Below, in pieces: positions 1-64,000 of a stretch of 64,000 bases of DNA. The position numbers were made by a program, and so were the translations under genes. Numbering within the stretch: position 1 is the first letter of the stretch; each line of letters opens with the position of its first letter. The notes under the pieces are model-generated. The model worked only from the letters and a program-made list of their open reading frames with translations, was not told the origin of the DNA and did no database searches. This stretch comes from Candidatus Bathyarchaeota archaeon (GTDB taxonomy: Archaea > Thermoproteota > Bathyarchaeia > Bathyarchaeales > Bathycorpusculaceae): contig JAOZHV010000026.1 of the NCBI GenBank assembly GCA_026014725.1, positions 62,001-126,000 on the forward strand. Direction: 5' to 3'.

Positions 1-1789
1 GAAGCTCGTGCAGATGCACCATCGGGATAACGTGATCTCTGACAAGAATGGCTTTGCTTTTTCCAAGCGACCTAACATCTGCATTTTTAACTCGAACAAT
101 CTCTGAAACCTGACTTGTGGGAATAGCAAACGTTTGTGATGTATCTTTAACTAGTATGGCTTGGATAATCGCCAGCGTTATAGGCAGCTTAATTGTGGTT
201 TTTGTTCCCTTGCCAATTTGGCTATCAATGTGAACATTGCCTCCTAACGCAGAAATCTTCGTTTTGACAACATCCATGCCAACGCCTCTGCCGCTAGTTT
301 CAGTTACTTCTTTTGCCGTGGAGAAGCCAGGTAAAAATATGAGATTAATCAATTGTTCTCTGGTCATCTTATCTAGTTCGGCTTGAGTCGCAAAGCCCTT
401 TTTCACCGCCGAAGCTTTTATTTTTTCAGGATCTATACCTGCGCCATCATCTTCAACACTAATTATCACTTGGTTACCATTTCTCTGCGCTGAGAGTAAG
501 ATTTTACCTGTTTCAACTTTACCCGCGCTTTTTCGCTCTTCAGGTGTTTCTATGCCATGATCAACGCTGTTTCTTAACAAATGGATTAGGGGCTCACCAA
601 TTTCATCGAGCACTGTTCTGTCAATCTCAATTTCCCTGCCCTCAAGAGCTATGTCGATTTTCTTACCCTTTTTCAAAGACAAATCCCTGACTAAACGTGG
701 GAATCTATCAAAAACTTGGCTGACTGGAACCATGCGAACTTGCATCACAAGGTCCTGCAAATCAGCGGTCAAGCGGTCAATGTTCTCAGTGACACGTTTC
801 AAGCCTTCGCCATGAGCATCGCTGGTTACCTGAAGTAAGGCTATTTTGTTTATAACCAACTCGCCGACCAAATTCATGAGCTTATCAAGCTGGTCAAACT
901 TGACACGAACGGTCTGAGCGGAATGTGTATCAGCGACTACTCGGCTTATGCTCTTGTTTTCAATTGTTACCATATAATTGTTTTCAGGCGGCAAAGTGAC
1001 AGCCGCTTCTTTTATTGGCGGAGCGGAACCATTAAAGGGAGTAACGATTACCTGCTCAACTTCAAGAACCTGCTTAGCACAATCTTTGAGCGACTTCTCA
1101 TCACACTTGCCTGTTACAACTATCTGGAAACCATCACTAAGCTTTTGCTCATCCAATTCTCCGCTGGCAGGAATAGATTTCACTACCTGCGCAACCTCGG
1201 CAATCTTGTCTAGAACCATACCTGCCCTAACAGTCTTAAAGACACAATCATCGCTAAAACGTAAATCAACTACAAAAGACTGCTCACCTGGCAGGTCGGT
1301 TGTTTTTAGTTGCTCTTTCTCTTTGTCGCTTGCATTCAACACGGGGGTCTGCTTCTCAATTGCTGGAGGCATAACAGCTTTTTCATTATTGGATTCGCTG
1401 GTGCATAATTGAGATTTTATCGATTGCAGTTTCGCTTTGAATTCCTTAGCGTTAATCTCGCCATCAACTTGGTTTTGTATTTTATCTAGCCTGTCAGAAA
1501 GTGCATCTACACACTCCAATAGTGCACTGATGAGTTCACTTGATGGGCGGTTGCCCTTTCTCATGTCATCGAAGATATCTTCCATGGCATGGGTAAGTTC
1601 TTGAAAATCTTTAAAGCCCATCATGCCTGACGAGCCCTTGAGCGTATGCGCTGACCTGAAAAGCATGTTAAGAACATCTTGATTTTCAGGCTCTTTTTCC
1701 AGAATTAACAATGACTTTGTGAGCGTTTCAATATGCTCTTTTGCTTCATCGATGAATAGTTGCCTGTATTGTTCGTTATCAAACGACAA
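1..1789 (-). CDS. cheA: Chemotaxis histidine kinase CheA (3' end cut by window edge)
   Basis: CheA is the kinase that takes receptor signals and phosphorylates CheY and CheB. About 596 residues are visible. The start is TTG at 1789; an in-frame TGA lies three codons upstream, so no longer start is possible. The HPt domain has the phospho-accepting His at about residue 48 (FRSAHTLKGSSG). Next come the dimerisation helix (LMNLVGELVINKIA), an ATPase domain with an N box (HLLRNSVDHGIETPEE), a G1 box (VEDDGAGID) and a G2 box (TSGRGVGMDVV), then the CheW-like P5 domain. P5 runs off the window in VIPMVHLHEL. It is the last visible gene of the leftward run cheY-cheD-cheC-cheR-cheA, with 116 bp between it and cheR. 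It is complete apart from the clipped P5 end; identification is secure. Confidence 0.95.
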   Translation of the reverse strand, partial: MSFDNEQYRQLFIDEAKEHIETLTKSLLILEKEPENQDVLNMLFRSAHTLKGSSGMMGFKDFQELTHAMEDIFDDMRKGNRPSSELISALLECVDALSDRLDKIQNQVDGEINAKEFKAKLQSIKSQLCTSESNNEKAVMPPAIEKQTPVLNASDKEKEQLKTTDLPGEQSFVVDLRFSDDCVFKTVRAGMVLDKIAEVAQVVKSIPASGELDEQKLSDGFQIVVTGKCDEKSLKDCAKQVLEVEQVIVTPFNGSAPPIKEAAVTLPPENNYMVTIENKSISRVVADTHSAQTVRVKFDQLDKLMNLVGELVINKIALLQVTSDAHGEGLKRVTENIDRLTADLQDLVMQVRMVPVSQVFDRFPRLVRDLSLKKGKKIDIALEGREIEIDRTVLDEIGEPLIHLLRNSVDHGIETPEERKSAGKVETGKILLSAQRNGNQVIISVEDDGAGIDPEKIKASAVKKGFATQAELDKMTREQLINLIFLPGFSTAKEVTETSGRGVGMDVVKTKISALGGNVHIDSQIGKGTKTTIKLPITLAIIQAILVKDTSQTFAIPTSQVSEIVRVKNADVRSLGKSKAILVRDHVIPMVHLHEL

Positions 1790-1905
1790 TGGTTTTCACT
1801 TCAGCGTCTGCTATATCTCAGTTTAAGTCCTGATGGTTAGTTATTGATGAGAAAAAGAGTTATTTGTCATCGTGTGTCTTTCGGCATACTCACACGCTGG
1901 CTTCG

Positions 1906-2775
1906 CTATACCAACAGAATATTACTTTTATTCTTTAATTCAGACCCCTTTTGATAAACGCGCGCCAAATTATCAACGGATATAAATTTAGTCGCTGGTT
2001 CACCCGTTAGAATTTCCGATTTACCTGTAATTAGGTATCCGCCATTTCTTAGTGAATTATAAAAGTTCATATGTATTTTCTGTTGGCTCTCCCTTGAAAA
2101 ATAAATCATAACATTCCGGCATAAAATTAAGTCAACATTAGTGTGAAGCGACGGAGTCATTAAATCAACTTGTTCAAAATGAATCAATTTTTTGAGATTA
2201 GCCTTTATTAGGTAATTATCTTGGTTTTTAGTGAAGAATTCATTAAGCGTAGAACTGTCAAGGTTGCTTAGTTGTTTTTCATGGAATTCGCCCTTTCCAG
2301 CTTTAGCTAATGCGTCTCTATCAATATCTGAGGCAATAATTGTGACCCAATAATTATGTATCCTGTGCTTGAGAACTTTATGAACCAATATAGCCAAGGA
2401 ATAAGGTTCTTCTCCCGTAGCGCAACCAGCGCTCCAGATTTTGATGTTATGAGATGTTTGGAAAAGTTTTGGAAGTAGCACGTGTTCTAGATAATTGTAA
2501 ACATCCATGTCTCTAAAAAACATCGTAAAATTGATTGTTAAATCATTAAGCAGGTTATTTAACTCATCAGGGTTCTTTCTTAAATAAATAAGATACTTCC
2601 CATATGAATTAGCGCCAGTAGCACGTAACCTAATTTCAAAACGTCTTCTCAAATATTCATCTCGATACCCAGAGCAATCTAACCCTGCTTTCTCATGAAG
2701 CATTGTTTTGATTCTCTGGAAAGCTGTTTTCTCCCAGAATTCATCAAGCGGTTCTGCCTTTGCCTGCTCTAACAA
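1906..2775 (-). CDS. cheR: Chemotaxis protein methyltransferase CheR
   Basis: CheR uses S-adenosylmethionine to methylate receptor glutamates, opposing CheB. The 289 residues show the N-terminal helical CheR domain (to about residue 90) and then the SAM-binding fold with IWSAGCATGEEPYSLA, a CheR hallmark. VDLILCRNVMIYFSRE follows and is also typical of the family. The annotated start is TTG at 2775, with GAGG about ten bases upstream. The frame stays open further upstream into the end of cheC, so the N-terminus could be a few residues longer. It lies 25 bp after cheC and is probably cotranscribed. The partner receptor in this window (9692-11185) lacks a C-terminal CheR-docking pentapeptide, so CheR probably acts without a tether. 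Confidence 0.95.
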   Translation of the reverse strand: MLEQAKAEPLDEFWEKTAFQRIKTMLHEKAGLDCSGYRDEYLRRRFEIRLRATGANSYGKYLIYLRKNPDELNNLLNDLTINFTMFFRDMDVYNYLEHVLLPKLFQTSHNIKIWSAGCATGEEPYSLAILVHKVLKHRIHNYWVTIIASDIDRDALAKAGKGEFHEKQLSNLDSSTLNEFFTKNQDNYLIKANLKKLIHFEQVDLMTPSLHTNVDLILCRNVMIYFSRESQQKIHMNFYNSLRNGGYLITGKSEILTGEPATKFISVDNLARVYQKGSELKNKSNILLV

Positions 2776-2800
2776 GCGTTTTTCTGCCTCAAATAACCTC

Positions 2801-3457
2801 TTAGATGAGTTTCTTTGATTTCTCAGCCAGCATATTTTTTAGTTCTTGGCTCGGAAAAATCATCAGTATCGACTTAGCATCCTGACCTTCCCGTCTGAAA
2901 CGAGTCTCAAAAACCATGGCATTCTCTGAAAACATAGACTGTTTCACAAGAAAGCCATCTATAATAGCGTCAAAAACATCCACCACCGTTTCAGGTGTTG
3001 TCGGAAGTAGCCCTACCCCAATGAAATCTGATATGGCTGTTAGGAAAGAGCCAATTAGAATATTTGCAAGTTCTTGTAGAGCTGATATTTCCATTGTTTT
3101 ATCAACTTCTTCAATTGAAGACGCCATCGTCATCATCGCGGCAATTTTCTTTGCTTCTGTTGATTCAAACATCAACAAAATATCACAACCGTAAGTATCC
3201 ACCAATTGAAGATAGATTGCGGTTGTTGGTACATCATGCAAATTGTAAAACCTTGGAATCAAATGAGGCTTAACGAGGTGAATTTTTGGTACATCTATAG
3301 ATATTGGTTGCTGAAGAACATCGGACAACGATGTAGCAGCATGACCTGCACCTATACTTCCCAACTCTAACATAATGGCTAGATCAAGCTCTTTATCTTC
3401 GGAAAGCTTGAAAACTTCACTACTTTTTGTTTTTGGCAAGTTTATCTGTTCGTTCAT
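2801..3457 (-). CDS. cheC: CheY-P phosphatase CheC
   Basis: CheC dephosphorylates CheY-P and partners CheD in the methylation-independent adaptation branch. The protein has 218 residues; many CheC proteins are around 200. CheC normally has two pseudo-symmetric active sites of the form E-x2-N followed by a Pro. The second is intact: E129-L-A-N132 with P155 at the expected spacing. The first reads E31-L-G-S34 in ELGSIGAGHAATSLS, so the catalytic Asn is replaced by Ser and the usual following Asn by His. One site is therefore probably inactive. The start overlaps the cheD stop by four bases (ATGA), which implies translational coupling of the interacting pair. Confidence 0.93.
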   Translation of the reverse strand: MNEQINLPKTKSSEVFKLSEDKELDLAIMLELGSIGAGHAATSLSDVLQQPISIDVPKIHLVKPHLIPRFYNLHDVPTTAIYLQLVDTYGCDILLMFESTEAKKIAAMMTMASSIEEVDKTMEISALQELANILIGSFLTAISDFIGVGLLPTTPETVVDVFDAIIDGFLVKQSMFSENAMVFETRFRREGQDAKSILMIFPSQELKNMLAEKSKKLI

Positions 3458-4077
3458 AGTTTTTTCACCACTCCGTCATGTCGTCGGACTATTGTAACAC
3501 CTGAGGCAACATTGAACTTGATTCTGCGCCCATGCGAACCGCCCACATCTTCGCCCACTAGCTTTATTCTATGCTTAGCTAACGCATCCTTCACGGCTAT
3601 CACGTTCTTCTTACCTATGTCTAGCTCGTTAACGGTTAAATTAGCAAACATGTTAGCGCCTCCAGCTATCTTGGCTGTTAGACGCGTCTCCTTGCCTGTA
3701 AGTCGTCGTATCTGAGCGGCAAGGGCTGGAACGGCTGTATCGGCAAATTTGGATGGAAGAGGTTCGTGTACCCCTAGGGCAGAACTTGGAAGCATAATGT
3801 GAGCTAACCCCCCACATTTATGTATTGAATCATGCATACAGATTGCTACGCATGACCCCACACTCGTTAATAGCTCAACTGGTTTGCTTTCAACCCTCAT
3901 GTCTGCCATGTCCACTCGAACCTCTTCCACCTTGAGAGCTTCGTTAGCTTCGATTATTATAGGCTCTAACTGATAGACGGGCACTTTATTTTTGATGTTG
4001 TCTGATGCTTTTGCGTTTTGGCCTGCTGGGTCTGTTAGCAACGATTTTGCCTCAGCAGTATTTTGTGAGTACTTCAA
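3454..4077 (-). CDS. cheD: Chemoreceptor glutamine deamidase CheD
   Basis: CheD deamidates receptor glutamines and binds CheC. The core begins near residue 61 and carries the catalytic Cys76 in SVGSCVAICMHDS and His93 in LAHIMLPSS, in the CheD arrangement. Taken from ATG 4077 the protein has about 55 extra N-terminal residues and overlaps cheY by 26 bp, which is long for this family. An internal start is plausible: GAGGT sits just before a GTG/ATG pair (residues 55 and 57, near 3911), which would give about 153 residues. The function call is safe; the start is not. Confidence 0.92.
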   Translation of the reverse strand: MKYSQNTAEAKSLLTDPAGQNAKASDNIKNKVPVYQLEPIIIEANEALKVEEVRVDMADMRVESKPVELLTSVGSCVAICMHDSIHKCGGLAHIMLPSSALGVHEPLPSKFADTAVPALAAQIRRLTGKETRLTAKIAGGANMFANLTVNELDIGKKNVIAVKDALAKHRIKLVGEDVGGSHGRRIKFNVASGVTIVRRHDGVVKKL

Positions 4078-4420
4078 TCACTTTTTGCGGTTGGAAAGGC
4101 TTAATCACGAAATCTTTTGCACCTGACTTGATTGCTTCAGTTATTAACGCCTGTTGCCCCATCGAACTGCACATTATCACCTTTGCCGCTGGGTCGCATG
4201 CGACAATCTGCTTCAGCGCTTCTATGCCATCTTTTGCCTTTGGTCCAGGAGGCATAATTATATCCATTAATACAAGATCAGGCTTCACCTGTTGATACTG
4301 ACTTATTGCGTCGTCACCATTGCCAGCCTCAGCTATAACTTCGTGACCAGCTTGTAGGACTATTTTTTTTAGTACTGCTCGCATGAATGAAGCATCATCA
4401 ACTATCATGACTGCGCCCAT
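4052..4420 (-). CDS. cheY: Chemotaxis response regulator CheY
   Basis: Single receiver domain of 122 residues, with no output domain. CheA phosphorylates it, and it would carry the signal to the motility motor, which is not in this window. Visible receiver residues are the acidic pair D8-D9, the phospho-acceptor D53 (VLMDIIMPP), S85 in the switch position and K108 in VIKPF. The loop after D53 is slightly long (PPGPKAKDG). It is the first gene of the leftward chemotaxis operon, so the promoter upstream of 4420 probably drives cheY, cheD, cheC, cheR and cheA. Confidence 0.95.
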   Translation of the reverse strand: MGAVMIVDDASFMRAVLKKIVLQAGHEVIAEAGNGDDAISQYQQVKPDLVLMDIIMPPGPKAKDGIEALKQIVACDPAAKVIMCSSMGQQALITEAIKSGAKDFVIKPFQPQKVIEVLTKYC

Positions 4421-4462
4421 AGTACTTTTTTACCTCTGTATTTTTTAGATAATTTCCTCATC

Positions 4463-4490
4463 TGTATATTAAAGTATTGTGTAGCAATAC
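4463..4490 (-). promoter_or_regulatory. Promoter and dyad upstream of the cheY operon
   Basis: On the minus strand a TATA-like stretch (TTTAATATA, about 4463-4472) lies 43-52 bp before the cheY ATG. Directly upstream of it is a perfect inverted repeat, GTATTG-TGTAG-CAATAC, at 4474-4490. That position, touching the BRE/TATA region, suits an activator or repressor site. The dyad is read directly from the sequence; promoter and operator function are inferred. Confidence 0.45.
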
Positions 4491-4610
4491 ATAATATTCG
4501 AAATAATTGGTCTTTCCTTTTAAATATTTGACCAAAGGTGGCTGTTTTTGGCATCACTCGCGTTTTTGAGTCCCTGTATGTATATCGTATATTGAGTAGT
4601 AATGAATAAG

Positions 4611-4653
4611 ATATATTTATTTAATCGAGACGATTCATAATCCGTTGAGGTGA
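4611..4653 (+). promoter_or_regulatory. Likely promoter and SD for the MoxR-VWA genes
   Basis: An AT-rich TATA-like run (ATATATTTATTTAAT) begins near 4611, about 45 bp before the ATG at 4661. A GAGGTG Shine-Dalgarno block follows at about 4647, eight bases before the start. The 240-bp gap between cheY and this gene must hold two divergent promoters. I see nothing else in it apart from the dyad near 4480. Confidence 0.45.
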
Positions 4654-4660
4654 CGACTAC

Positions 4661-5680
4661 ATGAGCTATGGGCACCAAGGCCTAAAAGAAAAAGCGCAAG
4701 CAAGCAGGATACAAGAGGTTTCGTCACTCAAACGGGACAGATTCAAAGTAACAGTTTCACTTGATAAAGAGCGCCCTATGTCCACATCACCTTTGTACCA
4801 CAAATATAACATTCAACGCTACGATTTGCATCCTAACTATAGCTTCGCCCACCTCGACAACATGATTCCAAAAAATACGCCTGAATATCTCGATCATGGA
4901 TTAAATTATGTTGAGCGTATCGTGCGTGCCCTTTACTATTTTAAACAGTGCAGCCTCATCGGTCCCTCAGGTACAGGAAAAACTCACATCGTCTACCTTG
5001 TTGCAGAATTGACAGGCTTGCCGATTTGGGAGGTCAACTGCGGCTTGAGCACCAGCAGCTTTGACCTTATAGGACGATTTATCGGTTTGGGTAAAGAAAA
5101 CTGGGTTGACGGCTTGCTAACTCAGTGGCTAAGAAAAGGCGGCATAATGTACCTTGACGAAGCCAACATGATGAAGCAGGACGTTGCCACTAGGCTTAAC
5201 CCTGTCTTGGACACAAGAGGACACCTCGTTCTAAACGAGAAGGACAGCGAAGTTATCGAACGCCACAAATATGGCTACATGATTATCAGCATGAACCCAG
5301 CCACGGCTGAGTTCTCAGGCACCAAGCCGTTGAACGCTGCCATGCGTCGTCGTATGGCAGTGTGGATTAACTTTGATTTTCTTAGCGTCGGAGAAAAAAT
5401 CTCTCCGCATGAAGTTGAAATGCTTCAGAAAAGAACAAAAATTGATCAGGATACCGCCTATAAGATTATTCAGGCTGGCGCAGAGTTGCGAAGGCAGTAC
5501 AAAGCAGGCGATTTGCCGTATGGGCCCTCCTTGGGTGACTTGATTAACTGGGCAACTCTGATTTATGACGGAAATACACCGATGGGTGCAGCTGAAGAAA
5601 CCATAATTGGCTTAACAAGCGATAACGTGGAAGTCCAAGCTGATGTACGCAGAATCCTCGAGGCGGTTTTCAACAAGTAG
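4661..5680 (+). CDS. MoxR/CbbQ-type AAA ATPase
   Basis: ATPase of the MoxR class (CbbQ/NorQ/GvpN-like), 339 residues. Such ATPases work with a VWA-domain partner to remodel or mature a target protein or metal centre. Walker A is GPSGTGKT at 101-108, and Walker B is IMYLDEAN at 162-169. A sensor-1 region ISMNP and an arginine-rich AAMRRRM follow. The first 60 residues are basic and show no known domain. The gene starts 240 bp from cheY on the opposite strand and is followed 16 bp later by the VWA gene, so the two form a pair. Its place between the two chemotaxis gene runs is unusual, and the substrate is unknown. Confidence 0.88.
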   Translation: MSYGHQGLKEKAQASRIQEVSSLKRDRFKVTVSLDKERPMSTSPLYHKYNIQRYDLHPNYSFAHLDNMIPKNTPEYLDHGLNYVERIVRALYYFKQCSLIGPSGTGKTHIVYLVAELTGLPIWEVNCGLSTSSFDLIGRFIGLGKENWVDGLLTQWLRKGGIMYLDEANMMKQDVATRLNPVLDTRGHLVLNEKDSEVIERHKYGYMIISMNPATAEFSGTKPLNAAMRRRMAVWINFDFLSVGEKISPHEVEMLQKRTKIDQDTAYKIIQAGAELRRQYKAGDLPYGPSLGDLINWATLIYDGNTPMGAAEETIIGLTSDNVEVQADVRRILEAVFNK

Positions 5681-5696
5681 TATCTGGGGATAAGCC

Positions 5697-7412
5697 TTGG
5701 GTTTTATTGATTATGCTTGGGCATCTTCTCTGCAGAAAGATAATACCAAAGTAAAGATTCTCCAAGACCCAGCGCTGTCTCAGCCTGTATTAGAGAGTGA
5801 TAATTTTGGTTTCACGATTAAGCTTCCAGCCTTTCATGTTTTAGATGATGGGAATATTTCTTTTTTAGCTTACAAGTTTCCAGACAATAATCTGGGAAAG
5901 TCTAAGGCTTGCAGAGTATTCAGAGCTTCAGTCATGCATTTAACAACGCATACTTTAGCGCCGTTTTCCGTAGAACGAATTGTTCCAAACAAAAAGGACT
6001 CTATCATAGAAGCATATGCAAAATCATTAATCAATGACACTTACATCACAGCTTATATTCAAGCATGGTATCCTGACCGGTTCTTTGATATTGCCTATGC
6101 AAACGCGTTAGCCTACCAAAAAATAAAGTCTTCACAGAGAATCTTCACCACAGCAACCAAAGTTATGACTGCTCTACTTACTCAATTTAACGTTGGATTA
6201 ATCAAGGATTCTCCAGGCTCAGAAGAAGAAAAAACGGTAAACCAAATATTTAACGCCTTGACGGCACTCAAGGATACGTTCTTGTCTTCAATAGCTGGTG
6301 AATCAATAAACGTAAATGAAGTCTTTGATCAAAAGGTTGAGGAAATCAAGGATTTGCTTGAGCCTTATGGCCCATTTCTTGAAGCACCATCCTTTAGGCA
6401 TACTGAAAGCATCGGACGTTGCAGCATTTACAGCGAAATCGAAACCTCAAACGATGATTTTGAGGGACTGTTTGTGCAGTCTTTGATGGCGTTGGGAGGA
6501 AATGTACCAACATTCGATAGCATAGACCAGTGTTGGCGACCTGAACAGGATGCTGAGGCTTTACAGGCATTTAATTCTGAACATTACCAAAAGCAACGGG
6601 AAGAAAAAATACTAGCAAAGATTAAACCGTATGTCGAATGGACTAGGTTTAAAGGCGTTACAATTCCGCCTGAAGATTATACGCAGTACCTTAGGGCTAG
6701 GAGTTTTGTGCAGGGCGCAAATCGAAGACTTCTTGACATAATGCGGTCAGCATTCAATTACCTTGATGAGGACCCGCGTCAGGAGATGGGTCAACTTGAT
6801 TTGGCTGCTGTTATTCAAACGTTGGCTAGTAATAAGCCTGCGACTGACGTTTTTACTTTGGATGAGTATTTGAAACCAAGCTTTGCTTGGTCTTTACTTT
6901 TTGATGTTAGCAATAGTATGCAGGTAAAGGGTGAGTACGGTCGTGCCCTAGCGATTGCCGTTGCTGAGGCGGCTAGGGAGTTGATGACTGACCCGACTTC
7001 TTGGACGTTCTTTGGCTTTAGTGATAAACTCTATATTCTAAAAGATAGCACCGAAGCTTTTTCTAAACGAGTTAGGGCAAGAATTGGCGGACTGAGGTTT
7101 GAGGGGTTGACTTTCATTCCTGATGCTGTTCAGATTGCGGGTAAGATGTTGGCAAAGAGGTATGAGGAGCAAAGAGTTTTGGTTGTTATTTCTGATGGTT
7201 GGCCTTATGGTTATCCTAACATGCCCTTGGCGCTGAAAGAATGTGTTGATGATTTGCTAAGGAAAGGTGTTATAGTCATCGGGATTGGCGTTGAAACTGA
7301 GCGTATGGGGAACTTCTTTAGGTTACATGCTTCAGTTTACACTAAAAAAGACCTAATCAACAAATTTGGGGCAGTATATGTTAACGCTTCGGAGAAAGCG
7401 CTTGAAACATAA
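5697..7412 (+). CDS. VWA-domain protein, partner of the MoxR ATPase
   Basis: A 571-residue protein with a C-terminal von Willebrand A domain. The MIDAS metal site is complete: D403-V-S405-N-S407 (FDVSNSM), a Thr in LTFIPDAV and an Asp in VISDGWPYG. The N-terminal 400 residues are soluble and mostly helical, with no recognised domain. There is no signal peptide or membrane segment, so it should act in the cytoplasm with the ATPase just upstream. The TTG start at 5697 lies 16 bp after the ATPase stop, with GGGGATAAG upstream as a weak SD. Length and layout resemble the NorD/CobT-like group. Confidence 0.85.
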   Translation: MGFIDYAWASSLQKDNTKVKILQDPALSQPVLESDNFGFTIKLPAFHVLDDGNISFLAYKFPDNNLGKSKACRVFRASVMHLTTHTLAPFSVERIVPNKKDSIIEAYAKSLINDTYITAYIQAWYPDRFFDIAYANALAYQKIKSSQRIFTTATKVMTALLTQFNVGLIKDSPGSEEEKTVNQIFNALTALKDTFLSSIAGESINVNEVFDQKVEEIKDLLEPYGPFLEAPSFRHTESIGRCSIYSEIETSNDDFEGLFVQSLMALGGNVPTFDSIDQCWRPEQDAEALQAFNSEHYQKQREEKILAKIKPYVEWTRFKGVTIPPEDYTQYLRARSFVQGANRRLLDIMRSAFNYLDEDPRQEMGQLDLAAVIQTLASNKPATDVFTLDEYLKPSFAWSLLFDVSNSMQVKGEYGRALAIAVAEAARELMTDPTSWTFFGFSDKLYILKDSTEAFSKRVRARIGGLRFEGLTFIPDAVQIAGKMLAKRYEEQRVLVVISDGWPYGYPNMPLALKECVDDLLRKGVIVIGIGVETERMGNFFRLHASVYTKKDLINKFGAVYVNASEKALET

Positions 7413-7512
7413 CCAAAAACAGCTTGCCAGACTAGTTGCAATTAAAATTTGTGAAAACCAATACTGGTATGTTCGGATTTTGTAATATTACGAGTTCGAA
7501 AGCTTATCTTTA

Positions 7513-7899
7513 TTGCTCACTAATCTGTTAATTATTCTGGGGAGAATGGGAGAAGTGGAGCATACAGAAGTTAGAAGTGAGAACGCTAGAAATGTTATCC
7601 TAAGTTATAATGATAAAATTTACTATGTTAACGGTGTAAACGTTAAAATTCAGGAAGGCGCCGACAGAATCAAAGCGGTATTCCATGCCAAACGAGTGAC
7701 TGATAATAAGTTTGAGGATTTAGACATTGAAATAAGTCAAGGAACCTACAACATACTAATGGAGTACGCAAAACTGGATAAACTTGATTTAATCATGGTG
7801 TTGCAGATAGACGGTAGCCGTGCGAAATGGTGCCTTATGAGTGAAGATTGGATTAAAAACCAGTCATGTAGTTCCAAGAGCGCTGGATACATTGTCTAA
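7513..7899 (+). CDS. Unknown 128-residue protein in the chemotaxis island
   Basis: I do not recognise this protein. It is soluble, acidic and mixed alpha/beta, without a signal peptide or zinc motif. The printed frame begins at TTG 7513, but ATG 7546 or GTG 7555 may be the real start: GGGGAG at 7539-7544 sits ten bases ahead of the GTG. That would make it about 114-117 residues. It lies about 100 bp after the VWA gene and about 110 bp before cheW, on the same strand. Its position suggests a chemotaxis or array accessory role, but nothing in the sequence proves it. Confidence 0.6.
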   Translation: MLTNLLIILGRMGEVEHTEVRSENARNVILSYNDKIYYVNGVNVKIQEGADRIKAVFHAKRVTDNKFEDLDIEISQGTYNILMEYAKLDKLDLIMVLQIDGSRAKWCLMSEDWIKNQSCSSKSAGYIV

Positions 7900-7954
7900 C
7901 ACTTTTTCTACGCCTCTTACTTTAAATACATTGATTTAAAATTCATACTTCCTT

Positions 7955-7972
7955 TTCATAATCAACTTATAA
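7955..7972 (+). promoter_or_regulatory. cheW promoter block, shared with mcp
   Basis: TTCATAATCAACTTATAA at 7955-7972 matches TTCATAATTTACTTATAA at 9625-9642, upstream of mcp, in 16 of 18 positions. Each block includes a TATA-like ACTTATAA and lies about 36-50 bp before its gene. A second AT-rich run (TTTAAATA, 7921-7928) lies further upstream. The match suggests that cheW-cheB and mcp are switched on together. Confidence 0.55.
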
Positions 7973-8007
7973 CTCCTTTTGCGATAGGCAATAACAAATT
8001 AGAGTCG

Positions 8008-8538
8008 TTGGTGAATGTCTGGATGGCAAGTATTAACAATCAAGCAGGTTCACGGGAAGAAATTCAGATGCTAACCTTCACGCTTGATAATGTTATGTAT
8101 GGAGTGAACGTTAATCAGGTTCGTGAAGTGAAGAATTTTGAGGGAGTAACTCCTGTTCCTTATGCGCCTATTTACGTTAAGGGAGTTACTAATCTTCGAG
8201 GAGAAGTGATACCCGTTATTGATTTGCGAAAGCGCTTTGGTATAGCTGAGGATAACGGTCAGGGCACAAATATAATGATTATCGTTCAAGATAAGCATCC
8301 GGTAGGAATAATGGTTGACTCAGTTATGGAAGTTTTAACACTGCCGAAAAGTGACATAGAAGCAAACCCAGACAGTTTGATAATTGATAGATCGGAGGCT
8401 GTCACGGGCGTTGCCAAGCATGAAAAAGACTTAATTATCCTGCTTGACCTCCTCAAGGTAATATCCAAAGACGCCCTAAACATGAAAGAGAATGGTAGAG
8501 GTTTCAAGATACAGATTCAGGATCAAAACAAACAATAG
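8008..8538 (+). CDS. cheW: Chemotaxis coupling protein CheW
   Basis: CheW joins receptors to CheA in the signalling array. The single CheW domain is clear: FTLDNVMYGVNVNQVREV, then TPVPYAPIYVKGVTNLRG and VIPVIDLRKRFG, in the right order. The frame opens at TTG 8008. GTG 8011 and ATG 8023 are in-frame alternatives, and family alignment favours one of the later ones. It is followed 44 bp later by cheB and has its own promoter-like block at 7955-7972. Standard length (about 170 residues), no membrane segment. Confidence 0.95.
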   Translation: MVNVWMASINNQAGSREEIQMLTFTLDNVMYGVNVNQVREVKNFEGVTPVPYAPIYVKGVTNLRGEVIPVIDLRKRFGIAEDNGQGTNIMIIVQDKHPVGIMVDSVMEVLTLPKSDIEANPDSLIIDRSEAVTGVAKHEKDLIILLDLLKVISKDALNMKENGRGFKIQIQDQNKQ

Positions 8539-8582
8539 AGCGCCCTCTTCTTTTCTGCGCTCCACATTTTATGTGATGCACT

Positions 8583-9590
8583 TTGGCGCAAATCAGGTTG
8601 CTTGTAGTTGATGATTCTTTGTTTATGTTGAGGCTACTTGAGGATATCTTTCGAACTGACCCCGAGATATCGGTTGTTGGTACAGCTCGTGATGGAGAAG
8701 AAGCTCTTTCGAAAATTGCCAGCTTGCATCCTGATGTCGTTACCATGGATATTGAAATGCCCAAAATGAGCGGTTTAACCGCCCTTAGAAAAATCATGAA
8801 AACAAATCCATTGCCCGTGGTAATGATTAGTACTTTAACACAACGTGAAGCACAACTAACGTTGACAGCACTGGAATTTGGTGCAGTGGATTATGTACCT
8901 AAACCGTCTGCGCAATCACTTAATATGCATGCTCTCAGGGACGAGCTTATTTCAAAAATCAAAACTGCTGCTTTAGCTAACCTATCTCCCCTTAAACAGG
9001 TCATTCATGAAGATTTACTCCCGACTAAAAATAATGACAAGATTATTTCGATTGCTGCTTCAACTGGGGGCCCCCCTGCGGTTACCGAGATTCTAAAAGC
9101 TTTTCCGCCGGATATACCGCCTATGTTAATAGTACAACATATGCCAAGGGGTATTACCAAACTTTTCGCTGAACGATTACAAAATGTTTGCAAATTTAGG
9201 GTAAAGGAAGCTGAAGACGGCGACAACATTGTGGCGGAAAGAGTGTTGCTTGCTCCAGGCGGTTTCCATATGGTGGTTACTAGAGAAAGAAAGGTCCGCT
9301 TAACTGAAGATCCTCCAGTTAATTACGTGCGGCCTTCCGCTGATGTTACGATGATGTCTATGGCGAAAGTTTATGGTTCAAAAAGCATCGGCGTGGTTTT
9401 AACCGGAATGGGATCAGATGGTGCTAGGGGAATTAAAGCTATTAAAGAAAATGGCGGGTTCACGATTGCCCAAGACGAGCAAACTAGTGTTGTTTTTGGT
9501 ATGCCAAAAGTTGCAGCACAAATGGGTTTTGTTGATAAGGTTGCTCCCTTAGATTTTATACCCCGTGAGATAATGAAGGCATGCAACTAA
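8583..9590 (+). CDS. cheB: Chemoreceptor methylesterase CheB
   Basis: CheB removes methyl groups from, and deamidates, receptor glutamine/glutamate sites after phosphorylation by CheA. The N-terminal receiver domain has D10-D11 and the phospho-acceptor D56 (VTMDIEMPKMSG), with a lysine in YVPKPS. The C-terminal esterase domain has the full triad: S160 in AASTGGPP, H186 in VQHMP and D279 in TGMGSDG. Length (335) is normal. TTG 8583 is preceded at short distance by GTGAT, part of the extended archaeal SD. It is probably cotranscribed with cheW. Confidence 0.96.
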   Translation: MAQIRLLVVDDSLFMLRLLEDIFRTDPEISVVGTARDGEEALSKIASLHPDVVTMDIEMPKMSGLTALRKIMKTNPLPVVMISTLTQREAQLTLTALEFGAVDYVPKPSAQSLNMHALRDELISKIKTAALANLSPLKQVIHEDLLPTKNNDKIISIAASTGGPPAVTEILKAFPPDIPPMLIVQHMPRGITKLFAERLQNVCKFRVKEAEDGDNIVAERVLLAPGGFHMVVTRERKVRLTEDPPVNYVRPSADVTMMSMAKVYGSKSIGVVLTGMGSDGARGIKAIKENGGFTIAQDEQTSVVFGMPKVAAQMGFVDKVAPLDFIPREIMKACN

Positions 9591-9624
9591 TTTTAAATCC
9601 ATAATTTTGAATCCATATAGGCTC

Positions 9625-9642
9625 TTCATAATTTACTTATAA
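9625..9642 (+). promoter_or_regulatory. mcp promoter block, shared with cheW
   Basis: TTCATAATTTACTTATAA lies 50 bp before the mcp ATG and is nearly identical to the block in front of cheW. The leaders also end similarly (CGTTGGTGA for cheW, CGTTGGCGA for mcp) directly at the start codons. This gives mcp a transcript start of its own, separate from cheB. Confidence 0.55.
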
Positions 9643-9691
9643 AGAAACCGAGGAATTGATTCGTTAATAGCACTAATGGAACGTTGGCGAA

Positions 9692-11185
9692 ATGACTGAT
9701 GAATTACGTGAAAAACGCACTGTAAATCAGGATAAGGAAATAGAAAGGCTGGAAAAAGAAAATAAACGGCTACAAGAAGAAAACAAGGAGTTAAAAAATC
9801 AAGTCATTGAAATTCTCAGAGATGCGATAGCTGGTGCCGAAAAAATTAATCTGAAGGCTGACGAGATTATCCAGAATGCTGCAAAAGCTGCTGAACTTGC
9901 TTATCAGGCTGAGCAATCCGCTGTGAAAGTCGCCGAGTTAGCAACAGGAGCCAGCGATATTGTAAGTAAAGTTACTGCTTGTGCAAAGAGTGTTGAAGAA
10001 GTCGCCAATAAAGTTGCCTCTAGTGCAGATGGCGCTACACAATCAACATCTAAAGTAGTTGAGATGGGTAAGGAAGCGGCGAACGTTTCAAACCAGATGG
10101 CAATTGGCATGCAACAAGTTAGCAGTGCTTCTCAGCAAGTATCAACAGGTGCTCAGAAGCTAGCTGATTTATCTCAAAACGCTGCGAGAAGTACTGAAGC
10201 ATTGAAAAAAGTTATGGATGAGGCAGGATTGATTGCTAGGGAAGCTTCTGCAGTGACTGAAGACGCATTGAAGAAGGCAAAAGAAGCAAACGAGAAAGGC
10301 CAACAGGGACTCGTAGCAATAGAGAATATAAAAGAAAACATAACGCGGGTTTCTGATGCTGTCACATCAATGGTTAACTCGGTTGAGCAGGTTGGTCAGA
10401 TGGCTAACTCTGTTTCAGACATTGCTGGTCAAACTAATATGTTGGCATTGAACGCTGCCATTGAAGCTGCGCGGGCTGGAGAAGCTGGCAGAGGTTTTGC
10501 TGTTGTAGCTGATGCTGTTAAAGGTTTAGCTGGCGAGTCTAAGGAAGCAGCTGGATCAGCCATCAATTTGGTCAAAGGTATTAAAGAAGCAGGCATTCAA
10601 ACAAGCAATATTACTCAGCAGTCACAAGCGGGCGCAGCCGAAGGCGCAAACGTAGTCTTAGGTGCCATAAAAGAATCTGAAGCTATCACAAGAATCATGG
10701 ATGACATGACGAGTAAAGTCAATAAACTCACTAATGGAGTCGAACGAGGACTAGATGCATTAAATGTAGTTGTGAAGACTATTGAAGAAGTAGCCAGCAT
10801 CGCTGAGGAAAGCTCATCTGCATCAGAAGAGGCCTCTTCAGCAGTTGAAGAACAAACTGCTGCTTCGGAAGAGATGGCGGCGATAGCTAAAGATGTTTCT
10901 GCGACAGCTGAAGAAGTGGCAAAGGTAACGGCGGGTGTTGTCAGTGAAGCAAAAGAAATGGCGCAACTTGCTTGGAATGTAGTTACCGATGCAACGAAAG
11001 TTGAAGATTCAGCTAAACAAATCCTATCGGAAGCTGAGACTGTGGGTAAAAACTCGAATACAGTGGTGACTGAAGCTACGACGATGGCAGAAGTGACAGA
11101 GCAGATGCAAAACGACCTTAGAGAACTTATCGAGAGCAGGACTAAACTACTCAATAGTTATCTTGAAAAGACTGCAAGCAACTAA
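9692..11185 (+). CDS. Soluble methyl-accepting chemotaxis protein
   Basis: Receptor of 497 residues without any transmembrane segment or recognisable ligand domain. The highly conserved hairpin tip (IAGQTNMLALNAAIEAARAG, then GRGFAVVADAVKGLA) lies around residues 247-285, almost exactly at the midpoint. The whole protein is therefore one long antiparallel coiled coil. Residues 15-45 form a charged leading coil, and both arms are rich in Ala, Glu and Gln, giving many candidate methylation sites. There is no CheR/CheB docking tail; the protein ends in KTASN. It probably senses a cytoplasmic signal directly or through a partner. Neighbouring cheW and cheB make its membership in this pathway clear. 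Confidence 0.93.
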   Translation: MTDELREKRTVNQDKEIERLEKENKRLQEENKELKNQVIEILRDAIAGAEKINLKADEIIQNAAKAAELAYQAEQSAVKVAELATGASDIVSKVTACAKSVEEVANKVASSADGATQSTSKVVEMGKEAANVSNQMAIGMQQVSSASQQVSTGAQKLADLSQNAARSTEALKKVMDEAGLIAREASAVTEDALKKAKEANEKGQQGLVAIENIKENITRVSDAVTSMVNSVEQVGQMANSVSDIAGQTNMLALNAAIEAARAGEAGRGFAVVADAVKGLAGESKEAAGSAINLVKGIKEAGIQTSNITQQSQAGAAEGANVVLGAIKESEAITRIMDDMTSKVNKLTNGVERGLDALNVVVKTIEEVASIAEESSSASEEASSAVEEQTAASEEMAAIAKDVSATAEEVAKVTAGVVSEAKEMAQLAWNVVTDATKVEDSAKQILSEAETVGKNSNTVVTEATTMAEVTEQMQNDLRELIESRTKLLNSYLEKTASN

Positions 11186-11308
11186 ACTTTCCTTTTTCTC
11201 TTTAAAAATAATTCCACAGCTTGTTTTCTTTACATCTTCTTTGTGCATAAGTTCTGTGACATACAAGTGTTTTTTTACGTTGCAAACGCTACGTGAGTTT
11301 GATCAACA

Positions 11309-11833
11309 TTGGATCAAGAAGTTGTAAAACAAGAGGTTCAAAAGTCCGCTGGCTCTCAAGCGACAGGGCAACCTGAGAAAAAGAAACCTGTGTCGGCTGA
11401 GGAGCTTGTTGCAGCTCTAAAGAGTACAGGAGACGACATTGGTCAAATAAGTGAACTTACCTCGGAAGAAAACCTAATAGTTGATCAATTTTTTATTTCT
11501 CTCTTAAAATTAATGCAACCCCTTGCTCCATCCATACCTGTGAACCAATTAGTGCTTCCCGCCGAAGTTGGTGATGCCGTGCAAGCTGATGTTGACCCCA
11601 CGGGGCATTTAATATTGCAGTATAATGATGGGCACGTTGAACTAGTAAACTTGATTGAGAAGAAAAATCGCGAACTCATGGTTGCGGTTATCAGTGACAT
11701 CTTGCCAAAATTCAAGAACTTGACAAGCGCACAGAAACGCAAGTTAGAGAATCGTATCAAGTTACTGTCAAGCGTTACAAAAGAAATGCAAAAGATTTCC
11801 GAAGCTCTCTCCGCCGCTTTATCTGGACCATAG
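11309..11833 (+). CDS. Unknown 174-residue protein after mcp
   Basis: I do not recognise this protein. The start is TTG 11309. The first 30 residues are polar and look disordered. A helical stretch follows (VDQFFISLLKLMQPLAPSIP), then a short beta section (HLILQYNDGHVELVNL) and a basic C-terminal helix pair. There is no signal peptide. It follows mcp by 123 bp on the same strand and ends the rightward chemotaxis run, which suggests an accessory or sensing partner for the soluble receptor. That link is positional inference only. Confidence 0.65.
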   Translation: MDQEVVKQEVQKSAGSQATGQPEKKKPVSAEELVAALKSTGDDIGQISELTSEENLIVDQFFISLLKLMQPLAPSIPVNQLVLPAEVGDAVQADVDPTGHLILQYNDGHVELVNLIEKKNRELMVAVISDILPKFKNLTSAQKRKLENRIKLLSSVTKEMQKISEALSAALSGP

Positions 11834-11842
11834 TTCCCTTTT

Positions 11843-12565
11843 TCATTCGTTCAACAGTTTTTTTAGGGTTAGGCAGTTTTTTGGGGCGTTAGCGTTAAAG
11901 TCGTTGTTGAAATAGCAGAATACTTGCCGTGCGTTTTGATGCTTTATCTTTTCTGCCCACTCTTTGAGTTCTTCATCAGGGTAAAAGTGCTTGTACCAAC
12001 TATTCTTACCATGAAACCGAACATAAATCTGGGAGGCGGTTTTTACAAGCGTTTGAGGTAGCCCCGAGGCTGACACAGCACAAAACACCAGTCCTTTCTC
12101 CACCATGAAGTCGTAGACTTCCCTGTCCCACCAGCTCTCATGTCTAAACTCTACGACGTTGATAACGTTGGGGTCTACTTGTTCAGCAATTTGTTGGAGC
12201 AACTCCATGCTTTTGTGGACGAAAGGAGGAAGCTGAAAGAGCACGCACAGCAGTTTTTCTCTTAAAAGGTGAGCTAATTGGTAAAAGTTTGCTGTGAGTT
12301 GTTGGGTATTGTGGAATTTGTGCGTATGCGTTATTGCCCTGTTTGCTTTAAGCGTGAATCTGAAGTCAGCAGGGGTTTTCTGGTACCATCCCAAGAGCAA
12401 CCTCTCGCTTGGGAACCGATAGAAAGTATTGTTGACTTCTAACGTATTGAAAATCTGGGTGTAATATTGAAGCCATTTGGTTTTAGGTAAGGCTTGAGGA
12501 TAGAAAATCCCCTTCCAATGATCATAATAAAAGCCTGAGCAACCCAAAAAATGCATAGTTTCCAT
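11843..12565 (-). CDS. DUF72 (YecE-like) protein
   Basis: TIM-barrel-like DUF72 family protein of 240 residues, the normal size. Family signs are GCSGFYYDHWKGIFYP at the N-terminus, FNTLEVNNTFYRFPS, VVEFRHESWW in the middle and YVRFHGKN near the end. The biochemical role of the family is not settled. It is convergent with the chemotaxis run (10 bp between stops) and has its own upstream region. There is no sign of an operon partner. Confidence 0.9.
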   Translation of the reverse strand: METMHFLGCSGFYYDHWKGIFYPQALPKTKWLQYYTQIFNTLEVNNTFYRFPSERLLLGWYQKTPADFRFTLKANRAITHTHKFHNTQQLTANFYQLAHLLREKLLCVLFQLPPFVHKSMELLQQIAEQVDPNVINVVEFRHESWWDREVYDFMVEKGLVFCAVSASGLPQTLVKTASQIYVRFHGKNSWYKHFYPDEELKEWAEKIKHQNARQVFCYFNNDFNANAPKNCLTLKKLLNE

Positions 12566-12718
12566 ATTATCCGTAAGAAATCAAGATTAAACATACTTAA
12601 ATGGGTTTTAGCTGGCAAGCATTAGCACTCACTTTAACTCACCCCTCCCCCAACTCACAATGTCGCTTGAGCACCCATATTTTAAACAAAAATAGCGTAA
12701 CCTCGACTGTGAATCAAC

Positions 12719-12937
12719 ATGGCACAAGCCCAAATAGCAACCGAAGAAGACATGCAAATAGACTTGATTATCCACGACTTCTCAGCCCTCTTGATCGAAG
12801 AATTCATCCAAAAAATCGTTAAACCCTACTTCAAAGGCAACATGAACGAAGCAGTGAAGAGCCTAATGCAGAAAGCAATCAGCGAAGAAACAATAGTAAA
12901 CCAAGCAATAATCCAAAAAACAACTAAAAAACGCTGA
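12719..12937 (+). CDS. Small hypothetical protein, 72 residues
   Basis: Small, mostly helical protein with an acidic N-terminus and a lysine-rich tail (IIQKTTKKR). I cannot assign a family. A TATA-like ATATTTTAAAC near 12668 lies about 50 bp upstream of ATG 12719. The coding strand is rich in A and C and poor in G. The next gene starts 60 bp downstream on the same strand. Confidence 0.5.
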   Translation: MAQAQIATEEDMQIDLIIHDFSALLIEEFIQKIVKPYFKGNMNEAVKSLMQKAISEETIVNQAIIQKTTKKR

Positions 12938-12997
12938 AAAGCCCCAATTTATTAGTTTTTGTAGTGCAAGTTCTTATATTGCCCAGCCGAGCCCTTT

Positions 12998-13987
12998 ATG
13001 GCAATGGTGCCACTCTTGGTAGGACTCCTCGACCCCCTAACTATCAAGGGCATAACCCTTAGAAACCGCATAGTTATGCCTCCAATGCAGTCAGGCAGAG
13101 CCTCCTTTGAAGGCGCTGTAACTAACAGGCTCATCAACTTCTATGTCCGCCGCTCAACTGCACTCGGGTTGCCCATTGTTGAACATGCGTATGTTTCACC
13201 AATGGGGAAGATTGGTCCAAAACAGTTGGGAATATACGACGACACGCTCCTAGCAGGGTTTGAGAAACTTGCATCGGCTATCCATGCAGTGGGTGCTCCC
13301 ACTGTAGTGCAGATTAACCATGCTGGCGGAGTAGCAAACAAAAAAGTCATCGGTGCAGTGCCTACAGGTCCATCGGAGACGGGGAAAACCCGAGCGTTGG
13401 AAAAAGCTGAATTGTACAGTATTGCTGATGAGTATGCTTTGGCGGCTGAGCGCGCAGTAAAGGCAGGTTTTGACGGGGTTGAGCTTCATGGTGCGCATGG
13501 TTACTTGCTGAATCAGTTCTTTTCGCCTTTGATAAACAAGCGTGACGATGAGTTTGGTGGTTCGCTTGAGAACAGGATGCGTTTTCCGTTGCTGGTTGTT
13601 GAGAAAGTTCGCAGGTGCTTGAATGATAAGCTTTTGCTCTACAGGTTGGGTTCTGATGATTTAGCACCGATGGGTACTCATATCGAAGATGTCGTCACGT
13701 TTGCGGTGAAGTTGGAAGCAGCAGGAGTTGATATCCTTGATGTGTCAGGCGGCATGTGCGGAAGTGAACCTAAGCAGTTGCGGCAAATCAAAGGCTATTT
13801 TGTGCCACAAGCAGTACGAATCAAGAAGACTGTCAGCGCTCCTGTTATTGGGGTCGGCGGAATAACCGATGCAAAGTTTGCTGATGAACTGGTGAGGGCT
13901 GGTGAAGTGGATTTGGTAGCAGTGGGTAGAGCGCTTTGGCATGATTGTGAATGGGCGCAAAAAGCCATGCAAACACTAAAAGGTTAA
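12998..13987 (+). CDS. NADH:flavin oxidoreductase, Old Yellow Enzyme family
   Basis: FMN-dependent TIM-barrel oxidoreductase of 329 residues, barrel only, without the C-terminal Fe-S/FAD domains of 2,4-dienoyl-CoA reductases. Conserved segments are DPLTIKGITLRNRIVMPPMQ at the start, VVQINHAGG, GVELHGAHGYLLNQFFSPL, the substrate-side NKRDDEFGGSLENRMRFP and the phosphate-binding VIGVGGI with LVAVGRALWHD near the end. The substrate cannot be told from sequence. It appears to be a single gene. Confidence 0.92.
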   Translation: MAMVPLLVGLLDPLTIKGITLRNRIVMPPMQSGRASFEGAVTNRLINFYVRRSTALGLPIVEHAYVSPMGKIGPKQLGIYDDTLLAGFEKLASAIHAVGAPTVVQINHAGGVANKKVIGAVPTGPSETGKTRALEKAELYSIADEYALAAERAVKAGFDGVELHGAHGYLLNQFFSPLINKRDDEFGGSLENRMRFPLLVVEKVRRCLNDKLLLYRLGSDDLAPMGTHIEDVVTFAVKLEAAGVDILDVSGGMCGSEPKQLRQIKGYFVPQAVRIKKTVSAPVIGVGGITDAKFADELVRAGEVDLVAVGRALWHDCEWAQKAMQTLKG

Positions 13988-14113
13988 CAAGGCACTTGTA
14001 TGTGAGTGTTGTGCAGTTCCATTTTAACCATGTACTTGGGAAAATGTTTATTAAGACATGCGACACCTTATACGTCAAGACAAACAACGCATATATACCA
14101 TGGGGGCGAAGGA

Positions 14114-14566
14114 TTGATTAAACCAACATTACCTGCAACGATAGTGGCACTAGTTTTGGTGGCAATAGCCTTAACGCTTACAACCTATGGAGCAATCACG
14201 GTAAGCAAGAATTTATCGTCTACAGGTTCAATAAATGTAACACCAAACCTTGGCGTATACTCTGATAGCGGATGCACAACTACCCTGTCAGCTATAGATT
14301 GGGGCACAATATCTCCGGGTAGCAATATAACTAGAACCATCTACGTTAAGAACACAGGCACGGGGACTTCCTTAACATTAAGTATGACCACGAGTAACTG
14401 GAACCCGACAAGCGCAAATGGTCCTATAACAATTACTTGGAACAAAGAGGGCACTATACTGACGCCTGGACAATCAACTGCGGCTGTGATAACGCTGACC
14501 ACTTCACAAAGCATATCTGGCATAACAAGTTTTAGCGTTCAAATATCCATAACTGGCACCGCTTAA
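14114..14566 (+). CDS. Small membrane-anchored or secreted beta-sandwich protein
   Basis: The longer open frame begins at 14006, but TTG 14114 after GGGGGCGAAGGA is the sensible start, giving about 150 residues. An N-terminal hydrophobic helix (residues 5-25) acts as signal or anchor. The rest is a Thr/Ser-rich beta-strand domain without cysteine pairs typical of enzymes. It is a clear paralogue of the gene at 42037-42501: both contain MTTSNWNPTSANGPIT and PGQSTAA at matching places. The two lie on either side of the glycan cassette on opposite strands. Likely a surface protein; the role is unknown. Confidence 0.75.
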   Translation: MIKPTLPATIVALVLVAIALTLTTYGAITVSKNLSSTGSINVTPNLGVYSDSGCTTTLSAIDWGTISPGSNITRTIYVKNTGTGTSLTLSMTTSNWNPTSANGPITITWNKEGTILTPGQSTAAVITLTTSQSISGITSFSVQISITGTA

Positions 14567-14568
14567 GA

Positions 14569-14580
14569 ACCCTTTTTTTA
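14569..14580 (+). terminator. T-run terminator after the secreted protein
   Basis: A run of seven T (CCCTTTTTTTATTA) begins a few bases after the stop codon, as in archaeal intrinsic termination. No strong hairpin is visible. The remaining 150 bp to the next gene hold its promoter. Confidence 0.35.
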
Positions 14581-14663
14581 TTATTATAGAGCTTGTTTGT
14601 TTTGCAATTTATCTAAAACATTGTCCGTAATGAGTTAGAAAAATAGAGGATTTCTTCTAGATT

Positions 14664-14673
14664 ATTTATATAG
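14664..14673 (+). promoter_or_regulatory. TATA box for the gene at 14736
   Basis: ATTTATATAG lies about 60-70 bp before the likely start, with two purine-rich SD blocks (GAGGAG at 14715 and 14726) between. Spacing suits a transcript start near 14695. Confidence 0.5.
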
Positions 14674-14735
14674 TTGTTTAATCTGCTATTCTTTAATAAG
14701 CGCTAATTCGATAGAGGAGTCGATTGAGGAGTTCA

Positions 14736-15188
14736 ATGGAGAAGGGAGTGCAGAGTGTTTCCTACTTATGTTCTTATCCGCTCCTGCCAGGGGGGGAGAT
14801 GATAAACGTGACTATCGACCAAAAAACCCTGGTTGACGAGCTCAAAACAGAATGGAAAAGACTCTGGGCGGAAAGAGTTGACGACAAAATTCGGGCCGAA
14901 GGCATAGCTGTTAATGATTACTCGATGCTTAACGTTGACCGAGGAACAATCATCCATGCAACAAGAGATTACAAAGCCTTAAACTTTAAAGAGATTCTAG
15001 AACGCCACAAAATAGAAAACGCCGAAAGATTCATTCCCCCTTTACCTGAAATTGGCGGATGGAACAAATTTATCAAAGACGCAATACGCCAAAAACCCGT
15101 CGTAAAGAAACGCGCGCGCCTCTATCAAAAAGATGTACCTATCAAGCAGCAGCCCAAGAAGGGTGGCAGAGGCTGGCTGCATAAATAG
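14736..15188 (+). CDS. Hypothetical basic protein, about 150 residues
   Basis: Family not recognised. TTG 14724 and ATG 14736 both have GAGGAG four bases ahead; ATG 14736 is preferred. A third candidate is ATG 14799, right after a run of seven G plus AG. The middle is charged and helical. The C-terminus is strongly basic (residues after about 125 are rich in Lys, Arg and Gly), so nucleic-acid or glycan binding is possible but unproven. It sits upstream of a winged-helix gene. Confidence 0.6.
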   Translation: MEKGVQSVSYLCSYPLLPGGEMINVTIDQKTLVDELKTEWKRLWAERVDDKIRAEGIAVNDYSMLNVDRGTIIHATRDYKALNFKEILERHKIENAERFIPPLPEIGGWNKFIKDAIRQKPVVKKRARLYQKDVPIKQQPKKGGRGWLHK

Positions 15189-15237
15189 CCTAATAGTGAA
15201 TAAACCAAAGAATTAACTTTTCATTAAGGGATTTTTT

Positions 15238-15567
15238 ATGGGAAATTATAGGCGAAGAGTTGACATTATAGCTGACATACTTGGGGTCGTTAGCTCAGAT
15301 GCCAAAAAAACACAAATAATGTTCAAAGCAAACTTGAGCTACAAAGTTTTAACCAAATACCTTACAGAAATCCTTGATGCGTCATTGATAACTTTTGAGG
15401 AAGAAAGGCAATGTTACATGCTTACTAGTAAAGGGCATGATTTCTTAGCAAACTATAAGATTTACTACAAAACCAACAAGTACCTCGAGAAACGCTTAAG
15501 TCATATAATGCGCACCAAAAGAACTTTAGACGAATTATGTCGCCCTGTTAATAATGAGGACAATTAA
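15238..15567 (+). CDS. Winged-helix DNA-binding protein, HTH_45 type
   Basis: A 109-residue winged helix of the archaeal HTH_45 kind. The fold shows in RRRVDIIADILGVVSSDAKK, then TQIMFKANLSYKVLTKYL (recognition helix) and YMLTSKGHDFL (wing). A C-terminal helix probably dimerises it. These regulators often lie beside surface-glycan genes in archaea. Its position just before the DUF1616 and glycan genes makes a local regulatory role likely, though the target sites are not known. Confidence 0.85.
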   Translation: MGNYRRRVDIIADILGVVSSDAKKTQIMFKANLSYKVLTKYLTEILDASLITFEEERQCYMLTSKGHDFLANYKIYYKTNKYLEKRLSHIMRTKRTLDELCRPVNNEDN

Positions 15568-15655
15568 ATACCCCGAGTAAAGAACTGACAAAGTTATCTC
15601 CCAATAACGCTTTAACATAAGTTTGGTTGCGGCACAATTGGTGATTAAAAAAAGC

Positions 15656-16141
15656 TTGCGAACAATTATTATGGTCTTCATGTTAATCGTCATTGTAAGC
15701 ATCTATGTCTCAACCGTGCAAGCAAAAGATGAGCTCTCAAACATTGAAACCGCTAATGTTCATATTAACCAAGCCTTCGCTAGCGTGTTGGCTGCAGAAA
15801 AAGCAGGGGGAAATGTTACTGACCTATTGCTTGCGTTGAACACTGCGGCAGAATACTTGGCGGCGGCTGAAAACAACTACAGAAGTGGCAATTTAGCAAA
15901 TGTTAATCCTAACGTAGACAGCGCGATCATAATTGCCAACCAAGTTAATAGTGGTGCGCTTGCTTTGCGTGAGACTAGTCTCATTAAATCCCAAGAAAAT
16001 TTCTGGGTAACTTTGACCTTTTCCGTAGTCGGTGCCATTGTTTTTTCATTAGTGCTGGCATTTGTTTGGAGACGCTTCAAACGTTCCTACATGAGCAAAC
16101 TGCTTGATATGAGGCCTGAGGTGGCAGAAGATACACCTTGA
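15656..16141 (+). CDS. Membrane-anchored protein with helical ectodomain
   Basis: The open frame begins at 15623, but TTG 15656 follows GGTGATT at nine bases and gives a clean signal peptide or anchor (residues 1-23, ending STVQA). An external helical domain of about 90 residues follows, with repeated Ala-rich amphipathic helices (NTAAEYLAAAENNY). A second membrane helix (WVTLTFSVVGAIVFSLVLAF) and a short basic tail complete it. Family not recognised. Its 3' end overlaps the next gene by 11 bases if that gene starts at 16131, so the two may be made and may act together. Confidence 0.7.
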   Translation: MRTIIMVFMLIVIVSIYVSTVQAKDELSNIETANVHINQAFASVLAAEKAGGNVTDLLLALNTAAEYLAAAENNYRSGNLANVNPNVDSAIIIANQVNSGALALRETSLIKSQENFWVTLTFSVVGAIVFSLVLAFVWRRFKRSYMSKLLDMRPEVAEDTP

Positions 16142-16724
16142 CAATTACCGCATTATCTTTATTGCCGTCGGCTTGATTGGTGTATTGTTGTTTTCTTGGC
16201 CCACAATTGGTTTAGTAGTAAAACCGCCTGAAGGCGAAGTGTTTTCTGAACTCTACATCCTTGGATCTAATCACATGTTTGATGATATTCCGTTTAACGT
16301 CAAAGCTGGTGTAACCTACTCGATTTACTTGGGTGTAGGTAACCATATGGGGTCATCTTGTTACTACACATGCTTTGTCAAGTTGCGCAATGAGACTGAA
16401 CCTCTTCCCAACACCAAGTCTGGAACGCCAAGTTCCCTGCCTGTTTTGTATGAGTTCAAATCTTTTATTAAAAATGATGAATATTGGGAATCACCTCTAA
16501 CATTCAAAGTTAATCATTTAGTGTTCGCCAATGGTGTCTCTTACTTGTCTGGTATTACTATTAATGAACAAGATTTTCAAGTTAGCACAATCTCTGCATG
16601 GAATACAAACAAAACAGGCTATTACTACAGCCTTTTTGTGGAACTCTGGATATATAATTCTACATCTAATGCTTCTCAATTTCATAATAGGTACGTTAAT
16701 TTAATTCTAAATATGACACAGTAG
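16131..16724 (+). CDS. DUF1616 C-terminal half (ectodomain with one membrane helix)
   Basis: This matches only the C-terminal part of DUF1616 proteins: one membrane helix (IIFIAVGLIGVLLFSWPTIG), then PPEGEVFSELYILGSNH and a beta-rich extracellular domain with VGNHMG and several Asn-linked glycosylation-like sites. The usual N-terminal four-helix half is absent. The first standard start, TTG 16173, falls inside the membrane helix. ATA 16131 has GAGGTG seven bases upstream and would give a complete helix, so I extend the gene to there. The missing N-terminal half has a counterpart at 39577. No catalytic function is known for the family. Confidence 0.72.
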   Translation: MHLDNYRIIFIAVGLIGVLLFSWPTIGLVVKPPEGEVFSELYILGSNHMFDDIPFNVKAGVTYSIYLGVGNHMGSSCYYTCFVKLRNETEPLPNTKSGTPSSLPVLYEFKSFIKNDEYWESPLTFKVNHLVFANGVSYLSGITINEQDFQVSTISAWNTNKTGYYYSLFVELWIYNSTSNASQFHNRYVNLILNMTQ

Positions 16725-16765
16725 GCTTATTTCTAAAATCGACATAGAATTAACTTCTGCGGTTT

Positions 16766-16777
16766 CTTATATATAAC
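16766..16777 (+). promoter_or_regulatory. TATA box at the head of the glycan cassette
   Basis: CTTATATATAAC lies about 45 bp upstream of ATG 16818. A purine-rich SD (GGAGAAAGGAAAAGG) fills the space just before the start. This is the clearest promoter leading into the long rightward glycan run. Confidence 0.6.
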
Positions 16778-16817
16778 GATTCTTTAATTGAGTTAAAGGA
16801 GAAAGGAAAAGGAAAGC

Positions 16818-17579
16818 ATGCAAGAAAAAGAATGGTGCCCAGTAGAACTATATCATGATGCACTGTATAAGTCATCACAACCTATGCAAATTATTCTCGC
16901 GGCGTTGAATGAAGAGCAAGGCATAGCTTACACCATAACCGAGCTTAAGGCATACTTGAATAATCCTCGAATCTTAGTGGTTGATGGCAACAGCCGAGAC
17001 AACACCGTTCATGTTGCCAAGAATTTAGGTGCGGATGTGGTTTTTCAGGAAGGAACCGGAAAAGGAGATGCTATAGGTTTAGGGCTTAAATGCATGGACA
17101 CTAATGTAGAGTATATAGTGTTGAGCGATGCCGATTATACTTATCCTGCCAAGCACATCCCTCAAATGATAAAAATACTGGAGAAAAATCCCAGAATTGG
17201 CATGGTTTGTGGTAACAGATTCAACTCTGAATTCCCACTGACAGGTATGAAAGGAATATTTCATATCGGTAACAAGTTAATAGCGACCGCTCACACGATA
17301 CTAACAGGCATGTCTTTAAACGACCCGTTAACTGGCTTAAGGGTTATTAGAGCAGATCTTCTACGAAACTGGAATCCACTGTCAAAGGATTTTGACATCG
17401 AAGTAGAACTAAATAATTATATTGAAAAAACAGGATTCGAAACTATTGAAATTCCAATAGCTTACCGTCCACGCTTAGGCGAAAAGAAGCTCAAAATGAA
17501 ACATGGGCTCTTAATCTTAAAGAGAATTATTTCTGAAACTTTGAAAAGCAACAACCTATGGACCGAAATACCTCATTGA
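16818..17579 (+). CDS. Family 2 glycosyltransferase, dolichol-phosphate sugar synthase type
   Basis: DPM1/AglJ-like GT-A enzyme (253 residues) that would move a sugar from its nucleotide to dolichol phosphate, starting a lipid-linked glycan. Visible parts are ILAALNEEQGI, VVDGNSRDNT, the divalent-metal motif VLSDADYTYP and DPLTGLRVI. QXXRW is replaced by DFDIEVELNNY in the usual position. There is no C-terminal membrane domain, so it is peripheral. First gene of the cassette, with a strong SD. Confidence 0.87.
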   Translation: MQEKEWCPVELYHDALYKSSQPMQIILAALNEEQGIAYTITELKAYLNNPRILVVDGNSRDNTVHVAKNLGADVVFQEGTGKGDAIGLGLKCMDTNVEYIVLSDADYTYPAKHIPQMIKILEKNPRIGMVCGNRFNSEFPLTGMKGIFHIGNKLIATAHTILTGMSLNDPLTGLRVIRADLLRNWNPLSKDFDIEVELNNYIEKTGFETIEIPIAYRPRLGEKKLKMKHGLLILKRIISETLKSNNLWTEIPH

Positions 17580-17650
17580 TTCTTAATTAATATTTTATGA
17601 AATCGTAAATAATGAAAAATTAAGTGAAGACTGAACTGGAGGAAAATTAA

Positions 17651-18526
17651 ACGAAAATATTATTATCTGGAGCCGCTGGAATGCTCGGGAGTGCTTTATG
17701 CCCAACCTTGATGAAGAGAAAGCATGAAGTGTTTGCGACAGATCTTGCGCCAACGAATGAAACGAAATTCCTTGATGTCCGAAGTTTTAAACAAGTAGAA
17801 GAAATGGTCAGATCCGTCAAACCTGATATTGTTATGCACCTCGCAGCAGAAACAGATGTTGATAAATGCGAAATTGAGCCCGACCATGCTTTTCTAACTA
17901 ATACCATCGGGACTCAAAATGTAAGTATTGTTTGCCAAAAATATAATGTCATAATGGTTTATATTAGCACTATAGGGGTGTTTTACGGGGATAAGATAGA
18001 GCCATATACCGAATTTGATACTCCTAACCCAATAAACATTTATGGTCAGAGCAAACTTGAGGGTGAGAAGATTGTCCAGAGCCTATTAAACCGATATTAT
18101 ATCGTTCGAGCAGGCTGGATGGTTGGGGGTGGTCCTGAAAGGGACAAAAAATTCATAGGCAAAATGATTCGGCAAATGGATAATGGCAAAACTCTGAAAG
18201 CTGTGAATGATAAGATTGGCAGCCCCACTTACACCGTAGATTTTTCCAAATGCCTAGCAGACCTTATTGAAACCGATTACTTTGGTCTTTATCACTGCAC
18301 AAATAAAGGGTATTGTTCAAGGTTCGATGTAGCTAAAAAAATAGTTGAAATTTTTGGGCGGACGGACGTTACTGTTGAGGCAGTAAGTTCTGCATATTTT
18401 CCCTTGCCAGCTGCACGAGCGAGATCCGAGATGTCTAGAAATTATAAGCTTCAGCTTCTTGGTATGGATTCAACTAGAAAATGGGATGACGCCCTCAAAG
18501 ATTACATAAATAGCTCTTGGAAATAA
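17651..18526 (+). CDS. RmlD-like dTDP-4-dehydrorhamnose reductase family protein
   Basis: Short-chain Rossmann reductase of the RmlD type. The nucleotide site is KILLSGAAGMLGSAL, the catalytic YGQSKLEGE (Y-x3-K) follows, and PTYTVDFSKCLADLI is RmlD-like. It would make the final deoxysugar nucleotide. The first ATG (17681) lies inside the glycine-rich loop and cannot be the true start. The frame is closed by TAA at 17648-17650, so the start must be one of the few codons after it. ACG 17651 lies eight bases after a perfect GGAGG (17638-17642). An ACG start or a sequence error are the two readings. Confidence 0.85.
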   Translation, partial: TKILLSGAAGMLGSALCPTLMKRKHEVFATDLAPTNETKFLDVRSFKQVEEMVRSVKPDIVMHLAAETDVDKCEIEPDHAFLTNTIGTQNVSIVCQKYNVIMVYISTIGVFYGDKIEPYTEFDTPNPINIYGQSKLEGEKIVQSLLNRYYIVRAGWMVGGGPERDKKFIGKMIRQMDNGKTLKAVNDKIGSPTYTVDFSKCLADLIETDYFGLYHCTNKGYCSRFDVAKKIVEIFGRTDVTVEAVSSAYFPLPAARARSEMSRNYKLQLLGMDSTRKWDDALKDYINSSWK

Positions 18527-18620
18527 TCCGAGGGTTCATCTATTTGCTAATAATGATTTAGGCTTTACCCAGATAAAGGCACCAAGCATTGATTTTACTC
18601 AAACAATATGTCGTGATATT

Positions 18621-19799
18621 TTGCGAATAGCCTTCTTAGGAACCATGGGAATCCCTGCGCGCTACGGTGGGTTTGAAACCTGCGTAGAAGAAGTTGCTAC
18701 TAGGCTAGCTAAACAAGGGCATGAAATAATAGTGTATTGTGGTTATAGAGGCTCGAAACCGAGAGCTAAAGTTTACAAAGGAGTTAAACTTATCTTTGTT
18801 CCTTGTCTTAACAATAAATTTCTAGACTTTCCATTCCGTTCGCTAATTTCTACGATAGATTTAATGCGAAGAAAGGTACATATTGCTCATTTTTTTGGCT
18901 CTGATGCATGGCCCTTTACTATAGCAACTAGAATGATGTCAATTAAAACTGTCCTGACCTTGGACGGAATGGTTTGGAAAAGATCAAGCTATCCTTGGGT
19001 GATTCGAAAGATTTTACTCATAACAGCTAGGTTTGCTTGTTATTTCCCTAATACAACAATAGTTGACTCAAAGGTCGTTCAACATTGGTATCAACGAAAT
19101 CTCGGTGAAAGACCAACATATGTTCCTTATGGGGCAAACGTTAATCTAAGGAAACCTGATATTGCCAACCTTATTAAAAGAGGATTGGTAGAAAGAAAGT
19201 ATGTACTTTTTGTCGGTAGGTTGGTGAAAGAGAAAGGGGTTCATTACTTGGTTGAGGCTTTTAAAAAAATTAAAACCGACTATACTTTAGTCATCGTTGG
19301 AGCTGACCCATATGGTAAAGAATATGAATTGTACCTCAAAAAAATTTCGGGCAAAAATACTGTGTTTCTAGGCAATGTGTATGGAAGAGAATGTGAGAAT
19401 CTCTATGCTGGCGCTTACCTTTACGTTACGCCTTCAGACCTTGAAGGCACGTCTCCTGCCTTACTTACTGCAATGTCCTTTGGAAAGTGTACCTTAGTTA
19501 GTAATATCCCTGAAAACATGGAAACCATAGGTGACTCTGGGTTCTTTTTTAGGCATGGAAATATTGAAGACTTAAGGCAAAAACTACAGTTACTTCTGGC
19601 TACTCCTACTTTAGTTGATCTTGCGGGCCGGAAAGCAATAAACCGCATTAATGCCTATTATAACTGGGATTTAATTACCGACCAGATTAGGAGGATATAT
19701 TCATCTAATTTACGTTTGAATATCTCGGACAAGATTGACGATTATAAATCCAATTCAAGTGAACAGTTTCAGTATCTAATGGCGCAGGAGAAATCATAA
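18621..19799 (+). CDS. Family 4 glycosyltransferase with DUF1972 N-terminus
   Basis: GT-B enzyme of 392 residues. The N-terminus MRIAFLGTMGIPARYGGFET is typical of DUF1972-type rhamnosyl or related transferases. The C-terminal donor half shows YVLFVGRLVKEKGVHYLVEA and the motif PSDLEGTSPALLTAM with the conserved acidic pair region. Start TTG 18621 has GTGAT a few bases upstream, as in other cassette genes. Predicted to add a sugar to the lipid-linked glycan on the cytoplasmic face. Confidence 0.87.
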   Translation: MRIAFLGTMGIPARYGGFETCVEEVATRLAKQGHEIIVYCGYRGSKPRAKVYKGVKLIFVPCLNNKFLDFPFRSLISTIDLMRRKVHIAHFFGSDAWPFTIATRMMSIKTVLTLDGMVWKRSSYPWVIRKILLITARFACYFPNTTIVDSKVVQHWYQRNLGERPTYVPYGANVNLRKPDIANLIKRGLVERKYVLFVGRLVKEKGVHYLVEAFKKIKTDYTLVIVGADPYGKEYELYLKKISGKNTVFLGNVYGRECENLYAGAYLYVTPSDLEGTSPALLTAMSFGKCTLVSNIPENMETIGDSGFFFRHGNIEDLRQKLQLLLATPTLVDLAGRKAINRINAYYNWDLITDQIRRIYSSNLRLNISDKIDDYKSNSSEQFQYLMAQEKS

Positions 19800-19800
19800 T

Positions 19801-21012
19801 ATAGAAACCTTAAAGTTTCTTTTATGTACAAGTTTTTATCCACCATATCACTTGGGTGGAGATGCTACTCATGTCAAATATCTTGCTGAAGAGCTTGCTA
19901 GAATAGGTCATGAAATTCATGTTATACATAGTATAGACGCTTATCGAGTTAAGCGAAGCAATTCATTTCATGTAAAGGAACCACTTGAAAATAATAATCT
20001 TCACGTACATAGAGTTGAATCAATACCGCACCAAAAAGATCCTGCTCTTGCTTATGTATTTGGGCATTGTTTTTCGGTTGAAAGAAAGTTTGACCAGGTA
20101 ATCCTGAGAGAGCGCCCAGAAATTGTCCATTATCATAATATCTCGCTTTTAGGTTATTCTATAATGAAAAAAAAAGGAAATTATCTCTCCCTTTATACTG
20201 CACATGATTATTGGCTTATTTGCCAGATGAACAACCTTGTTAGAAATAATCTGACTCACTGCGTTCGAAAACAATGTTATTCATGTGCTTTGTCTTGGAA
20301 ACGTTTTCCTCAATTTTGGCGTCGAACTAACGATTTTAAGCAGATTATTTTCAACATAGATCTCTTAATATCCCCCAGTGATTACGTTCGGAAAAGGCTT
20401 TTGCAGGAAGTTCATCTCAATAGTTGTACTCTTCCTAATTTTGCCCCAAAACCGCCGGAGAATATTCCTAAAACAGACTTTTCAAACTACTTTCTTTTTG
20501 TTGGAATGCTTGAAGAACACAAAGGGATTCTATCGCTTCTGGATGTTTTCAAAACGATTAAAAATGATTTAAAGGCAAGTTTGTTAATCGTTGGAGGCGG
20601 GAGCCTTGAAACAATTGTTCGGAATTACATTGAAAAGAACTCCCTTGGTGATAGAGTACATTTCTTAGGTTTTGTTAACTATCATCAGCTTTATTCTTTA
20701 TATTCGAATGCTTTGGCGTTGATAGTTCCGTCAATTTGGCCTGAGAATGCTCCGCTAGTAGCGTTGGAAGCACTTTCTGTTGGTACTCCTGTGATAGCTT
20801 CTAACAAAGGAGGGTTACCCGAGATTGTGAGGAAAGTTGACAAGATATTGATCTTTAATGATAACGATCAACTTAAAACAATTTTATTGTCTTTCTCAAG
20901 GCAAGCTTACCCTGTTGAAAAAATTAAGTCTGTTTACAAAAAGAACTACTCGCCTGAAGCATATATCGAGAGATATTTGAAAGCAATAAAAATGTTAACT
21001 GTTAGAAAATAA
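19801..21012 (+). CDS. Family 4 glycosyltransferase
   Basis: GT-B glycosyltransferase, about 403 residues. The acceptor-side half begins KFLLCTSFYPPYHLGGDATH. The first standard start codon (TTG 19852) would cut this conserved strand off. There is no ATG/GTG/TTG between the previous stop (19797-19799) and that point. ATA 19801 is the most likely start, ten bases after AGGAG (19786-19790). The donor half has LFVGMLEEHKGI and SIWPENAPLVALEALSVGTP, the normal GT4 signature. A cysteine-containing insert (CVRKQCYSCALSW) around residues 145-157 is unusual and may bind metal. Confidence 0.85.
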   Translation: METLKFLLCTSFYPPYHLGGDATHVKYLAEELARIGHEIHVIHSIDAYRVKRSNSFHVKEPLENNNLHVHRVESIPHQKDPALAYVFGHCFSVERKFDQVILRERPEIVHYHNISLLGYSIMKKKGNYLSLYTAHDYWLICQMNNLVRNNLTHCVRKQCYSCALSWKRFPQFWRRTNDFKQIIFNIDLLISPSDYVRKRLLQEVHLNSCTLPNFAPKPPENIPKTDFSNYFLFVGMLEEHKGILSLLDVFKTIKNDLKASLLIVGGGSLETIVRNYIEKNSLGDRVHFLGFVNYHQLYSLYSNALALIVPSIWPENAPLVALEALSVGTPVIASNKGGLPEIVRKVDKILIFNDNDQLKTILLSFSRQAYPVEKIKSVYKKNYSPEAYIERYLKAIKMLTVRK

Positions 21013-21029
21013 AGTAGTGATTTTTTACT

Positions 21030-22232
21030 GTGAGCAAAGAAAATATCTCTTATAAGCTTTCAGTACTATGGTTAAGCTTTACAATGATGGATTCAGATCT
21101 TCATAAAACAGCTTTTGAAAATATTCTTGAAAATCTCGTGAAATTAGGAAATAAAGTCTCGCTGATGGCGATTCGAACAAGATTACCCTATAAGAATAAA
21201 TATGGGAATAAAAAACCGTCTATAAGGATCACAGTTATACCTATAAGATATTTTCCGCTTATTTCTATAGCAATTTTCACAGTATTACAATCTATCTTGC
21301 TTCCTTTTTATCTGCTTGCAAAAAAGATAAAATTCGTTATCTATGACCCTGATATGCATATTTTGAGCAGTTTTGTAGTTCTTGGTCTTTGTAAATTTAC
21401 CAAAACAAAACTAGTTTTGGATGTGCGAAGTACTCCGGTAGAGACTCATGGAGTCCGTGGCTATCTCAAAAAGTTTTGGTTTTCTTGTTCGATTCTGATT
21501 GCTAAACGTTTGTTTGATGGAATTACAATTATCACTCCGTTAATGAAGCATGAAATCTGCAATGATTATGGTCTTGATCCTGACAAGATTGGTGTTTGGA
21601 CGTCGGGAGTATCTGAGTCTCTTTTTGATCCACTTGCATTTAAAGGCGATGCCCTGAGAAGAAAGTTAGGTCTTAAAAATAGATTTATTATTTTGTACCA
21701 TGGAGTATTCACTCCTACTAGGGCATTAATAGAGACAATACAATCCCTGAAATTATTAATTCCAAAATATCCTGACATTCTTTTGTTTCTTTTGGGTTCT
21801 GGGCCTTCGTTAGGTAGCTTAGAATTGGCTGTTCAAAACGAGCACCTTGAAAAGCATGTTATTATTTCGAAACCGGTTGCTCCATCCAAAGTTCCCGAGT
21901 TCATTAGCATGTGTGATGTCGGTATTATTCCTTTACCCAATCATCCATATTGGCGTTTCCAAAGTCCGCTTAAACTCTTTGAGTATTTGGCTATGGAAAA
22001 AGTGGTTGTTCTGACGGATATTCCTGCTCATCGGACCGTGATTGGTACAGCTAACTGCGGAATATATGTTTCATCTGTCCATCCAAAAGACTTGGCAGAG
22101 GGCATAGAAAAAGCTTATTTAAACAAGGAAGTGCTGAAAATCTCTGGGCAAATTGGAAGAAATTTAGTAAAGCAGAAATACACGTGGGCTAAGGTTTCGG
22201 AAGATTTAGAAAGATATTTATGCACTTTATGA
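21030..22232 (+). CDS. Family 4-like glycosyltransferase
   Basis: GT-B enzyme of 400 residues starting at GTG 21030, with GTGATTTT upstream as SD. Residues 68-90 form a hydrophobic helix that likely docks on the membrane. The donor half shows FIILYHGVFTPTRALIETI and CDVGIIPLPNHPYWRFQSPL followed by FEYLAMEKVVV, a pattern common in glycan clusters. It lies 17 bp after the previous transferase and is probably cotranscribed. Confidence 0.83.
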   Translation: MSKENISYKLSVLWLSFTMMDSDLHKTAFENILENLVKLGNKVSLMAIRTRLPYKNKYGNKKPSIRITVIPIRYFPLISIAIFTVLQSILLPFYLLAKKIKFVIYDPDMHILSSFVVLGLCKFTKTKLVLDVRSTPVETHGVRGYLKKFWFSCSILIAKRLFDGITIITPLMKHEICNDYGLDPDKIGVWTSGVSESLFDPLAFKGDALRRKLGLKNRFIILYHGVFTPTRALIETIQSLKLLIPKYPDILLFLLGSGPSLGSLELAVQNEHLEKHVIISKPVAPSKVPEFISMCDVGIIPLPNHPYWRFQSPLKLFEYLAMEKVVVLTDIPAHRTVIGTANCGIYVSSVHPKDLAEGIEKAYLNKEVLKISGQIGRNLVKQKYTWAKVSEDLERYLCTL

Positions 22233-22281
22233 TACACCTTTGTGTGAATGTTAAGTATTTCAACATGTAATTCACTGAAGA

Positions 22282-22291
22282 TTTATATATA
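22282..22291 (+). promoter_or_regulatory. TATA box before the secreted protein at 22316
   Basis: TTTATATATA lies 25-34 bp before TTG 22316. That spacing predicts a nearly leaderless transcript, separate from the upstream transferase run. Confidence 0.5.
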
Positions 22292-22315
22292 TCAACACCC
22301 ATTTGTAAAAGGGGG

Positions 22316-23074
22316 TTGTATGGTATCATAAGGATTGCGATAGCGGGGCGCCATAAAAAGGCATATGTTGTTCTCTTACTTATGATGCTAGCAAATTACC
22401 CGATTTTCCTCTCACCTGCGAATGCCCAGTTCTCTGCCCAAGTTCAAATAAATTCTACCGGCACTATCGTTATTCCAACTCCAACCCCTACTCCAACACC
22501 CACTCCTTCCGCAACTAACTTGGCACGCATTCCCAACGATTTTGAATTAACATATGGAAATGGTCCACAAATCATATTTCTCGATTATAATGTCGTTAGA
22601 ACGGCTGGAAAGCCAAGCATACGCCTTGAACCTCACACTTCTCTTGATGTAAACGTGGCAAGGGAAGTTGATGGTAAATGGTACACTGTAAATCCTGGGG
22701 ACCATATTGTCGCAAAGTGTTGGATGAGAGTCCTGACTAATTCGTCTACTCTGGGTTATCCTCAGTGTGGAGCGCGAATCGGCATAGATTTTTATGGTTA
22801 TGTTAATGGCGTATTTACGATGTTGCCTGCCGATGCTTTCTGGTATAATTATTATGGCGGAGATTTTTCAAAAATGTACGTTTGTGATAGCAATGGTGGA
22901 GCGTGGCAGCAAAAAACAATAGATATTATTGTTCCTGCGACTGCAACTGATTCAGCCGGCAATGTTGGCATAGTTACTATGTTTGTGCTGTGGCTTCAAG
23001 GTGCCCCTTGGATACAACACAGTACGGCTAGCGCCGTTTGGTTCGCTGATGCAGAACTATACATTAATCCTTAG
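22316..23074 (+). CDS. Secreted protein with Pro-Thr linker
   Basis: A signal peptide at residues 17-37 ends in SPANAQ. A short beta strand (VQINSTGTI) comes next, then a Pro-Thr repeat linker (residues 54-64). A C-terminal beta-rich domain of about 185 residues rich in aromatic residues follows, resembling a carbohydrate-binding jelly roll. No catalytic motif is evident. The strand after the signal peptide resembles the same region in the two paralogous secreted proteins at 14114 and 42501. Likely cell-surface or exported; it may bind the glycan the cassette makes. TTG 22316 directly follows a run of G, so a later start is possible. Confidence 0.72.
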   Translation: MYGIIRIAIAGRHKKAYVVLLLMMLANYPIFLSPANAQFSAQVQINSTGTIVIPTPTPTPTPTPSATNLARIPNDFELTYGNGPQIIFLDYNVVRTAGKPSIRLEPHTSLDVNVAREVDGKWYTVNPGDHIVAKCWMRVLTNSSTLGYPQCGARIGIDFYGYVNGVFTMLPADAFWYNYYGGDFSKMYVCDSNGGAWQQKTIDIIVPATATDSAGNVGIVTMFVLWLQGAPWIQHSTASAVWFADAELYINP

Positions 23075-23146
23075 TGTTTTTGCGTTTTTATATTAAATAC
23101 TCATAGTATTCTTTTTTCCTTTGCAGTTTCTCATAAGGTGGCGCTG

Positions 23147-24736
23147 TTGAAAAAAAACAAACTAGCAGTTTTACCACTTTTAGTCGGCATAGCTTTTTTG
23201 ATTTATTCATGGTTTGAAAGCTATCCGTTATCAATTGATTATCCTGGAGATTTTGTTTTTAATCACATATCCTTTTTTTATTGGCTTAGTCTTCCATTAA
23301 TATTAGGATCTCTGTACGTACTAGGAGTATTTTCGAAAAATCACTCTTTCAAATGCCTTGTGTCAATTGCAGTAATCCTGACAATATATTCAATCTCTTT
23401 CTTTTACTCCTCGATGCCTACCGCCGATTCACAATTTTTCAGAGGGCTAACTGAATATTTTTTAAATACAAACAAATTGGATGCTTCTTACATATCTCAT
23501 TATTATTATCAATGGCCATCTTATTTTCTTCTGGCTGGCACTGTAACTTCTTTAAGTGGATTAAATGTTATTGGCTTCGAATTTTTGTTCTACGCTATAA
23601 TCGGTGTTTTGCTATCAATGACTTTGTATATTTATGCTTCCAAATACTTTAAAAATGGTGCGTTTTTTGCCGTAATTTCCTTTTTTATTTCAATGTATTG
23701 GTTCCTGAATTATCAGAGTGTTCCTTTTTCATTTGCTCTCGCGTTAACTTTTCTTTTGTTTATGTTTGAACTCCAAAAAAAGAGTGCTCCTGCTTTATTA
23801 ATAATACTTGTACTATTTTTTTGTATATCATTTACCCATTTTTTTGTGAGTTTATTTTTCATTTTTTATCTGATTCTTCGGAGCATCATCGGTAGAAGCA
23901 AACAATATGCAAAGCTCTCCTTAATGACCCTAACCATTTATTTGGTAACACAGCTCTCGTTTACTTCTTGGAATTGGATTAAATTTAATCTTGGGCTTTT
24001 GGTAAACTCGTCTCCAGAATACGGTGTAATTGTTGAAACAACTTTAAAACCGATTATAATCCCGTTTGATATATTGGCTCAGAATATTTCAAGAACAGTT
24101 ACAATTGTGACTATTGCAATTTGTTTATTTAGTTACGTTTTTCTCGTAATTAAGCGGAAGTTCAGGGTCGTTGACACAGCTATTCTTCTTTCTGGTTTAG
24201 CTTATTTGGCTCTGGGTTTTATTTTTTATACCTTGGGCTCGCGAGCTCTCACTATATTTTTCATACCTATATGTTTGGGAGTTGCTTTTTTATTTGAAAC
24301 TAAATTCCGGATTTACATAAAAGGCATATTTTTAGTTTTATTGGTTCTTTGGGTTTTTGTGCCTATTCATACCTCGTATAATTCGTATATTGGTGAGTTT
24401 ATCCCATTCCAAACTTATGAGGTTTCTAATGCTGAAAACTTCCTTGTAAATCACTATAACTGGACGACTCCAGGTCTAATGCTTGTACATGCTCCTATTA
24501 GAGTTTATTTATCATCAGTTTTAGATCCAACACAGGTTAAAACAACGTTTCCAGAGGATATTTCCTCCGTTCTTTTTCCTGAGCCAAAAGAATATAATGG
24601 TATATTTTACACTGTTGGTCTTGGAAATGACTTTTTAATTTATAACTATACATTAGATGAACTTGTCTCTGAAGGGCAACTAAGTGTTTTGTACACTAAC
24701 GGCTTGTCTGAAATAGCAATAAAGAGTTCAAAATAG
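23147..24736 (+). CDS. Polytopic membrane protein, probable GT-C-type glycosyltransferase
   Basis: About 530 residues with roughly 11-13 membrane helices and a C-terminal external domain of about 120 residues. After the second or third helix a loop carries SSMPTADSQFFRG; an acidic residue in such a loop is typical of GT-C enzymes, which use dolichol-phosphate sugars outside the membrane. The frame opens at GTG 23138, but TTG 23147 with AAGGTGG five bases upstream fits better. It is also conceivable that it is a polymerase-like protein. Neighbours are all glycan genes. Confidence 0.68.
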   Translation: MKKNKLAVLPLLVGIAFLIYSWFESYPLSIDYPGDFVFNHISFFYWLSLPLILGSLYVLGVFSKNHSFKCLVSIAVILTIYSISFFYSSMPTADSQFFRGLTEYFLNTNKLDASYISHYYYQWPSYFLLAGTVTSLSGLNVIGFEFLFYAIIGVLLSMTLYIYASKYFKNGAFFAVISFFISMYWFLNYQSVPFSFALALTFLLFMFELQKKSAPALLIILVLFFCISFTHFFVSLFFIFYLILRSIIGRSKQYAKLSLMTLTIYLVTQLSFTSWNWIKFNLGLLVNSSPEYGVIVETTLKPIIIPFDILAQNISRTVTIVTIAICLFSYVFLVIKRKFRVVDTAILLSGLAYLALGFIFYTLGSRALTIFFIPICLGVAFLFETKFRIYIKGIFLVLLVLWVFVPIHTSYNSYIGEFIPFQTYEVSNAENFLVNHYNWTTPGLMLVHAPIRVYLSSVLDPTQVKTTFPEDISSVLFPEPKEYNGIFYTVGLGNDFLIYNYTLDELVSEGQLSVLYTNGLSEIAIKSSK

Positions 24737-24786
24737 CTTGAAGATTAGAGATCGTGATTGAGGAGCTTATGTGAGGTTGGAACTCA

Positions 24787-26061
24787 ATGTTAAATGGGCA
24801 ATTGAAAATTATCTCATCGGGAAAACCAAAAATATCGATCGTGATTTGTTTCAATAATCACGAAATTCTGCGGGAAAATTTGATAAAGAGTCTCGAGCAA
24901 CAGCATAATATAAACTTCGAACTAATAGCAGTGGACAACACTGAGAAAAAATTTTCCTCGATTCCTTCTGCTTTGAACTACGGTGGACACAAAGCAACTG
25001 GAGATTATATAATGTTTGTACACCAGGATATTTTCCTTTGTGGCGAAAATTGGCTAAATACAGCATTTAGTCTTTTGAGTGCACTGCCGGCGTTAGGCGC
25101 CGCGGGTGTAGCTGGGCTTGATTCAACAGGAATGGAGACTGGTTTTATTCTGGATCGGGGAAGGTATTGGGGTAGACCTTTAAGTATGCCGATGCCAGTT
25201 CAAACATTGGATGAGCAACTAATAATCATTCCACGAATTGTATTTGAAAAAATACAATTTGATGAAAATTTTAACTATCACTTGTATGGGGCAGATTACT
25301 GTCTTTCGGTCCAAAGCCTTGGACTAAAAGTATATGTCCTTCCACTTTTTGTTGAACACAATTCCTTATCTATCGGAACCTTAAAAGCGTCAAGTATTCA
25401 ACAACAAGAAAAAATACTTATTAAGAAACATAAGGGCAAATTCAAAACTATACATAAAACAACAGGGCATCTTGGAGGAAAGAGAGTTGCAATAAAAAGG
25501 TTTTTTACATTAAGCTCAGACTTTTATTTGGTAGTGATTGAAGCTTTTTTAAAACTCTTAAAAGTTTCAATGGATAAAAAAACAATCATAGACATAGGTT
25601 GTTTGCCTATTGAGCAAATTTCGATGAAGAGACGTTTGGAAAGAAAATTATTTAGTGTTGGTGTTTCACAAAAAAAACGTTACTTAGTTATTAGTAAGAA
25701 ATTGGGTATTCATGATGACTACGTAGTTGTCGATCCAGAAAAACTCCCTTTTAGAACTGAAAGTTTTGATATTGCTTTTTTTTCAGGTTTACTGGAATAT
25801 CTTTCAAAAGAAAAAGCTGAGCTTACACTTAGTGCCTCTGAGAAAATTGCAAAAATGAGTTTAGTAAGGGTTTACTGTAATACTTCCTCTAAAAATTTTA
25901 TGTGTGTTTATTTCGAAGGCGGTCTAGTGTTAGAGCAATCAAGCTGGGACAAGGATTATTTTAAACGTAAACATTACCAAACGTTATCTTTTTGGATTAA
26001 CCGAAAATTTCCTCGTACATTATATGCATTTAAATCAAATATGCAGAGACAGAATGTTTAA
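24787..26061 (+). CDS. Fusion of family 2 glycosyltransferase and methyltransferase-like domain
   Basis: A GT-A domain covers residues 13-220: ISIVICFNNHEILRENLIKS, FELIAVDNTEKKF, IMFVHQDIFLCG and YGADYCLSVQSLG. It is of the StrF-like kind in which HQD stands for DXD. From about residue 255 a methyltransferase-like fold follows (TIIDIGCLPIEQ, then LPFRTESFDIAFFSGLLEYL). Its SAM loop lacks the normal glycine pattern, so methyl transfer is uncertain. ATG 24787 has GAGGTTGG seven bases upstream. Fusion means one protein may both add and modify a sugar. Confidence 0.75.
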   Translation: MLNGQLKIISSGKPKISIVICFNNHEILRENLIKSLEQQHNINFELIAVDNTEKKFSSIPSALNYGGHKATGDYIMFVHQDIFLCGENWLNTAFSLLSALPALGAAGVAGLDSTGMETGFILDRGRYWGRPLSMPMPVQTLDEQLIIIPRIVFEKIQFDENFNYHLYGADYCLSVQSLGLKVYVLPLFVEHNSLSIGTLKASSIQQQEKILIKKHKGKFKTIHKTTGHLGGKRVAIKRFFTLSSDFYLVVIEAFLKLLKVSMDKKTIIDIGCLPIEQISMKRRLERKLFSVGVSQKKRYLVISKKLGIHDDYVVVDPEKLPFRTESFDIAFFSGLLEYLSKEKAELTLSASEKIAKMSLVRVYCNTSSKNFMCVYFEGGLVLEQSSWDKDYFKRKHYQTLSFWINRKFPRTLYAFKSNMQRQNV

Positions 26062-26197
26062 AATTGGCTAAAAGTAGATATTAGCTTTTCTAAAATGTGG
26101 GTAGATAGATAATCAAATATTTGATTTAAGAAATAATAAAGAGAAAATTACACGAAAAAATTCAAATTGAGTAAACAGATTTCGGAGGAAATACTTC

Positions 26198-27073
26198 TTG
26201 AGAATTAAGCGGTATCTGAAGAATGCTACACGAAGACTTTTAATTATATTTTTTCGTTCGATTGGAAAGTTAACACGACATTATTACAAAGAAGATTACG
26301 TCAGAGTTTATCCAGATGGACTCTCATTTGATAATAATGGAAATAAAATTAAATCGACAAGAAATGACATTAATAATTTCTTAAATCATTGCAAGTTCTA
26401 CAAATTTGCCGCTCAATTCGTTAATAATAAAGTGGTTGTCGACGTAGGTTGTGGTAGCGGCTATGGTTGTAAAATACTGAAACAAAGCGGCGCAAAGTTT
26501 GTTTATGGATTAGACCCTTCTGAGCATGCTCTGAAATTTGCCAAATCGGTTTACGGCGAGTTTGCTGATTTCAGAATTCAGGAAATTACAAACATAAAAG
26601 ACTTTCCGAATGGTTTTTTTGATGTTTCTATTTCAAATGAGGTTCTTGAACACATTAAAGAATATGGTATGGAAGAACAAGCAATATGTGAATTGAAAAG
26701 AATTACGCGTAAGGACGGTTTGATGATTATCGGTACACCAAACAATGAGATGCTTAATTCTCACGGTTTTTCTTTTGAAGAGATTAACGTGTTGTTTAAA
26801 AAACACTTTTCTCAATTTTGTATCTTTGAAAACGCTCTCGTCCCTTTCGGTAATGCTAAATCTTTGTGGGAATATAGGTTGTCTAAAGGAAAAACAGGTG
26901 TGATAGTCTCTGAAAATATTTCATTAGCAGAAACTGTTTTACCCGAAGGTGTAAACCCTGAAATCAAGAAAGGCATTGATGTGGGATTGTTGCGTTTTGC
27001 CTCTTACTGTATTGATACGACGCTTCTTCACAATACTCATTCATGGGTTATACTCGCTATAAACTCAGAATAG
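26198..27073 (+). CDS. Class I SAM-dependent methyltransferase
   Basis: Intact SAM motif VVDVGCGSGYGCKIL near residue 83, then GLDPSEHALKFAK and SNEVLEHIKEYG, as in Methyltransf_11/UbiE-like enzymes. The 291 residues have a basic N-terminus (RIKRYLKNATRRLL) that may associate with the membrane. TTG 26198 has GGAGG nine bases upstream. The upstream 136-bp gap is AT-rich with no other feature. Probably methylates a sugar or lipid intermediate. Confidence 0.82.
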   Translation: MRIKRYLKNATRRLLIIFFRSIGKLTRHYYKEDYVRVYPDGLSFDNNGNKIKSTRNDINNFLNHCKFYKFAAQFVNNKVVVDVGCGSGYGCKILKQSGAKFVYGLDPSEHALKFAKSVYGEFADFRIQEITNIKDFPNGFFDVSISNEVLEHIKEYGMEEQAICELKRITRKDGLMIIGTPNNEMLNSHGFSFEEINVLFKKHFSQFCIFENALVPFGNAKSLWEYRLSKGKTGVIVSENISLAETVLPEGVNPEIKKGIDVGLLRFASYCIDTTLLHNTHSWVILAINSE

Positions 27074-27197
27074 GTTTAAATGTAAGAACTAATCACTCAT
27101 TCCTGATTTAGTGTTCATATGTTGTCAGTAATGATGGTCTAATATTTATTATTCTATTTCAGAATTTTTAAAAAACTATAATTTCAAGCTTCAACAG

Positions 27198-28253
27198 GTG
27201 CTAAAAAGCTTGCCTCAAGTTTCCGTTATTGTGGTTAACTACAATTGTCATACAACCTTAAAAGCTTGTATCCACAGTATTCTTCTCTCCAAAAATGTCG
27301 GAGAATTAGTATTAGTTGATAATGCTTCTACTGATCGTAGTCTTGAACTGATACAAGATTACACAACTGATGAGCGCTTGAAGATTATTCCTTTGAAAAG
27401 CAATATTGGCTTGGCTGGGGCAAGAAATCTAGCAGTAACTAAAACAAATTGTGAATACCTCGCCTTTACTGACGCCGACTCTATTGTAGATCCTGATTGG
27501 TTAGGGACACCATGTTCACTTCTTGAAAACTACCAAACGATTGGCGCCGTTCAGTGCAAAATGTTGAGTATAAAAACTCCGAATCTGCTTTCAATCGCTG
27601 GGACTTTGGTGAATGGCATAAGCTGGTTTAAATCGCCTGAAAAAAAGCTCAATTTCGAATTAATTTTGTTCCCTGTTGGTGCATGTATAATTACCCGCCG
27701 AGATATTTGGGATATTGTTTCAGGTTTTGACTCTGCGTTTTTCGTAGGACATGATGATATAGATTTTGGAATTAGACTATGGTTAAGAGGTTATGCTGTT
27801 GTATGTACTTCAGAAGGAATAGTTTACCATGATGGAGGTAATCTCAGATCCAGCAAGGGTGTTGCTCCAATTTTTCATTTCTACGGTGGAAGAAACATGT
27901 TGTCCATTTGGGCAAAAGACCTAGAAGGAAGGACACTGGTAAAGCATGTTTTACCTTTCTCATTTTTTTATCCATTTCAAGCCTTTTTACATGGTGGTGG
28001 AATTACGGGAATTATTGGAGTGATTTCTTTTTTGAGAACGTTGCCATCGATTTTAACTAAACGGCAAAAAATCCAAGCTCATCGAAAAATTTCCGATAAT
28101 GTACTGGTTCCAATGTTGCGCGATGCCAACTTTTTACCTGTTCAAGAATTTACTGATGATTTTAGGACTGTGTTAAAGTTTATTCTTCGCAAAACTCGAT
28201 CTATCAAAAAACTAAAAACCTTGTCATTGAAAAACGTTTTAATCTGTAAGTGA
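27198..28253 (+). CDS. Family 2 glycosyltransferase, rhamnosyltransferase-like
   Basis: GT-A enzyme of 351 residues. Visible parts are VSVIVVNYNCHTTLKACI, LVLVDNASTDRSL, the metal motif AFTDADSIVDPDW and GHDDIDFGIRLWLRGY, which is the acceptor-side acidic motif of rhamnosyl or related transferases. A hydrophobic region at about residues 255-285 probably touches the membrane. GTG 27198 is used in the frame; TTG 27210 with AGGTG ten bases upstream is an alternative start. Confidence 0.87.
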   Translation: MLKSLPQVSVIVVNYNCHTTLKACIHSILLSKNVGELVLVDNASTDRSLELIQDYTTDERLKIIPLKSNIGLAGARNLAVTKTNCEYLAFTDADSIVDPDWLGTPCSLLENYQTIGAVQCKMLSIKTPNLLSIAGTLVNGISWFKSPEKKLNFELILFPVGACIITRRDIWDIVSGFDSAFFVGHDDIDFGIRLWLRGYAVVCTSEGIVYHDGGNLRSSKGVAPIFHFYGGRNMLSIWAKDLEGRTLVKHVLPFSFFYPFQAFLHGGGITGIIGVISFLRTLPSILTKRQKIQAHRKISDNVLVPMLRDANFLPVQEFTDDFRTVLKFILRKTRSIKKLKTLSLKNVLICK

Positions 28254-28260
28254 TAATATA

Positions 28261-29439
28261 TTGGTCTCTTTGTTATTTCTGGGTCAACTAACTATACAAG
28301 CCAATGCTTTACTGCCTTATTTATCTAGACATGGTTATCAAGTTACCGCAATTAACACTTCAAAATGGGCATCTCCTGAAAAAATTGCCGACAGTAATAT
28401 TTCTGTATTTAACTTATACAGCAACAGTATAGGTAAAATTCTTTTAGGTAAACCTGAAAGTTATAGAAAAATAGCTTTTTATAAATTTGTTAAGAATCTA
28501 AATCTTAAAAATGATTTATCTGGTAGTTTTGTTAACGCCGCAAAGGCAGATCTTGTCTATGCAAGTTGGGGGTCTCTTAGTCTTCCTGAGGTTGGATTAC
28601 TGCAAAGATATCAGACTCCAATAGTGTACGAATTTCTAACATACCCCACAGTTAGGACTGGTTGGGCTGAGAAAACTGAGAATTTTTTCAGCAGGCACAT
28701 AATAAATAGTCTAGATGGGCGAATTTTTTCTACTAAAAGAATGGCTGCCTACTTCAGCAATAAATTCGGTTTAAATAATGGTAAAAACTTGGTTTTCATG
28801 GAATGCTATCCTAAAAAATACTATTATCAAAAGAGATTACCACTTCTCTCAGAGATTGATGGTCAACCGCATATAGTTTTTATAGGAATGGATGTTGACG
28901 ATATCCTGCCCGAAATTGAAAGGGTTTCTAAAAATAAAATTCATGTTCATTTTTGCGATCTAAAACAAGCTGGTTGGCCTCAAGGCAAATCAGAAAGGGC
29001 GTATAACTCTTCTCTTTATGTAAATGGTTCTTTAAACAAAAATTACGTTCATACTTTTAACAGATTTTCCAATGACGAAATATCGGATGGAACTTTTGCA
29101 ACTTTCTTAACACAATTTGATGCCTGCTTAGTTACATACGATTTTTGGCGTGGTTCCAGCTTAAACAGATTCTCTAATAGTATACCCAGCCGTTTTTCGA
29201 TTGCGCTCCTTGCCGGAATTCCAATTATTATCCCAGGCGGCTACTTGAAAGGATGCGAGGATATAATAAAAGAACATAGAATAGGTTTTACATATAGAAA
29301 TTACTCTGATTTAAAAAACAAATTATTTAATAGAAACTTGTTAAGTGAATATCAAATCAACGCTATTAACAATCGCAGTGTGTTCTCACTTGAAAATAAT
29401 TTTAGCCAATTGGATAATTTTTTAAAGAACTTAATTTAA
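28261..29439 (+). CDS. Putative GT-B-fold glycosyltransferase
   Basis: A 392-residue protein with the two-lobe layout of GT-B enzymes: N-terminal LLFLGQLTIQANALLPYLSR, a middle linker with ADLVYASWGSLSLPEVGLLQ, and a C-terminal lobe with HIVFIGMDVDDILPEIERVS and LLAGIPIIIPGG. Family motifs are weaker than in the neighbours, so it may belong to a poorly described group. The TTG start has GTGAT six bases upstream and lies seven bases after the previous stop. Context makes a glycan role likely. Confidence 0.65.
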   Translation: MVSLLFLGQLTIQANALLPYLSRHGYQVTAINTSKWASPEKIADSNISVFNLYSNSIGKILLGKPESYRKIAFYKFVKNLNLKNDLSGSFVNAAKADLVYASWGSLSLPEVGLLQRYQTPIVYEFLTYPTVRTGWAEKTENFFSRHIINSLDGRIFSTKRMAAYFSNKFGLNNGKNLVFMECYPKKYYYQKRLPLLSEIDGQPHIVFIGMDVDDILPEIERVSKNKIHVHFCDLKQAGWPQGKSERAYNSSLYVNGSLNKNYVHTFNRFSNDEISDGTFATFLTQFDACLVTYDFWRGSSLNRFSNSIPSRFSIALLAGIPIIIPGGYLKGCEDIIKEHRIGFTYRNYSDLKNKLFNRNLLSEYQINAINNRSVFSLENNFSQLDNFLKNLI

Positions 29440-29447
29440 CTGATTCC

Positions 29448-30485
29448 TTGGTATATAACTGTATATGGATAACAAAAGTTCTTGCTTTAATGAGTGAAAT
29501 ATTTTTACAATTAATGGAATGTGTAGAGATGGTACTGCCACAGCATAGACCTAGAGTAACTATAGGGTTGCCAGTTTTCAATGGGGGAAAATACCTTAGG
29601 TTCGCTTTAGATTCTATTCTTTCCCAGACTTACGGGGATTTTGAACTTATTATTTCAGATAATGCTTCGACTGATGAAACTCAATTGATATGCCAAGAAT
29701 ACCAATTAAGAGATCATAGAATCCGTTATTTTCGAAATAAAAAAAATCTGGGGATAGCCAAAAATCATAACTTAGTTTTTCAGTTATCATTGGGAGAATA
29801 TTTCAAATGGGCATCACATGACGATGTTTTATCTCCAACCTTTATTGAGGAATGCGTCAGAGCATTAGATAAAGATCAATCTATGGTTTTATGTCATTCT
29901 AAAACTGGTCGTATTGATACGACTGGTAAATTAATTGGTTTATACGAATTAGGTGTTCACTTTACAACAAAAAAGAGTAATGATTTTTCTGACATTATTA
30001 GCATGAGAAATTATGCTTGGCTTCTGATCCTTGGATTAATTCGGTCGTCCGCTCTTAAACAAACAAATCTCCTTGGGAGTTATATAAGTGCAGATAGGAA
30101 TCTTCTTGCAGAACTTCGTCTTCGTGGATCTTTTAATATTATTCCAAAGATACTTTTCTTTAGACGAGAGCATCCTCAAGCTTACACTAACAAATCTCAT
30201 AAAAGCCTTCAAGAAAAACAAAACTGTTGGTTGGAAGACAAAGGATCAAAGATAGTTTTCCCTTATATGAAAGTTTTTACTGAATATTTCAAAAGTGTTA
30301 AACGATCACCCATGAAATGGTCTGAGAAACAAACATGTTATGTCAAAATAATTAAATGGTTGATAAGAGAGGGCTGGGTTCTAGTAACGATGGATATAGG
30401 TTTAAACCTTATAACCAATCAACATATATTAAGAATCTTAGCCCCTGTAAGCCAAAAATTCATCCAAAAAGCAGGTATCAAATAA
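29448..30485 (+). CDS. Family 2 glycosyltransferase
   Basis: GT-A enzyme with RVTIGLPVFNGGKYLRFALD, FELIISDNASTDET, FKWASHDDVLSPTFIE (metal motif HDD) and later a basic helical tail. This is the common EpsE/WcaA-like group. The frame begins at TTG 29448 only eight bases after the previous stop. The domain itself starts near ATG 29529, so the first 27 residues may not be translated. Predicted to act in the cytoplasm on the growing glycan. Confidence 0.85.
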   Translation: MVYNCIWITKVLALMSEIFLQLMECVEMVLPQHRPRVTIGLPVFNGGKYLRFALDSILSQTYGDFELIISDNASTDETQLICQEYQLRDHRIRYFRNKKNLGIAKNHNLVFQLSLGEYFKWASHDDVLSPTFIEECVRALDKDQSMVLCHSKTGRIDTTGKLIGLYELGVHFTTKKSNDFSDIISMRNYAWLLILGLIRSSALKQTNLLGSYISADRNLLAELRLRGSFNIIPKILFFRREHPQAYTNKSHKSLQEKQNCWLEDKGSKIVFPYMKVFTEYFKSVKRSPMKWSEKQTCYVKIIKWLIREGWVLVTMDIGLNLITNQHILRILAPVSQKFIQKAGIK

Positions 30486-30531
30486 CTCCTTAAATTTCGG
30501 TTCAAAAATAATATAAAAAAGTGATTATAAA

Positions 30532-31590
30532 ATGCTTGTCTTGGTTGCTGGAAACAAAGGATATGTCGGTATGGTAATGGTGCCGCTTCTAAAATCGGCA
30601 GGGCTCGACGTTTTAGGAGTTGATAGCGGTCTCTTCGAGGGATGCATTTTCGGTAAAGAAACAGATCAAGCTATCCTTAGCGATGTCAAACAAATGACAA
30701 AAGATATTCGTGATGTTACTTTATCCGATTTGAAAGGAGTTGATGCTATTGTGAATCTCGCCGCCCTTTCAAATGACCCTCTTAGTAACCTAAATCCTGA
30801 ATTGACTTATCAGATTAATCATCAAGCTTCTGTTAGGTTGGCTCGGCTTGCTAAGCAAGCTGGGGTTTCACGCTTTGTGTTTGCTTCATCTTGCAGTATT
30901 TATGGTGCTGCTGGCTCTGATATTGTAACCGAAGAATCCGAGCTTAACCCTGTAACTCCTTATGGCGTCTCTAAAATGCTCTCGGAGCAAGATATTTCAA
31001 AGTTGGCTGATTCTACTTTTAGCCCTACTTTTCTTCGTTCAGCAACAGCTTACGGTTTGTCCCCAATGTTACGTTTTGATCTAGTTCTTAACAATCTTGT
31101 TGCGTGGGCTTACACAACAGGTTCTGTAATGCTGAAGAGCGATGGAATGGCATGGCGCCCAATAATCCATTGTGAAGATATGTCACGCGCGTTTATAGCA
31201 ACTCTTGAAGCGTCACGTGATTTAATTCATAATCAAGCCTTTAATGTTGGGATAACAGCTGAGAATTTTAGGGTTAGAGAACTTGCAGAAATAGTGAAGG
31301 ATACCGTGCCTGGCTCCAAAGTTGAATTTGCTAATAGCGCTGAGCCTGATAAGCGCTCTTATCGTGTTGATTTTAGTAAAATCTCTCAAACTTTGAAGGG
31401 CTTCAAACCTAAATGGAATGCACGCTTAGGTGCAAAACAGCTTTATGAGGCTTATAAAAAAGTCGGCATAACTCTTGAAGAATTCGAGGGTCCACGATAT
31501 CGACGTATAACGCATCTTGAGAACAGTATAAAGTCTGGGCTTCTTGATCATACACTGCGTAGAACGGATTTGAATAGTGCTGGACTGTGA
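30532..31590 (+). CDS. NAD-dependent sugar-nucleotide epimerase/dehydratase
   Basis: Extended SDR of 352 residues. The Rossmann loop is GNKGYVG, the serine part of the active site is FASSCSIYG, and the catalytic pair lies in [12 protein letters not shown] (Y-x3-K). [19 protein letters not shown] is typical of nucleotide-sugar epimerase and dehydratase enzymes in deoxysugar clusters. With the cytidylyltransferase at 34430 and the C-methyltransferases it could supply a 4-keto sugar intermediate. Whether it dehydrates or epimerises cannot be read from sequence. Its 3' end overlaps the next gene by 14 bases. Confidence 0.85.
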
Positions 31591-32950
31591 TTCATTGAAA
31601 TTTGACTTCTTAAATTTTTTAAAATGTCCTTTTTGTGGTTCCCGTTTCGAGATTGAGGAAGCCGTTACTGAGGTAGAAAGCGAACTGATAAATGGGTGTG
31701 TAAAATGTGATTGCAATAAATTTCCTATTCTTGAGGGTATTTTGCTTATTAAAGAGTTTTCATTGGATGATTGCATTAAACTTATCAAAGAACGAAGAAT
31801 AAATGAAGCAACAGTACGATATATATGGTCTGAACGATTTATTATCGGTAATTATCTGAAAAGATTAGATAAACTCTCGCTTCGATTCCCCCCTCAATCA
31901 CTCGTTTCTTTTGGAAAGGCGCTTTCAAGTTTAGCCGAGAAGTTTTCAGAGGGTCGCTTGAAAAAGAAATATGAACGTTTTTCAAAGCAGCAAATTTCTT
32001 TCATTGATCTTTTGGAGACCGAGACGAAAAAAGGTGATTTATACCCTGCTTATATGAAACATCGTTTCTCAACTGAAACATTTTGGTCTCTCTATCCTTT
32101 TCTACCATTACTTAAGAGAAAGAATGAAAAAGTTTTAGATATTGCATGCGGTGGTGGACACGCTTCGTTCGTGTTGTCTAATTATATTAATCTTCAACAA
32201 TTATGTTCGGTCGATATCTCTTTTAAACATCTATTTTATGCAAAAAAATATTTCGCCCCAAAAGCGCAGTTTATTTGTCTTGATGCTGGTTTGCCTCTTC
32301 CGTTTGATAATGGAATATTTAATTCAATATTAATGTCGGATGCGTTTGGGTATGTCGATTCACGGGTTTCATTAGCCCGAGAGATGAAACGTTGTCTGGT
32401 GCCCGAAGGGCTTCTTCTGCTGTTGCATGTACATAATTCTCTCACTTTTAATTTAGGACAGGGACATCCATTAACTCCAAAATCGTGTTTGCGACTTTTC
32501 AATGATGTAGGAATTAAAGTCAAAGTTATGCCGGAAAGAAAAATAATACATGACTTTATAATAAAAAATAAACTTGACCTCTTGGAAGACTATACCGAAG
32601 ATGAACTTAATTCTTCTAACGGATTAATTCTTATGGCAACCGATGATGGATCGCTTTTTAAGGTCCATGATAATGTTGATAAAGATTTCTTGAGCATTAA
32701 AAGCAACCTGATCATAAATCCAATTTATCGTGTAGAAAAGAAAGATGACAAATTCTTGTTGGAACGCCCGGTCTCAGCATGCTGTTTAGGTGATCATTAT
32801 CCATTTTCTGAAGAATATTTGCCAAAAAAGATTGAACTCGACGGAATATGCGTAAAAGACAATAGACAGCTATGTTCTTTTGATGCCCAGAAAGTTGAGG
32901 AGTTAATGAAAAAATTCATATTACTTAATGTCCCAGAAAATTATGTGTAA
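31577..32950 (+). CDS. SAM-dependent methyltransferase with Trm112-like zinc N-terminus
   Basis: A 457-residue protein. Residues 17-58 form a small zinc-binding domain ([14 protein letters not shown], then [19 protein letters not shown]) like those that precede class I methyltransferases. The SAM site is [15 protein letters not shown], followed by [17 protein letters not shown] and [15 protein letters not shown]-terminal part of about 130 residues is unassigned. The GTG start lies inside the end of the epimerase gene, so the two are coupled. TTG 31595 is an alternative start. Confidence 0.82.
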
Positions 32951-33148
32951 ATTGAAGAGGATGACCATTTTTTTTTTTAAAAAAAATCAAATGTAATACA
33001 TTTTCAGTACATATGGCTCTCTCTTAAAAAGGGGCATTTAAGGGATAGTTCCATATCACTTACCTTGAACGCAACCTTAATCTTCAGAGGATGAATTACC
33101 TAATTAAATTAACGATCAATTACACAGATAGCGTTTGGAGGGGAAAGT
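32951..33148. other. Intergenic gap with T/A-run inverted repeat and SD
   Basis: This 198-bp gap begins with a run of T followed at once by a run of A (about 32968-32986), which can fold on itself and may end transcription. The middle holds AT-rich DNA with possible TATA sequences (AATTAAATTAAC near 33105). It ends in the strong SD GGAGGGG at 33137-33143 used by the next gene. I see no ORF or RNA gene here. Confidence 0.4.
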
Positions 33149-34393
33149 ATCAAAAAAATTGGTTCGCCTGCTTGTAGGTTCTGTGGAGCTCCATTAAAAC
33201 ATACATTTGTCGATTTGGGGATGCAACCCCTCTGCGAAAGCTATGTAAAAGCAGAGCAACTAAATCATATGGAACCTTTCTATCCGTTGCATGTAAGAGT
33301 TTGCGATCAATGTTTTTTAGTCCAACTGGAAGAATATGTTTCTCCCAAAGAAATTTTTTGTGAGTATGCGTATTTTTCATCCTACTCAGAAGCATGGTTA
33401 AATCATGCCCAAGCTTACGTTGATATGATTGTTAAAAGGTTGTCTCTTAATAAAGATAGCCTTGTTGTCGAGGTTGCTAGCAACGATGGTTATCTTCTTC
33501 AATATTTTGCAAAGTATGGTGTCCCCGTCTTAGGGATTGAACCAGCGGCAAACGTAGCTGAAGTAGCAATAAAGAAAGGTATTCCTACAGTTGTTGATTT
33601 CTTCAATTTAGAAATCGCTAATGCTCTTTTTAAGAAAGGTCAAAGTGCCGATTTGATTATCGGAAATAATGTTCTTGCTCAAGTAACGGACCTCAACGGA
33701 TTCGTAGAGAGCATGAAGGTATTGCTCAAATCGTCGGGTGTGATAACCATGGAGTTTCCTCACTTAATGAATCTTGTTGCGGAAAATCAATTTGACACTA
33801 TTTATCACGAACATTTTTCATATTTTTCATTGCTAACGGTCGAAAAAATTTTTGCTGCGCATGGTTTAACTATATTTGATGTAGACAGGCTAAGCACACA
33901 TGGAGGCTCTTTGCGTATTTATGCTTGCCATAGCGAAGATTCTTCAAAGCCTGTTAAGAAATCGGTATTGGATTTAAGAGAAACAGAGCAACAGCAAGGT
34001 TACGATAGTTTGGATATTTATTTTACGTTTTCTGAAAGAGTGAGGGCAACGAAGAGGAATCTTTTAGATTTTCTAATTAGATTAAAGCGTGAGAAAAAGA
34101 CAATTGCCGGTTATGGTGCACCAGGTAAAGGTAATACCCTTCTTAATTATTGCGGAATTCGTTCAGATTTTTTGGATTATACTGTTGACCGGAACCCTTA
34201 CAAACAAGGTAAGTTCTTGCCAGGAACCCATATCCCAATTTACAGTCCTGAAAAGATCGCTAAGACAAAACCTGATTACATCTTTATTTTACCTTGGAAT
34301 ATTAAAGATGAAATAATTAACCAGTTAGCTTATGTTAAGGCGTGGGGTGCTAAATTTATAGTTCCCATTCCAGAAGTCAAAGTTTATGAGTAG
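33149..34393 (+). CDS. Sugar C-methyltransferase, TylCIII-like
   Basis: This family methylates a carbon of 4-keto nucleotide sugars to make branched deoxysugars. The N-terminal zinc domain is CRFCGAPLKHTF with VCDQC further on. The SAM part is VVEVASNDGYLLQYF. The family active-site block is TIYHEHFSYFS, and the C-terminal domain has GYGAPGKGNTLLNY and KQGKFLPGTHIPI. The first ATG-type codon (TTG or ATG near 33212) falls after the zinc Cys pair, so it cannot be the true start. No ATG/GTG/TTG occurs back to the stop at 33110. ATC 33149 lies seven bases after GGAGG and is the likely start. About 414 residues, the normal family length. Confidence 0.87.
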   Translation: MKKIGSPACRFCGAPLKHTFVDLGMQPLCESYVKAEQLNHMEPFYPLHVRVCDQCFLVQLEEYVSPKEIFCEYAYFSSYSEAWLNHAQAYVDMIVKRLSLNKDSLVVEVASNDGYLLQYFAKYGVPVLGIEPAANVAEVAIKKGIPTVVDFFNLEIANALFKKGQSADLIIGNNVLAQVTDLNGFVESMKVLLKSSGVITMEFPHLMNLVAENQFDTIYHEHFSYFSLLTVEKIFAAHGLTIFDVDRLSTHGGSLRIYACHSEDSSKPVKKSVLDLRETEQQQGYDSLDIYFTFSERVRATKRNLLDFLIRLKREKKTIAGYGAPGKGNTLLNYCGIRSDFLDYTVDRNPYKQGKFLPGTHIPIYSPEKIAKTKPDYIFILPWNIKDEIINQLAYVKAWGAKFIVPIPEVKVYE

Positions 34394-34429
34394 TAACAAA
34401 CAAATATTACAAATTGAGAGGGTTGGTGG

Positions 34430-35218
34430 ATGAAAGTAGTTCTTTTTTGCGGTGGTTTGGGCATGCGTTTGCATCCAACCACAGAATTAGTTCCTAAACC
34501 TTTAGTTCCAGTTGGAGAGAAACCTATACTTTGGCATATGATGAAGTATTATTCTCACTTTGGTCATAATGATTTTATTCTTTGTTTAGGCTACAAAGGG
34601 GAGCGTATTAAACGATATTTTCTAGATTATGATGAATGCCTTTCCAGTGATTTTGTTCTATCAAATGGTGGTAGAGATCGCAAGTTAATTGAAAAGAATA
34701 CTGATAATTGGAGAATAACTTTTGTAGATACTGGTTTATATTCAAATATCGGTCAAAGATTAAAAGCGGTACAAAAACATCTTGATGGCCAGGATATGTT
34801 TCTAGCTAATTATAGCGATGGGTTAACTGATCTAAATCTACCAAAATACATAGAATATTTCATCAAAAAAAATAAAATAGGTTGCCTTTTAACAGTAAAG
34901 CCTTTTCATTCATATCATGCAATAACATCAAGAAAAAACGGTTTAGTTTCAAACATAACGCCTCTAGTAAGTTCTGATATACGAATAAACGGTGGATATT
35001 TTATTTTTAAAAATCAAATATTCGATTACATAGGCAACGGTGAGGATCTGGTTGATGAACCATTTAAACGACTCATAGCGAAAAAAGAACTTGTAGCATA
35101 TAATTATGATGGTTTTTGGGCAAATATGGATAATTATAAAGATAAACAGCAACTTGATGAGTGGGCTGGAAATGGTAATGCTAAATGGCAAGTATGGTTA
35201 ACAAAAAGCCAAGGTTAG
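34430..35218 (+). CDS. rfbF: Glucose-1-phosphate cytidylyltransferase-like protein
   Basis: Nucleotidyltransferase of 262 residues. The N-terminal CGGLGMRLHPTTELVPKPLV holds the nucleotide-binding Gly/Arg/Lys set. RfbF-like features are PILWHMMKYYSHFGHNDFIL, the metal-site region FLANYSDGLTDL, and GFWANMDNYKDKQQLDE near the end. It would make CDP-glucose, the entry to CDP-deoxysugars. A specificity change to another nucleotide cannot be ruled out. A strong SD (GAGAGGGTTGG) precedes ATG 34430. It follows the C-methyltransferase by 36 bp. Confidence 0.87.
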   Translation: MKVVLFCGGLGMRLHPTTELVPKPLVPVGEKPILWHMMKYYSHFGHNDFILCLGYKGERIKRYFLDYDECLSSDFVLSNGGRDRKLIEKNTDNWRITFVDTGLYSNIGQRLKAVQKHLDGQDMFLANYSDGLTDLNLPKYIEYFIKKNKIGCLLTVKPFHSYHAITSRKNGLVSNITPLVSSDIRINGGYFIFKNQIFDYIGNGEDLVDEPFKRLIAKKELVAYNYDGFWANMDNYKDKQQLDEWAGNGNAKWQVWLTKSQG

Positions 35219-35228
35219 GTAAAAGTGT

Positions 35229-35873
35229 TTGTTGACTATTAATTTTAATCTTCCAGAGAAACCAAAAATCCTTTGCTTAGGTGCCCATCCTGACGATATT
35301 GAAATCGGTTGTGGAGGTACTCTTCTTAGGTTAATCGAAGAAATACCTGATTCTGACTTTTACTGGGTTGTTTTTAGCGGCAATAAACAGAGACAAAAAG
35401 AGGCCAATGCAAGCGCAGAATGTTTATTGAAAGGTTTGTCAAAAAGAATTATTATAGGCAATTTTCGTGAGTCGTATTTTCCTTATATTGGTGCCTCAAT
35501 TAAAGATGATTTTGAGCTCCTCAAAAAGGAGCTTTCTCCTGATTTGATATTTACCCATTACCAGAAAGATGCACATCAAGATCACCGCTTGATATCTGAG
35601 CTTACTTGGAACACCTTTCGTAATCATTTAATTCTAGAGTATGAAGTTCCCAAGTATGAGGGTGATTTAAGAACCCCTAATCTGTATGTTCATCTTAATG
35701 AATCACAAGCAAGTCTGAAAATTAATCATATTCTCCAATTTTTTAAATCTCAAACTGAAAAAAATTGGTTTACTGCCGACTCGTTTAAGGCGCTTCTAAG
35801 AGTTCGTGGAATTGAATGTAATTCTCGCGGACAATATGCAGAAGGGTTCCATTGCCATAAGCTGGTCTTTTAA
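35229..35873 (+). CDS. PIG-L family deacetylase
   Basis: Zinc-dependent N-acetyl-sugar deacetylase family, 214 residues. The metal motif is LGAHPDDIEIGCGGTL near residue 17, and the third ligand region is HYQKDAHQDHRLISE. It would remove an acetyl group from an amino sugar in the glycan or its precursor. It starts eleven bases after the cytidylyltransferase, so the two are probably cotranscribed. A tandem TTG-TTG leaves the exact start open by one codon. Confidence 0.85.
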   Translation: MLTINFNLPEKPKILCLGAHPDDIEIGCGGTLLRLIEEIPDSDFYWVVFSGNKQRQKEANASAECLLKGLSKRIIIGNFRESYFPYIGASIKDDFELLKKELSPDLIFTHYQKDAHQDHRLISELTWNTFRNHLILEYEVPKYEGDLRTPNLYVHLNESQASLKINHILQFFKSQTEKNWFTADSFKALLRVRGIECNSRGQYAEGFHCHKLVF

Positions 35874-35967
35874 TCATTTATCGGAGTCCAATTTTAAAGC
35901 GTACTAAGTAGTTAAGCCACTGTTTGATAACACTTTTCCTTTAAACAAAAAATGTTGTATTAGGTGA

Positions 35968-37263
35968 GTGATTGCTATTTCAAGAAATGACAACAAACAT
36001 ATAGTTGCTATTGTAGGCACAGATACTATTTCATCTACTGTTTCACCAACCGCTTCAGTAGCTATTATCCATTGTAACTTATCAAAACAGTTATCTCAAA
36101 AATATATTGTGCATGTTTACTCTCAACGGGGAAGCAATCAGGTTGAGATGAGTTTAGACGGACTGGTTAAGCATCATCATATTTCTAGTAGGTTTGATTA
36201 TTTAACAAGATATTTTATTTCAGTAGTTGCAAAACAAATAACAAAATTTACACAAGTTTTTTCCAGAAAGCCATTTTATTTATCTCTTTTTAATGATTTT
36301 GTTTATGCTCTCCGAACGGCCAAAAGCATTAAAGTTGAAAAATGCAACATAGTTCAAATTGCTGAAGAAACCCAACTGATACCTTTTATAAAAATGATAA
36401 ATCCTAAGACTAAAATCGTTTTATCAATGCACAGTGAATTGTTGACTCAACTCGATAGAAAAACAATGACTAATAGGCTTAAGCAAGTTGATTTTATAAT
36501 TGGATGTAGCGATCATGTAACTAAGAAAATCGTTAAATGCTTTCCTCAGTTTAGTATCAAATGTCAAACGATTAATAATGGGGTTAATATAAAACTCTTC
36601 AAACCTTTAGAAAATAAACTTGCGTCTAAAAGAATTTTGTATGTTAGCAGGGTGACACCAGAAAAAGGTTTGCATGTTCTTATCGAAGCTTTAGCTCGAG
36701 TGGTTGAGATATTTCCCGAAACACATCTAAATGTTATTGGTTCAAAAGTAATGTGGTTACCTGAATATTTTATTAATCTGAGTGAGGAACCAAAAGTAAA
36801 AGAGCTACTATCGTTTCATGCTAAGGGACGGTCAGGTTATCTAGATTACCTGCAAGAAAGAATTTTGGAGCTTAATCTTACAAATAATGTTACTTTCCAC
36901 GGTGTTATTCCTCATGAGAATTTAATTTCATATTATCAGAATTCTGACCTGTTCGTTCTTCCTTCCTTTAGTGAAGCGTTTGGTATGGGCTTAATTGAAG
37001 CTATGGCCTGCGGATTGCCTGTGGTAGCTACCGACGTTGGTGGAATTCCAGAAGTAGTTGAGCAAGGAAAAACTGGATTATTGGTTGAATCCGGTGATTC
37101 GGGCGCTCTTGCTAAAGCTATTTTAGATATTTTTTCAGACGGTAAAATGAGAATTAGGATGAGTGAAGCAGCACGAAAGCGTGCTGTAAAGCTATTTTCT
37201 TGGGAAAAGATTGCAAATGATGTCTCTCAAATTTACGAGTCTTTAACAAAGTTTGATAATTAA
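35968..37263 (+). CDS. Family 4 glycosyltransferase
   Basis: GT-B enzyme of 431 residues with a full donor lobe: RILYVSRVTPEKGLHVLIEA, NNVTFHGVIPHENLISYYQN and PSFSEAFGMGLIEAMACGLP, with the E-x7-E retaining motif. The acceptor lobe begins HIVAIVGTDTISSTVSPTAS. GTG 35968 sits inside AGGTGAGTG, so the exact start is uncertain by a few codons. The 94-bp upstream gap is AT-rich with no other feature. Confidence 0.87.
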   Translation: MIAISRNDNKHIVAIVGTDTISSTVSPTASVAIIHCNLSKQLSQKYIVHVYSQRGSNQVEMSLDGLVKHHHISSRFDYLTRYFISVVAKQITKFTQVFSRKPFYLSLFNDFVYALRTAKSIKVEKCNIVQIAEETQLIPFIKMINPKTKIVLSMHSELLTQLDRKTMTNRLKQVDFIIGCSDHVTKKIVKCFPQFSIKCQTINNGVNIKLFKPLENKLASKRILYVSRVTPEKGLHVLIEALARVVEIFPETHLNVIGSKVMWLPEYFINLSEEPKVKELLSFHAKGRSGYLDYLQERILELNLTNNVTFHGVIPHENLISYYQNSDLFVLPSFSEAFGMGLIEAMACGLPVVATDVGGIPEVVEQGKTGLLVESGDSGALAKAILDIFSDGKMRIRMSEAARKRAVKLFSWEKIANDVSQIYESLTKFDN

Positions 37264-37277
37264 ACGTTATAGACTAT

Positions 37278-38126
37278 TTGTATATTATAAGTTTGTTAAC
37301 TTGGATGTTGTATATGAATATTCTTCGATTTAGACTACTAAAGTTATACAAGCTTATACTAAGCAACCGTACGAGAAATAATAATATAGAGTCTATCAAA
37401 AAATGTATAGTAGTCTTTGCTCCTCATCCTGATGATGAGACGCTTGGTTGTGGTGGAACTATTTTAAAGCAAATTAGAGCAGGTTCCCAAGTTAAGATAG
37501 TTTTTATGACTGATGGAGCAAATTCTCACTCACACATAATTTCTTCTGAAAAGCTTGGGCTTATCCGTGCTCAGGAGGCAATCGCTGCAGGTAAGAAACT
37601 TGAGGTGAGTGAAAGTAACCTTATTTTTCTCGGTTACCGAGATAGTGATTTATGTCGAGATATTAATGACGCTGTTAAAAAAGTTCAATTGATTCTTAAA
37701 GAGTCACAACCTGATGAAATCTTTATCCCTCATGAGAAAGAACCAATAACAAATGATCATTTTGCCACTCATAGAATAGTTTCATTAGCTTTGAAAAACT
37801 ATAAAAAAAGAGTGATTGTATCAGAATATCCTGTCTGGCTTTATTATCATTTTCCTTGGGTTCAATTTCAAGCCAAAGACGCTTTAGGCTGTCTAAAGCA
37901 TATGTTTTTTTCAAGTTTTCATTTAATAGTGGATTTCCGCTTTTCGGTCTATGTTGGTGATGTGATTAGCCTCAAACGGTTGGCGTTGCAAGAGCATAGG
38001 TCTCAAATTACCCGTCTTTTTCCTCATCCACGTTGGCAAACGTTAGGCGATTTATCAAACGGCGAGTTTTTGGAATGTTTCTTTCAAGATTATGAGCTTT
38101 TTAATCGATACGTACTTAATAAATAA
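37278..38126 (+). CDS. PIG-L family deacetylase
   Basis: Second PIG-L protein of the cassette, 282 residues. The metal motif is VFAPHPDDETLGCGGTIL, then VFMTDGANSHSH and IPHEKEPITNDHFATHRIV. The sequence differs clearly from the first PIG-L, so they probably act on different substrates. The frame opens at TTG 37278. ATG 37314 is an in-frame alternative that still leaves the whole domain. Its stop lies just before an aldo/keto reductase scrap, marking a recombination scar. Confidence 0.84.
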   Translation: MYIISLLTWMLYMNILRFRLLKLYKLILSNRTRNNNIESIKKCIVVFAPHPDDETLGCGGTILKQIRAGSQVKIVFMTDGANSHSHIISSEKLGLIRAQEAIAAGKKLEVSESNLIFLGYRDSDLCRDINDAVKKVQLILKESQPDEIFIPHEKEPITNDHFATHRIVSLALKNYKKRVIVSEYPVWLYYHFPWVQFQAKDALGCLKHMFFSSFHLIVDFRFSVYVGDVISLKRLALQEHRSQITRLFPHPRWQTLGDLSNGEFLECFFQDYELFNRYVLNK

Positions 38127-38130
38127 TATT

Positions 38131-38244
38131 TTGAAATTAACTAGCAAAGAATATGGAAAAACTAAAGCTCAAATAGCCCTTAACTGGTTAATTGCTCAGG
38201 ATAATATTATTGCCATACCAAAAGCGGTCTCGGTTGACGACTTA
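38131..38244 (+). pseudogene. Aldo/keto reductase remnant
   Basis: About 38 codons match the C-terminal part of aldo/keto reductases: KEYGKTKAQIALNWLIAQDN then IIAIPKAVSVDDL. The full protein would have about 280 residues and the rest is absent. Upstream the frame runs straight into the PIG-L coding end, and after DDL the family similarity stops. Nothing suggests it makes a working enzyme. It is a leftover from gene loss or from the join at this edge of the cassette. Confidence 0.7.
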
Positions 38245-38320
38245 GTTCACTTGCCTTTGAAAGACTCACTGAGAGCTATATACTCGTTTCACCATTTTAA
38301 AGTTAAATGGAAGCGAAAAA

Positions 38321-39535
38321 ATGGTTTCTATTGGCACAAAAGCATCCAAACCTTGTCCATTATGCGGAGAAGACAAATCGATAATCTTTTTTGAAATGCA
38401 CAATATCCCTTGTAATTGCAATCTCCTTTGGCAAACCAGAGAGGAAGCCATCAATTGCCCCAAGGGCGATTTAACATTAGGATATTGCCCTTCTTGTACG
38501 TTTATTGCCAACTACACCTTACAACCTGAAAAAAATCAGTATATAGGCCAATATGACAATTCACTTTATCACTCCCATTTGTTTCAGTATTTTGCGAAAA
38601 ATAAAGTTCAAAGTTTAATTGATAAGTATAATTTGCATGGTAAAACTGTTATGGAAGCGACAGTTGGTAAGGTTGATTTTTTATCCTTTTTCTGTTCTTT
38701 GGGTTCAAATAAGGGGATAAAATTCGATACTTCTTTCATCAATTCTTTAGAAGGCTCTAAAAAAGATATCATACCTGTTGATTATAATAGTTTAACTGAG
38801 GATAGCGATTCAGGCAGAGCTAACAATGAGCCAGTAGACTTTGTTTTCTCCTACCATGAACTTGAACACGCAAATTCACCAAGGCACTTTCTAAATATAT
38901 TAAAAGAAAGGATAGGGAAGAACTCTGAGACCATTTTCTATATTTCTGTACCACATATTATTAAAGCATTTCATGAGGGTGATTTCACCGACGTAATATA
39001 TGAACATCCGTCTTATTTTACCAGTTCAGCTCTATTACTTCTCTTTACCTCTTGTGGCTATAATATAATAGATATTCGAGAGGAAACAGGTGTTTTCTCT
39101 AGTTCATTAAGCGTCGTTGCTTCGTTGAATAAAGACTTGTTTCCAAAATTTGATAAAAATCATGAGTTAGAACCTATAGAAAAAGCAACATCAGAATTTG
39201 GTATTAAAACAAAAATGCTGATGACAAACGCTACTCGCAATATCAAGCATCTGCTAGATCAAGGTAAGCGAATAGTTATGTGGGGTGCAGGAGCAAGGGG
39301 GGTCACACTTCTAAACATATTCAAGGATGATAGAATCAAGTACGTAATTGATATAAACCCAAGCAAACAAGGGAAGTTCCTTCCAGGTACAGCACAAAAA
39401 ATAATGGCGCCTGATTTCTTGGTAACCTATAAACCTGATTATGTTTTTATTGCAAACTCGGTTTACAAAGAAGAAATTGCAAAGCTATTAAGAGATTTAA
39501 ATGTCAAAAGCGAGCTATTGACACTTACCGATTGA
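38321..39535 (+). CDS. C-methyltransferase-like protein with weakened SAM site
   Basis: Paralogue of the enzyme at 33149, 404 residues. Zinc ligands are in PCPLCGEDKS and LGYCPSC. The C-terminal domain has VMWGAGARGVTLLN and KQGKFLPGTAQKI, matching the other copy. The SAM loop is VMEATVGKVDFLSFF in place of the expected glycine/Asn-Asp pattern, and the YHEHFSYFS-like block is IYEHPSYFTS. It may have changed function or lost methylation activity. It is the last gene of the cassette before the DUF1616 protein. Confidence 0.78.
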   Translation: MVSIGTKASKPCPLCGEDKSIIFFEMHNIPCNCNLLWQTREEAINCPKGDLTLGYCPSCTFIANYTLQPEKNQYIGQYDNSLYHSHLFQYFAKNKVQSLIDKYNLHGKTVMEATVGKVDFLSFFCSLGSNKGIKFDTSFINSLEGSKKDIIPVDYNSLTEDSDSGRANNEPVDFVFSYHELEHANSPRHFLNILKERIGKNSETIFYISVPHIIKAFHEGDFTDVIYEHPSYFTSSALLLLFTSCGYNIIDIREETGVFSSSLSVVASLNKDLFPKFDKNHELEPIEKATSEFGIKTKMLMTNATRNIKHLLDQGKRIVMWGAGARGVTLLNIFKDDRIKYVIDINPSKQGKFLPGTAQKIMAPDFLVTYKPDYVFIANSVYKEEIAKLLRDLNVKSELLTLTD

Positions 39536-39576
39536 TAAGATATCAAGTAAAATTAAAAGCGCTGATTTAGGTAAGC

Positions 39577-40467
39577 TTGGTTGACTTGACTGAAACCGAA
39601 AAAAATGATGCTGACAGACTTAGTAAAGCAATCTTAAGGATTGTTAATGATCAGAAACCAGATACGATGAGGCAACTAGTATATCTTGTCTCCAAAGAGA
39701 CTGGTGTTGCAGAAGAAAAGATTGTTACTGTAATCCAAAAATTGGAAGATGAGAAAAAAATTGAATTTGCTGAATTATTATTTCCGCAGGCTCTCAATGA
39801 ATACGTTTTCTCCTTTAGAGGAACATGGTTTTGGTTGACGATTAGTCTTTTAATAGTTGCAACCTTTTCAATTTTTATGATTCCTGAAAACTTTTTCCCT
39901 TTAAGTTATATACGTAACTTTTTTGGGCTTCTCTTTGTTTTGTATTTACCTGGGTATTCGTTAATCAAGACTCTTTATCCGATAAGTGTGCCTTTAAAAA
40001 CGAGCTCCTTAACTTTAGACTCAATTGAACGTATAGTATTAAGTTTAGGCTTAAGTTTAGCAGTTACTCCAATAGTGGGTTTGATGCTTTACTATACACC
40101 TTGGGGTCTAGGCCTTACGCCCATTACATTGAGTCTTCTTTTTGTAATTGCTGTTTTTGCTACGTTAGGGGTTTTGCGTGAATATCAAGCAAGGAAAGCC
40201 TTGTTTTTGAAAAGGGTTATAGCTGTAACTGAATACGAGCTTGCTGATAACATTCTTAGGTTCTTTGCTACTCAGGGATTTGTGAAAAAACGGCGAGTTA
40301 TAGTTAAGGAGATACTTGTTGCTGGGATAACCGCCATAGATAGTCATGATAATGAATTAAGTGTTACACATAATGGTGTTACCAACATTTTTTTAATGAG
40401 TAACGCTAAATCATGTAGCAGTTTACGTGATAAAATGCGGGATATGATAGTTGATGGAACAAAGTAA
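39577..40467 (+). CDS. DUF1616 N-terminal membrane half fused to a PH-like domain
   Basis: A 296-residue protein in three parts. Residues 1-65 are helical and HTH-like (DADRLSKAILRIVNDQKPDT). Residues 85-210 match the four-helix N-terminal half of DUF1616 (YLPGYSLIKTLYP, SIERIVLSLGLSLAVTPIVG, YYTPWGLGLTP). The normal DUF1616 ectodomain is missing; instead residues 215-290 form a PH-like domain (RVIAVTEYELADNILRFFA, then GVTNIFLMSNA). That domain recurs in the next gene. The missing ectodomain half occurs at 16131. TTG 39577 has AGGT upstream. The gene overlaps the next by 17 bases. Confidence 0.75.
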   Translation: MVDLTETEKNDADRLSKAILRIVNDQKPDTMRQLVYLVSKETGVAEEKIVTVIQKLEDEKKIEFAELLFPQALNEYVFSFRGTWFWLTISLLIVATFSIFMIPENFFPLSYIRNFFGLLFVLYLPGYSLIKTLYPISVPLKTSSLTLDSIERIVLSLGLSLAVTPIVGLMLYYTPWGLGLTPITLSLLFVIAVFATLGVLREYQARKALFLKRVIAVTEYELADNILRFFATQGFVKKRRVIVKEILVAGITAIDSHDNELSVTHNGVTNIFLMSNAKSCSSLRDKMRDMIVDGTK

Positions 40468-41365
40468 AGATAACCCAGAGTCGCTTCTGCCTAGAAGAGT
40501 CTTTGCTGTTTCTGATTTTGAGATTTCCAACGGCGTTTTAAAGTTCTTCAACGTCAAGGGTTTGTTCAAGAAGAAGGTGATTGTGGTAAGAGAGATACCG
40601 ATTGATGAGATAGGCAGTGTGGAGAGTTATTGGAATGAGCTAAGCATAACTTGGAATGGGGTTACAAACATTTTTTTCAAGAAGAATAGCTTTGAATCTT
40701 TCAGTGAGCTCCGTGATAAAGTTCGGTTGCTCATCGACGAGAATCAGAAAGTATTGCAGGAAAAAGAAGCTTCTCGTCTTAGGGGTGTTGAACTTGCGAT
40801 GATGGTTGGCGCTGTCTTGCCTGTTGTTGATGCGGTTTTTGATGTTTTGAGGGGATTGCATGTGAAAAAGATTGATTGGTCTCCAATTGAGGCTCAATGG
40901 AGCCCTGTGGGTAAAAGTTGGAATTTCGAGACCCAAAATTTACATCCGCTTTCCTTAGATTTATCTTTGATGTCTGATTCAATAGCTTTGCAGTCGTCTA
41001 AGAAGGTTGCTAAGGAAGGTTTTGTTGTTTTAAAGTTGATTCGTGGGTACTTTGATGGTTTGAAGGTAGCGGATGATTTTTCAGATGTTCATCCGAACTT
41101 TAAGGATGCAATGGCTTTGGTTGATGCTTATTTTGCTCTTAATGATGTTTTCTTGGGAAAAATTGTGGGCGACAAAAATGTTGTGAAAGAATGTGGTTTT
41201 CTTGAGGGCTTACTGCAAAAGTTAGGTGATGAAACAAACTTTAAAGTTAATTTTGAAGAGCTCAATGCTTGTGTTGGTCGCCTTGATGTTGGGGTTGATG
41301 TTGAAGGTGTTGTTGGAGAAGTCCGGGCAATTTTTAAGGAACAGTTGTCACAAATGGTAGCTTGA
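40451..41365 (+). CDS. PH-like domain protein, cytoplasmic
   Basis: About 304 residues without signal peptide or clear membrane helix. Residues 13-95 (RRVFAVSDFEISNGVLKFF, then ELSITWNGVTNIFF) are clearly homologous to the C-terminal domain of the preceding DUF1616 protein. A Lys/Glu coiled stretch and a helical C-terminal domain of about 190 residues follow, with no family I can name. The start (TTG 40451 or ATG 40454) lies inside the previous gene, so translation is coupled. The two proteins probably act together at the membrane. Confidence 0.65.
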   Translation: MMEQSKDNPESLLPRRVFAVSDFEISNGVLKFFNVKGLFKKKVIVVREIPIDEIGSVESYWNELSITWNGVTNIFFKKNSFESFSELRDKVRLLIDENQKVLQEKEASRLRGVELAMMVGAVLPVVDAVFDVLRGLHVKKIDWSPIEAQWSPVGKSWNFETQNLHPLSLDLSLMSDSIALQSSKKVAKEGFVVLKLIRGYFDGLKVADDFSDVHPNFKDAMALVDAYFALNDVFLGKIVGDKNVVKECGFLEGLLQKLGDETNFKVNFEELNACVGRLDVGVDVEGVVGEVRAIFKEQLSQMVA

Positions 41366-41489
41366 CTCGATCATTTTTTATAATCGTTCCTTATATGCTT
41401 TTTTTTGAAAGTTTGCTTTTTTTTAATTTGTTTTTTATGTTTTCTTTCAAAGTGTAGCGGTCGCTATTTTATTTTAGCGTTTTACAGGG

Positions 41490-41864
41490 TTAATTGTTTG
41501 TTTTAATTATTTTTGGGCGGAAATGTACTGCTTTTGAGATGCGACGTTTTTTCAGCCATCCCATTCGCGACAGTTGATTTAAATAGTTGCTCTCTATTGC
41601 TCTGCACCTTCCCGTCAAGTTTGACACTTGCACAGCATCGCATTCTCCCTTTGCTGCCACCACAACGTAGGTTTTTCTTAGGTGGTCTGGCAGGCTTATG
41701 AGTTCGCTTTCGGGAATTTGGATTTGTGGCGGGTTTAGGTTTGAAAAGCTTTTTTCTATATCGTCAAGTCGCTTTCTCATGTTCATCATTTCTTTGAAGA
41801 TTTGTTCAAGTATTGATCTTCTGACCAGTTTGATGCGCCCCTTGTTTTTATCGAGTGAGCGCAC
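41490..41864 (-). CDS. Winged-helix DNA-binding protein
   Basis: About 124 residues from GTG 41864. The N-terminal third is a charged coiled stretch (IFKEMMNMRKRLDDIEKSFS). The C-terminal part is a winged helix: LPDHLRKTYVVVAAKGECDA, then VSNLTGRCRAIESNYLNQLS and MGWLKKRRISKAVHF. It is probably a transcription regulator. The 124-bp gap between it and the previous gene (convergent stops) holds only T-rich DNA, suited to termination. A later internal ATG start near 41787 is possible. Confidence 0.7.
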   Translation of the reverse strand: MRSLDKNKGRIKLVRRSILEQIFKEMMNMRKRLDDIEKSFSNLNPPQIQIPESELISLPDHLRKTYVVVAAKGECDAVQVSNLTGRCRAIESNYLNQLSRMGWLKKRRISKAVHFRPKIIKTNN

Positions 41865-42036
41865 GTAAGATAGAAAAGTGATTTAACGGTTTTTGAGAAT
41901 GTAGTTTTAGTGGTTTGTGAATCGGGTTTTGCTTTTGGTGAAGCCGATTTTGCTTGTTTTGAGAAGTTAAGCTTGCAAGCGCTAATATTAAAAAATGTGC
42001 TTTTTCTTTTTGCGGGAAAATGGATTGGTGTTGTTT

Positions 42037-42501
42037 TTATGCTGTTCCTGTGATGGCTATTTGGACGTTGAATGATGTTATTCCGCTGATGCTTGAGGAT
42101 ACCGTTAATGTAAGTGTTGCTGCTGTGGATTGCCCGGGTGCTAGTGTGGTTCCTTGTTTGTTCCATGTTACTGTTATAGGGCCATTGGCGCTTGTTGGGT
42201 TCCAGTTGCTTGTTGTCATGCCAAGTGTTAATGTTGCTGTGCCTTGCGTGTTTTTGAGGTATACATTTTTTGTTACGGTTCCGCCTGGTGATAGTGAGCC
42301 CCAATCTAGTGCTGTTAAGGGAACTGTGCATGCGCTGTCAGAGTACACGCCTAAGCTTGAGGAAGGGGTAGATGTTGTTGTGATTAGTCCTGATGAGTTT
42401 ATGTTTATACTTACATTTGTTGCTGAGTATGCTGTTAGTGTCAGTGCCAAACTGATTAAAATAATTGCTAATACGGTTATTGCAGGGATTTTTGTTTGCA
42501 T
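42037..42501 (-). CDS. Membrane-anchored or secreted beta-sandwich protein, paralogue of 14114
   Basis: A 154-residue protein with an N-terminal hydrophobic helix (IPAITVLAIILISLALTLTA), then NVSININSSGLI and a Thr/Ser-rich beta domain. Long identical stretches with the protein at 14114 include MTTSNWNPTSANGPIT and SGITSF. ATG 42501 is well placed. The 172-bp gap downstream is T-rich with no gene. The pair brackets the glycan cassette, which suggests they are glycan-bearing surface proteins or edges of an ancestral duplication. Function unknown. Confidence 0.75.
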   Translation of the reverse strand: MQTKIPAITVLAIILISLALTLTAYSATNVSININSSGLITTTSTPSSSLGVYSDSACTVPLTALDWGSLSPGGTVTKNVYLKNTQGTATLTLGMTTSNWNPTSANGPITVTWNKQGTTLAPGQSTAATLTLTVSSSISGITSFNVQIAITGTA

Positions 42502-42673
42502 TTATTTTTTCTTCCTCTCTCTGAGAAGACAGCGTGGGTCCAGACTTTGAATTTCAGTGTTAATGAGAGCAACAGAAATACACTGAAGGGGAAAAATGGG
42601 CGTTTCGAAGCTAATTTAAGTGCAGTGAACTAAACTGAGTGCTTCCACGCTGCATATTTCAATGCCGCGGCGG

Positions 42674-42705
42674 ATTGTGTATTTTGGTAATATCACACAC
42701 ACAAT
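42674..42705. promoter_or_regulatory. Inverted repeat upstream of a winged-helix gene
   Basis: ATTGTGT at 42674-42680 and ACACAAT at 42699-42705 form a 7-bp inverted repeat with an 18-bp spacer, about 42-73 bp before GTG 42747. This is a possible autoregulatory site. The rest of the 245-bp gap between 42502 and 42746 shows no ORF. Confidence 0.35.
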
Positions 42706-42746
42706 CATTTAGAGTCAAAAATGGTTTTATGCTGTAGGGAGGACAG

Positions 42747-43049
42747 GTGAAGAACCCCAAAACAAAGTTAGAACTGTACGTGGAAATCCTGCGGTCGCTA
42801 GAAAAACAAGAGTTAACAAGACTAGCTGACATTGAACAGAAAATTAATGTGGGCAATCAGGCGTTAAGGCACGCTTTGACTTTTCTTGAAAAGCAAAATT
42901 TTGTCAAAAAATTAAACGTAGATAACAGAATCGTTTACAAAAACACCCCAAGAGGCGAACGCGTAACTAAATATTTTAGTCAACATGAACAGGAAGGCAA
43001 CTATCTGATTCCTGACAACACAACCTACACCAGCACCGCCTCCCCCTAA
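42747..43049 (+). CDS. Winged-helix DNA-binding protein, HTH_45-like
   Basis: A 100-residue winged helix: LELYVEILRSLEKQELTRLA, IEQKINVGNQALRHALTFLE (recognition helix) and the wing VYKNTPRGERVTKYF. GTG 42747 follows GGGAGG at four bases, a strong SD. It is likely a local regulator and has an inverted repeat upstream. The tail after residue 85 is Thr/Ser/Pro-rich and probably disordered. Confidence 0.8.
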   Translation: MKNPKTKLELYVEILRSLEKQELTRLADIEQKINVGNQALRHALTFLEKQNFVKKLNVDNRIVYKNTPRGERVTKYFSQHEQEGNYLIPDNTTYTSTASP

Positions 43050-43205
43050 CCGACTCCCTGTCAATTACTTTTTTGCCTAATAGAGGCTGAGGAAGAGGCT
43101 TCTTTGACCGATGAGGAAAGGCTGAATCGTTTTTGGGGCATTGATTTTTGCTCGGTCTTTGGCTTGGGCATTCTTTCGGAGAAAGCGAAGCAGCGCTTGA
43201 AAAGC

Positions 43206-43359
43206 ATCGACAAATAAAATCATCCCTTGCAAAATTTATAAGATGAGTATAGATTAGCGTATGTTCAATGTGTTTATGCCCAAGTTGGTGTTTGACTAAG
43301 AGAATGTCTTTTGTTTTGGCATAAAGCATGGTTGCATAATAGTGCCTTAAATCGTATGG
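43206..43359 (-). pseudogene. Tyrosine recombinase (integrase) C-terminal relic
   Basis: Minus-strand reading from 43359 gives PYDLRHYYATMLYAKTKDIL, then VKHQLGHKHIEHTLIYTHL. It keeps the Arg-His, the LGH box and the catalytic Tyr context of tyrosine recombinases. The N-terminal three quarters are gone, and in-frame stops lie immediately upstream. After THLINF the similarity ends. It sits 38 bp from the 3' end of tRNA-Ala, a usual integration site, so a mobile element probably once entered here. Confidence 0.7.
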
Positions 43360-43396
43360 TTAGGTGATTCAAAAAGGGGGCGAGCGGACGTAAAAG

Positions 43397-43471
43397 TGGA
43401 CCGAGCGGGATTTGAACCCGCGGCTTCCGCGTTGCGAACGCGGCGATCATACCCGACTGATCTACCGGCCC
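43397..43471 (-). tRNA. tRNA-Ala (anticodon CGC)
   Basis: A 75-nt cloverleaf read on the minus strand from 43471. The acceptor stem GGGCCGG pairs with TCGGTCC and has the G3-U70 pair that identifies alanine tRNAs, with A73 as discriminator. The anticodon stem-loop is CCGCG-TTCGCAA-CGCGG (anticodon CGC, reads GCG). The T arm contains GGTTCAAATCC. There is no intron and CCA is not encoded. The gap from 43472 to 43581 shows no gene and no clear TATA box. Confidence 0.95.
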
Positions 43472-43581
43472 ACGATGGTGGTTTGCTGAGGGAAAAACAC
43501 CGCTGTGAGAGGATTTAGAGCTTTCGGTGGCTTTGGGGCTGGAGTTGTTTTGGCGCAAGCAGTTTCTTTAAATGCAGTCGG

Positions 43582-43644
43582 GCATATTTGGAGCCTATTA
43601 GAAACTCTATGTTGAAACCATAGAGGGGTAGGCTCTATTGGCGC
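43582..43644 (+). repeat. Intergenic repeat family A, copy 1
   Basis: A 63-bp unit beginning GCATATTTG and ending CTATTGGCGC. It folds as nested perfect stems: the outer GAGCCTA (43591-43597) with TAGGCTC (43629-43635), and the inner CTCTATG (43605-43611) with CATAGAG (43619-43625) around a 7-base loop. Similar units lie at 45452-45512 (same strand) and 55541-55603 (opposite strand). No ORF is carried. Confidence 0.75.
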
Positions 43645-43665
43645 TTTTCCAAGCCATTAGCATGT

Positions 43666-43787
43666 CGGTTTACTGCGACCATACGCTACTACGACCATTA
43701 CGGAAAGCCATTGCCTTTTAGGGGTTGGTCGTGGTAAAAACTGCCAAGAATACATCAGCCAGCGCCTTGATGGTCGTAGTAAAACCG
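43666..43787. mobile_element. Miniature inverted-repeat element, 122 bp
   Basis: The ends are CGGTTTACTGCGACCAT (43666-43682) and, inverted, CGGTTTTACTACGACCAT (43770-43787). Two more copies of the TAC-x-RCGACCA motif inside also face each other, so the unit is a nested inverted repeat without coding capacity. It lies between repeats A and B here, whereas at 55.4-55.6 kb A and B are separated by only about 37 bp with no such unit. That suggests insertion. No transposase is seen. Confidence 0.5.
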
Positions 43788-43814
43788 CACTGTACACCGC
43801 ATTCAAATGTTTTT

Positions 43815-43888
43815 TATAGGGGGGATAGGCTCTATGGCAGAGCAACAAACCTTCTGCAACATGGCGCCTATATAATAGGGGGCTATAG
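43815..43888 (+). repeat. Intergenic repeat family B, copy 1
   Basis: A 74-bp unit from TATAGGGGGGATAGG to CTATAG. It is nearly identical to the reverse complement of 55429-55503, including TCTATGGCAGAGCAACAAA and GCGCCTATATAATAGG. It follows repeat A in the same order at both places. The stretch 43889-44030 behind it holds nothing I can name. Confidence 0.7.
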
Positions 43889-44030
43889 AAAAAACACAGC
43901 TTAATTCCAAAGCCCCAGACCTAAAAGTCAAAAAAAGACCTAAATTGCTTTCCCAAACACTACACACTAAAAAATAGCCTAACAACTCACGTATTCACCG
44001 TTAACGAGTAACGAGAAGCGTTTCTTTGAC

Positions 44031-44171
44031 TTACTGCTTGCTTAACCATTCCTGCTGAACTTTTAAGTGCTCGTCACGTCGGCTCTGACTTTCTTGGCGT
44101 TGCATTAATTCTTCAAGTTGCCTTTGCCGATGTTCTTGGCGTTTGAGCGCCTCTTGGTGAGGATCTGACAT
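44031..44171 (-). CDS. Micro-protein, 46 residues, Gln/Arg/Glu-rich
   Basis: A clean minus-strand ORF from ATG 44171 to TAA. The product is a single charged helix (QEALKRQEHRQRQLEELMQR and on), likely a coiled coil. There is no strong SD, but an AT-rich run (AATAAATTTTT) lies about 40 bp upstream. It is too short for most gene finders. Family unknown. The even codon pattern and lack of neighbours in this 900-bp gap favour a real gene, with moderate confidence. Confidence 0.4.
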   Translation of the reverse strand: MSDPHQEALKRQEHRQRQLEELMQRQESQSRRDEHLKVQQEWLSKQ

Positions 44172-44380
44172 TTCAACGCTACCAACAAAAATAAGGCAGA
44201 ACGAAAAATTTATTGCTTTTTAGGATTCAGCGCTCAACTGCCCCCAGCAATACGCAAATGATTCAACATCAGGCAAGTTAAATCCAAGCCCCAACATGTT
44301 CTATCGATTGCTTATCAAAAAAAGATATAAAAGAAAGAAAGTGAATAGAAAAAAGAAGTTTTCAGATGAAGTGAACATAA

Positions 44381-45445
44381 ATGCTACAGGTGCCTATCGA
44401 AGACCAAAACCTTTTTGCCCTCGCCACAGAAATGTCCATAGATGGCATCGTCATCGGAAACGTTGATGGCAAAATCTTATACATTAACCAAGCCATCTTA
44501 AAAATGTGGGGGAGCACAAACAAAAACGAAATAATCGGAAGACACGTTATAGAATTCATCGCTCCCAGCGATAGAGAACGCGTCACTGAAAAATCTTTGA
44601 ACGGCTTAAAAACAGGCGAAGGCTGGAGCGACACATTCACAATCTTCAACAAAGCAGGCTCAACATTCCCAGTAGAAGTAACATGCACACCAATATTCCA
44701 CAACGCCAAAGCCATAGGTTTCATCGACATCATCCGTGACATAACTCAACGCATCAAAAGTGAAGAAAAACTTCAAGAAGCCCAAAAAAGACTCAAAATC
44801 TCAAACGAAAAACTGCTGGTTGTAAGCGGACTAGTCAGACACGACATCGCAAACAAACTAACAACCATAAACAGCTGCATCTACATGGCAAAAAAAAGCG
44901 GAAAAATTGAACACTTAACACAAGCAGAACATGCATGCAACGAAATCAAAAGGATGCTGCAATTTTCAAAAGACTATGAACTATTTCACCAGCAAGAACC
45001 AGACTACCTCAATGTAGCAGACATATTCAATGAAGTACTCGAACTCTTCCCAAACGCAAGTAACCTAAAAATAACAAACCACTGCCAAAACCTCAAGGTC
45101 TACGCTGACTCACTGTTAAAAGAACTATTCTACAATCTAATCGATAACACGCTAAAATACGGCAAAAAAACCACACAAATCACCCTAACCTATGCAGTAC
45201 AACCAGATCAACTAACACTTATCTACCAAGACGACGGCAAAGGCATCACACCCGAAATAAAACAAACCCTCTTCAAAAAAGGAACAGGACAAGGCACAGG
45301 ACTAGGACTCTACCTCACCAAGAAAACCCTCGACACCTACGGCTGGCAAATCAAAGAAACAGGAACCTACACACAAGGCGCAAGATTCGAAATCACCATA
45401 CCCAAAAACAACCAAAAAGAACCAAACTACCAAATCACACACTAA
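44381..45445 (+). CDS. Soluble PAS-domain sensor histidine kinase
   Basis: A 354-residue cytoplasmic kinase. The PAS domain covers residues 9-125 (IDGIVIGNVDGKILYINQAI, FIAPSDRERV, GFIDIIRDITQR). The phospho-acceptor box is SGLVRHDIANKLTTI with His154. The ATPase domain has the N box ELFYNLIDNTLKYG, G1 DDGKGI and G2 GQGTGLGLYL. There is no membrane helix and no receiver domain. No partner response regulator lies nearby. The coding strand is strikingly poor in G and rich in A and C, unlike the glycan genes, which may mean a different origin. A TATA-like GATATAAAA lies near 44324. Confidence 0.92.
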   Translation: MLQVPIEDQNLFALATEMSIDGIVIGNVDGKILYINQAILKMWGSTNKNEIIGRHVIEFIAPSDRERVTEKSLNGLKTGEGWSDTFTIFNKAGSTFPVEVTCTPIFHNAKAIGFIDIIRDITQRIKSEEKLQEAQKRLKISNEKLLVVSGLVRHDIANKLTTINSCIYMAKKSGKIEHLTQAEHACNEIKRMLQFSKDYELFHQQEPDYLNVADIFNEVLELFPNASNLKITNHCQNLKVYADSLLKELFYNLIDNTLKYGKKTTQITLTYAVQPDQLTLIYQDDGKGITPEIKQTLFKKGTGQGTGLGLYLTKKTLDTYGWQIKETGTYTQGARFEITIPKNNQKEPNYQITH

Positions 45446-45451
45446 CCCCAA

Positions 45452-45512
45452 GCATATTTGGATGCTATTAGTGGTTCTATGTTGAATCCTATAGAGAGTA
45501 GGATGCTATTGA
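45452..45512 (+). repeat. Intergenic repeat family A, copy 2
   Basis: Starts GCATATTTG like copy 1. The inner stem is reduced (TCTAT pairing with ATAGA) and the outer stem is lost because both flanks read GGATGCTATT as a direct repeat. The tail TTTCTCAAGC also resembles the tail of copy 1. It lies just after the histidine kinase stop. Confidence 0.65.
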
Positions 45513-45617
45513 CTGTTTCTCAAGCATAAAATGTTTGGAAGTGGCATCTTGTTAATGACTCACATCTTAACGCTTGTGGCACAACCACAAACAGCAAGGA
45601 AACCAAACAAACAATAT

Positions 45618-45881
45618 CTATTGCGCTTCCCAAGCCTCGATCAAATCCGCAACCGCCCGCCCCTTAAGCGAACCCTCAGAAAAACGATACATTCTAACAC
45701 GTCCGTATGTACGTACCTGCAAAATTCCCTCAGCCTCTAAAACCCGAAGGTGTTCAGCAGTCGAAGCATAATTCAACCCAAGCCGCCGCGCAACATCCGA
45801 AACATTTAACGAACCCAAACCATATATTAACTTCAGAATCTTCACACGCGATTTGGAAGAAAAAACCTCCTCAAGCTCCAC
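45618..45881 (-). CDS. ArsR-like winged-helix regulator
   Basis: About 87 residues: SSKSRVKILKLIYGLGSLNV, the recognition helix region DVARRLGLNYASTAEHLRVL, and the wing GRVRMYRFSE. No metal-binding Cys set is seen, so the signal is unknown. The frame opens at TTG 45905, but GTG 45881 has GGAGGAGGG just upstream and is the better start. It overlaps the 3' end of the Orc1/Cdc6-like gene by 11 bp and is probably cotranscribed with it. Confidence 0.82.
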   Translation of the reverse strand: MELEEVFSSKSRVKILKLIYGLGSLNVSDVARRLGLNYASTAEHLRVLEAEGILQVRTYGRVRMYRFSEGSLKGRAVADLIEAWEAQ

Positions 45882-47091
45882 GCAATAACCCTCCTCCCTT
45901 TTCAACCTCTAAACTCGCGCACAACTCCCTTTCCAACTCCGCAGCAGGAATTCTTGGGAGAAAAAGACGTGTAGACCGCCCACGCATATCACTACTTGCC
46001 ACCTCAGTTTTTATAATACCAAGCGACGAAAGGTACTGAATATACTTCCAAAGTTGCGTATGACTATTCGGGGTCTCATTAAACTCTTCACAAACAACCG
46101 CGTAATCCCGCTCAACCTCAGAGAGTGAAACATATGCCTCTTCATTTTCCTTAAAATAACGTGCAACCGCAAGCAAAAACAGCTTCTCATGTAACCCAAG
46201 CGATGCCAACTCGCTACGCCGTAATCCTGGAATAATATTCGAAACAGCCATCCGTACGCATTCAGGCTCTACTATTCCCGCATCTTGTGCATCAGCATAT
46301 TTTCCAGCGCGCCACAAAAGTTCAATCCCAAAACGTGCATTACCTGTTTCTGTAAAAGCTAATTCTGCAATCAATAAAACCACGTCCTCAGACACTGCGC
46401 CCAACTCAAAAGCCATCCCCGCACGGTCACTGAGGATATCAACAAGCTCACCTTTGACATAACGCTCAAGCTGTATGATGCTACGTTGCAGAGTGCTCTT
46501 AGCGCTTTCATCCAGTTGCTCTAAAGCTTTGAGGTCACGCATAATAAAAATAAACGACAACCGCTGAGGCTTTCCCACGCGCATCTCCTGCAACCTCGTC
46601 AACTTATAGACAGCATCCGAACCCTCCTTCTCAATAACACTGTCAAATTCGTCAAGCGCCAAAATCATTTGAACACCCTCTTCATCTAAAACCTTCAGAA
46701 GTGAGGACTGAATTTCTTCAGGAGAAAAACCGCGCGCTGGATAATTCGGCTGAAAAAGTGCAACTGCTTGGTACAGAATTTGGCCAAGGCTTCCCCGGTA
46801 TTCTCTGCAGTTAACGTGAAGATAATGGAATTTTATGCTTCGCTTGTTGGCTTCGGAAGTGAGCGTTGCGCCGAAATGTTGTGCTAGGGCTGTTTTTCCT
46901 GTGCCCACATCACCAGTTATGATGACACGTTGAGCCATCCGCTCTGGGCAACGCAAAATGAAGCTGAAGAATTCGGTTAGTAAGCGATGTTCTCTTTCTC
47001 GGTGAGGCAGCTTCTGTGGAATGTAGTTGATGTCAAGCTTCGACTCATCTTTAAACACGCTCTGACGCGGAGCCATAGCAAACTGCCTCAA
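45871..47091 (-). CDS. Orc1/Cdc6 family AAA+ ATPase
   Basis: Archaeal Orc1/Cdc6 proteins mark replication origins. This 406-residue protein has the normal size and order. The approach YIPQKLPHREREHRLLTEFF is typical, Walker A is GDVGTGKT (60-67), and Walker B is ILALDEFD (144-151). Sensor and lid regions follow (FIFIMRD, GNARFGIELLWRAGKYA), then a C-terminal winged helix (LWKYIQYLSSLGIIKTEVAS). TTG 47091 opens the frame; ATG 47076 is an alternative start. The 51-bp gap to the divergent decarboxylase gene contains no obvious origin box. Confidence 0.88.
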   Translation of the reverse strand: MRQFAMAPRQSVFKDESKLDINYIPQKLPHREREHRLLTEFFSFILRCPERMAQRVIITGDVGTGKTALAQHFGATLTSEANKRSIKFHYLHVNCREYRGSLGQILYQAVALFQPNYPARGFSPEEIQSSLLKVLDEEGVQMILALDEFDSVIEKEGSDAVYKLTRLQEMRVGKPQRLSFIFIMRDLKALEQLDESAKSTLQRSIIQLERYVKGELVDILSDRAGMAFELGAVSEDVVLLIAELAFTETGNARFGIELLWRAGKYADAQDAGIVEPECVRMAVSNIIPGLRRSELASLGLHEKLFLLAVARYFKENEEAYVSLSEVERDYAVVCEEFNETPNSHTQLWKYIQYLSSLGIIKTEVASSDMRGRSTRLFLPRIPAAELERELCASLEVEKGGGLLRGA

Positions 47092-47142
47092 GTGTAGCTT
47101 TACTGTTGGATAATACTAATTCTTAAAACAAAAGCCTAATAA

Positions 47143-47742
47143 ATGCATTCTGTAATCCATATTTTCCGAAATGAAATGATACCGAAATACTTTTTTCTAA
47201 CAAAAGGCGTGGGAAAACACAAAGAGCAGCTTCAATCTTTCGAATTAGCCCTCAGAGATGCAGGCATCCAACATTGTAACCTCGTCAGCGTATCCAGCAT
47301 CGTACCACCTGGATGCGAACAAATTACACGTGAAAAGGGCTTAAAGATGGTAAGACCTGGAGAAATTACCTTCGTCGTCATCGCGCGCAATGCAACCAAT
47401 GAACCGCATCGTCTTGTCGCGTCATCCATCGGCGTGGCGATTCCGTCGGGCAAAAACCAATACGGATACCTAAGCGAGCATCACTCTTATGGACAGACAG
47501 ATGAAACAGCAGGTGACTACGCTGAGGATTTGGCGGCAACTATGCTTGCTACAACCATGGGTATACAATTTGACCCAGAAACTGCATGGGATGAGCGTAA
47601 ACAGCTCTTCAAAACTACAGGCTTAATCATCAAAACAGCTAACATAACACAGTCAGCGGCAGGAGAGAAGAACGGTTTGTGGACAACGACAGTTGCAGCA
47701 GCAGTATTTGTCCCACCAGATAAAGAGTCTGGCTCAAGTTAG
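47143..47742 (+). CDS. pdaD: Pyruvoyl-dependent arginine decarboxylase
   Basis: Makes agmatine from arginine, the first step to archaeal polyamines. The proenzyme cuts itself before a Ser to form the pyruvoyl group; the site is in [12 protein letters not shown] at residues 46-57. Other family parts are [40 protein letters not shown] and the catalytic Glu region further on. Length 199 is slightly above the usual 160-190; ATG 47176 would remove eleven N-terminal residues. The short divergent gap with Orc1/Cdc6 must hold both promoters. Confidence 0.92.
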
Positions 47743-47920
47743 AACTGCAAACAAATAAGTCCACCTTACATTTTTTAAAGAAATTTTTTGCATTGGTGGG
47801 ACTTCAAAGGCAAGCACTGTGTTGAAAAGTTCGTCGGTTGGTTTGTCCGTTTTGTTGTTGCATGCACGCAGTCACTTATGTTAATACGGAAAATTTCTAC
47901 TTATGTAGTAGGGTGAAAGT

Positions 47921-48130
47921 ATGGAAACAGTAAGTATAAGTGACAAGCAGGGAATGGAAATCTGCGAGAATGTTGGGAGGTTGCTTGTTGATGAACTCGA
48001 CACTGAAGAAGTGTGGGATAAGGTTGAGCAAATGCTTTCTGACTACCTGAAAAGCAATAACATTAACGAGGATGCATCCGCTCTGACTGATAAACTTGAG
48101 TGGTCCGTTAAAGTTAGGCTGAAAAAATAA
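47921..48130 (+). CDS. Small acidic hypothetical protein, 69 residues
   Basis: ATG 47921 follows AGGGTGAAAGT, a fair SD. The product is acidic and helical (GRLLVDELDTEEVWDKVEQM). No family is recognised. The 178-bp gap before it contains T-rich sequence and a possible promoter only. Confidence 0.55.
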   Translation: METVSISDKQGMEICENVGRLLVDELDTEEVWDKVEQMLSDYLKSNNINEDASALTDKLEWSVKVRLKK

Positions 48131-48159
48131 CTCCCATTTTTAGATGACTTCTTTTTAAA

Positions 48160-48345
48160 ATGATTTTGGGGGTGAATGCTTTTTCAAAAGAAAAGGAGAG
48201 AGGACAATTTACGATTGAACAGAGACGAAAGAAGCGGGAGATTATTGAGGAACAAGATAAGCGAGTAAATATTCCGCCTGATGTTGGTGAGCAAGAGAAG
48301 AAGGCGCTAGACCAAACGGGTGACGACGCAACTTCTGGCTGGTGA
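48160..48345 (+). CDS. Small charged hypothetical protein, about 57-61 residues
   Basis: Short, highly charged product (QFTIEQRRKKREIIEEQDKR) without hydrophobic core, probably disordered or coiled. ATG 48160 or GTG 48172 could be the start. It directly follows the small gene at 47921 on the same strand. Support is weak: length and charge only. Confidence 0.35.
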   Translation: MILGVNAFSKEKERGQFTIEQRRKKREIIEEQDKRVNIPPDVGEQEKKALDQTGDDATSGW

Positions 48346-48461
48346 CCGTTACGCACTACTTAGATGAAAACGTTTTGAACATTAAAAAAAGAGACGATGG
48401 ATAAAAGTTACGTTACATTGTAAAACAAAAATTTTATTAATCTTAATATTCGTTAATTGAA

Positions 48462-48737
48462 TTGAGCGTGTATATGTTGACTGAAGAGGACATAATCGAG
48501 ATAGGATTAATCACACATTTCTTCTCAAAAATAAATGTCGCAGTGGTAGAACTAACATTGCCCCTTTCAGTCGGCGACCACATTCTGATTAAGGGGCCAA
48601 TGACCGATTTTGAGCAAACTGTTGATTCAATGCAGATTGACCGCAAAGCCATTCAAAGAGCTCAAGGTGGGCAAAGCATAGGCTTGAAAGTAACGCAGCC
48701 GGTTAGAGAAAAGGATGTTGTTTACAAAAAAATCTGA
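48462..48737 (+). CDS. Translation elongation factor domain II-like protein
   Basis: About 90 residues forming one beta barrel like domain II of EF-Tu/EF-1A: EIGLITHFFSKINVAVVELT, then LPLSVGDHILIKGPMTDFEQ and SIGLKVTQPVREKDVVYK. Such stand-alone proteins are widespread in archaea and often lie near U32 peptidases; the role is not established. TTG 48462, GTG 48468 and ATG 48474 are possible starts. An AT-rich promoter-like stretch lies around 48429-48455. It is convergent with the radical SAM gene (5 bp between stops). Confidence 0.8.
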   Translation: MSVYMLTEEDIIEIGLITHFFSKINVAVVELTLPLSVGDHILIKGPMTDFEQTVDSMQIDRKAIQRAQGGQSIGLKVTQPVREKDVVYKKI

Positions 48738-48742
48738 TGCTT

Positions 48743-49870
48743 TTATGGTATGATTTCGCAGCCGTTGTATTTCAAATAATCAAAATTTTTAATGTTTAGT
48801 TTTCCATTTTTAATTAGCTGTTGGATTTTTGGAATCTTGGCTCTTACCGCCACAATAAGCTGTTCTACTGTATAACAAACATTGCGGTAGGCATCGTCAC
48901 TCCACCGTTTTGTTATGTTTGTATATAGGCATCTGCCGCCGCAAACGCTGAGAGATTGGCATTGGATGCACGGTTTTTGACTAACAAAAAGTTGCTTAAG
49001 CTTAAGCGGATGTTGGCTACTTATGTGTCCTAAATAGTATTTCTTCATCCCCCACATGGTTGGACATGGAATAATGTTACCATCCGTTTGGATTGCATAA
49101 TTTATCCAGCCTGCGCCGCACCGCATTAGACAATTTTTCTCTTCATGCAAAAGTGACTCCGCAATACCAAGCAATGGGTAGAGCTTTAAAACTACACCCT
49201 CCTCCATTTTATCAACCCAAAATTTCGTAAGCCGTTTAACTCCAGGAACGTAACTGGTTTTTGTCCATTCTTCAAAATTGCGTCTCGGAAAATCGTTGCC
49301 CCAGAATCCCGCGTTAAGCTGCCAATGCACTGAAGAAAAGGAAAACTCGTCATTATTCAGTAGCCACTTGACTTGCTTTTCGATGTCAGTTTGCTCCATC
49401 GCGGTCATGCGAGCAATCAATTCACCATTAAAACCATTCTCCTTGATTAGTTTTAGGTTGTTTATAACTTTGCGAAAAGTGCCCTTTCCACGGTAGTAGT
49501 CTGTTAAGTCTTCTTCACCGTCGATAGAAACCAGTATTGTGTGGAAACTATTAGTGTATTTTGGCTCTAACTTGTCAAGGAGCAAACCGTTTGTCTGAAT
49601 CATAAAATGCTTAGGCGTAATTTTGTCCATAATTTGCCTGAGTTTATCAGCCTCAAGCAAAGGTTCTCCACCATAAAACGTTAAAACGCAGTCTGCATCC
49701 TGGCGACAAAAGCTATCTAACTCCTCAAGTTTATAGGCGATTTTGCGGGGCAAGTCATAATCGACTTCTATATCTTCACCAAAGTTCTCGTCGAAATCGT
49801 CGAGGCTCTCGCCAAAGCAGTAGCGGCACTGCAGATTGCATTCACTTGTCACTATCACGTGGAAGAACAT
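48743..49870 (-). CDS. Radical SAM/SPASM protein, possibly peptide-modifying
   Basis: The N-terminal radical SAM cluster motif is C11-x3-C15-x2-C18 (CNLQCRYCFGE). A glycine-rich strand follows (LTFYGGEPLLEADKLR), then FMIQTNGLLLDKLE. The C-terminal SPASM-type cysteines occur in LMRCGAGWINYAIQTDGNII, CPTMWG, KPCIQCQSLSVCGGRCLY and the final Cys in YNGCEIIP. The layout resembles archaeal proteins thought to modify peptides (AF1577-like). It lies 25 bp after an MFS gene on the same strand, so they likely form an operon. No classic precursor peptide is certain; a 12-codon ORF on the other side is noted separately. Confidence 0.85.
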   Translation of the reverse strand: MFFHVIVTSECNLQCRYCFGESLDDFDENFGEDIEVDYDLPRKIAYKLEELDSFCRQDADCVLTFYGGEPLLEADKLRQIMDKITPKHFMIQTNGLLLDKLEPKYTNSFHTILVSIDGEEDLTDYYRGKGTFRKVINNLKLIKENGFNGELIARMTAMEQTDIEKQVKWLLNNDEFSFSSVHWQLNAGFWGNDFPRRNFEEWTKTSYVPGVKRLTKFWVDKMEEGVVLKLYPLLGIAESLLHEEKNCLMRCGAGWINYAIQTDGNIIPCPTMWGMKKYYLGHISSQHPLKLKQLFVSQKPCIQCQSLSVCGGRCLYTNITKRWSDDAYRNVCYTVEQLIVAVRAKIPKIQQLIKNGKLNIKNFDYLKYNGCEIIP

Positions 49871-49895
49871 GAATCTAAATCAAATGTACCCTTGT

Positions 49896-51254
49896 TTAAT
49901 AGTATTGTTCTGCCAACTTCTTAGCTTTATCATATTCTTCACTATTATTCTCTGTTTGATCATCTGATTTTGATTCCGAACTATCTTCATTTTCACTTGT
50001 TTTTTTGTTTTTTTCAACCATCTTCTTTGCTTTCTCGATATAGTTTTTCAAATCTCGCTCTTTCACATGTTTTTCAGGTAAAGTTTCAGGAGCATAAATT
50101 AGGGGCAAAACTGCAATGAACAAAAAGAAACTAGCCAGTGAAAATGCCATACTCGGCTCTACTGACACCACATAAGGCTGGACTAATATGGGCAGTAAGC
50201 CTGACAAAAGATAAGGCAGACCACCCAAGACATAGTACTTCTCTTTTCTTGAATCCATAGCCAAGTCACCCCACACAGCCATGAAAAATACAACAGCGAA
50301 CATACCCCATGTCACACCATCAAGAAAGGTATATACATACCAAGATATTGGGTTCCCAGAGAATACAGAGAGCAAAGCATAATTAATCCCCAGTAAAACA
50401 AAACCAGTAATAACGACCCTTTTCCTTCCAAAAGCATCCGCCATAAAGCCACCGATAATAGCAAAAATTCCCAAGATTACAAACTCAATTAGACCAAGGG
50501 TTGTGGTCAATTCTTGTCCCATAATATTATCCAAAAGTGGTGTTTCAATGAAATTTACAATAGAAAACATTAACCAAGGTAATAAATACAGTAAAACATC
50601 TCTCCTCTTTAAGATATTGCGGTAACTCGGGGTAGCGTGACCACTTGAAATAGCCTGTTTTCTGTCAAGGAGTAAAAACAAAACAAATCCTGATAATCGC
50701 CAAGCAACAAGCGTTAACAAACCAAGAGTGACCCCGAAGATACCTACCACGACAAGTAGCAGCAAAATAATGAAGCCAATTGCGCTCCATATTATGCCGC
50801 CCAAAAGACCCCGTTTCTCTATGGCAGTTCTATTGGCAAAATAGGCCAAAGCTGATGGAAGCCCGCTTCCTACCGATACGCCTAACAACACTAAGATTAT
50901 CAAAGTAACTAATTCATTACTTGATTGAATAAAAATCATTAATGAAGACACAAGAGCCCCAAATAACATCCATAAAGCTAGCCCGAGCCGTTCTGCACGG
51001 GGCAAAATATAAGCCCCAATTATGGCTGAAAGAGCAATGGCAATGTAGTAAACTAAGAAAAATAGTCCCTGTAACTCCGGCGCGCTTTCTCCAATAATAC
51101 TGTTGAGAATAACATAACTAATAATATACCATACAAGCGTATTAACAACCACAACAAAAGCTGGAGCGAACTCTTTCCAAGCTTTCTTCCAGCTGAAATT
51201 GACAGGCGATTGCACTTTCATATTCGATATTTCAGCGCTTCTAGAATAAAGCAT
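49896..51254 (-). CDS. MFS transporter with acidic C-terminal tail
   Basis: About 440-452 residues with 12 predicted membrane helices. Transporter-like features include GLFFLVYYIAIALSAIIGAY, GGFMADAFGRKRVVITGFVL (the D-x-x-G-R-K/R loop) and a central basic loop (KRRDVLLYLL). The last 60 residues form a charged tail rich in Lys, Glu, Ser and Asn, likely cytoplasmic. ATG 51221 is more likely than the first codon at 51254. Substrate unknown. It heads the operon with the radical SAM gene. Confidence 0.82.
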   Translation of the reverse strand: MLYSRSAEISNMKVQSPVNFSWKKAWKEFAPAFVVVVNTLVWYIISYVILNSIIGESAPELQGLFFLVYYIAIALSAIIGAYILPRAERLGLALWMLFGALVSSLMIFIQSSNELVTLIILVLLGVSVGSGLPSALAYFANRTAIEKRGLLGGIIWSAIGFIILLLLVVVGIFGVTLGLLTLVAWRLSGFVLFLLLDRKQAISSGHATPSYRNILKRRDVLLYLLPWLMFSIVNFIETPLLDNIMGQELTTTLGLIEFVILGIFAIIGGFMADAFGRKRVVITGFVLLGINYALLSVFSGNPISWYVYTFLDGVTWGMFAVVFFMAVWGDLAMDSRKEKYYVLGGLPYLLSGLLPILVQPYVVSVEPSMAFSLASFFLFIAVLPLIYAPETLPEKHVKERDLKNYIEKAKKMVEKNKKTSENEDSSESKSDDQTENNSEEYDKAKKLAEQYY

Positions 51255-51303
51255 TATTGTTTAACGAAAAGTTAAAAAGCTTCAAAATTGAAAACCTGCA
51301 AAA

Positions 51304-51313
51304 ACTTAAATAG
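51304..51313 (+). promoter_or_regulatory. TATA box for a 12-codon ORF
   Basis: ACTTAAATAG (TTAAATA core) lies about 50 bp before ATG 51360 in the gap between two minus-strand genes. Spacing predicts a transcript start near 51335. It points rightward, antisense to the polyprenyl synthase gene. Confidence 0.45.
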
Positions 51314-51359
51314 TAGTTGTGTAGAACAGTAGAACAAAGATACAAGAGGAGAGAGGAAA

Positions 51360-51398
51360 ATGAAGAGAAACACTCCAATCCGTGCCCTTCCACCATAA
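51360..51398 (+). CDS. Candidate tiny ORF, 12 residues
   Basis: ATG to TAA encodes MKRNTPIRALPP. It has a very strong SD (GAGGAGAGAGG, 51346-51356) and a TATA box at the right distance, unlike random short ORFs. The stop is followed by a palindrome ACCTTAAAGGT that could end transcription. It could be a leader peptide, the front of a small RNA, or a very short precursor for the neighbouring radical SAM enzyme. All of these are inference; no family is known. Confidence 0.35.
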   Translation: MKRNTPIRALPP

Positions 51399-51403
51399 AA
51401 ACC

Positions 51404-52396
51404 TTAAAGGTCTTCAAGTAGAGAATTGGCTAGTTCATTTAGTTGTATAGTTATTATTATATTCTTTTGATTTTGTAGCTGTGATGCTATAGCAATTGCT
51501 TCGGTGAGCAAGCTACTCATTTTGATCTTTGTTTGAGTGATTTCTTTGGTTGAGTAAAGCAGATCTAAAAGGTTGTCTACATCCTCACTTGTCAGCACAT
51601 TTTTGGAAAGAAGTTGGTTTATCTGGATTTTTGTGGCCGGGTCATTTAGAGCTAACAAGATTGGTATGGGTAAGCTTTTCACGTTGCTTCGTTGGGTTAA
51701 TTCGTCTATTTCGAAGATGTCAATGAATTCTTCTCTTAAGATAGTCAGTATTCCAATAATACGACCGTATCTCGCTAGTGCTTGCACTTCTTTTTCTGTT
51801 CCGCCGCCGATAATTGCGCCGATACGCATATCCGCATCTATGCTAGCCGCTTTATCGTTAATAATATTCCAGTATTGGTCAGCATCCACCTCAGCGTTTC
51901 CACGAAGGCTCAACTCCAAGGCATGCGCGTTACCAATGTCAAACAAGCTGTTTTTAACGATGCGAAATAATTCACCTAATTTTTCTGTTTTAAGGTTCAG
52001 CATTGCGTTTCCAAGAAGAGCAAAGCCTTCTAAAATGAAAGCGTTGCCCAAAAGAAGCGTTGTTTCGGCACCAAATTTGCCATAGACTGTGGTTTTCCCG
52101 TTTTTTGTACTGGACTTGTCAATTATGTCGTCATGGAGATCAAAGGCGGCAGCAATCATAGAAAGGCTTGCTTGAACAGGTACAGCAGCATCCAAGTTGC
52201 CTCCAACCGCTTCGCATGCCAATGAAAACAAGCCTGAATGGGTATAGTCATTCCAATTCTCAAGATAGTGTTCGAGGGCATCATGTATAGTTTGGTCTCG
52301 TATACTTTCTTGCCGCATCGTTTGTTTGGCATAATCAAGTCCTTTTTTGCTTCTTCGCTGAAGCTCAGATATAATCATTAATGTATTTGATGTCAT
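51404..52396 (-). CDS. Polyprenyl synthase family protein
   Basis: Isoprenyl diphosphate synthase fold, 330 residues, which would extend isoprenoid chains for membrane lipids or quinones. The first Asp-rich motif is complete (AAAFDLHDDIIDKSS). The substrate Lys-Thr segment GKTTVYGKFG and GNAFILEGFALLGNA follow. The second Asp-rich motif, normally DDxxD, reads ILREEFIDIFE, i.e. EExxD. The change keeps charge but may alter metal binding or specificity. The gene has its own upstream region of about 107 bp shared with divergent LeuRS. Confidence 0.82.
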   Translation of the reverse strand: MTSNTLMIISELQRRSKKGLDYAKQTMRQESIRDQTIHDALEHYLENWNDYTHSGLFSLACEAVGGNLDAAVPVQASLSMIAAAFDLHDDIIDKSSTKNGKTTVYGKFGAETTLLLGNAFILEGFALLGNAMLNLKTEKLGELFRIVKNSLFDIGNAHALELSLRGNAEVDADQYWNIINDKAASIDADMRIGAIIGGGTEKEVQALARYGRIIGILTILREEFIDIFEIDELTQRSNVKSLPIPILLALNDPATKIQINQLLSKNVLTSEDVDNLLDLLYSTKEITQTKIKMSSLLTEAIAIASQLQNQKNIIITIQLNELANSLLEDL

Positions 52397-52503
52397 GATT
52401 ACTTTTATGATGGTTATTGCTTAAAAAACCAATCATTTCGTAATTCCGCCTCTTAAGTGAAAAGCAAAACTCTTAATAGCTTAGGCTTTAATCAAAAGGT
52501 TTC

Positions 52504-55386
52504 ATGAGCCAAACCAATCAAATGGAGCAAAAATGGCAAGCCAAATGGGAAGCCGCACACATTTTCGAAGCTGACCCAGACCCAAAAAGACAGAAAATAA
52601 TGGTGACTTTTCCTTATCCCTACATGAACGGGCCTTTGCACGTTGGACATGCGTTCACTGCTTCCCGTGTAGACGCTTATGCGCGGTTCAAGCGAATGCA
52701 GGGTTACAATGTTCTTTGGCCGTGGGGTTGGCATTGGACAGGACAGCCATTGTTGGGTGCCAGTCAACGTGTTGCCAGAGGCGACGAAGCCTACATCAAA
52801 GTGCTTCGAGAGGTTGACGGCGTGCCAGAGGCGGAGCTTGAAAAGTTTGTTGATCCATTGTATATGGCTCAGTATTACACTAACGAGGGCAGATTAGTAG
52901 CAAAAAGCATCGGTTTCTCAGTGGATTGGCGGCGTGAATTCACCACGGTAATGCCGACTTATCAGAAGTTTATTGAGTGGCAGTACAAGAACCTCAAAGA
53001 AAAAGGCTATGTGACTCGTGGAACGCATCCTGTGGTTTGGTGCCCCAAAGACCAAAGCCCAACTGGCGACCATGACCGTCAAGTCGGTGAAGGCGTAACG
53101 CCTGAAGAGTATACGCTAATCAAGTATAAGCTTGATGAGAAAACATTTTTGCCGGCGGCAACTTTCCGTCCTGAAACAATCTATGGAATAACTAACATGT
53201 GGATTAACCCTGACGCCACTTATGTTGAAGCGTCTGTGAACGGTGAGAAATGGATAGTTAGTCAAGAAGCCGCTGAAAAACTTAAAGAGCAAGAGCGAAA
53301 AATTGAGATAAAACGTTCATTTAAGGGCAAGGAGCTCATCGGCAAAACCTTTGAAAATCCTATAACTAAGGGCAAGTTTCCGATTTTGCCAGGCTGGTTT
53401 GTTGACCCTAAAACTGCTACAGGAGTGGTTTATAGTGTTCCAGCGCATGCACCATACGATTGGTTGGCGCTTAAGGACTTGCAGGAAAAGCCAGCTGTTC
53501 TTTCACAGTTCGGTGTGGACCCAACAGTTGTAGAGCACATTAAACCCATTTCAATCATCAAAGTTGAAGGATTCGGTGAGTTCCCAGCAGTTGAAATCGT
53601 TGAGCAGATGGGCATTAAAGACCAAAATGACCCGAAAGCGGATGAAGCCACTAAGGAGTTGTACAAGAAAGAGTTCCATGGCGGAGTGCTAAAAGAGAAC
53701 TGTGGACCTTACGCTGGCAAGACTATTCGAGAAGCCAAGGACGCGCTTATTGCCGATTTTCGCAAGCTCGGCGTTGCCGACAGCATGTACGATTTGCCTG
53801 AGGCTGTGGTTTGCCGTTGCATGACTCCGTGCATTGTTAAGATTCTCTCTGACCAGTGGTTCCTCAACTATTCCGACGAGGAGTGGAAGAGCAAAGCCAA
53901 AGAAGTGGTGGCTCAGATGGCGATTTATCCTGATTCTGCCAAGCCATGGTTTAACACGGTGATTGATTGGCTTCGTGAGTGGGCTTGTGCCCGAACGACG
54001 GGTTTTGGAACGCCACTGCCTTGGGGGAAAGGCTGGATTATTGAAACGCTAAGCGATTCTACAGTTTACATGTCATTTTACACTGTAAACAAACACATCA
54101 GACAAAATAACATTAAGCCTGAATCGTTAACTCCTGAAGTCTTTGATTATATTTTCTATGGAAAAGGGGAACGTGAAAAGCTTTCAGCGGAAGTCGGCAT
54201 TAGTGCAGACGTGTTGGATGAGATGCGTAAAGAATTCTTGTATTGGTATCCCTTTGATTTGCGGAACTCTGCCAAAGAGCTTGTGCCAAATCATTTGACT
54301 TTTTGCATTTTCCATCACGCGGCGCTGTTTCCGCCTCAACATTGGCCCAAAGCCATCGGTGTTAACGGCATGCTTATGGTTGAAGGGCAAGGAATGCACA
54401 AGAGCAAGGGCAATTTCGTTACGATGAAGGGTGCGGTTGAGAAGTATGGTGCTGATGCTACTCGTTGCGCATTGCTGTTGGGTGCTGAGGGCATGGATGA
54501 CCCTGATTGGCGTGCAGAAAACGTCAGGGATTTGCAGAGCAAGTTTGAGGGGTTGCTGAGTTTTGTTAGCGGCGTACTAGCATCTGCAAAAAGGGAAGAG
54601 AACACGCCGTTGGAGCGGTGGTTGCAGAGCAGGCTTCAGTACCGAATTAAATTGGTTACTGAAAGTTTGGCTGAGCTTAAGACTCGAACTGCTTTGCAGG
54701 TTGCTTTGTTTGAGACGTGGAATGATTTACGCTGGTACATACAACGCAAAGGCAACACTGAAGCGAAAGCGCTTGGTTGGGCGGTGAAGGTTTGGCTTAG
54801 GTTGCTTGCGCCGTTTGCGCCTTTCCTTTGTGAGGAGCTTTGGAGCCAAACTGGTGAGCAAGGTTTCATCAGTGTTGCTTCGTGGCCTGTGTTTGATGCT
54901 GGTAAGGTGGATGTGGCTGCTGAGGAGCAGGAGAACTTGGTTGTTGATGTAATGTCTGATACAACCAACATTTTGAAGGCGATGAAGATTGCGCCAAAAC
55001 GCATTTGCTACTTTACTGCCGCACCATGGAAGTGGCAGGTTTACCTTAAGGTTTTAGAGAAGGCTGTGGCTGGTGAGGCTAAAATTAGCGAGTTAATGAG
55101 AGAATTCGCTTCTGCACCTGACTTGAAACCTCACATGAAGGATGTTGCAGGCATTGTTCCAAGGATACTAAAGAATTTAACTAAAGTGTCTGGTGAACGG
55201 AAAATTAACATGCAAAAAATTGGGGCTGTTGATGAAAAAGCAATTTTGCAAGATGCAGTTGGCTTTTTGCGGGAACGATTCAACGCTGAAGTGTCAGTGT
55301 ATGGCGAGAACGATAAAGAACGCTATGACCCAAAGCATCGTTCGGTGATGGCTATGCCGTATCAACCAGCAATCTACGTAGAATAA
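52504..55386 (+). CDS. leuS: Leucyl-tRNA synthetase
   Basis: Archaeal-type class I LeuRS of 960 residues. The HIGH motif is in PYPYMNGPLHVGHAF, the editing domain CP1 lies between residues about 170 and 490 (TFRPETIYGITNMW), and the KMSKS region is EGQGMHKSKGNFVT. The C-terminal anticodon-binding part and tail are complete. ATG 52504 is directly usable. A housekeeping gene with no operon partner visible; its 3' flank carries repeats B and A. Confidence 0.97.
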   Translation: MSQTNQMEQKWQAKWEAAHIFEADPDPKRQKIMVTFPYPYMNGPLHVGHAFTASRVDAYARFKRMQGYNVLWPWGWHWTGQPLLGASQRVARGDEAYIKVLREVDGVPEAELEKFVDPLYMAQYYTNEGRLVAKSIGFSVDWRREFTTVMPTYQKFIEWQYKNLKEKGYVTRGTHPVVWCPKDQSPTGDHDRQVGEGVTPEEYTLIKYKLDEKTFLPAATFRPETIYGITNMWINPDATYVEASVNGEKWIVSQEAAEKLKEQERKIEIKRSFKGKELIGKTFENPITKGKFPILPGWFVDPKTATGVVYSVPAHAPYDWLALKDLQEKPAVLSQFGVDPTVVEHIKPISIIKVEGFGEFPAVEIVEQMGIKDQNDPKADEATKELYKKEFHGGVLKENCGPYAGKTIREAKDALIADFRKLGVADSMYDLPEAVVCRCMTPCIVKILSDQWFLNYSDEEWKSKAKEVVAQMAIYPDSAKPWFNTVIDWLREWACARTTGFGTPLPWGKGWIIETLSDSTVYMSFYTVNKHIRQNNIKPESLTPEVFDYIFYGKGEREKLSAEVGISADVLDEMRKEFLYWYPFDLRNSAKELVPNHLTFCIFHHAALFPPQHWPKAIGVNGMLMVEGQGMHKSKGNFVTMKGAVEKYGADATRCALLLGAEGMDDPDWRAENVRDLQSKFEGLLSFVSGVLASAKREENTPLERWLQSRLQYRIKLVTESLAELKTRTALQVALFETWNDLRWYIQRKGNTEAKALGWAVKVWLRLLAPFAPFLCEELWSQTGEQGFISVASWPVFDAGKVDVAAEEQENLVVDVMSDTTNILKAMKIAPKRICYFTAAPWKWQVYLKVLEKAVAGEAKISELMREFASAPDLKPHMKDVAGIVPRILKNLTKVSGERKINMQKIGAVDEKAILQDAVGFLRERFNAEVSVYGENDKERYDPKHRSVMAMPYQPAIYVE

Positions 55387-55428
55387 TTGCGCTACGGCAC
55401 TGAGTTTGAGGGCACATGCAATTTTTTT

Positions 55429-55503
55429 CTATAGCCCCCCTATTATATAGGCGCTATGTTGTAAAAGTTTTTGTTGCTCTGCCATAGACCCTATCCCCCT
55501 ATA
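55429..55503 (-). repeat. Intergenic repeat family B, copy 2
   Basis: The reverse complement of this 75-bp stretch is nearly identical to 43815-43888. It sits between leuS and moaC with repeat A beside it, in the same A-then-B order as at 43.6 kb when read on the minus strand. No ORF is present in 55387-55728. Confidence 0.7.
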
Positions 55504-55540
55504 TAAAGTAGCGATTTCAACATTCTTTTGTGCTGGTTTT

Positions 55541-55603
55541 GCGCCAATAGCACCTACCCCCTATAGGTTTCTGCATAGATATCCTAATAGGATACAAATA
55601 TGC
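55541..55603 (-). repeat. Intergenic repeat family A, copy 3
   Basis: Reverse complement begins GCATATTTG and ends GGTGCTATTGGCGC, matching copy 1 throughout. The inner stem keeps CTAT pairing with ATAG, and the outer stem keeps CCTA with TAGG. It is 37 bp from copy 2 of repeat B, without the 122-bp insert seen at 43.7 kb. Confidence 0.7.
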
Positions 55604-55728
55604 CCACAAAAGCTAAACGATAACTTCTCTATGCTTTCTTTGTACCCAACATATAACTGCATTAATGAATAAAAGCAAGAAAAACCAAGTATTCAAAGGA
55701 ACATAACGCTGTCAGGAAGGAAACCAAG

Positions 55729-56166
55729 TTGGCTATGGTTGATGTCTCGGGAAAATCACAGATTTTCAGAGAAGCCTCTGCGTCTGGAACTATAAAGTTG
55801 AAAGCTGAAACAATTGATTTGATAAAAAAAGGCAAAATTGCCAAAGGTGACCCCCTCTATACTGCGAAGATTGCGGGTGTGCTTGCTGCCAAAAAAACAA
55901 GCGAATTAGTTCCGCTATGTCATCCGTTGCCATTGACTAACGTGGAAGTGGACGTTAAAGTTTCAGACAAGTTTACTGTTGAGGCTTCAGCCACAGTTAA
56001 AACCAAAGCTCAAACAGGCGTGGAGATGGAAGCGTTAACAGCGGTCTCGGTGGCTTTGCTGACGGTTTGGGACATGACTAAGCAGTATGAAAAAGACTCA
56101 GAAGGGCAATACCCCTCAACAAGCATTGGCAACATTCATGTTGTACGCAAGTTCAAGCAGGTGTAA
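55729..56166 (+). CDS. moaC: Cyclic pyranopterin monophosphate synthase MoaC
   Basis: Second step of molybdopterin synthesis, converting the MoaA product to cPMP. The 145 residues include MVDVSGKSQIFREASASG, the catalytic LVPLCHPLPLTNVEVDV, and AQTGVEMEALTAVSVALLTV followed by WDMTK with the conserved Asp and Lys. TTG 55729 or ATG 55735 is the start, with GGAAGG ahead. It leads the moaC-moaB-moaA operon (3-bp and 9-bp gaps). Confidence 0.96.
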   Translation: MAMVDVSGKSQIFREASASGTIKLKAETIDLIKKGKIAKGDPLYTAKIAGVLAAKKTSELVPLCHPLPLTNVEVDVKVSDKFTVEASATVKTKAQTGVEMEALTAVSVALLTVWDMTKQYEKDSEGQYPSTSIGNIHVVRKFKQV

Positions 56167-56169
56167 GCG

Positions 56170-56703
56170 ATGAGTGAAACTTCTAAACAGCACAAAGCCA
56201 AAGCAGCTAAAAAATTGAATTTCGGTATCTACATCTGTAGCACCTCACGCTACAACCAAATGGAAAAAGGCGAACCAGTGGCGAGCGATGTTTCTGGTGA
56301 CACTTTGGTTGAAATGCTAAAGGGCGCTGGACACAAAGTCTTGTTCAAAAAAATTATCGCTGACAACGAAACCATGATTCAAGACGCTGTCATGTACGTT
56401 TTAGGCTTGCCTGAATTAGACGTTGCAATCTTTTCAGGCGGCACAGGCATAACGCCTACCGATATTACGATTGAAACGGTTTCGCCCTTTTTTGATAAGA
56501 CCTTGCCAGGGTTTGGCGAATTCTTCAGGCGCATAAGCTATGACAGGGTCGGTTCTGCCGCGGTTATGTCCCGCGCTACTGCAGGGGTTGCTAAGGGTAA
56601 AGCGTTGTTTTGTATCCCAGGTTCCCCTGACGCTGTTAAAGTTTCGGTCGAAATGCTTATTTTGCCCGAGGCTCCTCACATCGTTAAGCACGCACGGGAA
56701 TAA
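56170..56703 (+). CDS. moaB: Molybdopterin adenylyltransferase-type protein MoaB
   Basis: MoaB/MogA family, 177 residues, activating molybdopterin for metal insertion. Seen parts are FGIYICSTSRYNQ, VAIFSGGTGITPTDITIETV (the conserved GGTG loop) and FCIPGSPDAVKVSVEMLILP. The N-terminus has about 15 extra basic residues. The gene begins three bases after moaC. Confidence 0.94.
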   Translation: MSETSKQHKAKAAKKLNFGIYICSTSRYNQMEKGEPVASDVSGDTLVEMLKGAGHKVLFKKIIADNETMIQDAVMYVLGLPELDVAIFSGGTGITPTDITIETVSPFFDKTLPGFGEFFRRISYDRVGSAAVMSRATAGVAKGKALFCIPGSPDAVKVSVEMLILPEAPHIVKHARE

Positions 56704-56712
56704 CGGGGAAAA

Positions 56713-57648
56713 ATGAGTTTAAAAGATAACTGTGGCAGACCTCTACTTAATCTTCGAATTTCGATAACCCAGCGGTGCAACAATCAATGTGTATATTGCC
56801 ACAGGGAAGGTGAAGTGCAACGTGCCAACCGCTCAGCAGAGAAAATGACAGCCCAAGAAATCGTGCGCATAGCCAAAATCGCCATCGGTTTGGGCATTTC
56901 TAGGGTAAAGTTAACTGGCGGAGAACCGCTCATGCGAAAAGATCTCCCGGAAATCATCGCGGGCATAGCGGCAGTGCCAGGCTTGAGGGATTTGTCGTTA
57001 ACTACTAATGGGTTGTTGCTTGGCGGAGGTATGGCTAAAAAACTACGCGAAAGCGGTCTTAGGCGAGTAAACATCAGCTTGCCTTCATTGAATCAAGGGA
57101 CATACCGAAAGGTGTCAGGCGGAAAGCTAGAAGATGCATTGGCAGGCGTGAGCGCTGCTATTGAGGCAGGTTTTTGCCCAGTGAAACTCAACATGGTCGT
57201 CTTAAAAGACGTTAATGTCAATGATGTGCCTGAAATGATAGAGTACGCTGGACGCAACAGCGTGGTTTTACAACTCATTGAACTTGACCCCATAAACGTT
57301 AGCGACAAGTACTACTCAGCGCATCACCGCAGTTTAGACGAGCAAGAGGCAATGCTCAAAGAGAAAGCTGTTAGTGTGGAGAAGAGACCGTTTATGCATA
57401 ACCGTCTCATCTACCATTTGCCAAACGCAACCGTTGAGGTTGTAAAACCCATCGAGAACAGTGATTTTTGCATGCACTGCACTCGCATGCGCGTCACCAG
57501 TGATGGCAAATTAAAGCCATGTTTAATGAGAAACGACAATCTAACAGATATTTTGACGCCGATTCGAAAGGGAGCAAGCGACGAGCAATTAAGAGAATTG
57601 TTTATCAATGCCAACTCGTTAAGAGAGCCATATAATAAGACTGAGTAA
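56713..57648 (+). CDS. moaA: GTP 3',8-cyclase MoaA
   Basis: Radical SAM enzyme that rearranges GTP in the first molybdopterin step. The N-terminal cluster uses C22-x3-C26-x2-C29 (CNNQCVYCHREG). The SAM site includes VKLTGGEPLMRKDL and LSLTTNGLLLGG. The C-terminal second cluster is in SDFCMHCTRMRVTSDGKLKP followed by CLMRN. It ends in YNKTE, without the double Gly tail of bacterial MoaA, and is somewhat short (311). The operon context settles the call. Confidence 0.93.
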   Translation: MSLKDNCGRPLLNLRISITQRCNNQCVYCHREGEVQRANRSAEKMTAQEIVRIAKIAIGLGISRVKLTGGEPLMRKDLPEIIAGIAAVPGLRDLSLTTNGLLLGGGMAKKLRESGLRRVNISLPSLNQGTYRKVSGGKLEDALAGVSAAIEAGFCPVKLNMVVLKDVNVNDVPEMIEYAGRNSVVLQLIELDPINVSDKYYSAHHRSLDEQEAMLKEKAVSVEKRPFMHNRLIYHLPNATVEVVKPIENSDFCMHCTRMRVTSDGKLKPCLMRNDNLTDILTPIRKGASDEQLRELFINANSLREPYNKTE

Positions 57649-57685
57649 AAGTAGCTTTAGAAAGTTAAAAAACATCAAGCTACCA

Positions 57686-59773
57686 TTATTTCTCGATTGA
57701 GATTTTGCTGATTCCAGCCTCTTTCTCTAAAACCACAACGTGTTCAGCCTTGGCTGCAAACGCTTCACTGTGCGTTACAGCGATTATTTGTTCGATTGCT
57801 TTGAATCTGCTGATGGCTTCAGCTAACCTCTCTATGCTGCCATCTTCACTGCCCAAGTTTTCAGTAGGCTCATCTAGCACCAGTATGCTCAAGCCATGCC
57901 CAGTTCTCGACTGCATAATAAGTTGCCCCAAGCCTAAACGGTAAGCAAATGCCAGAAGCGTCCGTTCACCACCAGAGAGGTTGCTTACTTCGCGGTCAAC
58001 GCCACTTTCGTTCTTCACGTAAGGCGTGTAACTCTCATCGATAACCACGTTTAGCAACGGTGCTTCTCCACCAACCAAACTATCAAGCACCTGCTGAACA
58101 AAATTACGCAAAACCTTCACAAACTCAGCCCGAAGCTTAGGCTGAATACTACGATAAGCATCACGAATAGCACCCAAAACATCCAAAGTTCGGCGAATCT
58201 TTTCGACCCGTTCAAGCTTTTGCTGTGCGATGTTGATGCGTTCGCTGATGTCATCCAAGCGTCTTTGAACATCTTTTTTGCGGTTTTCCTTGGTGCGCAA
58301 ATCTGATTCTAAAGCATAAAACTGCTTGACCGCTTGTTCTTTGCAATCCTTTGCAACTTGAACCGCTGTCAAATCAAATTTGGCGATTTCAAACTGCACA
58401 GCTTCTAATTGCGAACGAAAATCTGCTTCAAGCTTGCGCTGTTCTTCTAACTCGCTTGCTAAACTTTTGAGGTTATTCTCCTCTTCAATTATTCTCAACT
58501 TGACATCGTCAGCTTTAGTAATGCATGTCTGCAAACTAGAGAAAGCTTCCGACGCTAAAGACTTTGATTGTTGCAAACTGGAAATTTGAGAACCTAATTG
58601 ACCAATTATCCTTTCTCGCTCTGCATTCTCCTGCTTTATTCGCTCAAGCAAGCCTGTCTTGTACTCGCCAGTTAAGGGCTGAATACAAAGTGGGCACTCG
58701 CTCTTCTCAGCTAAGGACACTGCTCTTTTCTGGTCAGTCTGCAAACTGCGCGAAGTAGCTTCTTGCTCAGCTTTTAAGCTACTAATCTTGTCATCAAAAG
58801 CCGCTAAGCTTGCACCTAACTGTTCAAGCGACTGGTTAGTAGGCAATCCTGCTTGCTCAAGCTTACTAAGGCAAAGTTTCATCTGGGAATCCAGCGAGTT
58901 CTGGCGCTGACGCAGGTTATCCACGATACTTTTTTTGCCCTCTATGCGCTGGGTTAAAGAAGCCAAGGTTGTAGCCATATTTGCAATGTTAGCGAGGAGC
59001 TTTGCTTCTTTTCGTTTAAGTTCTTCCACAGCCAGTTTTCTCTCTTCCAACCGCTTTAGCTTCAAATCTGCTTCATCCAATGCCCTCTTAGTAACAGCTA
59101 GTTTCTGTGTTGAATTCTCCAAATCCATCTCTAAGAGTGCGAATTCCTCGCTTGCCCTGTTGTATTCGGCGCTGAGTTTTTCTAAACTGTTGACATCCGG
59201 GTCTTTCTCGTAAACCCTCTTCTCGGTCTCAAAGTCCCGCTGGTACTGTGCAATGTTGCTCCAAGCTACTTCGTAATCAGACAAACCAAATAGCTCATCT
59301 AAGCGTCTTTGCCTGTCGCGTGGTGCCGCATCAAGCAGTTCTTTTAGATGTTCTTGTCTAAACCAAACGATTTCGCGGTAAAGGTCTCTGTCCAAGCCAG
59401 TAATTGCCTTGAACTGTTCGTTTATGGCTTCGGTTTTCATGCTGGCAACAAGCTTATCGTTCTCGTAGAGTTTGAGGGCTTCAAAGTCCTGACTGATTCC
59501 TTTGCCTTTTCTTTTTAGACCACGAATTAGTTTGTAGGTGTTGCCGTTTTGGGAGAACTGAACCGTGACTCGGCATGCGTCAGCTCCCTCACGTAAAAGA
59601 TACTCAAAACTTCTACTAATTGAGTCGCCGAAAAAGGCAAAATCAATTGCATAGAGAACGCTTGATTTTCCGCAGCCTAATCCGCCAACAAGACAGTTAA
59701 ACCCTCGGGTAAAGGGTACTGTTGATTTGACGTGGCTTCGGATGTTTTCTAGCTGGACGATTTCAATCTTCAT
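57686..59773 (-). CDS. rad50: DNA double-strand break repair ATPase Rad50
   Basis: SMC-like ABC ATPase that works with Mre11 on broken DNA. Walker A is GGLGCGKSSVLYAI at residues 31-44. Long coiled coils flank the zinc hook SECPLCIQPLTG near residue 350. The C-terminal signature is NLSGGERTLLAFAYRLG with Walker B SILVLDEPTENLG. It is short (695 residues; many archaeal Rad50 are about 850-900), so the coiled-coil arms are reduced. It overlaps mre11 by four bases (ATGA), giving coupled translation. Confidence 0.95.
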   Translation of the reverse strand: MKIEIVQLENIRSHVKSTVPFTRGFNCLVGGLGCGKSSVLYAIDFAFFGDSISRSFEYLLREGADACRVTVQFSQNGNTYKLIRGLKRKGKGISQDFEALKLYENDKLVASMKTEAINEQFKAITGLDRDLYREIVWFRQEHLKELLDAAPRDRQRRLDELFGLSDYEVAWSNIAQYQRDFETEKRVYEKDPDVNSLEKLSAEYNRASEEFALLEMDLENSTQKLAVTKRALDEADLKLKRLEERKLAVEELKRKEAKLLANIANMATTLASLTQRIEGKKSIVDNLRQRQNSLDSQMKLCLSKLEQAGLPTNQSLEQLGASLAAFDDKISSLKAEQEATSRSLQTDQKRAVSLAEKSECPLCIQPLTGEYKTGLLERIKQENAERERIIGQLGSQISSLQQSKSLASEAFSSLQTCITKADDVKLRIIEEENNLKSLASELEEQRKLEADFRSQLEAVQFEIAKFDLTAVQVAKDCKEQAVKQFYALESDLRTKENRKKDVQRRLDDISERINIAQQKLERVEKIRRTLDVLGAIRDAYRSIQPKLRAEFVKVLRNFVQQVLDSLVGGEAPLLNVVIDESYTPYVKNESGVDREVSNLSGGERTLLAFAYRLGLGQLIMQSRTGHGLSILVLDEPTENLGSEDGSIERLAEAISRFKAIEQIIAVTHSEAFAAKAEHVVVLEKEAGISKISIEK

Positions 59774-60975
59774 CGGATCAACTCCTCGATTGTTTGCTTG
59801 ACCTTCTCGTCCTGCTTGCGAGTTAAAGGCTCGATAAGGCTGAGTGCGCCACGAGCGATTTTATCCGCTTCTTCGCGTCCGTAACGCTCCATAAATATTT
59901 GCAAGAAATACTCAAAAGATTTGGTTTTTATATCCTTGAATTCGCTCTCAAAAATCGAGCGTACAATCTCGTCTGCAACGGCTGTTTCCTTTAGCAGCAC
60001 GATTGGGTGGACAAGCAGGGCTTTTTCAGCAGCATTTCGGATTTTTCCAATGTCGATTTCTCCCCTGTTTGCTTCTGCTGGCAATGTGCCTTTCAAAAGC
60101 GGAATCAGCACTGCTCCATCTGAGTCAGCGTCTTTGACCATTTGAGCGGCTAACTCGGTGATTTTTGCGGATGGCATCCCAGAGAAGTCTTCTTCGATAA
60201 TTACGAATTTGCGACCAGCCGTTAACGCTATAAATTCTGGTTTCACCTGCCCTTTTTCGTTGACATGCACGTGGTAGAAGCCTTTGGTGCATTTGGCTTC
60301 CCTGTAATCAGCCGTTTCAGTGCAGCCGCTATAAGCCAAATAGCCAGTTTTGAACTTGTCCAAATAATGCTCGTGCACATGTCCAGCCGCATAATAACAG
60401 AAGCCTTCAGGCAACTGTTCAGGAGAAATCTCTGCTTCTATGTAAGGTGGTTTAACGCTTGGTAAATCCACAGCGCCGTGGAAAACAAAAATGTTAGCGA
60501 TTCCATCTTTCGGTGTCGGCGGATTTTCTGCAAAGAATTTTGGCAGTGCTTCTTGAGTTCTGTGTCTGTTATGGTAGTTTGGTATGCCGTAAACGTAGCA
60601 GCAGTCTGTTTTTTGCCAGCATGCGCCAGTGTGCCTTGGCAGGTGATGTATTAATCCTGCGCTGTCAAGCGGATAGAGAATTGTGCTGGTTATTGTGTTA
60701 GGTGCAGAATCGTGTGAACCGTCAACGGTTAAGACTGGAATGTTGGCGTCTTTGAGCCGCTTGAAGGTTCGAATCGTATTCTCTAAGGTGACGTTTGAGG
60801 GTCTTGCATGATGGAACAGGTCACCTGCGATTATCATGAAGTCAGGTTTTAGCCCGATTGTTTTGTCCACGAGTTCTTGGAATGCTTTGTCGAAGTCTTG
60901 CCTTCTTGCCTCTAAGCCGTACTGCGAATAGCCCAAGTGCAGGTCTGAAGCGTGGACAAAGCTAAACGGCTTCAA
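59770..60975 (-). CDS. mre11: DNA double-strand break repair nuclease Mre11
   Basis: Manganese-dependent nuclease partner of Rad50, 401 residues. Phosphoesterase motifs are in order: ASDLHLGYSQYG, IIAGDLFHHARPS, VDGSHDSAPN (with Ser where many have Asn in GNHD), VFHGAV and YYAAGHVHEHY. The C-terminal 130 residues form the capping and Rad50-binding part. ATG 60975 is suitable. No herA-nurA genes are nearby, although these often accompany the pair in archaea. Confidence 0.94.
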   Translation of the reverse strand: MKPFSFVHASDLHLGYSQYGLEARRQDFDKAFQELVDKTIGLKPDFMIIAGDLFHHARPSNVTLENTIRTFKRLKDANIPVLTVDGSHDSAPNTITSTILYPLDSAGLIHHLPRHTGACWQKTDCCYVYGIPNYHNRHRTQEALPKFFAENPPTPKDGIANIFVFHGAVDLPSVKPPYIEAEISPEQLPEGFCYYAAGHVHEHYLDKFKTGYLAYSGCTETADYREAKCTKGFYHVHVNEKGQVKPEFIALTAGRKFVIIEEDFSGMPSAKITELAAQMVKDADSDGAVLIPLLKGTLPAEANRGEIDIGKIRNAAEKALLVHPIVLLKETAVADEIVRSIFESEFKDIKTKSFEYFLQIFMERYGREEADKIARGALSLIEPLTRKQDEKVKQTIEELIR

Positions 60976-61073
60976 GTTGGCTGCGGCTCCCTCATGTTTC
61001 CCTTCCTTTGCTGTTATGGTTTGGTTGTTTTAAAGGGTTTATGCTAATCTGAGTTTTTGGGGGAAAATTAGGG

Positions 61074-61116
61074 AAAAATATAAACCTCAATGGTGCGCCT
61101 TACTTTGCAAGGCGCA
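61074..61116 (+). promoter_or_regulatory. TATA box and dyad at the start of the M50 protease gene
   Basis: AAAATATAAACC (about 61074-61085) is a good TATA box. Centred near the expected transcript start is a perfect 8-bp inverted repeat, TGCGCCTT at 61094-61101 and AAGGCGCA at 61109-61116, with a 7-base loop, ending seven bases before ATG 61124. It could be an operator in DNA or a hairpin hiding the start in RNA. Confidence 0.5.
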
Positions 61117-61123
61117 GGCTCTC

Positions 61124-61948
61124 ATGAACTGCCAAGTGTGTGCACAAGAAACCATGATGCCGTTTCGTTGTCCATTTTGCGGTGGACAGTTTTGTAGTGT
61201 ACACCGTTTACCTGAAAGTCATGCGTGCCCCGGAATTGCTGCTGCTCGTGCTCAGAAGCGTGAGCAGGTGATGACGCAACAAGGGTATAATTCTTATAAT
61301 TACAGTTACGTTTTTGGTCAGCAGCCGTTTAAGCGGCAGTATCGGGTTAACTTTAGTCAAAAAGAGGTTAAGCACATAGCGGTTGCGGCTTTGCTGGTTG
61401 TGGGCATTGGTTTTTCAATCGGGTTTTATGGCAACTTTTTTGGTGGTTTCAGTTTTACATGGACTTTAGGTATGATGGCTTTTTTTGCGGTTGTGATGGT
61501 GGCGTCTTTTTTAACCCATGAAATAGGCCATAAAATTATGGCTCAAAAGCGGGGTTTGTGGGCTGAGTTTCGTTTGACGACTTGGGGTGCAGTTTTGACG
61601 TTTGCTTCGATTTTTCTGCCGTTTCGGATGATTGCTCCTGGTGCTATGATGATTGGAGGGACGCTACAAAAGAGGGATGATTTGTTAAAGATTTCTCTAG
61701 CGGGGCCAATCACTAATCTTGTTTATTCAGTAGTGTTTGTCGGGTTAGCTTTCATATTGCCTATAAGTCTAGAATGGGGATTGGTCTTTCTTTTCTGTGC
61801 CTACATTAACGCTTTTATGGCGCTGTTTAATCTGATTCCGTTCGGCGTCTTGGATGGCTATAAGATTTTTAGTTTGAATAAAAAACTTTGGGCTTTGGTC
61901 TTTGTTCCCAGTCTTGTTTTGACGATAATTACTTTCTTGTTTATCTAA
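61124..61948 (+). CDS. AN1-type zinc finger plus M50 membrane metalloprotease
   Basis: A 274-residue protein. Residues 1-38 are an AN1-like zinc finger (C3, C6, C16, C19, C24, H27, H33, C35). Six or so membrane helices follow. The site-2-protease motif is HEIGH at 132-136, and the second metal-site motif is NLIPFGVLDGYKIF. It probably cuts membrane-anchored regulators; the zinc finger may recruit substrates or partners. A promoter and a strong dyad lie directly upstream. Confidence 0.9.
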   Translation: MNCQVCAQETMMPFRCPFCGGQFCSVHRLPESHACPGIAAARAQKREQVMTQQGYNSYNYSYVFGQQPFKRQYRVNFSQKEVKHIAVAALLVVGIGFSIGFYGNFFGGFSFTWTLGMMAFFAVVMVASFLTHEIGHKIMAQKRGLWAEFRLTTWGAVLTFASIFLPFRMIAPGAMMIGGTLQKRDDLLKISLAGPITNLVYSVVFVGLAFILPISLEWGLVFLFCAYINAFMALFNLIPFGVLDGYKIFSLNKKLWALVFVPSLVLTIITFLFI

Positions 61949-61959
61949 AAATACGGTGT

Positions 61960-62127
61960 TTATTCGCCTCTTACGAAAAGTAGGTAGTGGTTGACGGTGT
62001 AGTTGTAGGTTCCGCCCATGCCCGCTGCACTGTAAGTGTGGAGTTTCCAGCCTTGTTTTTCCCATTCTTGGATTGCTTGGCCGATGTGTTCGTGGTGTCC
62101 GACGATTATGCATCGCCATTCTTTCAT
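61960..62127 (-). CDS. DUF4177-like micro-protein, 55 residues
   Basis: Minus-strand ORF from ATG 62127 to TAA. The product starts MKEWRCIIVGHHEHIGQAIQ, continues EWEKQGWKLHTYS, and ends YYTVNHYLLFVRGE-like (NHYLLFVRGE). The strand-helix(EWEKQGW)-strand layout and closing YLLFVR-type strand are characteristic of DUF4177 proteins. It is below common length cut-offs. It is convergent with the M50 gene (11 bp between stops). Function unknown. Confidence 0.72.
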   Translation of the reverse strand: MKEWRCIIVGHHEHIGQAIQEWEKQGWKLHTYSAAGMGGTYNYTVNHYLLFVRGE

Positions 62128-62234
62128 TGTTTTCACCTCTGTGGTGTTTGAGTTTGCGGTGGGTTGATTTAAGGTGTTTGCTAAGATGGTTTGAAGAATG
62201 AAAAGGTTGGTTGAAAATTAGTTTGTTTGGATGT

Positions 62235-62543
62235 TTAGATAAGTTCGATGGTTACATGGACTTCTTCTGGTACACGGATACGCATGATTCTTCGCATGAC
62301 GCGTTCCTCACTGTCGATGTCGATTAGGCGTTTGTGGATGCGCATTTCCCATTTGTCCCATGTTGCGGTGCCTGAGCCTGAGGGTGCTTTGAGAACTGGG
62401 ACTTTGAGTCGTTTAGTTGGTAGCGGTACTGGACCGTTCATTTTCACGCCTGTTTTTTGTGCTATGCTTTTGAGTTCTCCGCAGACGTCTTCTAGTTTGG
62501 TGTAGTCTGTGCTTGTGAGGCGTATTCGTGCTTTTCTAACCAT
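62235..62543 (-). CDS. rps10: Small ribosomal subunit protein uS10
   Basis: A 102-residue ribosomal protein. Family parts are [40 protein letters not shown] and [20 protein letters not shown]. Normal archaeal length, complete at both ends. In many archaea it follows the EF-1A gene; here there is no EF-1A upstream within the window, and the gene has its own close promoter. Confidence 0.97.
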
Positions 62544-62572
62544 GTTGGTCCATCAATCCATTGTTTTTGGTT

Positions 62573-62584
62573 TTAATATATGTT
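62573..62584 (-). promoter_or_regulatory. TATA box for rps10
   Basis: On the minus strand ACATATATTAAA lies about 30-40 bp before the rps10 ATG at 62543, giving a leader of only a few bases. The rest of the 235-bp gap up to 62778 shows no gene I can support. Confidence 0.5.
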
Positions 62585-62778
62585 GGTGTTCACTATCACA
62601 TTTAAGCGGGAGATATAAGCGTATCGTCTTTGTTTTTTCTAGTTGTTGTTGAGTAGACCCCTCCCCCGTTACAACAACAAGCAGTGCTTGATGCCAGAAC
62701 GTTGTGTTTTGTCTTCTGCGTTTGTTTTGGGTTGAAAGCTGGTTGTGGAGTTTGTGCAAGCAGTTGTCAATAGTTCTG

Positions 62779-63456
62779 TTAGGTTTTTGTGCTGTTGCCG
62801 TTTGCGGTTGCGGTTTTTTGTGGTATGCTTTGTTGTTTGAACATGTTTGAGAGAGTTTTTAGCACTGCTATACAAAAAAGTACAAGGTAGAAGAGGTGTG
62901 CAAACGCAAGCAGCGGTACAGTTAAGAGCAATGGTTGCGTAAATGGGTAGCCGATTGTGCTCGGCAAAAGAACCGTCACAATCGGGATAATCAGGACAAG
63001 GTTTGTTTTATCGGCTCTAAAGAAGACTCTCCAGTCGCCCGTTTTGTACAAGACAGCGGTTGCAGCAAGAAACAGGATAAGTTCGAGTGCTATGTTTACT
63101 GGGCTGAAAATGTTAATGTAAATTGATGATATCTCGTTGAGTCCGAATTCGGTTGTTGAAAGAGGCCAGAGCAGTTGCAGTTGTCCAGCAATTAGGAAGT
63201 CAGCTATTGCTGCATGGGATATTAGGGCTAAGAAGTAGGGGACTGCTTTTTTGCGGTAAATAGTGAAGAGTGGAATGAAAACGATAAGCGCAACTACTAT
63301 GGAGTGGGTTGGTCCCCTATGTATTTCCGAGTGAGTTAAAAAGTCATAGATTATGTCTGCGTCAGGCAGTAAAGAGAGAACCAATAGCGCAGGTATGTTT
63401 GGTTTTACATGCAGTAGTTTTGCGGAGCCTTTACCTAGCAGATAAGCGATTGCCAT
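62779..63456 (-). CDS. DUF457/YdjM-type membrane-bound metal-dependent hydrolase
   Basis: A 225-residue membrane protein with about five or six helices. Metal-site motifs are SLLPDADIIYDFL and HRGPTHSIVVAL, then ALISHAAIADFL, the standard set of this family. The substrate is not known, although relatives are phospholipase-C-like. The C-terminus is polar (SIPQKTATANGNSTKT). Single gene; the 206-bp upstream gap contains no other ORF. Confidence 0.88.
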   Translation of the reverse strand: MAIAYLLGKGSAKLLHVKPNIPALLVLSLLPDADIIYDFLTHSEIHRGPTHSIVVALIVFIPLFTIYRKKAVPYFLALISHAAIADFLIAGQLQLLWPLSTTEFGLNEISSIYINIFSPVNIALELILFLAATAVLYKTGDWRVFFRADKTNLVLIIPIVTVLLPSTIGYPFTQPLLLTVPLLAFAHLFYLVLFCIAVLKTLSNMFKQQSIPQKTATANGNSTKT

Positions 63457-63662
63457 GTGTCCGACAGCGAACGAAGCAGTGTTCCTCCTTTAGACTCCAA
63501 AAATCAACTTCTATTCTGCTATTAAGTGTATGGGTATAGTTGGGGTCAAGTTTAGGTGAGCGTTAGTCGCAACACGGCTGGTTGCCAGAAAAACTAACGA
63601 ACACACGGCAGCCTGATTGAGAGAATCTGCTTGCATATAACAGCGGTTTTACTGCACAAGCT

Positions 63663-63869
63663 TCAAGAAATGTTCATAATTCGCATGACAACTGTGACAG
63701 AAAAAGCTACGCCGCATCCGATGGCGCTTAACCGCAGAAGGCGCTTGTCAAGTAGAATCCTCGCTGAATACTCTGGACTGGAGAGTATCAATTCGGAGGC
63801 AATTAAGAGTATGATAGCGGTGACCGCAAGCCAGAGGCTAACATCAGCTATCGAAAGAGGAAACATCAT
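63663..63869 (-). CDS. Small membrane protein, 68 residues
   Basis: Two hydrophobic helices (residues 8-28 and 47-65) around a short basic loop (LLDKRLLRLSA). ATG 63869 is preceded by AGGTGGT at a good distance. Its first bases overlap the stop of the upstream partial gene (ATGA), so the two are coupled. Family not recognised. Confidence 0.65.
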   Translation of the reverse strand: MMFPLSIADVSLWLAVTAIILLIASELILSSPEYSARILLDKRLLRLSAIGCGVAFSVTVVMRIMNIS

Positions 63870-64000
63870 TGACTACCACCTACAAAGTTAAAGGTCGCAT
63901 TCACCCCACAAATGTTCGGCGACAGCACCTGTTCGCTAATGACAACCATCTTTTGGGAAGTCTTGGCTAGCGCGCTGGCAACAGCGCTTACCACGGGGCA
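63866..64000 (-). CDS. C-terminal part of an unknown protein, cut by right edge
   Basis: Open frame from the window edge to TGA at 63866-63868, giving 44 residues (VVSAVASALAKTSQKMVVIS, then EQVLSPNICGVNATFNFVGG). I do not recognise it. The four-base overlap with the downstream membrane gene supports its being a real coding end and an operon partner. Confidence 0.6.
   Translation of the reverse strand, partial: CPVVSAVASALAKTSQKMVVISEQVLSPNICGVNATFNFVGGSQ

Follow-up and report, generated by a model that had tools for sequence, protein, structure and literature searches.

The 64,000-nt stretch of Bathyarchaeota DNA analysed here (the window; contig C26:62001-126000 of a 2.56-Mb assembly) carries two genes of DUF1616, a family that has no known function and is named by a single paper in the literature searched. 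The two genes lie at opposite sides of a cassette of glycan genes, and the gene that matches the later part of the family profile comes first. This raises the question of how the order came about. In the original prediction it was attributed to recombination between two DUF1616 copies, for example by exchange of cassettes between tandem DUF1616 boundaries, or to a circular intermediate. The analysis of the window and of related genomes gave a different answer: the reversed order most probably reflects an old gene order of the subfamily, and an origin from intact DUF1616 genes, whether by insertion or by recombination, is not supported.

Two DUF1616 halves and the cassette between them

The left gene (16131..16724, + strand), here called the C-half, matches PF07760 over profile positions 155-272 (E 2.6e-12) and encodes one TM helix and an extracellular beta-sandwich. 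The right gene (39577..40467, + strand), the N-half, matches positions 4-121 (E 4.8e-25) and combines a cytoplasmic winged helix, the DUF1616 membrane part and an extra C-terminal domain. Both exceed the curated PF07760 cut-off of 31.6 bits (46.9 bits for the left and 88.8 bits for the right gene), and each represents one half of the family, the full-length N-C architecture being present in neither protein. By Pfam profile coordinates the halves are complementary, split at one loop and placed in C-then-N order, which bears out the predicted layout of two reversed halves on the + strand around a glycan cassette. The start codon of the C-half is uncertain; the open frame runs from ATA at 16131, and the first standard start is TTG at 16173. 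In the N-half the winged-helix domain at the N-terminus comprises about 70 aa and the C-terminal domain about 80 aa. The latter, an extension absent from the nearest N-halves, is copied with 43% identity over 91 aa (BLASTP, E 2e-21) in the N-terminal domain of the next gene (40451..41365, + strand), which overlaps the N-half gene and has no Pfam family.

The C-half gene is located directly 3′ of a gene for a coil-TM protein (15623..16141, + strand), consisting of a helical region outside the membrane and a membrane anchor. This gene belongs with the C-half as its partner; a homologue preceded the C-half in 21 of the 25 loci that were examined, frequently together with two further genes of a conserved left-border module. 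One of these encodes an HTH_45 winged-helix protein (15238..15567, + strand; Pfam HTH_45, E 5.5e-20) that is conserved upstream of C-half genes and is likely a regulator. The other encodes u154 (14724..15188, + strand), an unknown protein with homologues upstream of the HTH45, coil-TM and C-half genes in the relatives G060, G062, G063, G073, G136, G145, G135 and G074 and likewise in two further clusters of the window's own genome. On the other side, preN261, a membrane protein of about 260 aa, recurs upstream of the N-half in 13 of the 25 loci. Two related secreted Ig-like proteins (14006-14566 and 42037-42501) are encoded one on each side of the bracket formed by the two halves, and homologues recur beside other brackets, e.g. 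in loci L042, L064, L069 and L095.

The cassette itself (16818..39535, + strand) comprises 20 co-directional genes, which according to a Pfam scan encode mostly GT2 and GT4 glycosyltransferases, methyltransferases, epimerases, PIG-L deacetylases and a nucleotidyltransferase. Its GC content is about 0.36, compared with 0.42-0.43 in the flanks. In relatives the genes between the halves code for GT2 and GT4 glycosyltransferases, methyltransferases, polysaccharide pyruvyl transferases, FrhB-like and Gfo/Idh/MocA proteins and flippases. With a shared gene defined by 40% identity and 70% coverage, the median number of genes shared between two brackets was 0, and nothing was shared in 67 of 105 pairs. 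Constant border genes around a variable interior were thus found in related genomes, in line with the expectation that relatives would hold different cassettes between the same borders.

Structure models were obtained for both halves. The AlphaFold model of the C-half (pLDDT 90.5) showed a TM helix and an all-beta sandwich, for which Foldseek returned generic beta-sandwich matches only, namely to arrestin-like and GH3 sandwich domains. For the N-half, the AlphaFold model of a homologue (L037:17398-18021; pLDDT 86.8) began with a small winged helix and continued in membrane helices, without a convincing fold match to the PDB in Foldseek. A PDB sequence search with both halves returned nothing useful.

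Gene order and lineage of the halves in relatives

For the bracket-type halves, alignments were built (C-half, A1 and A8; N-half, A2 and A9) and searched against genomes of the family (91) and of the taxonomic order (163). A bracket-type C-half was located upstream of the N-half, on the same strand and within 60 kb, for 16 of 29 N-halves, with gaps of 8.3 to 33 kb; the reverse order was observed once (G136, 30 kb). One N-half (G127) had its nearest C-half 208 kb away on the opposite strand, and the remaining 11 were alone on their contigs, many of them near contig ends. Among linked pairs the order seen in the window, which is included in the count, is therefore commoner than chance would give (16 loci against 1 reversed). 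The 16 loci come from 15 genomes, 9 genera and 3 families; since an order of genes may be passed on by descent or transferred as a block, this is no count of independent origins. The C-then-N order around variable genes is an old and stable arrangement.

The arrangement has exceptions. N-halves without a linked C-half were found on long contigs of G086, G124 and G127. The C-half is the commoner of the two, and in a class sample of 251 genomes its bracket type was almost confined to this taxonomic order. Clusters led by a C-half but without a bracket-type N-half occur on long contigs (a second cluster on the window's contig, G089 and G074), so that the N subunit is either not always needed or replaced; besides the bracket, the window's own genome holds two such C-led clusters in all, C26:152.7k (the one on the window's contig) and C33:2.2k. 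Exosortase, flippase or other related genes are found beyond the N-half in at least nine loci, and in some loci glycan genes also lie left of the C-half, which means that the halves are not strict ends.

Separate halves were the commonest form of DUF1616 in 61 genomes of relatives, and a half gene is for that reason not by itself a broken gene. The seven DUF1616 matches of the window's own genome consist of one intact gene (C22:277454) and otherwise of N-only and C-only genes. A further type of pair, with an N-half of about 135 aa and a C-half of about 190 aa that are not adjacent, was noted at G000:C22:114178-114525 (L055) and G000:C49:80121-80480 (L056), and occurs about once each in many members of the genus.

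Domain trees were calculated for 39 N-halves and 39 C-halves together with intact haloarchaeal and methanogen proteins. Both trees agree in resolving three groups, the intact, the divergent plus permuted, and the bracket-type sequences, and the intact genes split off with support of 100/98 and 100/96 in the two trees. Branching inside the bracket group was poorly resolved. Over 15 pairs, the identity distances of C-halves are correlated with those of N-halves (Mantel r 0.55, p 1.5e-4), an effect to which common rates or the history of the species may contribute, and C-half distances correlate similarly with those of the neighbouring coil-TM protein. The agreeing trees and correlated distances indicate that the halves are of the same lineage and have long been separated from intact DUF1616; whether the two come from one family member had been proposed as a point to check, and a common lineage is upheld. 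Each half moreover has extra domains or partners missing from intact copies, the winged helix and a C-half insertion of roughly 40 aa being without counterpart there. Both genes of the window are old and complete, and they belong to a single lineage of DUF1616.

These results bear directly on an origin of the permuted halves by recombination between two intact DUF1616 genes, or by integration of a circular cassette into one. Such an origin would fit the complementary halves with their split at one loop, the AT-rich cassette, the differences between cassettes and their different chromosomal places, and the weak integrase-like remnant beside a tRNA-Ala gene about 2 kb to the right. It is contradicted, however, by the separate clade of the intact genes in both trees, by the winged helix and C-half insertion that intact copies lack, by the same order in three families and in 16 of 17 linked pairs, and by the lack of long border repeats and of a second tRNA end. 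Intact genes of the bracket type, which the prediction had expected at the borders in relatives, were found at none of them. The permuted form that exists as a single gene in three genomes also speaks against such an origin. For the window, recombination between intact genes is thus largely refuted and is regarded as very improbable. The prediction had counted against itself the case of stable, ancient and separate forms unrelated to cassette borders; stable, ancient and separate they proved to be, but not unrelated to the borders.

The chromosomal surroundings were also inspected. In the interval 42976-43471 a possible C-terminal fragment of a tyrosine integrase (Phage_integrase E 0.015, below the cut-off) lies directly beside tRNA-Ala(CGC). 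Integration of an island at this tRNA-Ala (43396-43471) was considered and rejected, as neither a second copy of the tRNA end nor long border repeats were found. The right-flank block (LeuRS to 48.7 kb), in which three genes to the left of LeuRS are included, is shared with the genus mates G006, G013, G011, G007, G015, G024 and G025. The LeuRS of the window is most similar to records of Candidatus Bathyarchaeota and Bathycorpusculum. In none of these seven is a bracket found beside the block, and the sequence to its left differs, so that they offer no clean empty site. Relatives of the N-half gene were not found in virus contigs. Close to the glycan cluster there is an Orc1/Cdc6-type gene (45871-47091); in Haloferax, too, an Orc1/Cdc6 gene has been reported next to glycosylation clusters of variable content (PMC5867893).

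Divergent, permuted and exosortase-linked forms

Besides the brackets, adjacent and divergent C and N genes were found in G003, G007, G015, G022 and G025 and, by coordinates, also in G086, G087 and G089. The C protein of such pairs carries a fused coil-TM part, and the divergent pair that was examined in detail (G015) adjoins FtsX/MacB, DUF4350 and DUF58 genes. Three genomes of another family (G044, G143, G149) contain a single ORF of 485-518 aa in which the C-half ectodomain is followed by a coil, a TM segment, a winged-helix-like region and the N-half. A search with hmmscan gave two DUF1616 stretches in these ORFs, with the N part at the protein end. They are naturally permuted DUF1616 proteins with the C-then-N order of the brackets. 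Since the coil stands before C in the brackets but after C in the fusion, neither form is a simple derivative of the other. Such a permutation, occurring in nature within a family of membrane proteins, is useful for testing ideas on membrane topology and on how subunits assemble. Two DUF2206 membrane proteins of about 700 aa showed a weak N-terminal match to the N part of DUF1616 (L057:11819-13924, E 0.009; L060:13425-15620, E 4e-4); judged from these sequence matches, DUF1616-N may also be a module of larger membrane proteins.

The locus type is also linked to an exosortase at the level of genomes. An exosortase of 707 aa with an EpsI-like (DUF3485) part is encoded directly after the N-half in G025:C21, and in about a dozen loci this long exosortase (the 700-aa form) is encoded close to a bracket-type N-half. 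Among the 91 family genomes, a bracket-type C-half is present in 25 of 26 genomes with the 700-aa exosortase and in 22 of 65 without it (Fisher p 1.8e-8, not corrected for kinship). The 700-aa form scores below every named NCBIfam subfamily cut-off and matches the general signature TIGR04178 only; the gene at L043:1190-3313 is a member of this Bathyarchaeota exosortase-EpsI fusion family without a named NCBIfam subfamily. Fusions of EpsH with EpsI and EPS neighbourhoods are known in bacteria (PMC1569441). While an exosortase is found in the locus in many relatives, the window locus has none, and the window genome lacks the 700-aa form, with only two shorter family members elsewhere.

A proposed surface complex and its known counterparts

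The most probable explanation, to which a probability of about 70% is assigned, is that the products of the two genes are the subunits of one split DUF1616 complex, encoded in fixed C-then-N order towards both sides of Bathyarchaeota surface-glycan loci. The coil-TM protein and the C-half would display helical and beta-sandwich domains outside the membrane, and the N-half would form the membrane core with its cytoplasmic winged helix. The complex would serve a step common to all cassettes, such as assembling, exporting or attaching the finished glycan or exosortase-sorted proteins, with the genes between the halves determining which glycan is made. The homologues are all uncharacterised, and this biochemical role is deduced from neighbourhood and fusions. 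Against the explanation count the C-led clusters and the N-halves that lack a linked partner, the related genes beyond the borders and the absence of the 700-aa exosortase from the window genome. Ectodomain, coil-TM, winged helix and membrane part, which are fused or linked again and again, define a testable complex, and the fixed order can serve as a simple marker when genomes of uncultured Bathyarchaeota are searched for surface-glycan loci.

A membrane-bound sensor, in which ectodomain and coil sense the surface and the winged helix of the N-half regulates the cluster, would account for this cytoplasmic domain and for the HTH_45 gene in the left module. However, the winged helix of the N-half has an acidic third helix (mean net charge of -1.8 in 14 sequences), unlike a DNA-reading helix, which speaks against DNA reading, and the domain is missing from the called ORF in 4 of 18 N-halves. 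A sensor is accordingly considered improbable.

Compatible with the preferred two-subunit explanation, but a further claim, is a role of the borders in exchange. The left module (u154, HTH45, coil-TM and C genes) and the N gene might act as homologous arms for cassette swaps between strains, in the manner of the genes flanking bacterial O-antigen and capsule loci. The conserved border genes with almost entirely different interiors and the presence of several such clusters per genome agree with this, whereas the border proteins share about 41-43% amino-acid identity between sampled species and are too diverged for homologous recombination; such exchange is regarded as rather unlikely. The widest reading would take DUF1616 in all its forms (intact, split, divergent and permuted) as a two-subunit surface machine, with the Bathyarchaeota genes as constant bookends for exchange of exosortase-linked glycan cassettes, and is put forward as an unlikely speculation.

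Several known systems resemble the split complex proposed here. Intact DUF1616 proteins of haloarchaea and methanogens, e.g. HVO_2173 of Haloferax volcanii, which was found to be N-glycosylated (PMC8241124), likewise combine a membrane N part with an extracellular C part, and the intact copy of the window's own genome also lies among glycosyltransferase genes. In contrast to the split form, they are single genes in N-C order without winged helix or coil-TM part, and they form a separate clade in both trees. Bacterial exosortase/EpsH-EpsI loci (the PEP-CTERM system) similarly have glycan biosynthesis genes around an exosortase to which an EpsI-like domain is fused; to our knowledge, neither a DUF1616 pair nor a coil-TM gene occurs in them. 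They differ also in that the Bathyarchaeota 700-aa form has no named subfamily and the window genome does not encode it. Bacterial O-antigen and capsule loci combine constant border genes with variable glycan genes. Alternative glycosylation clusters of Haloferax likewise have constant neighbours and variable glycan genes (PMC5867893). Unlike in these loci and clusters, the constant genes in Bathyarchaeota are the two halves of one split family, kept in a fixed C-then-N order.
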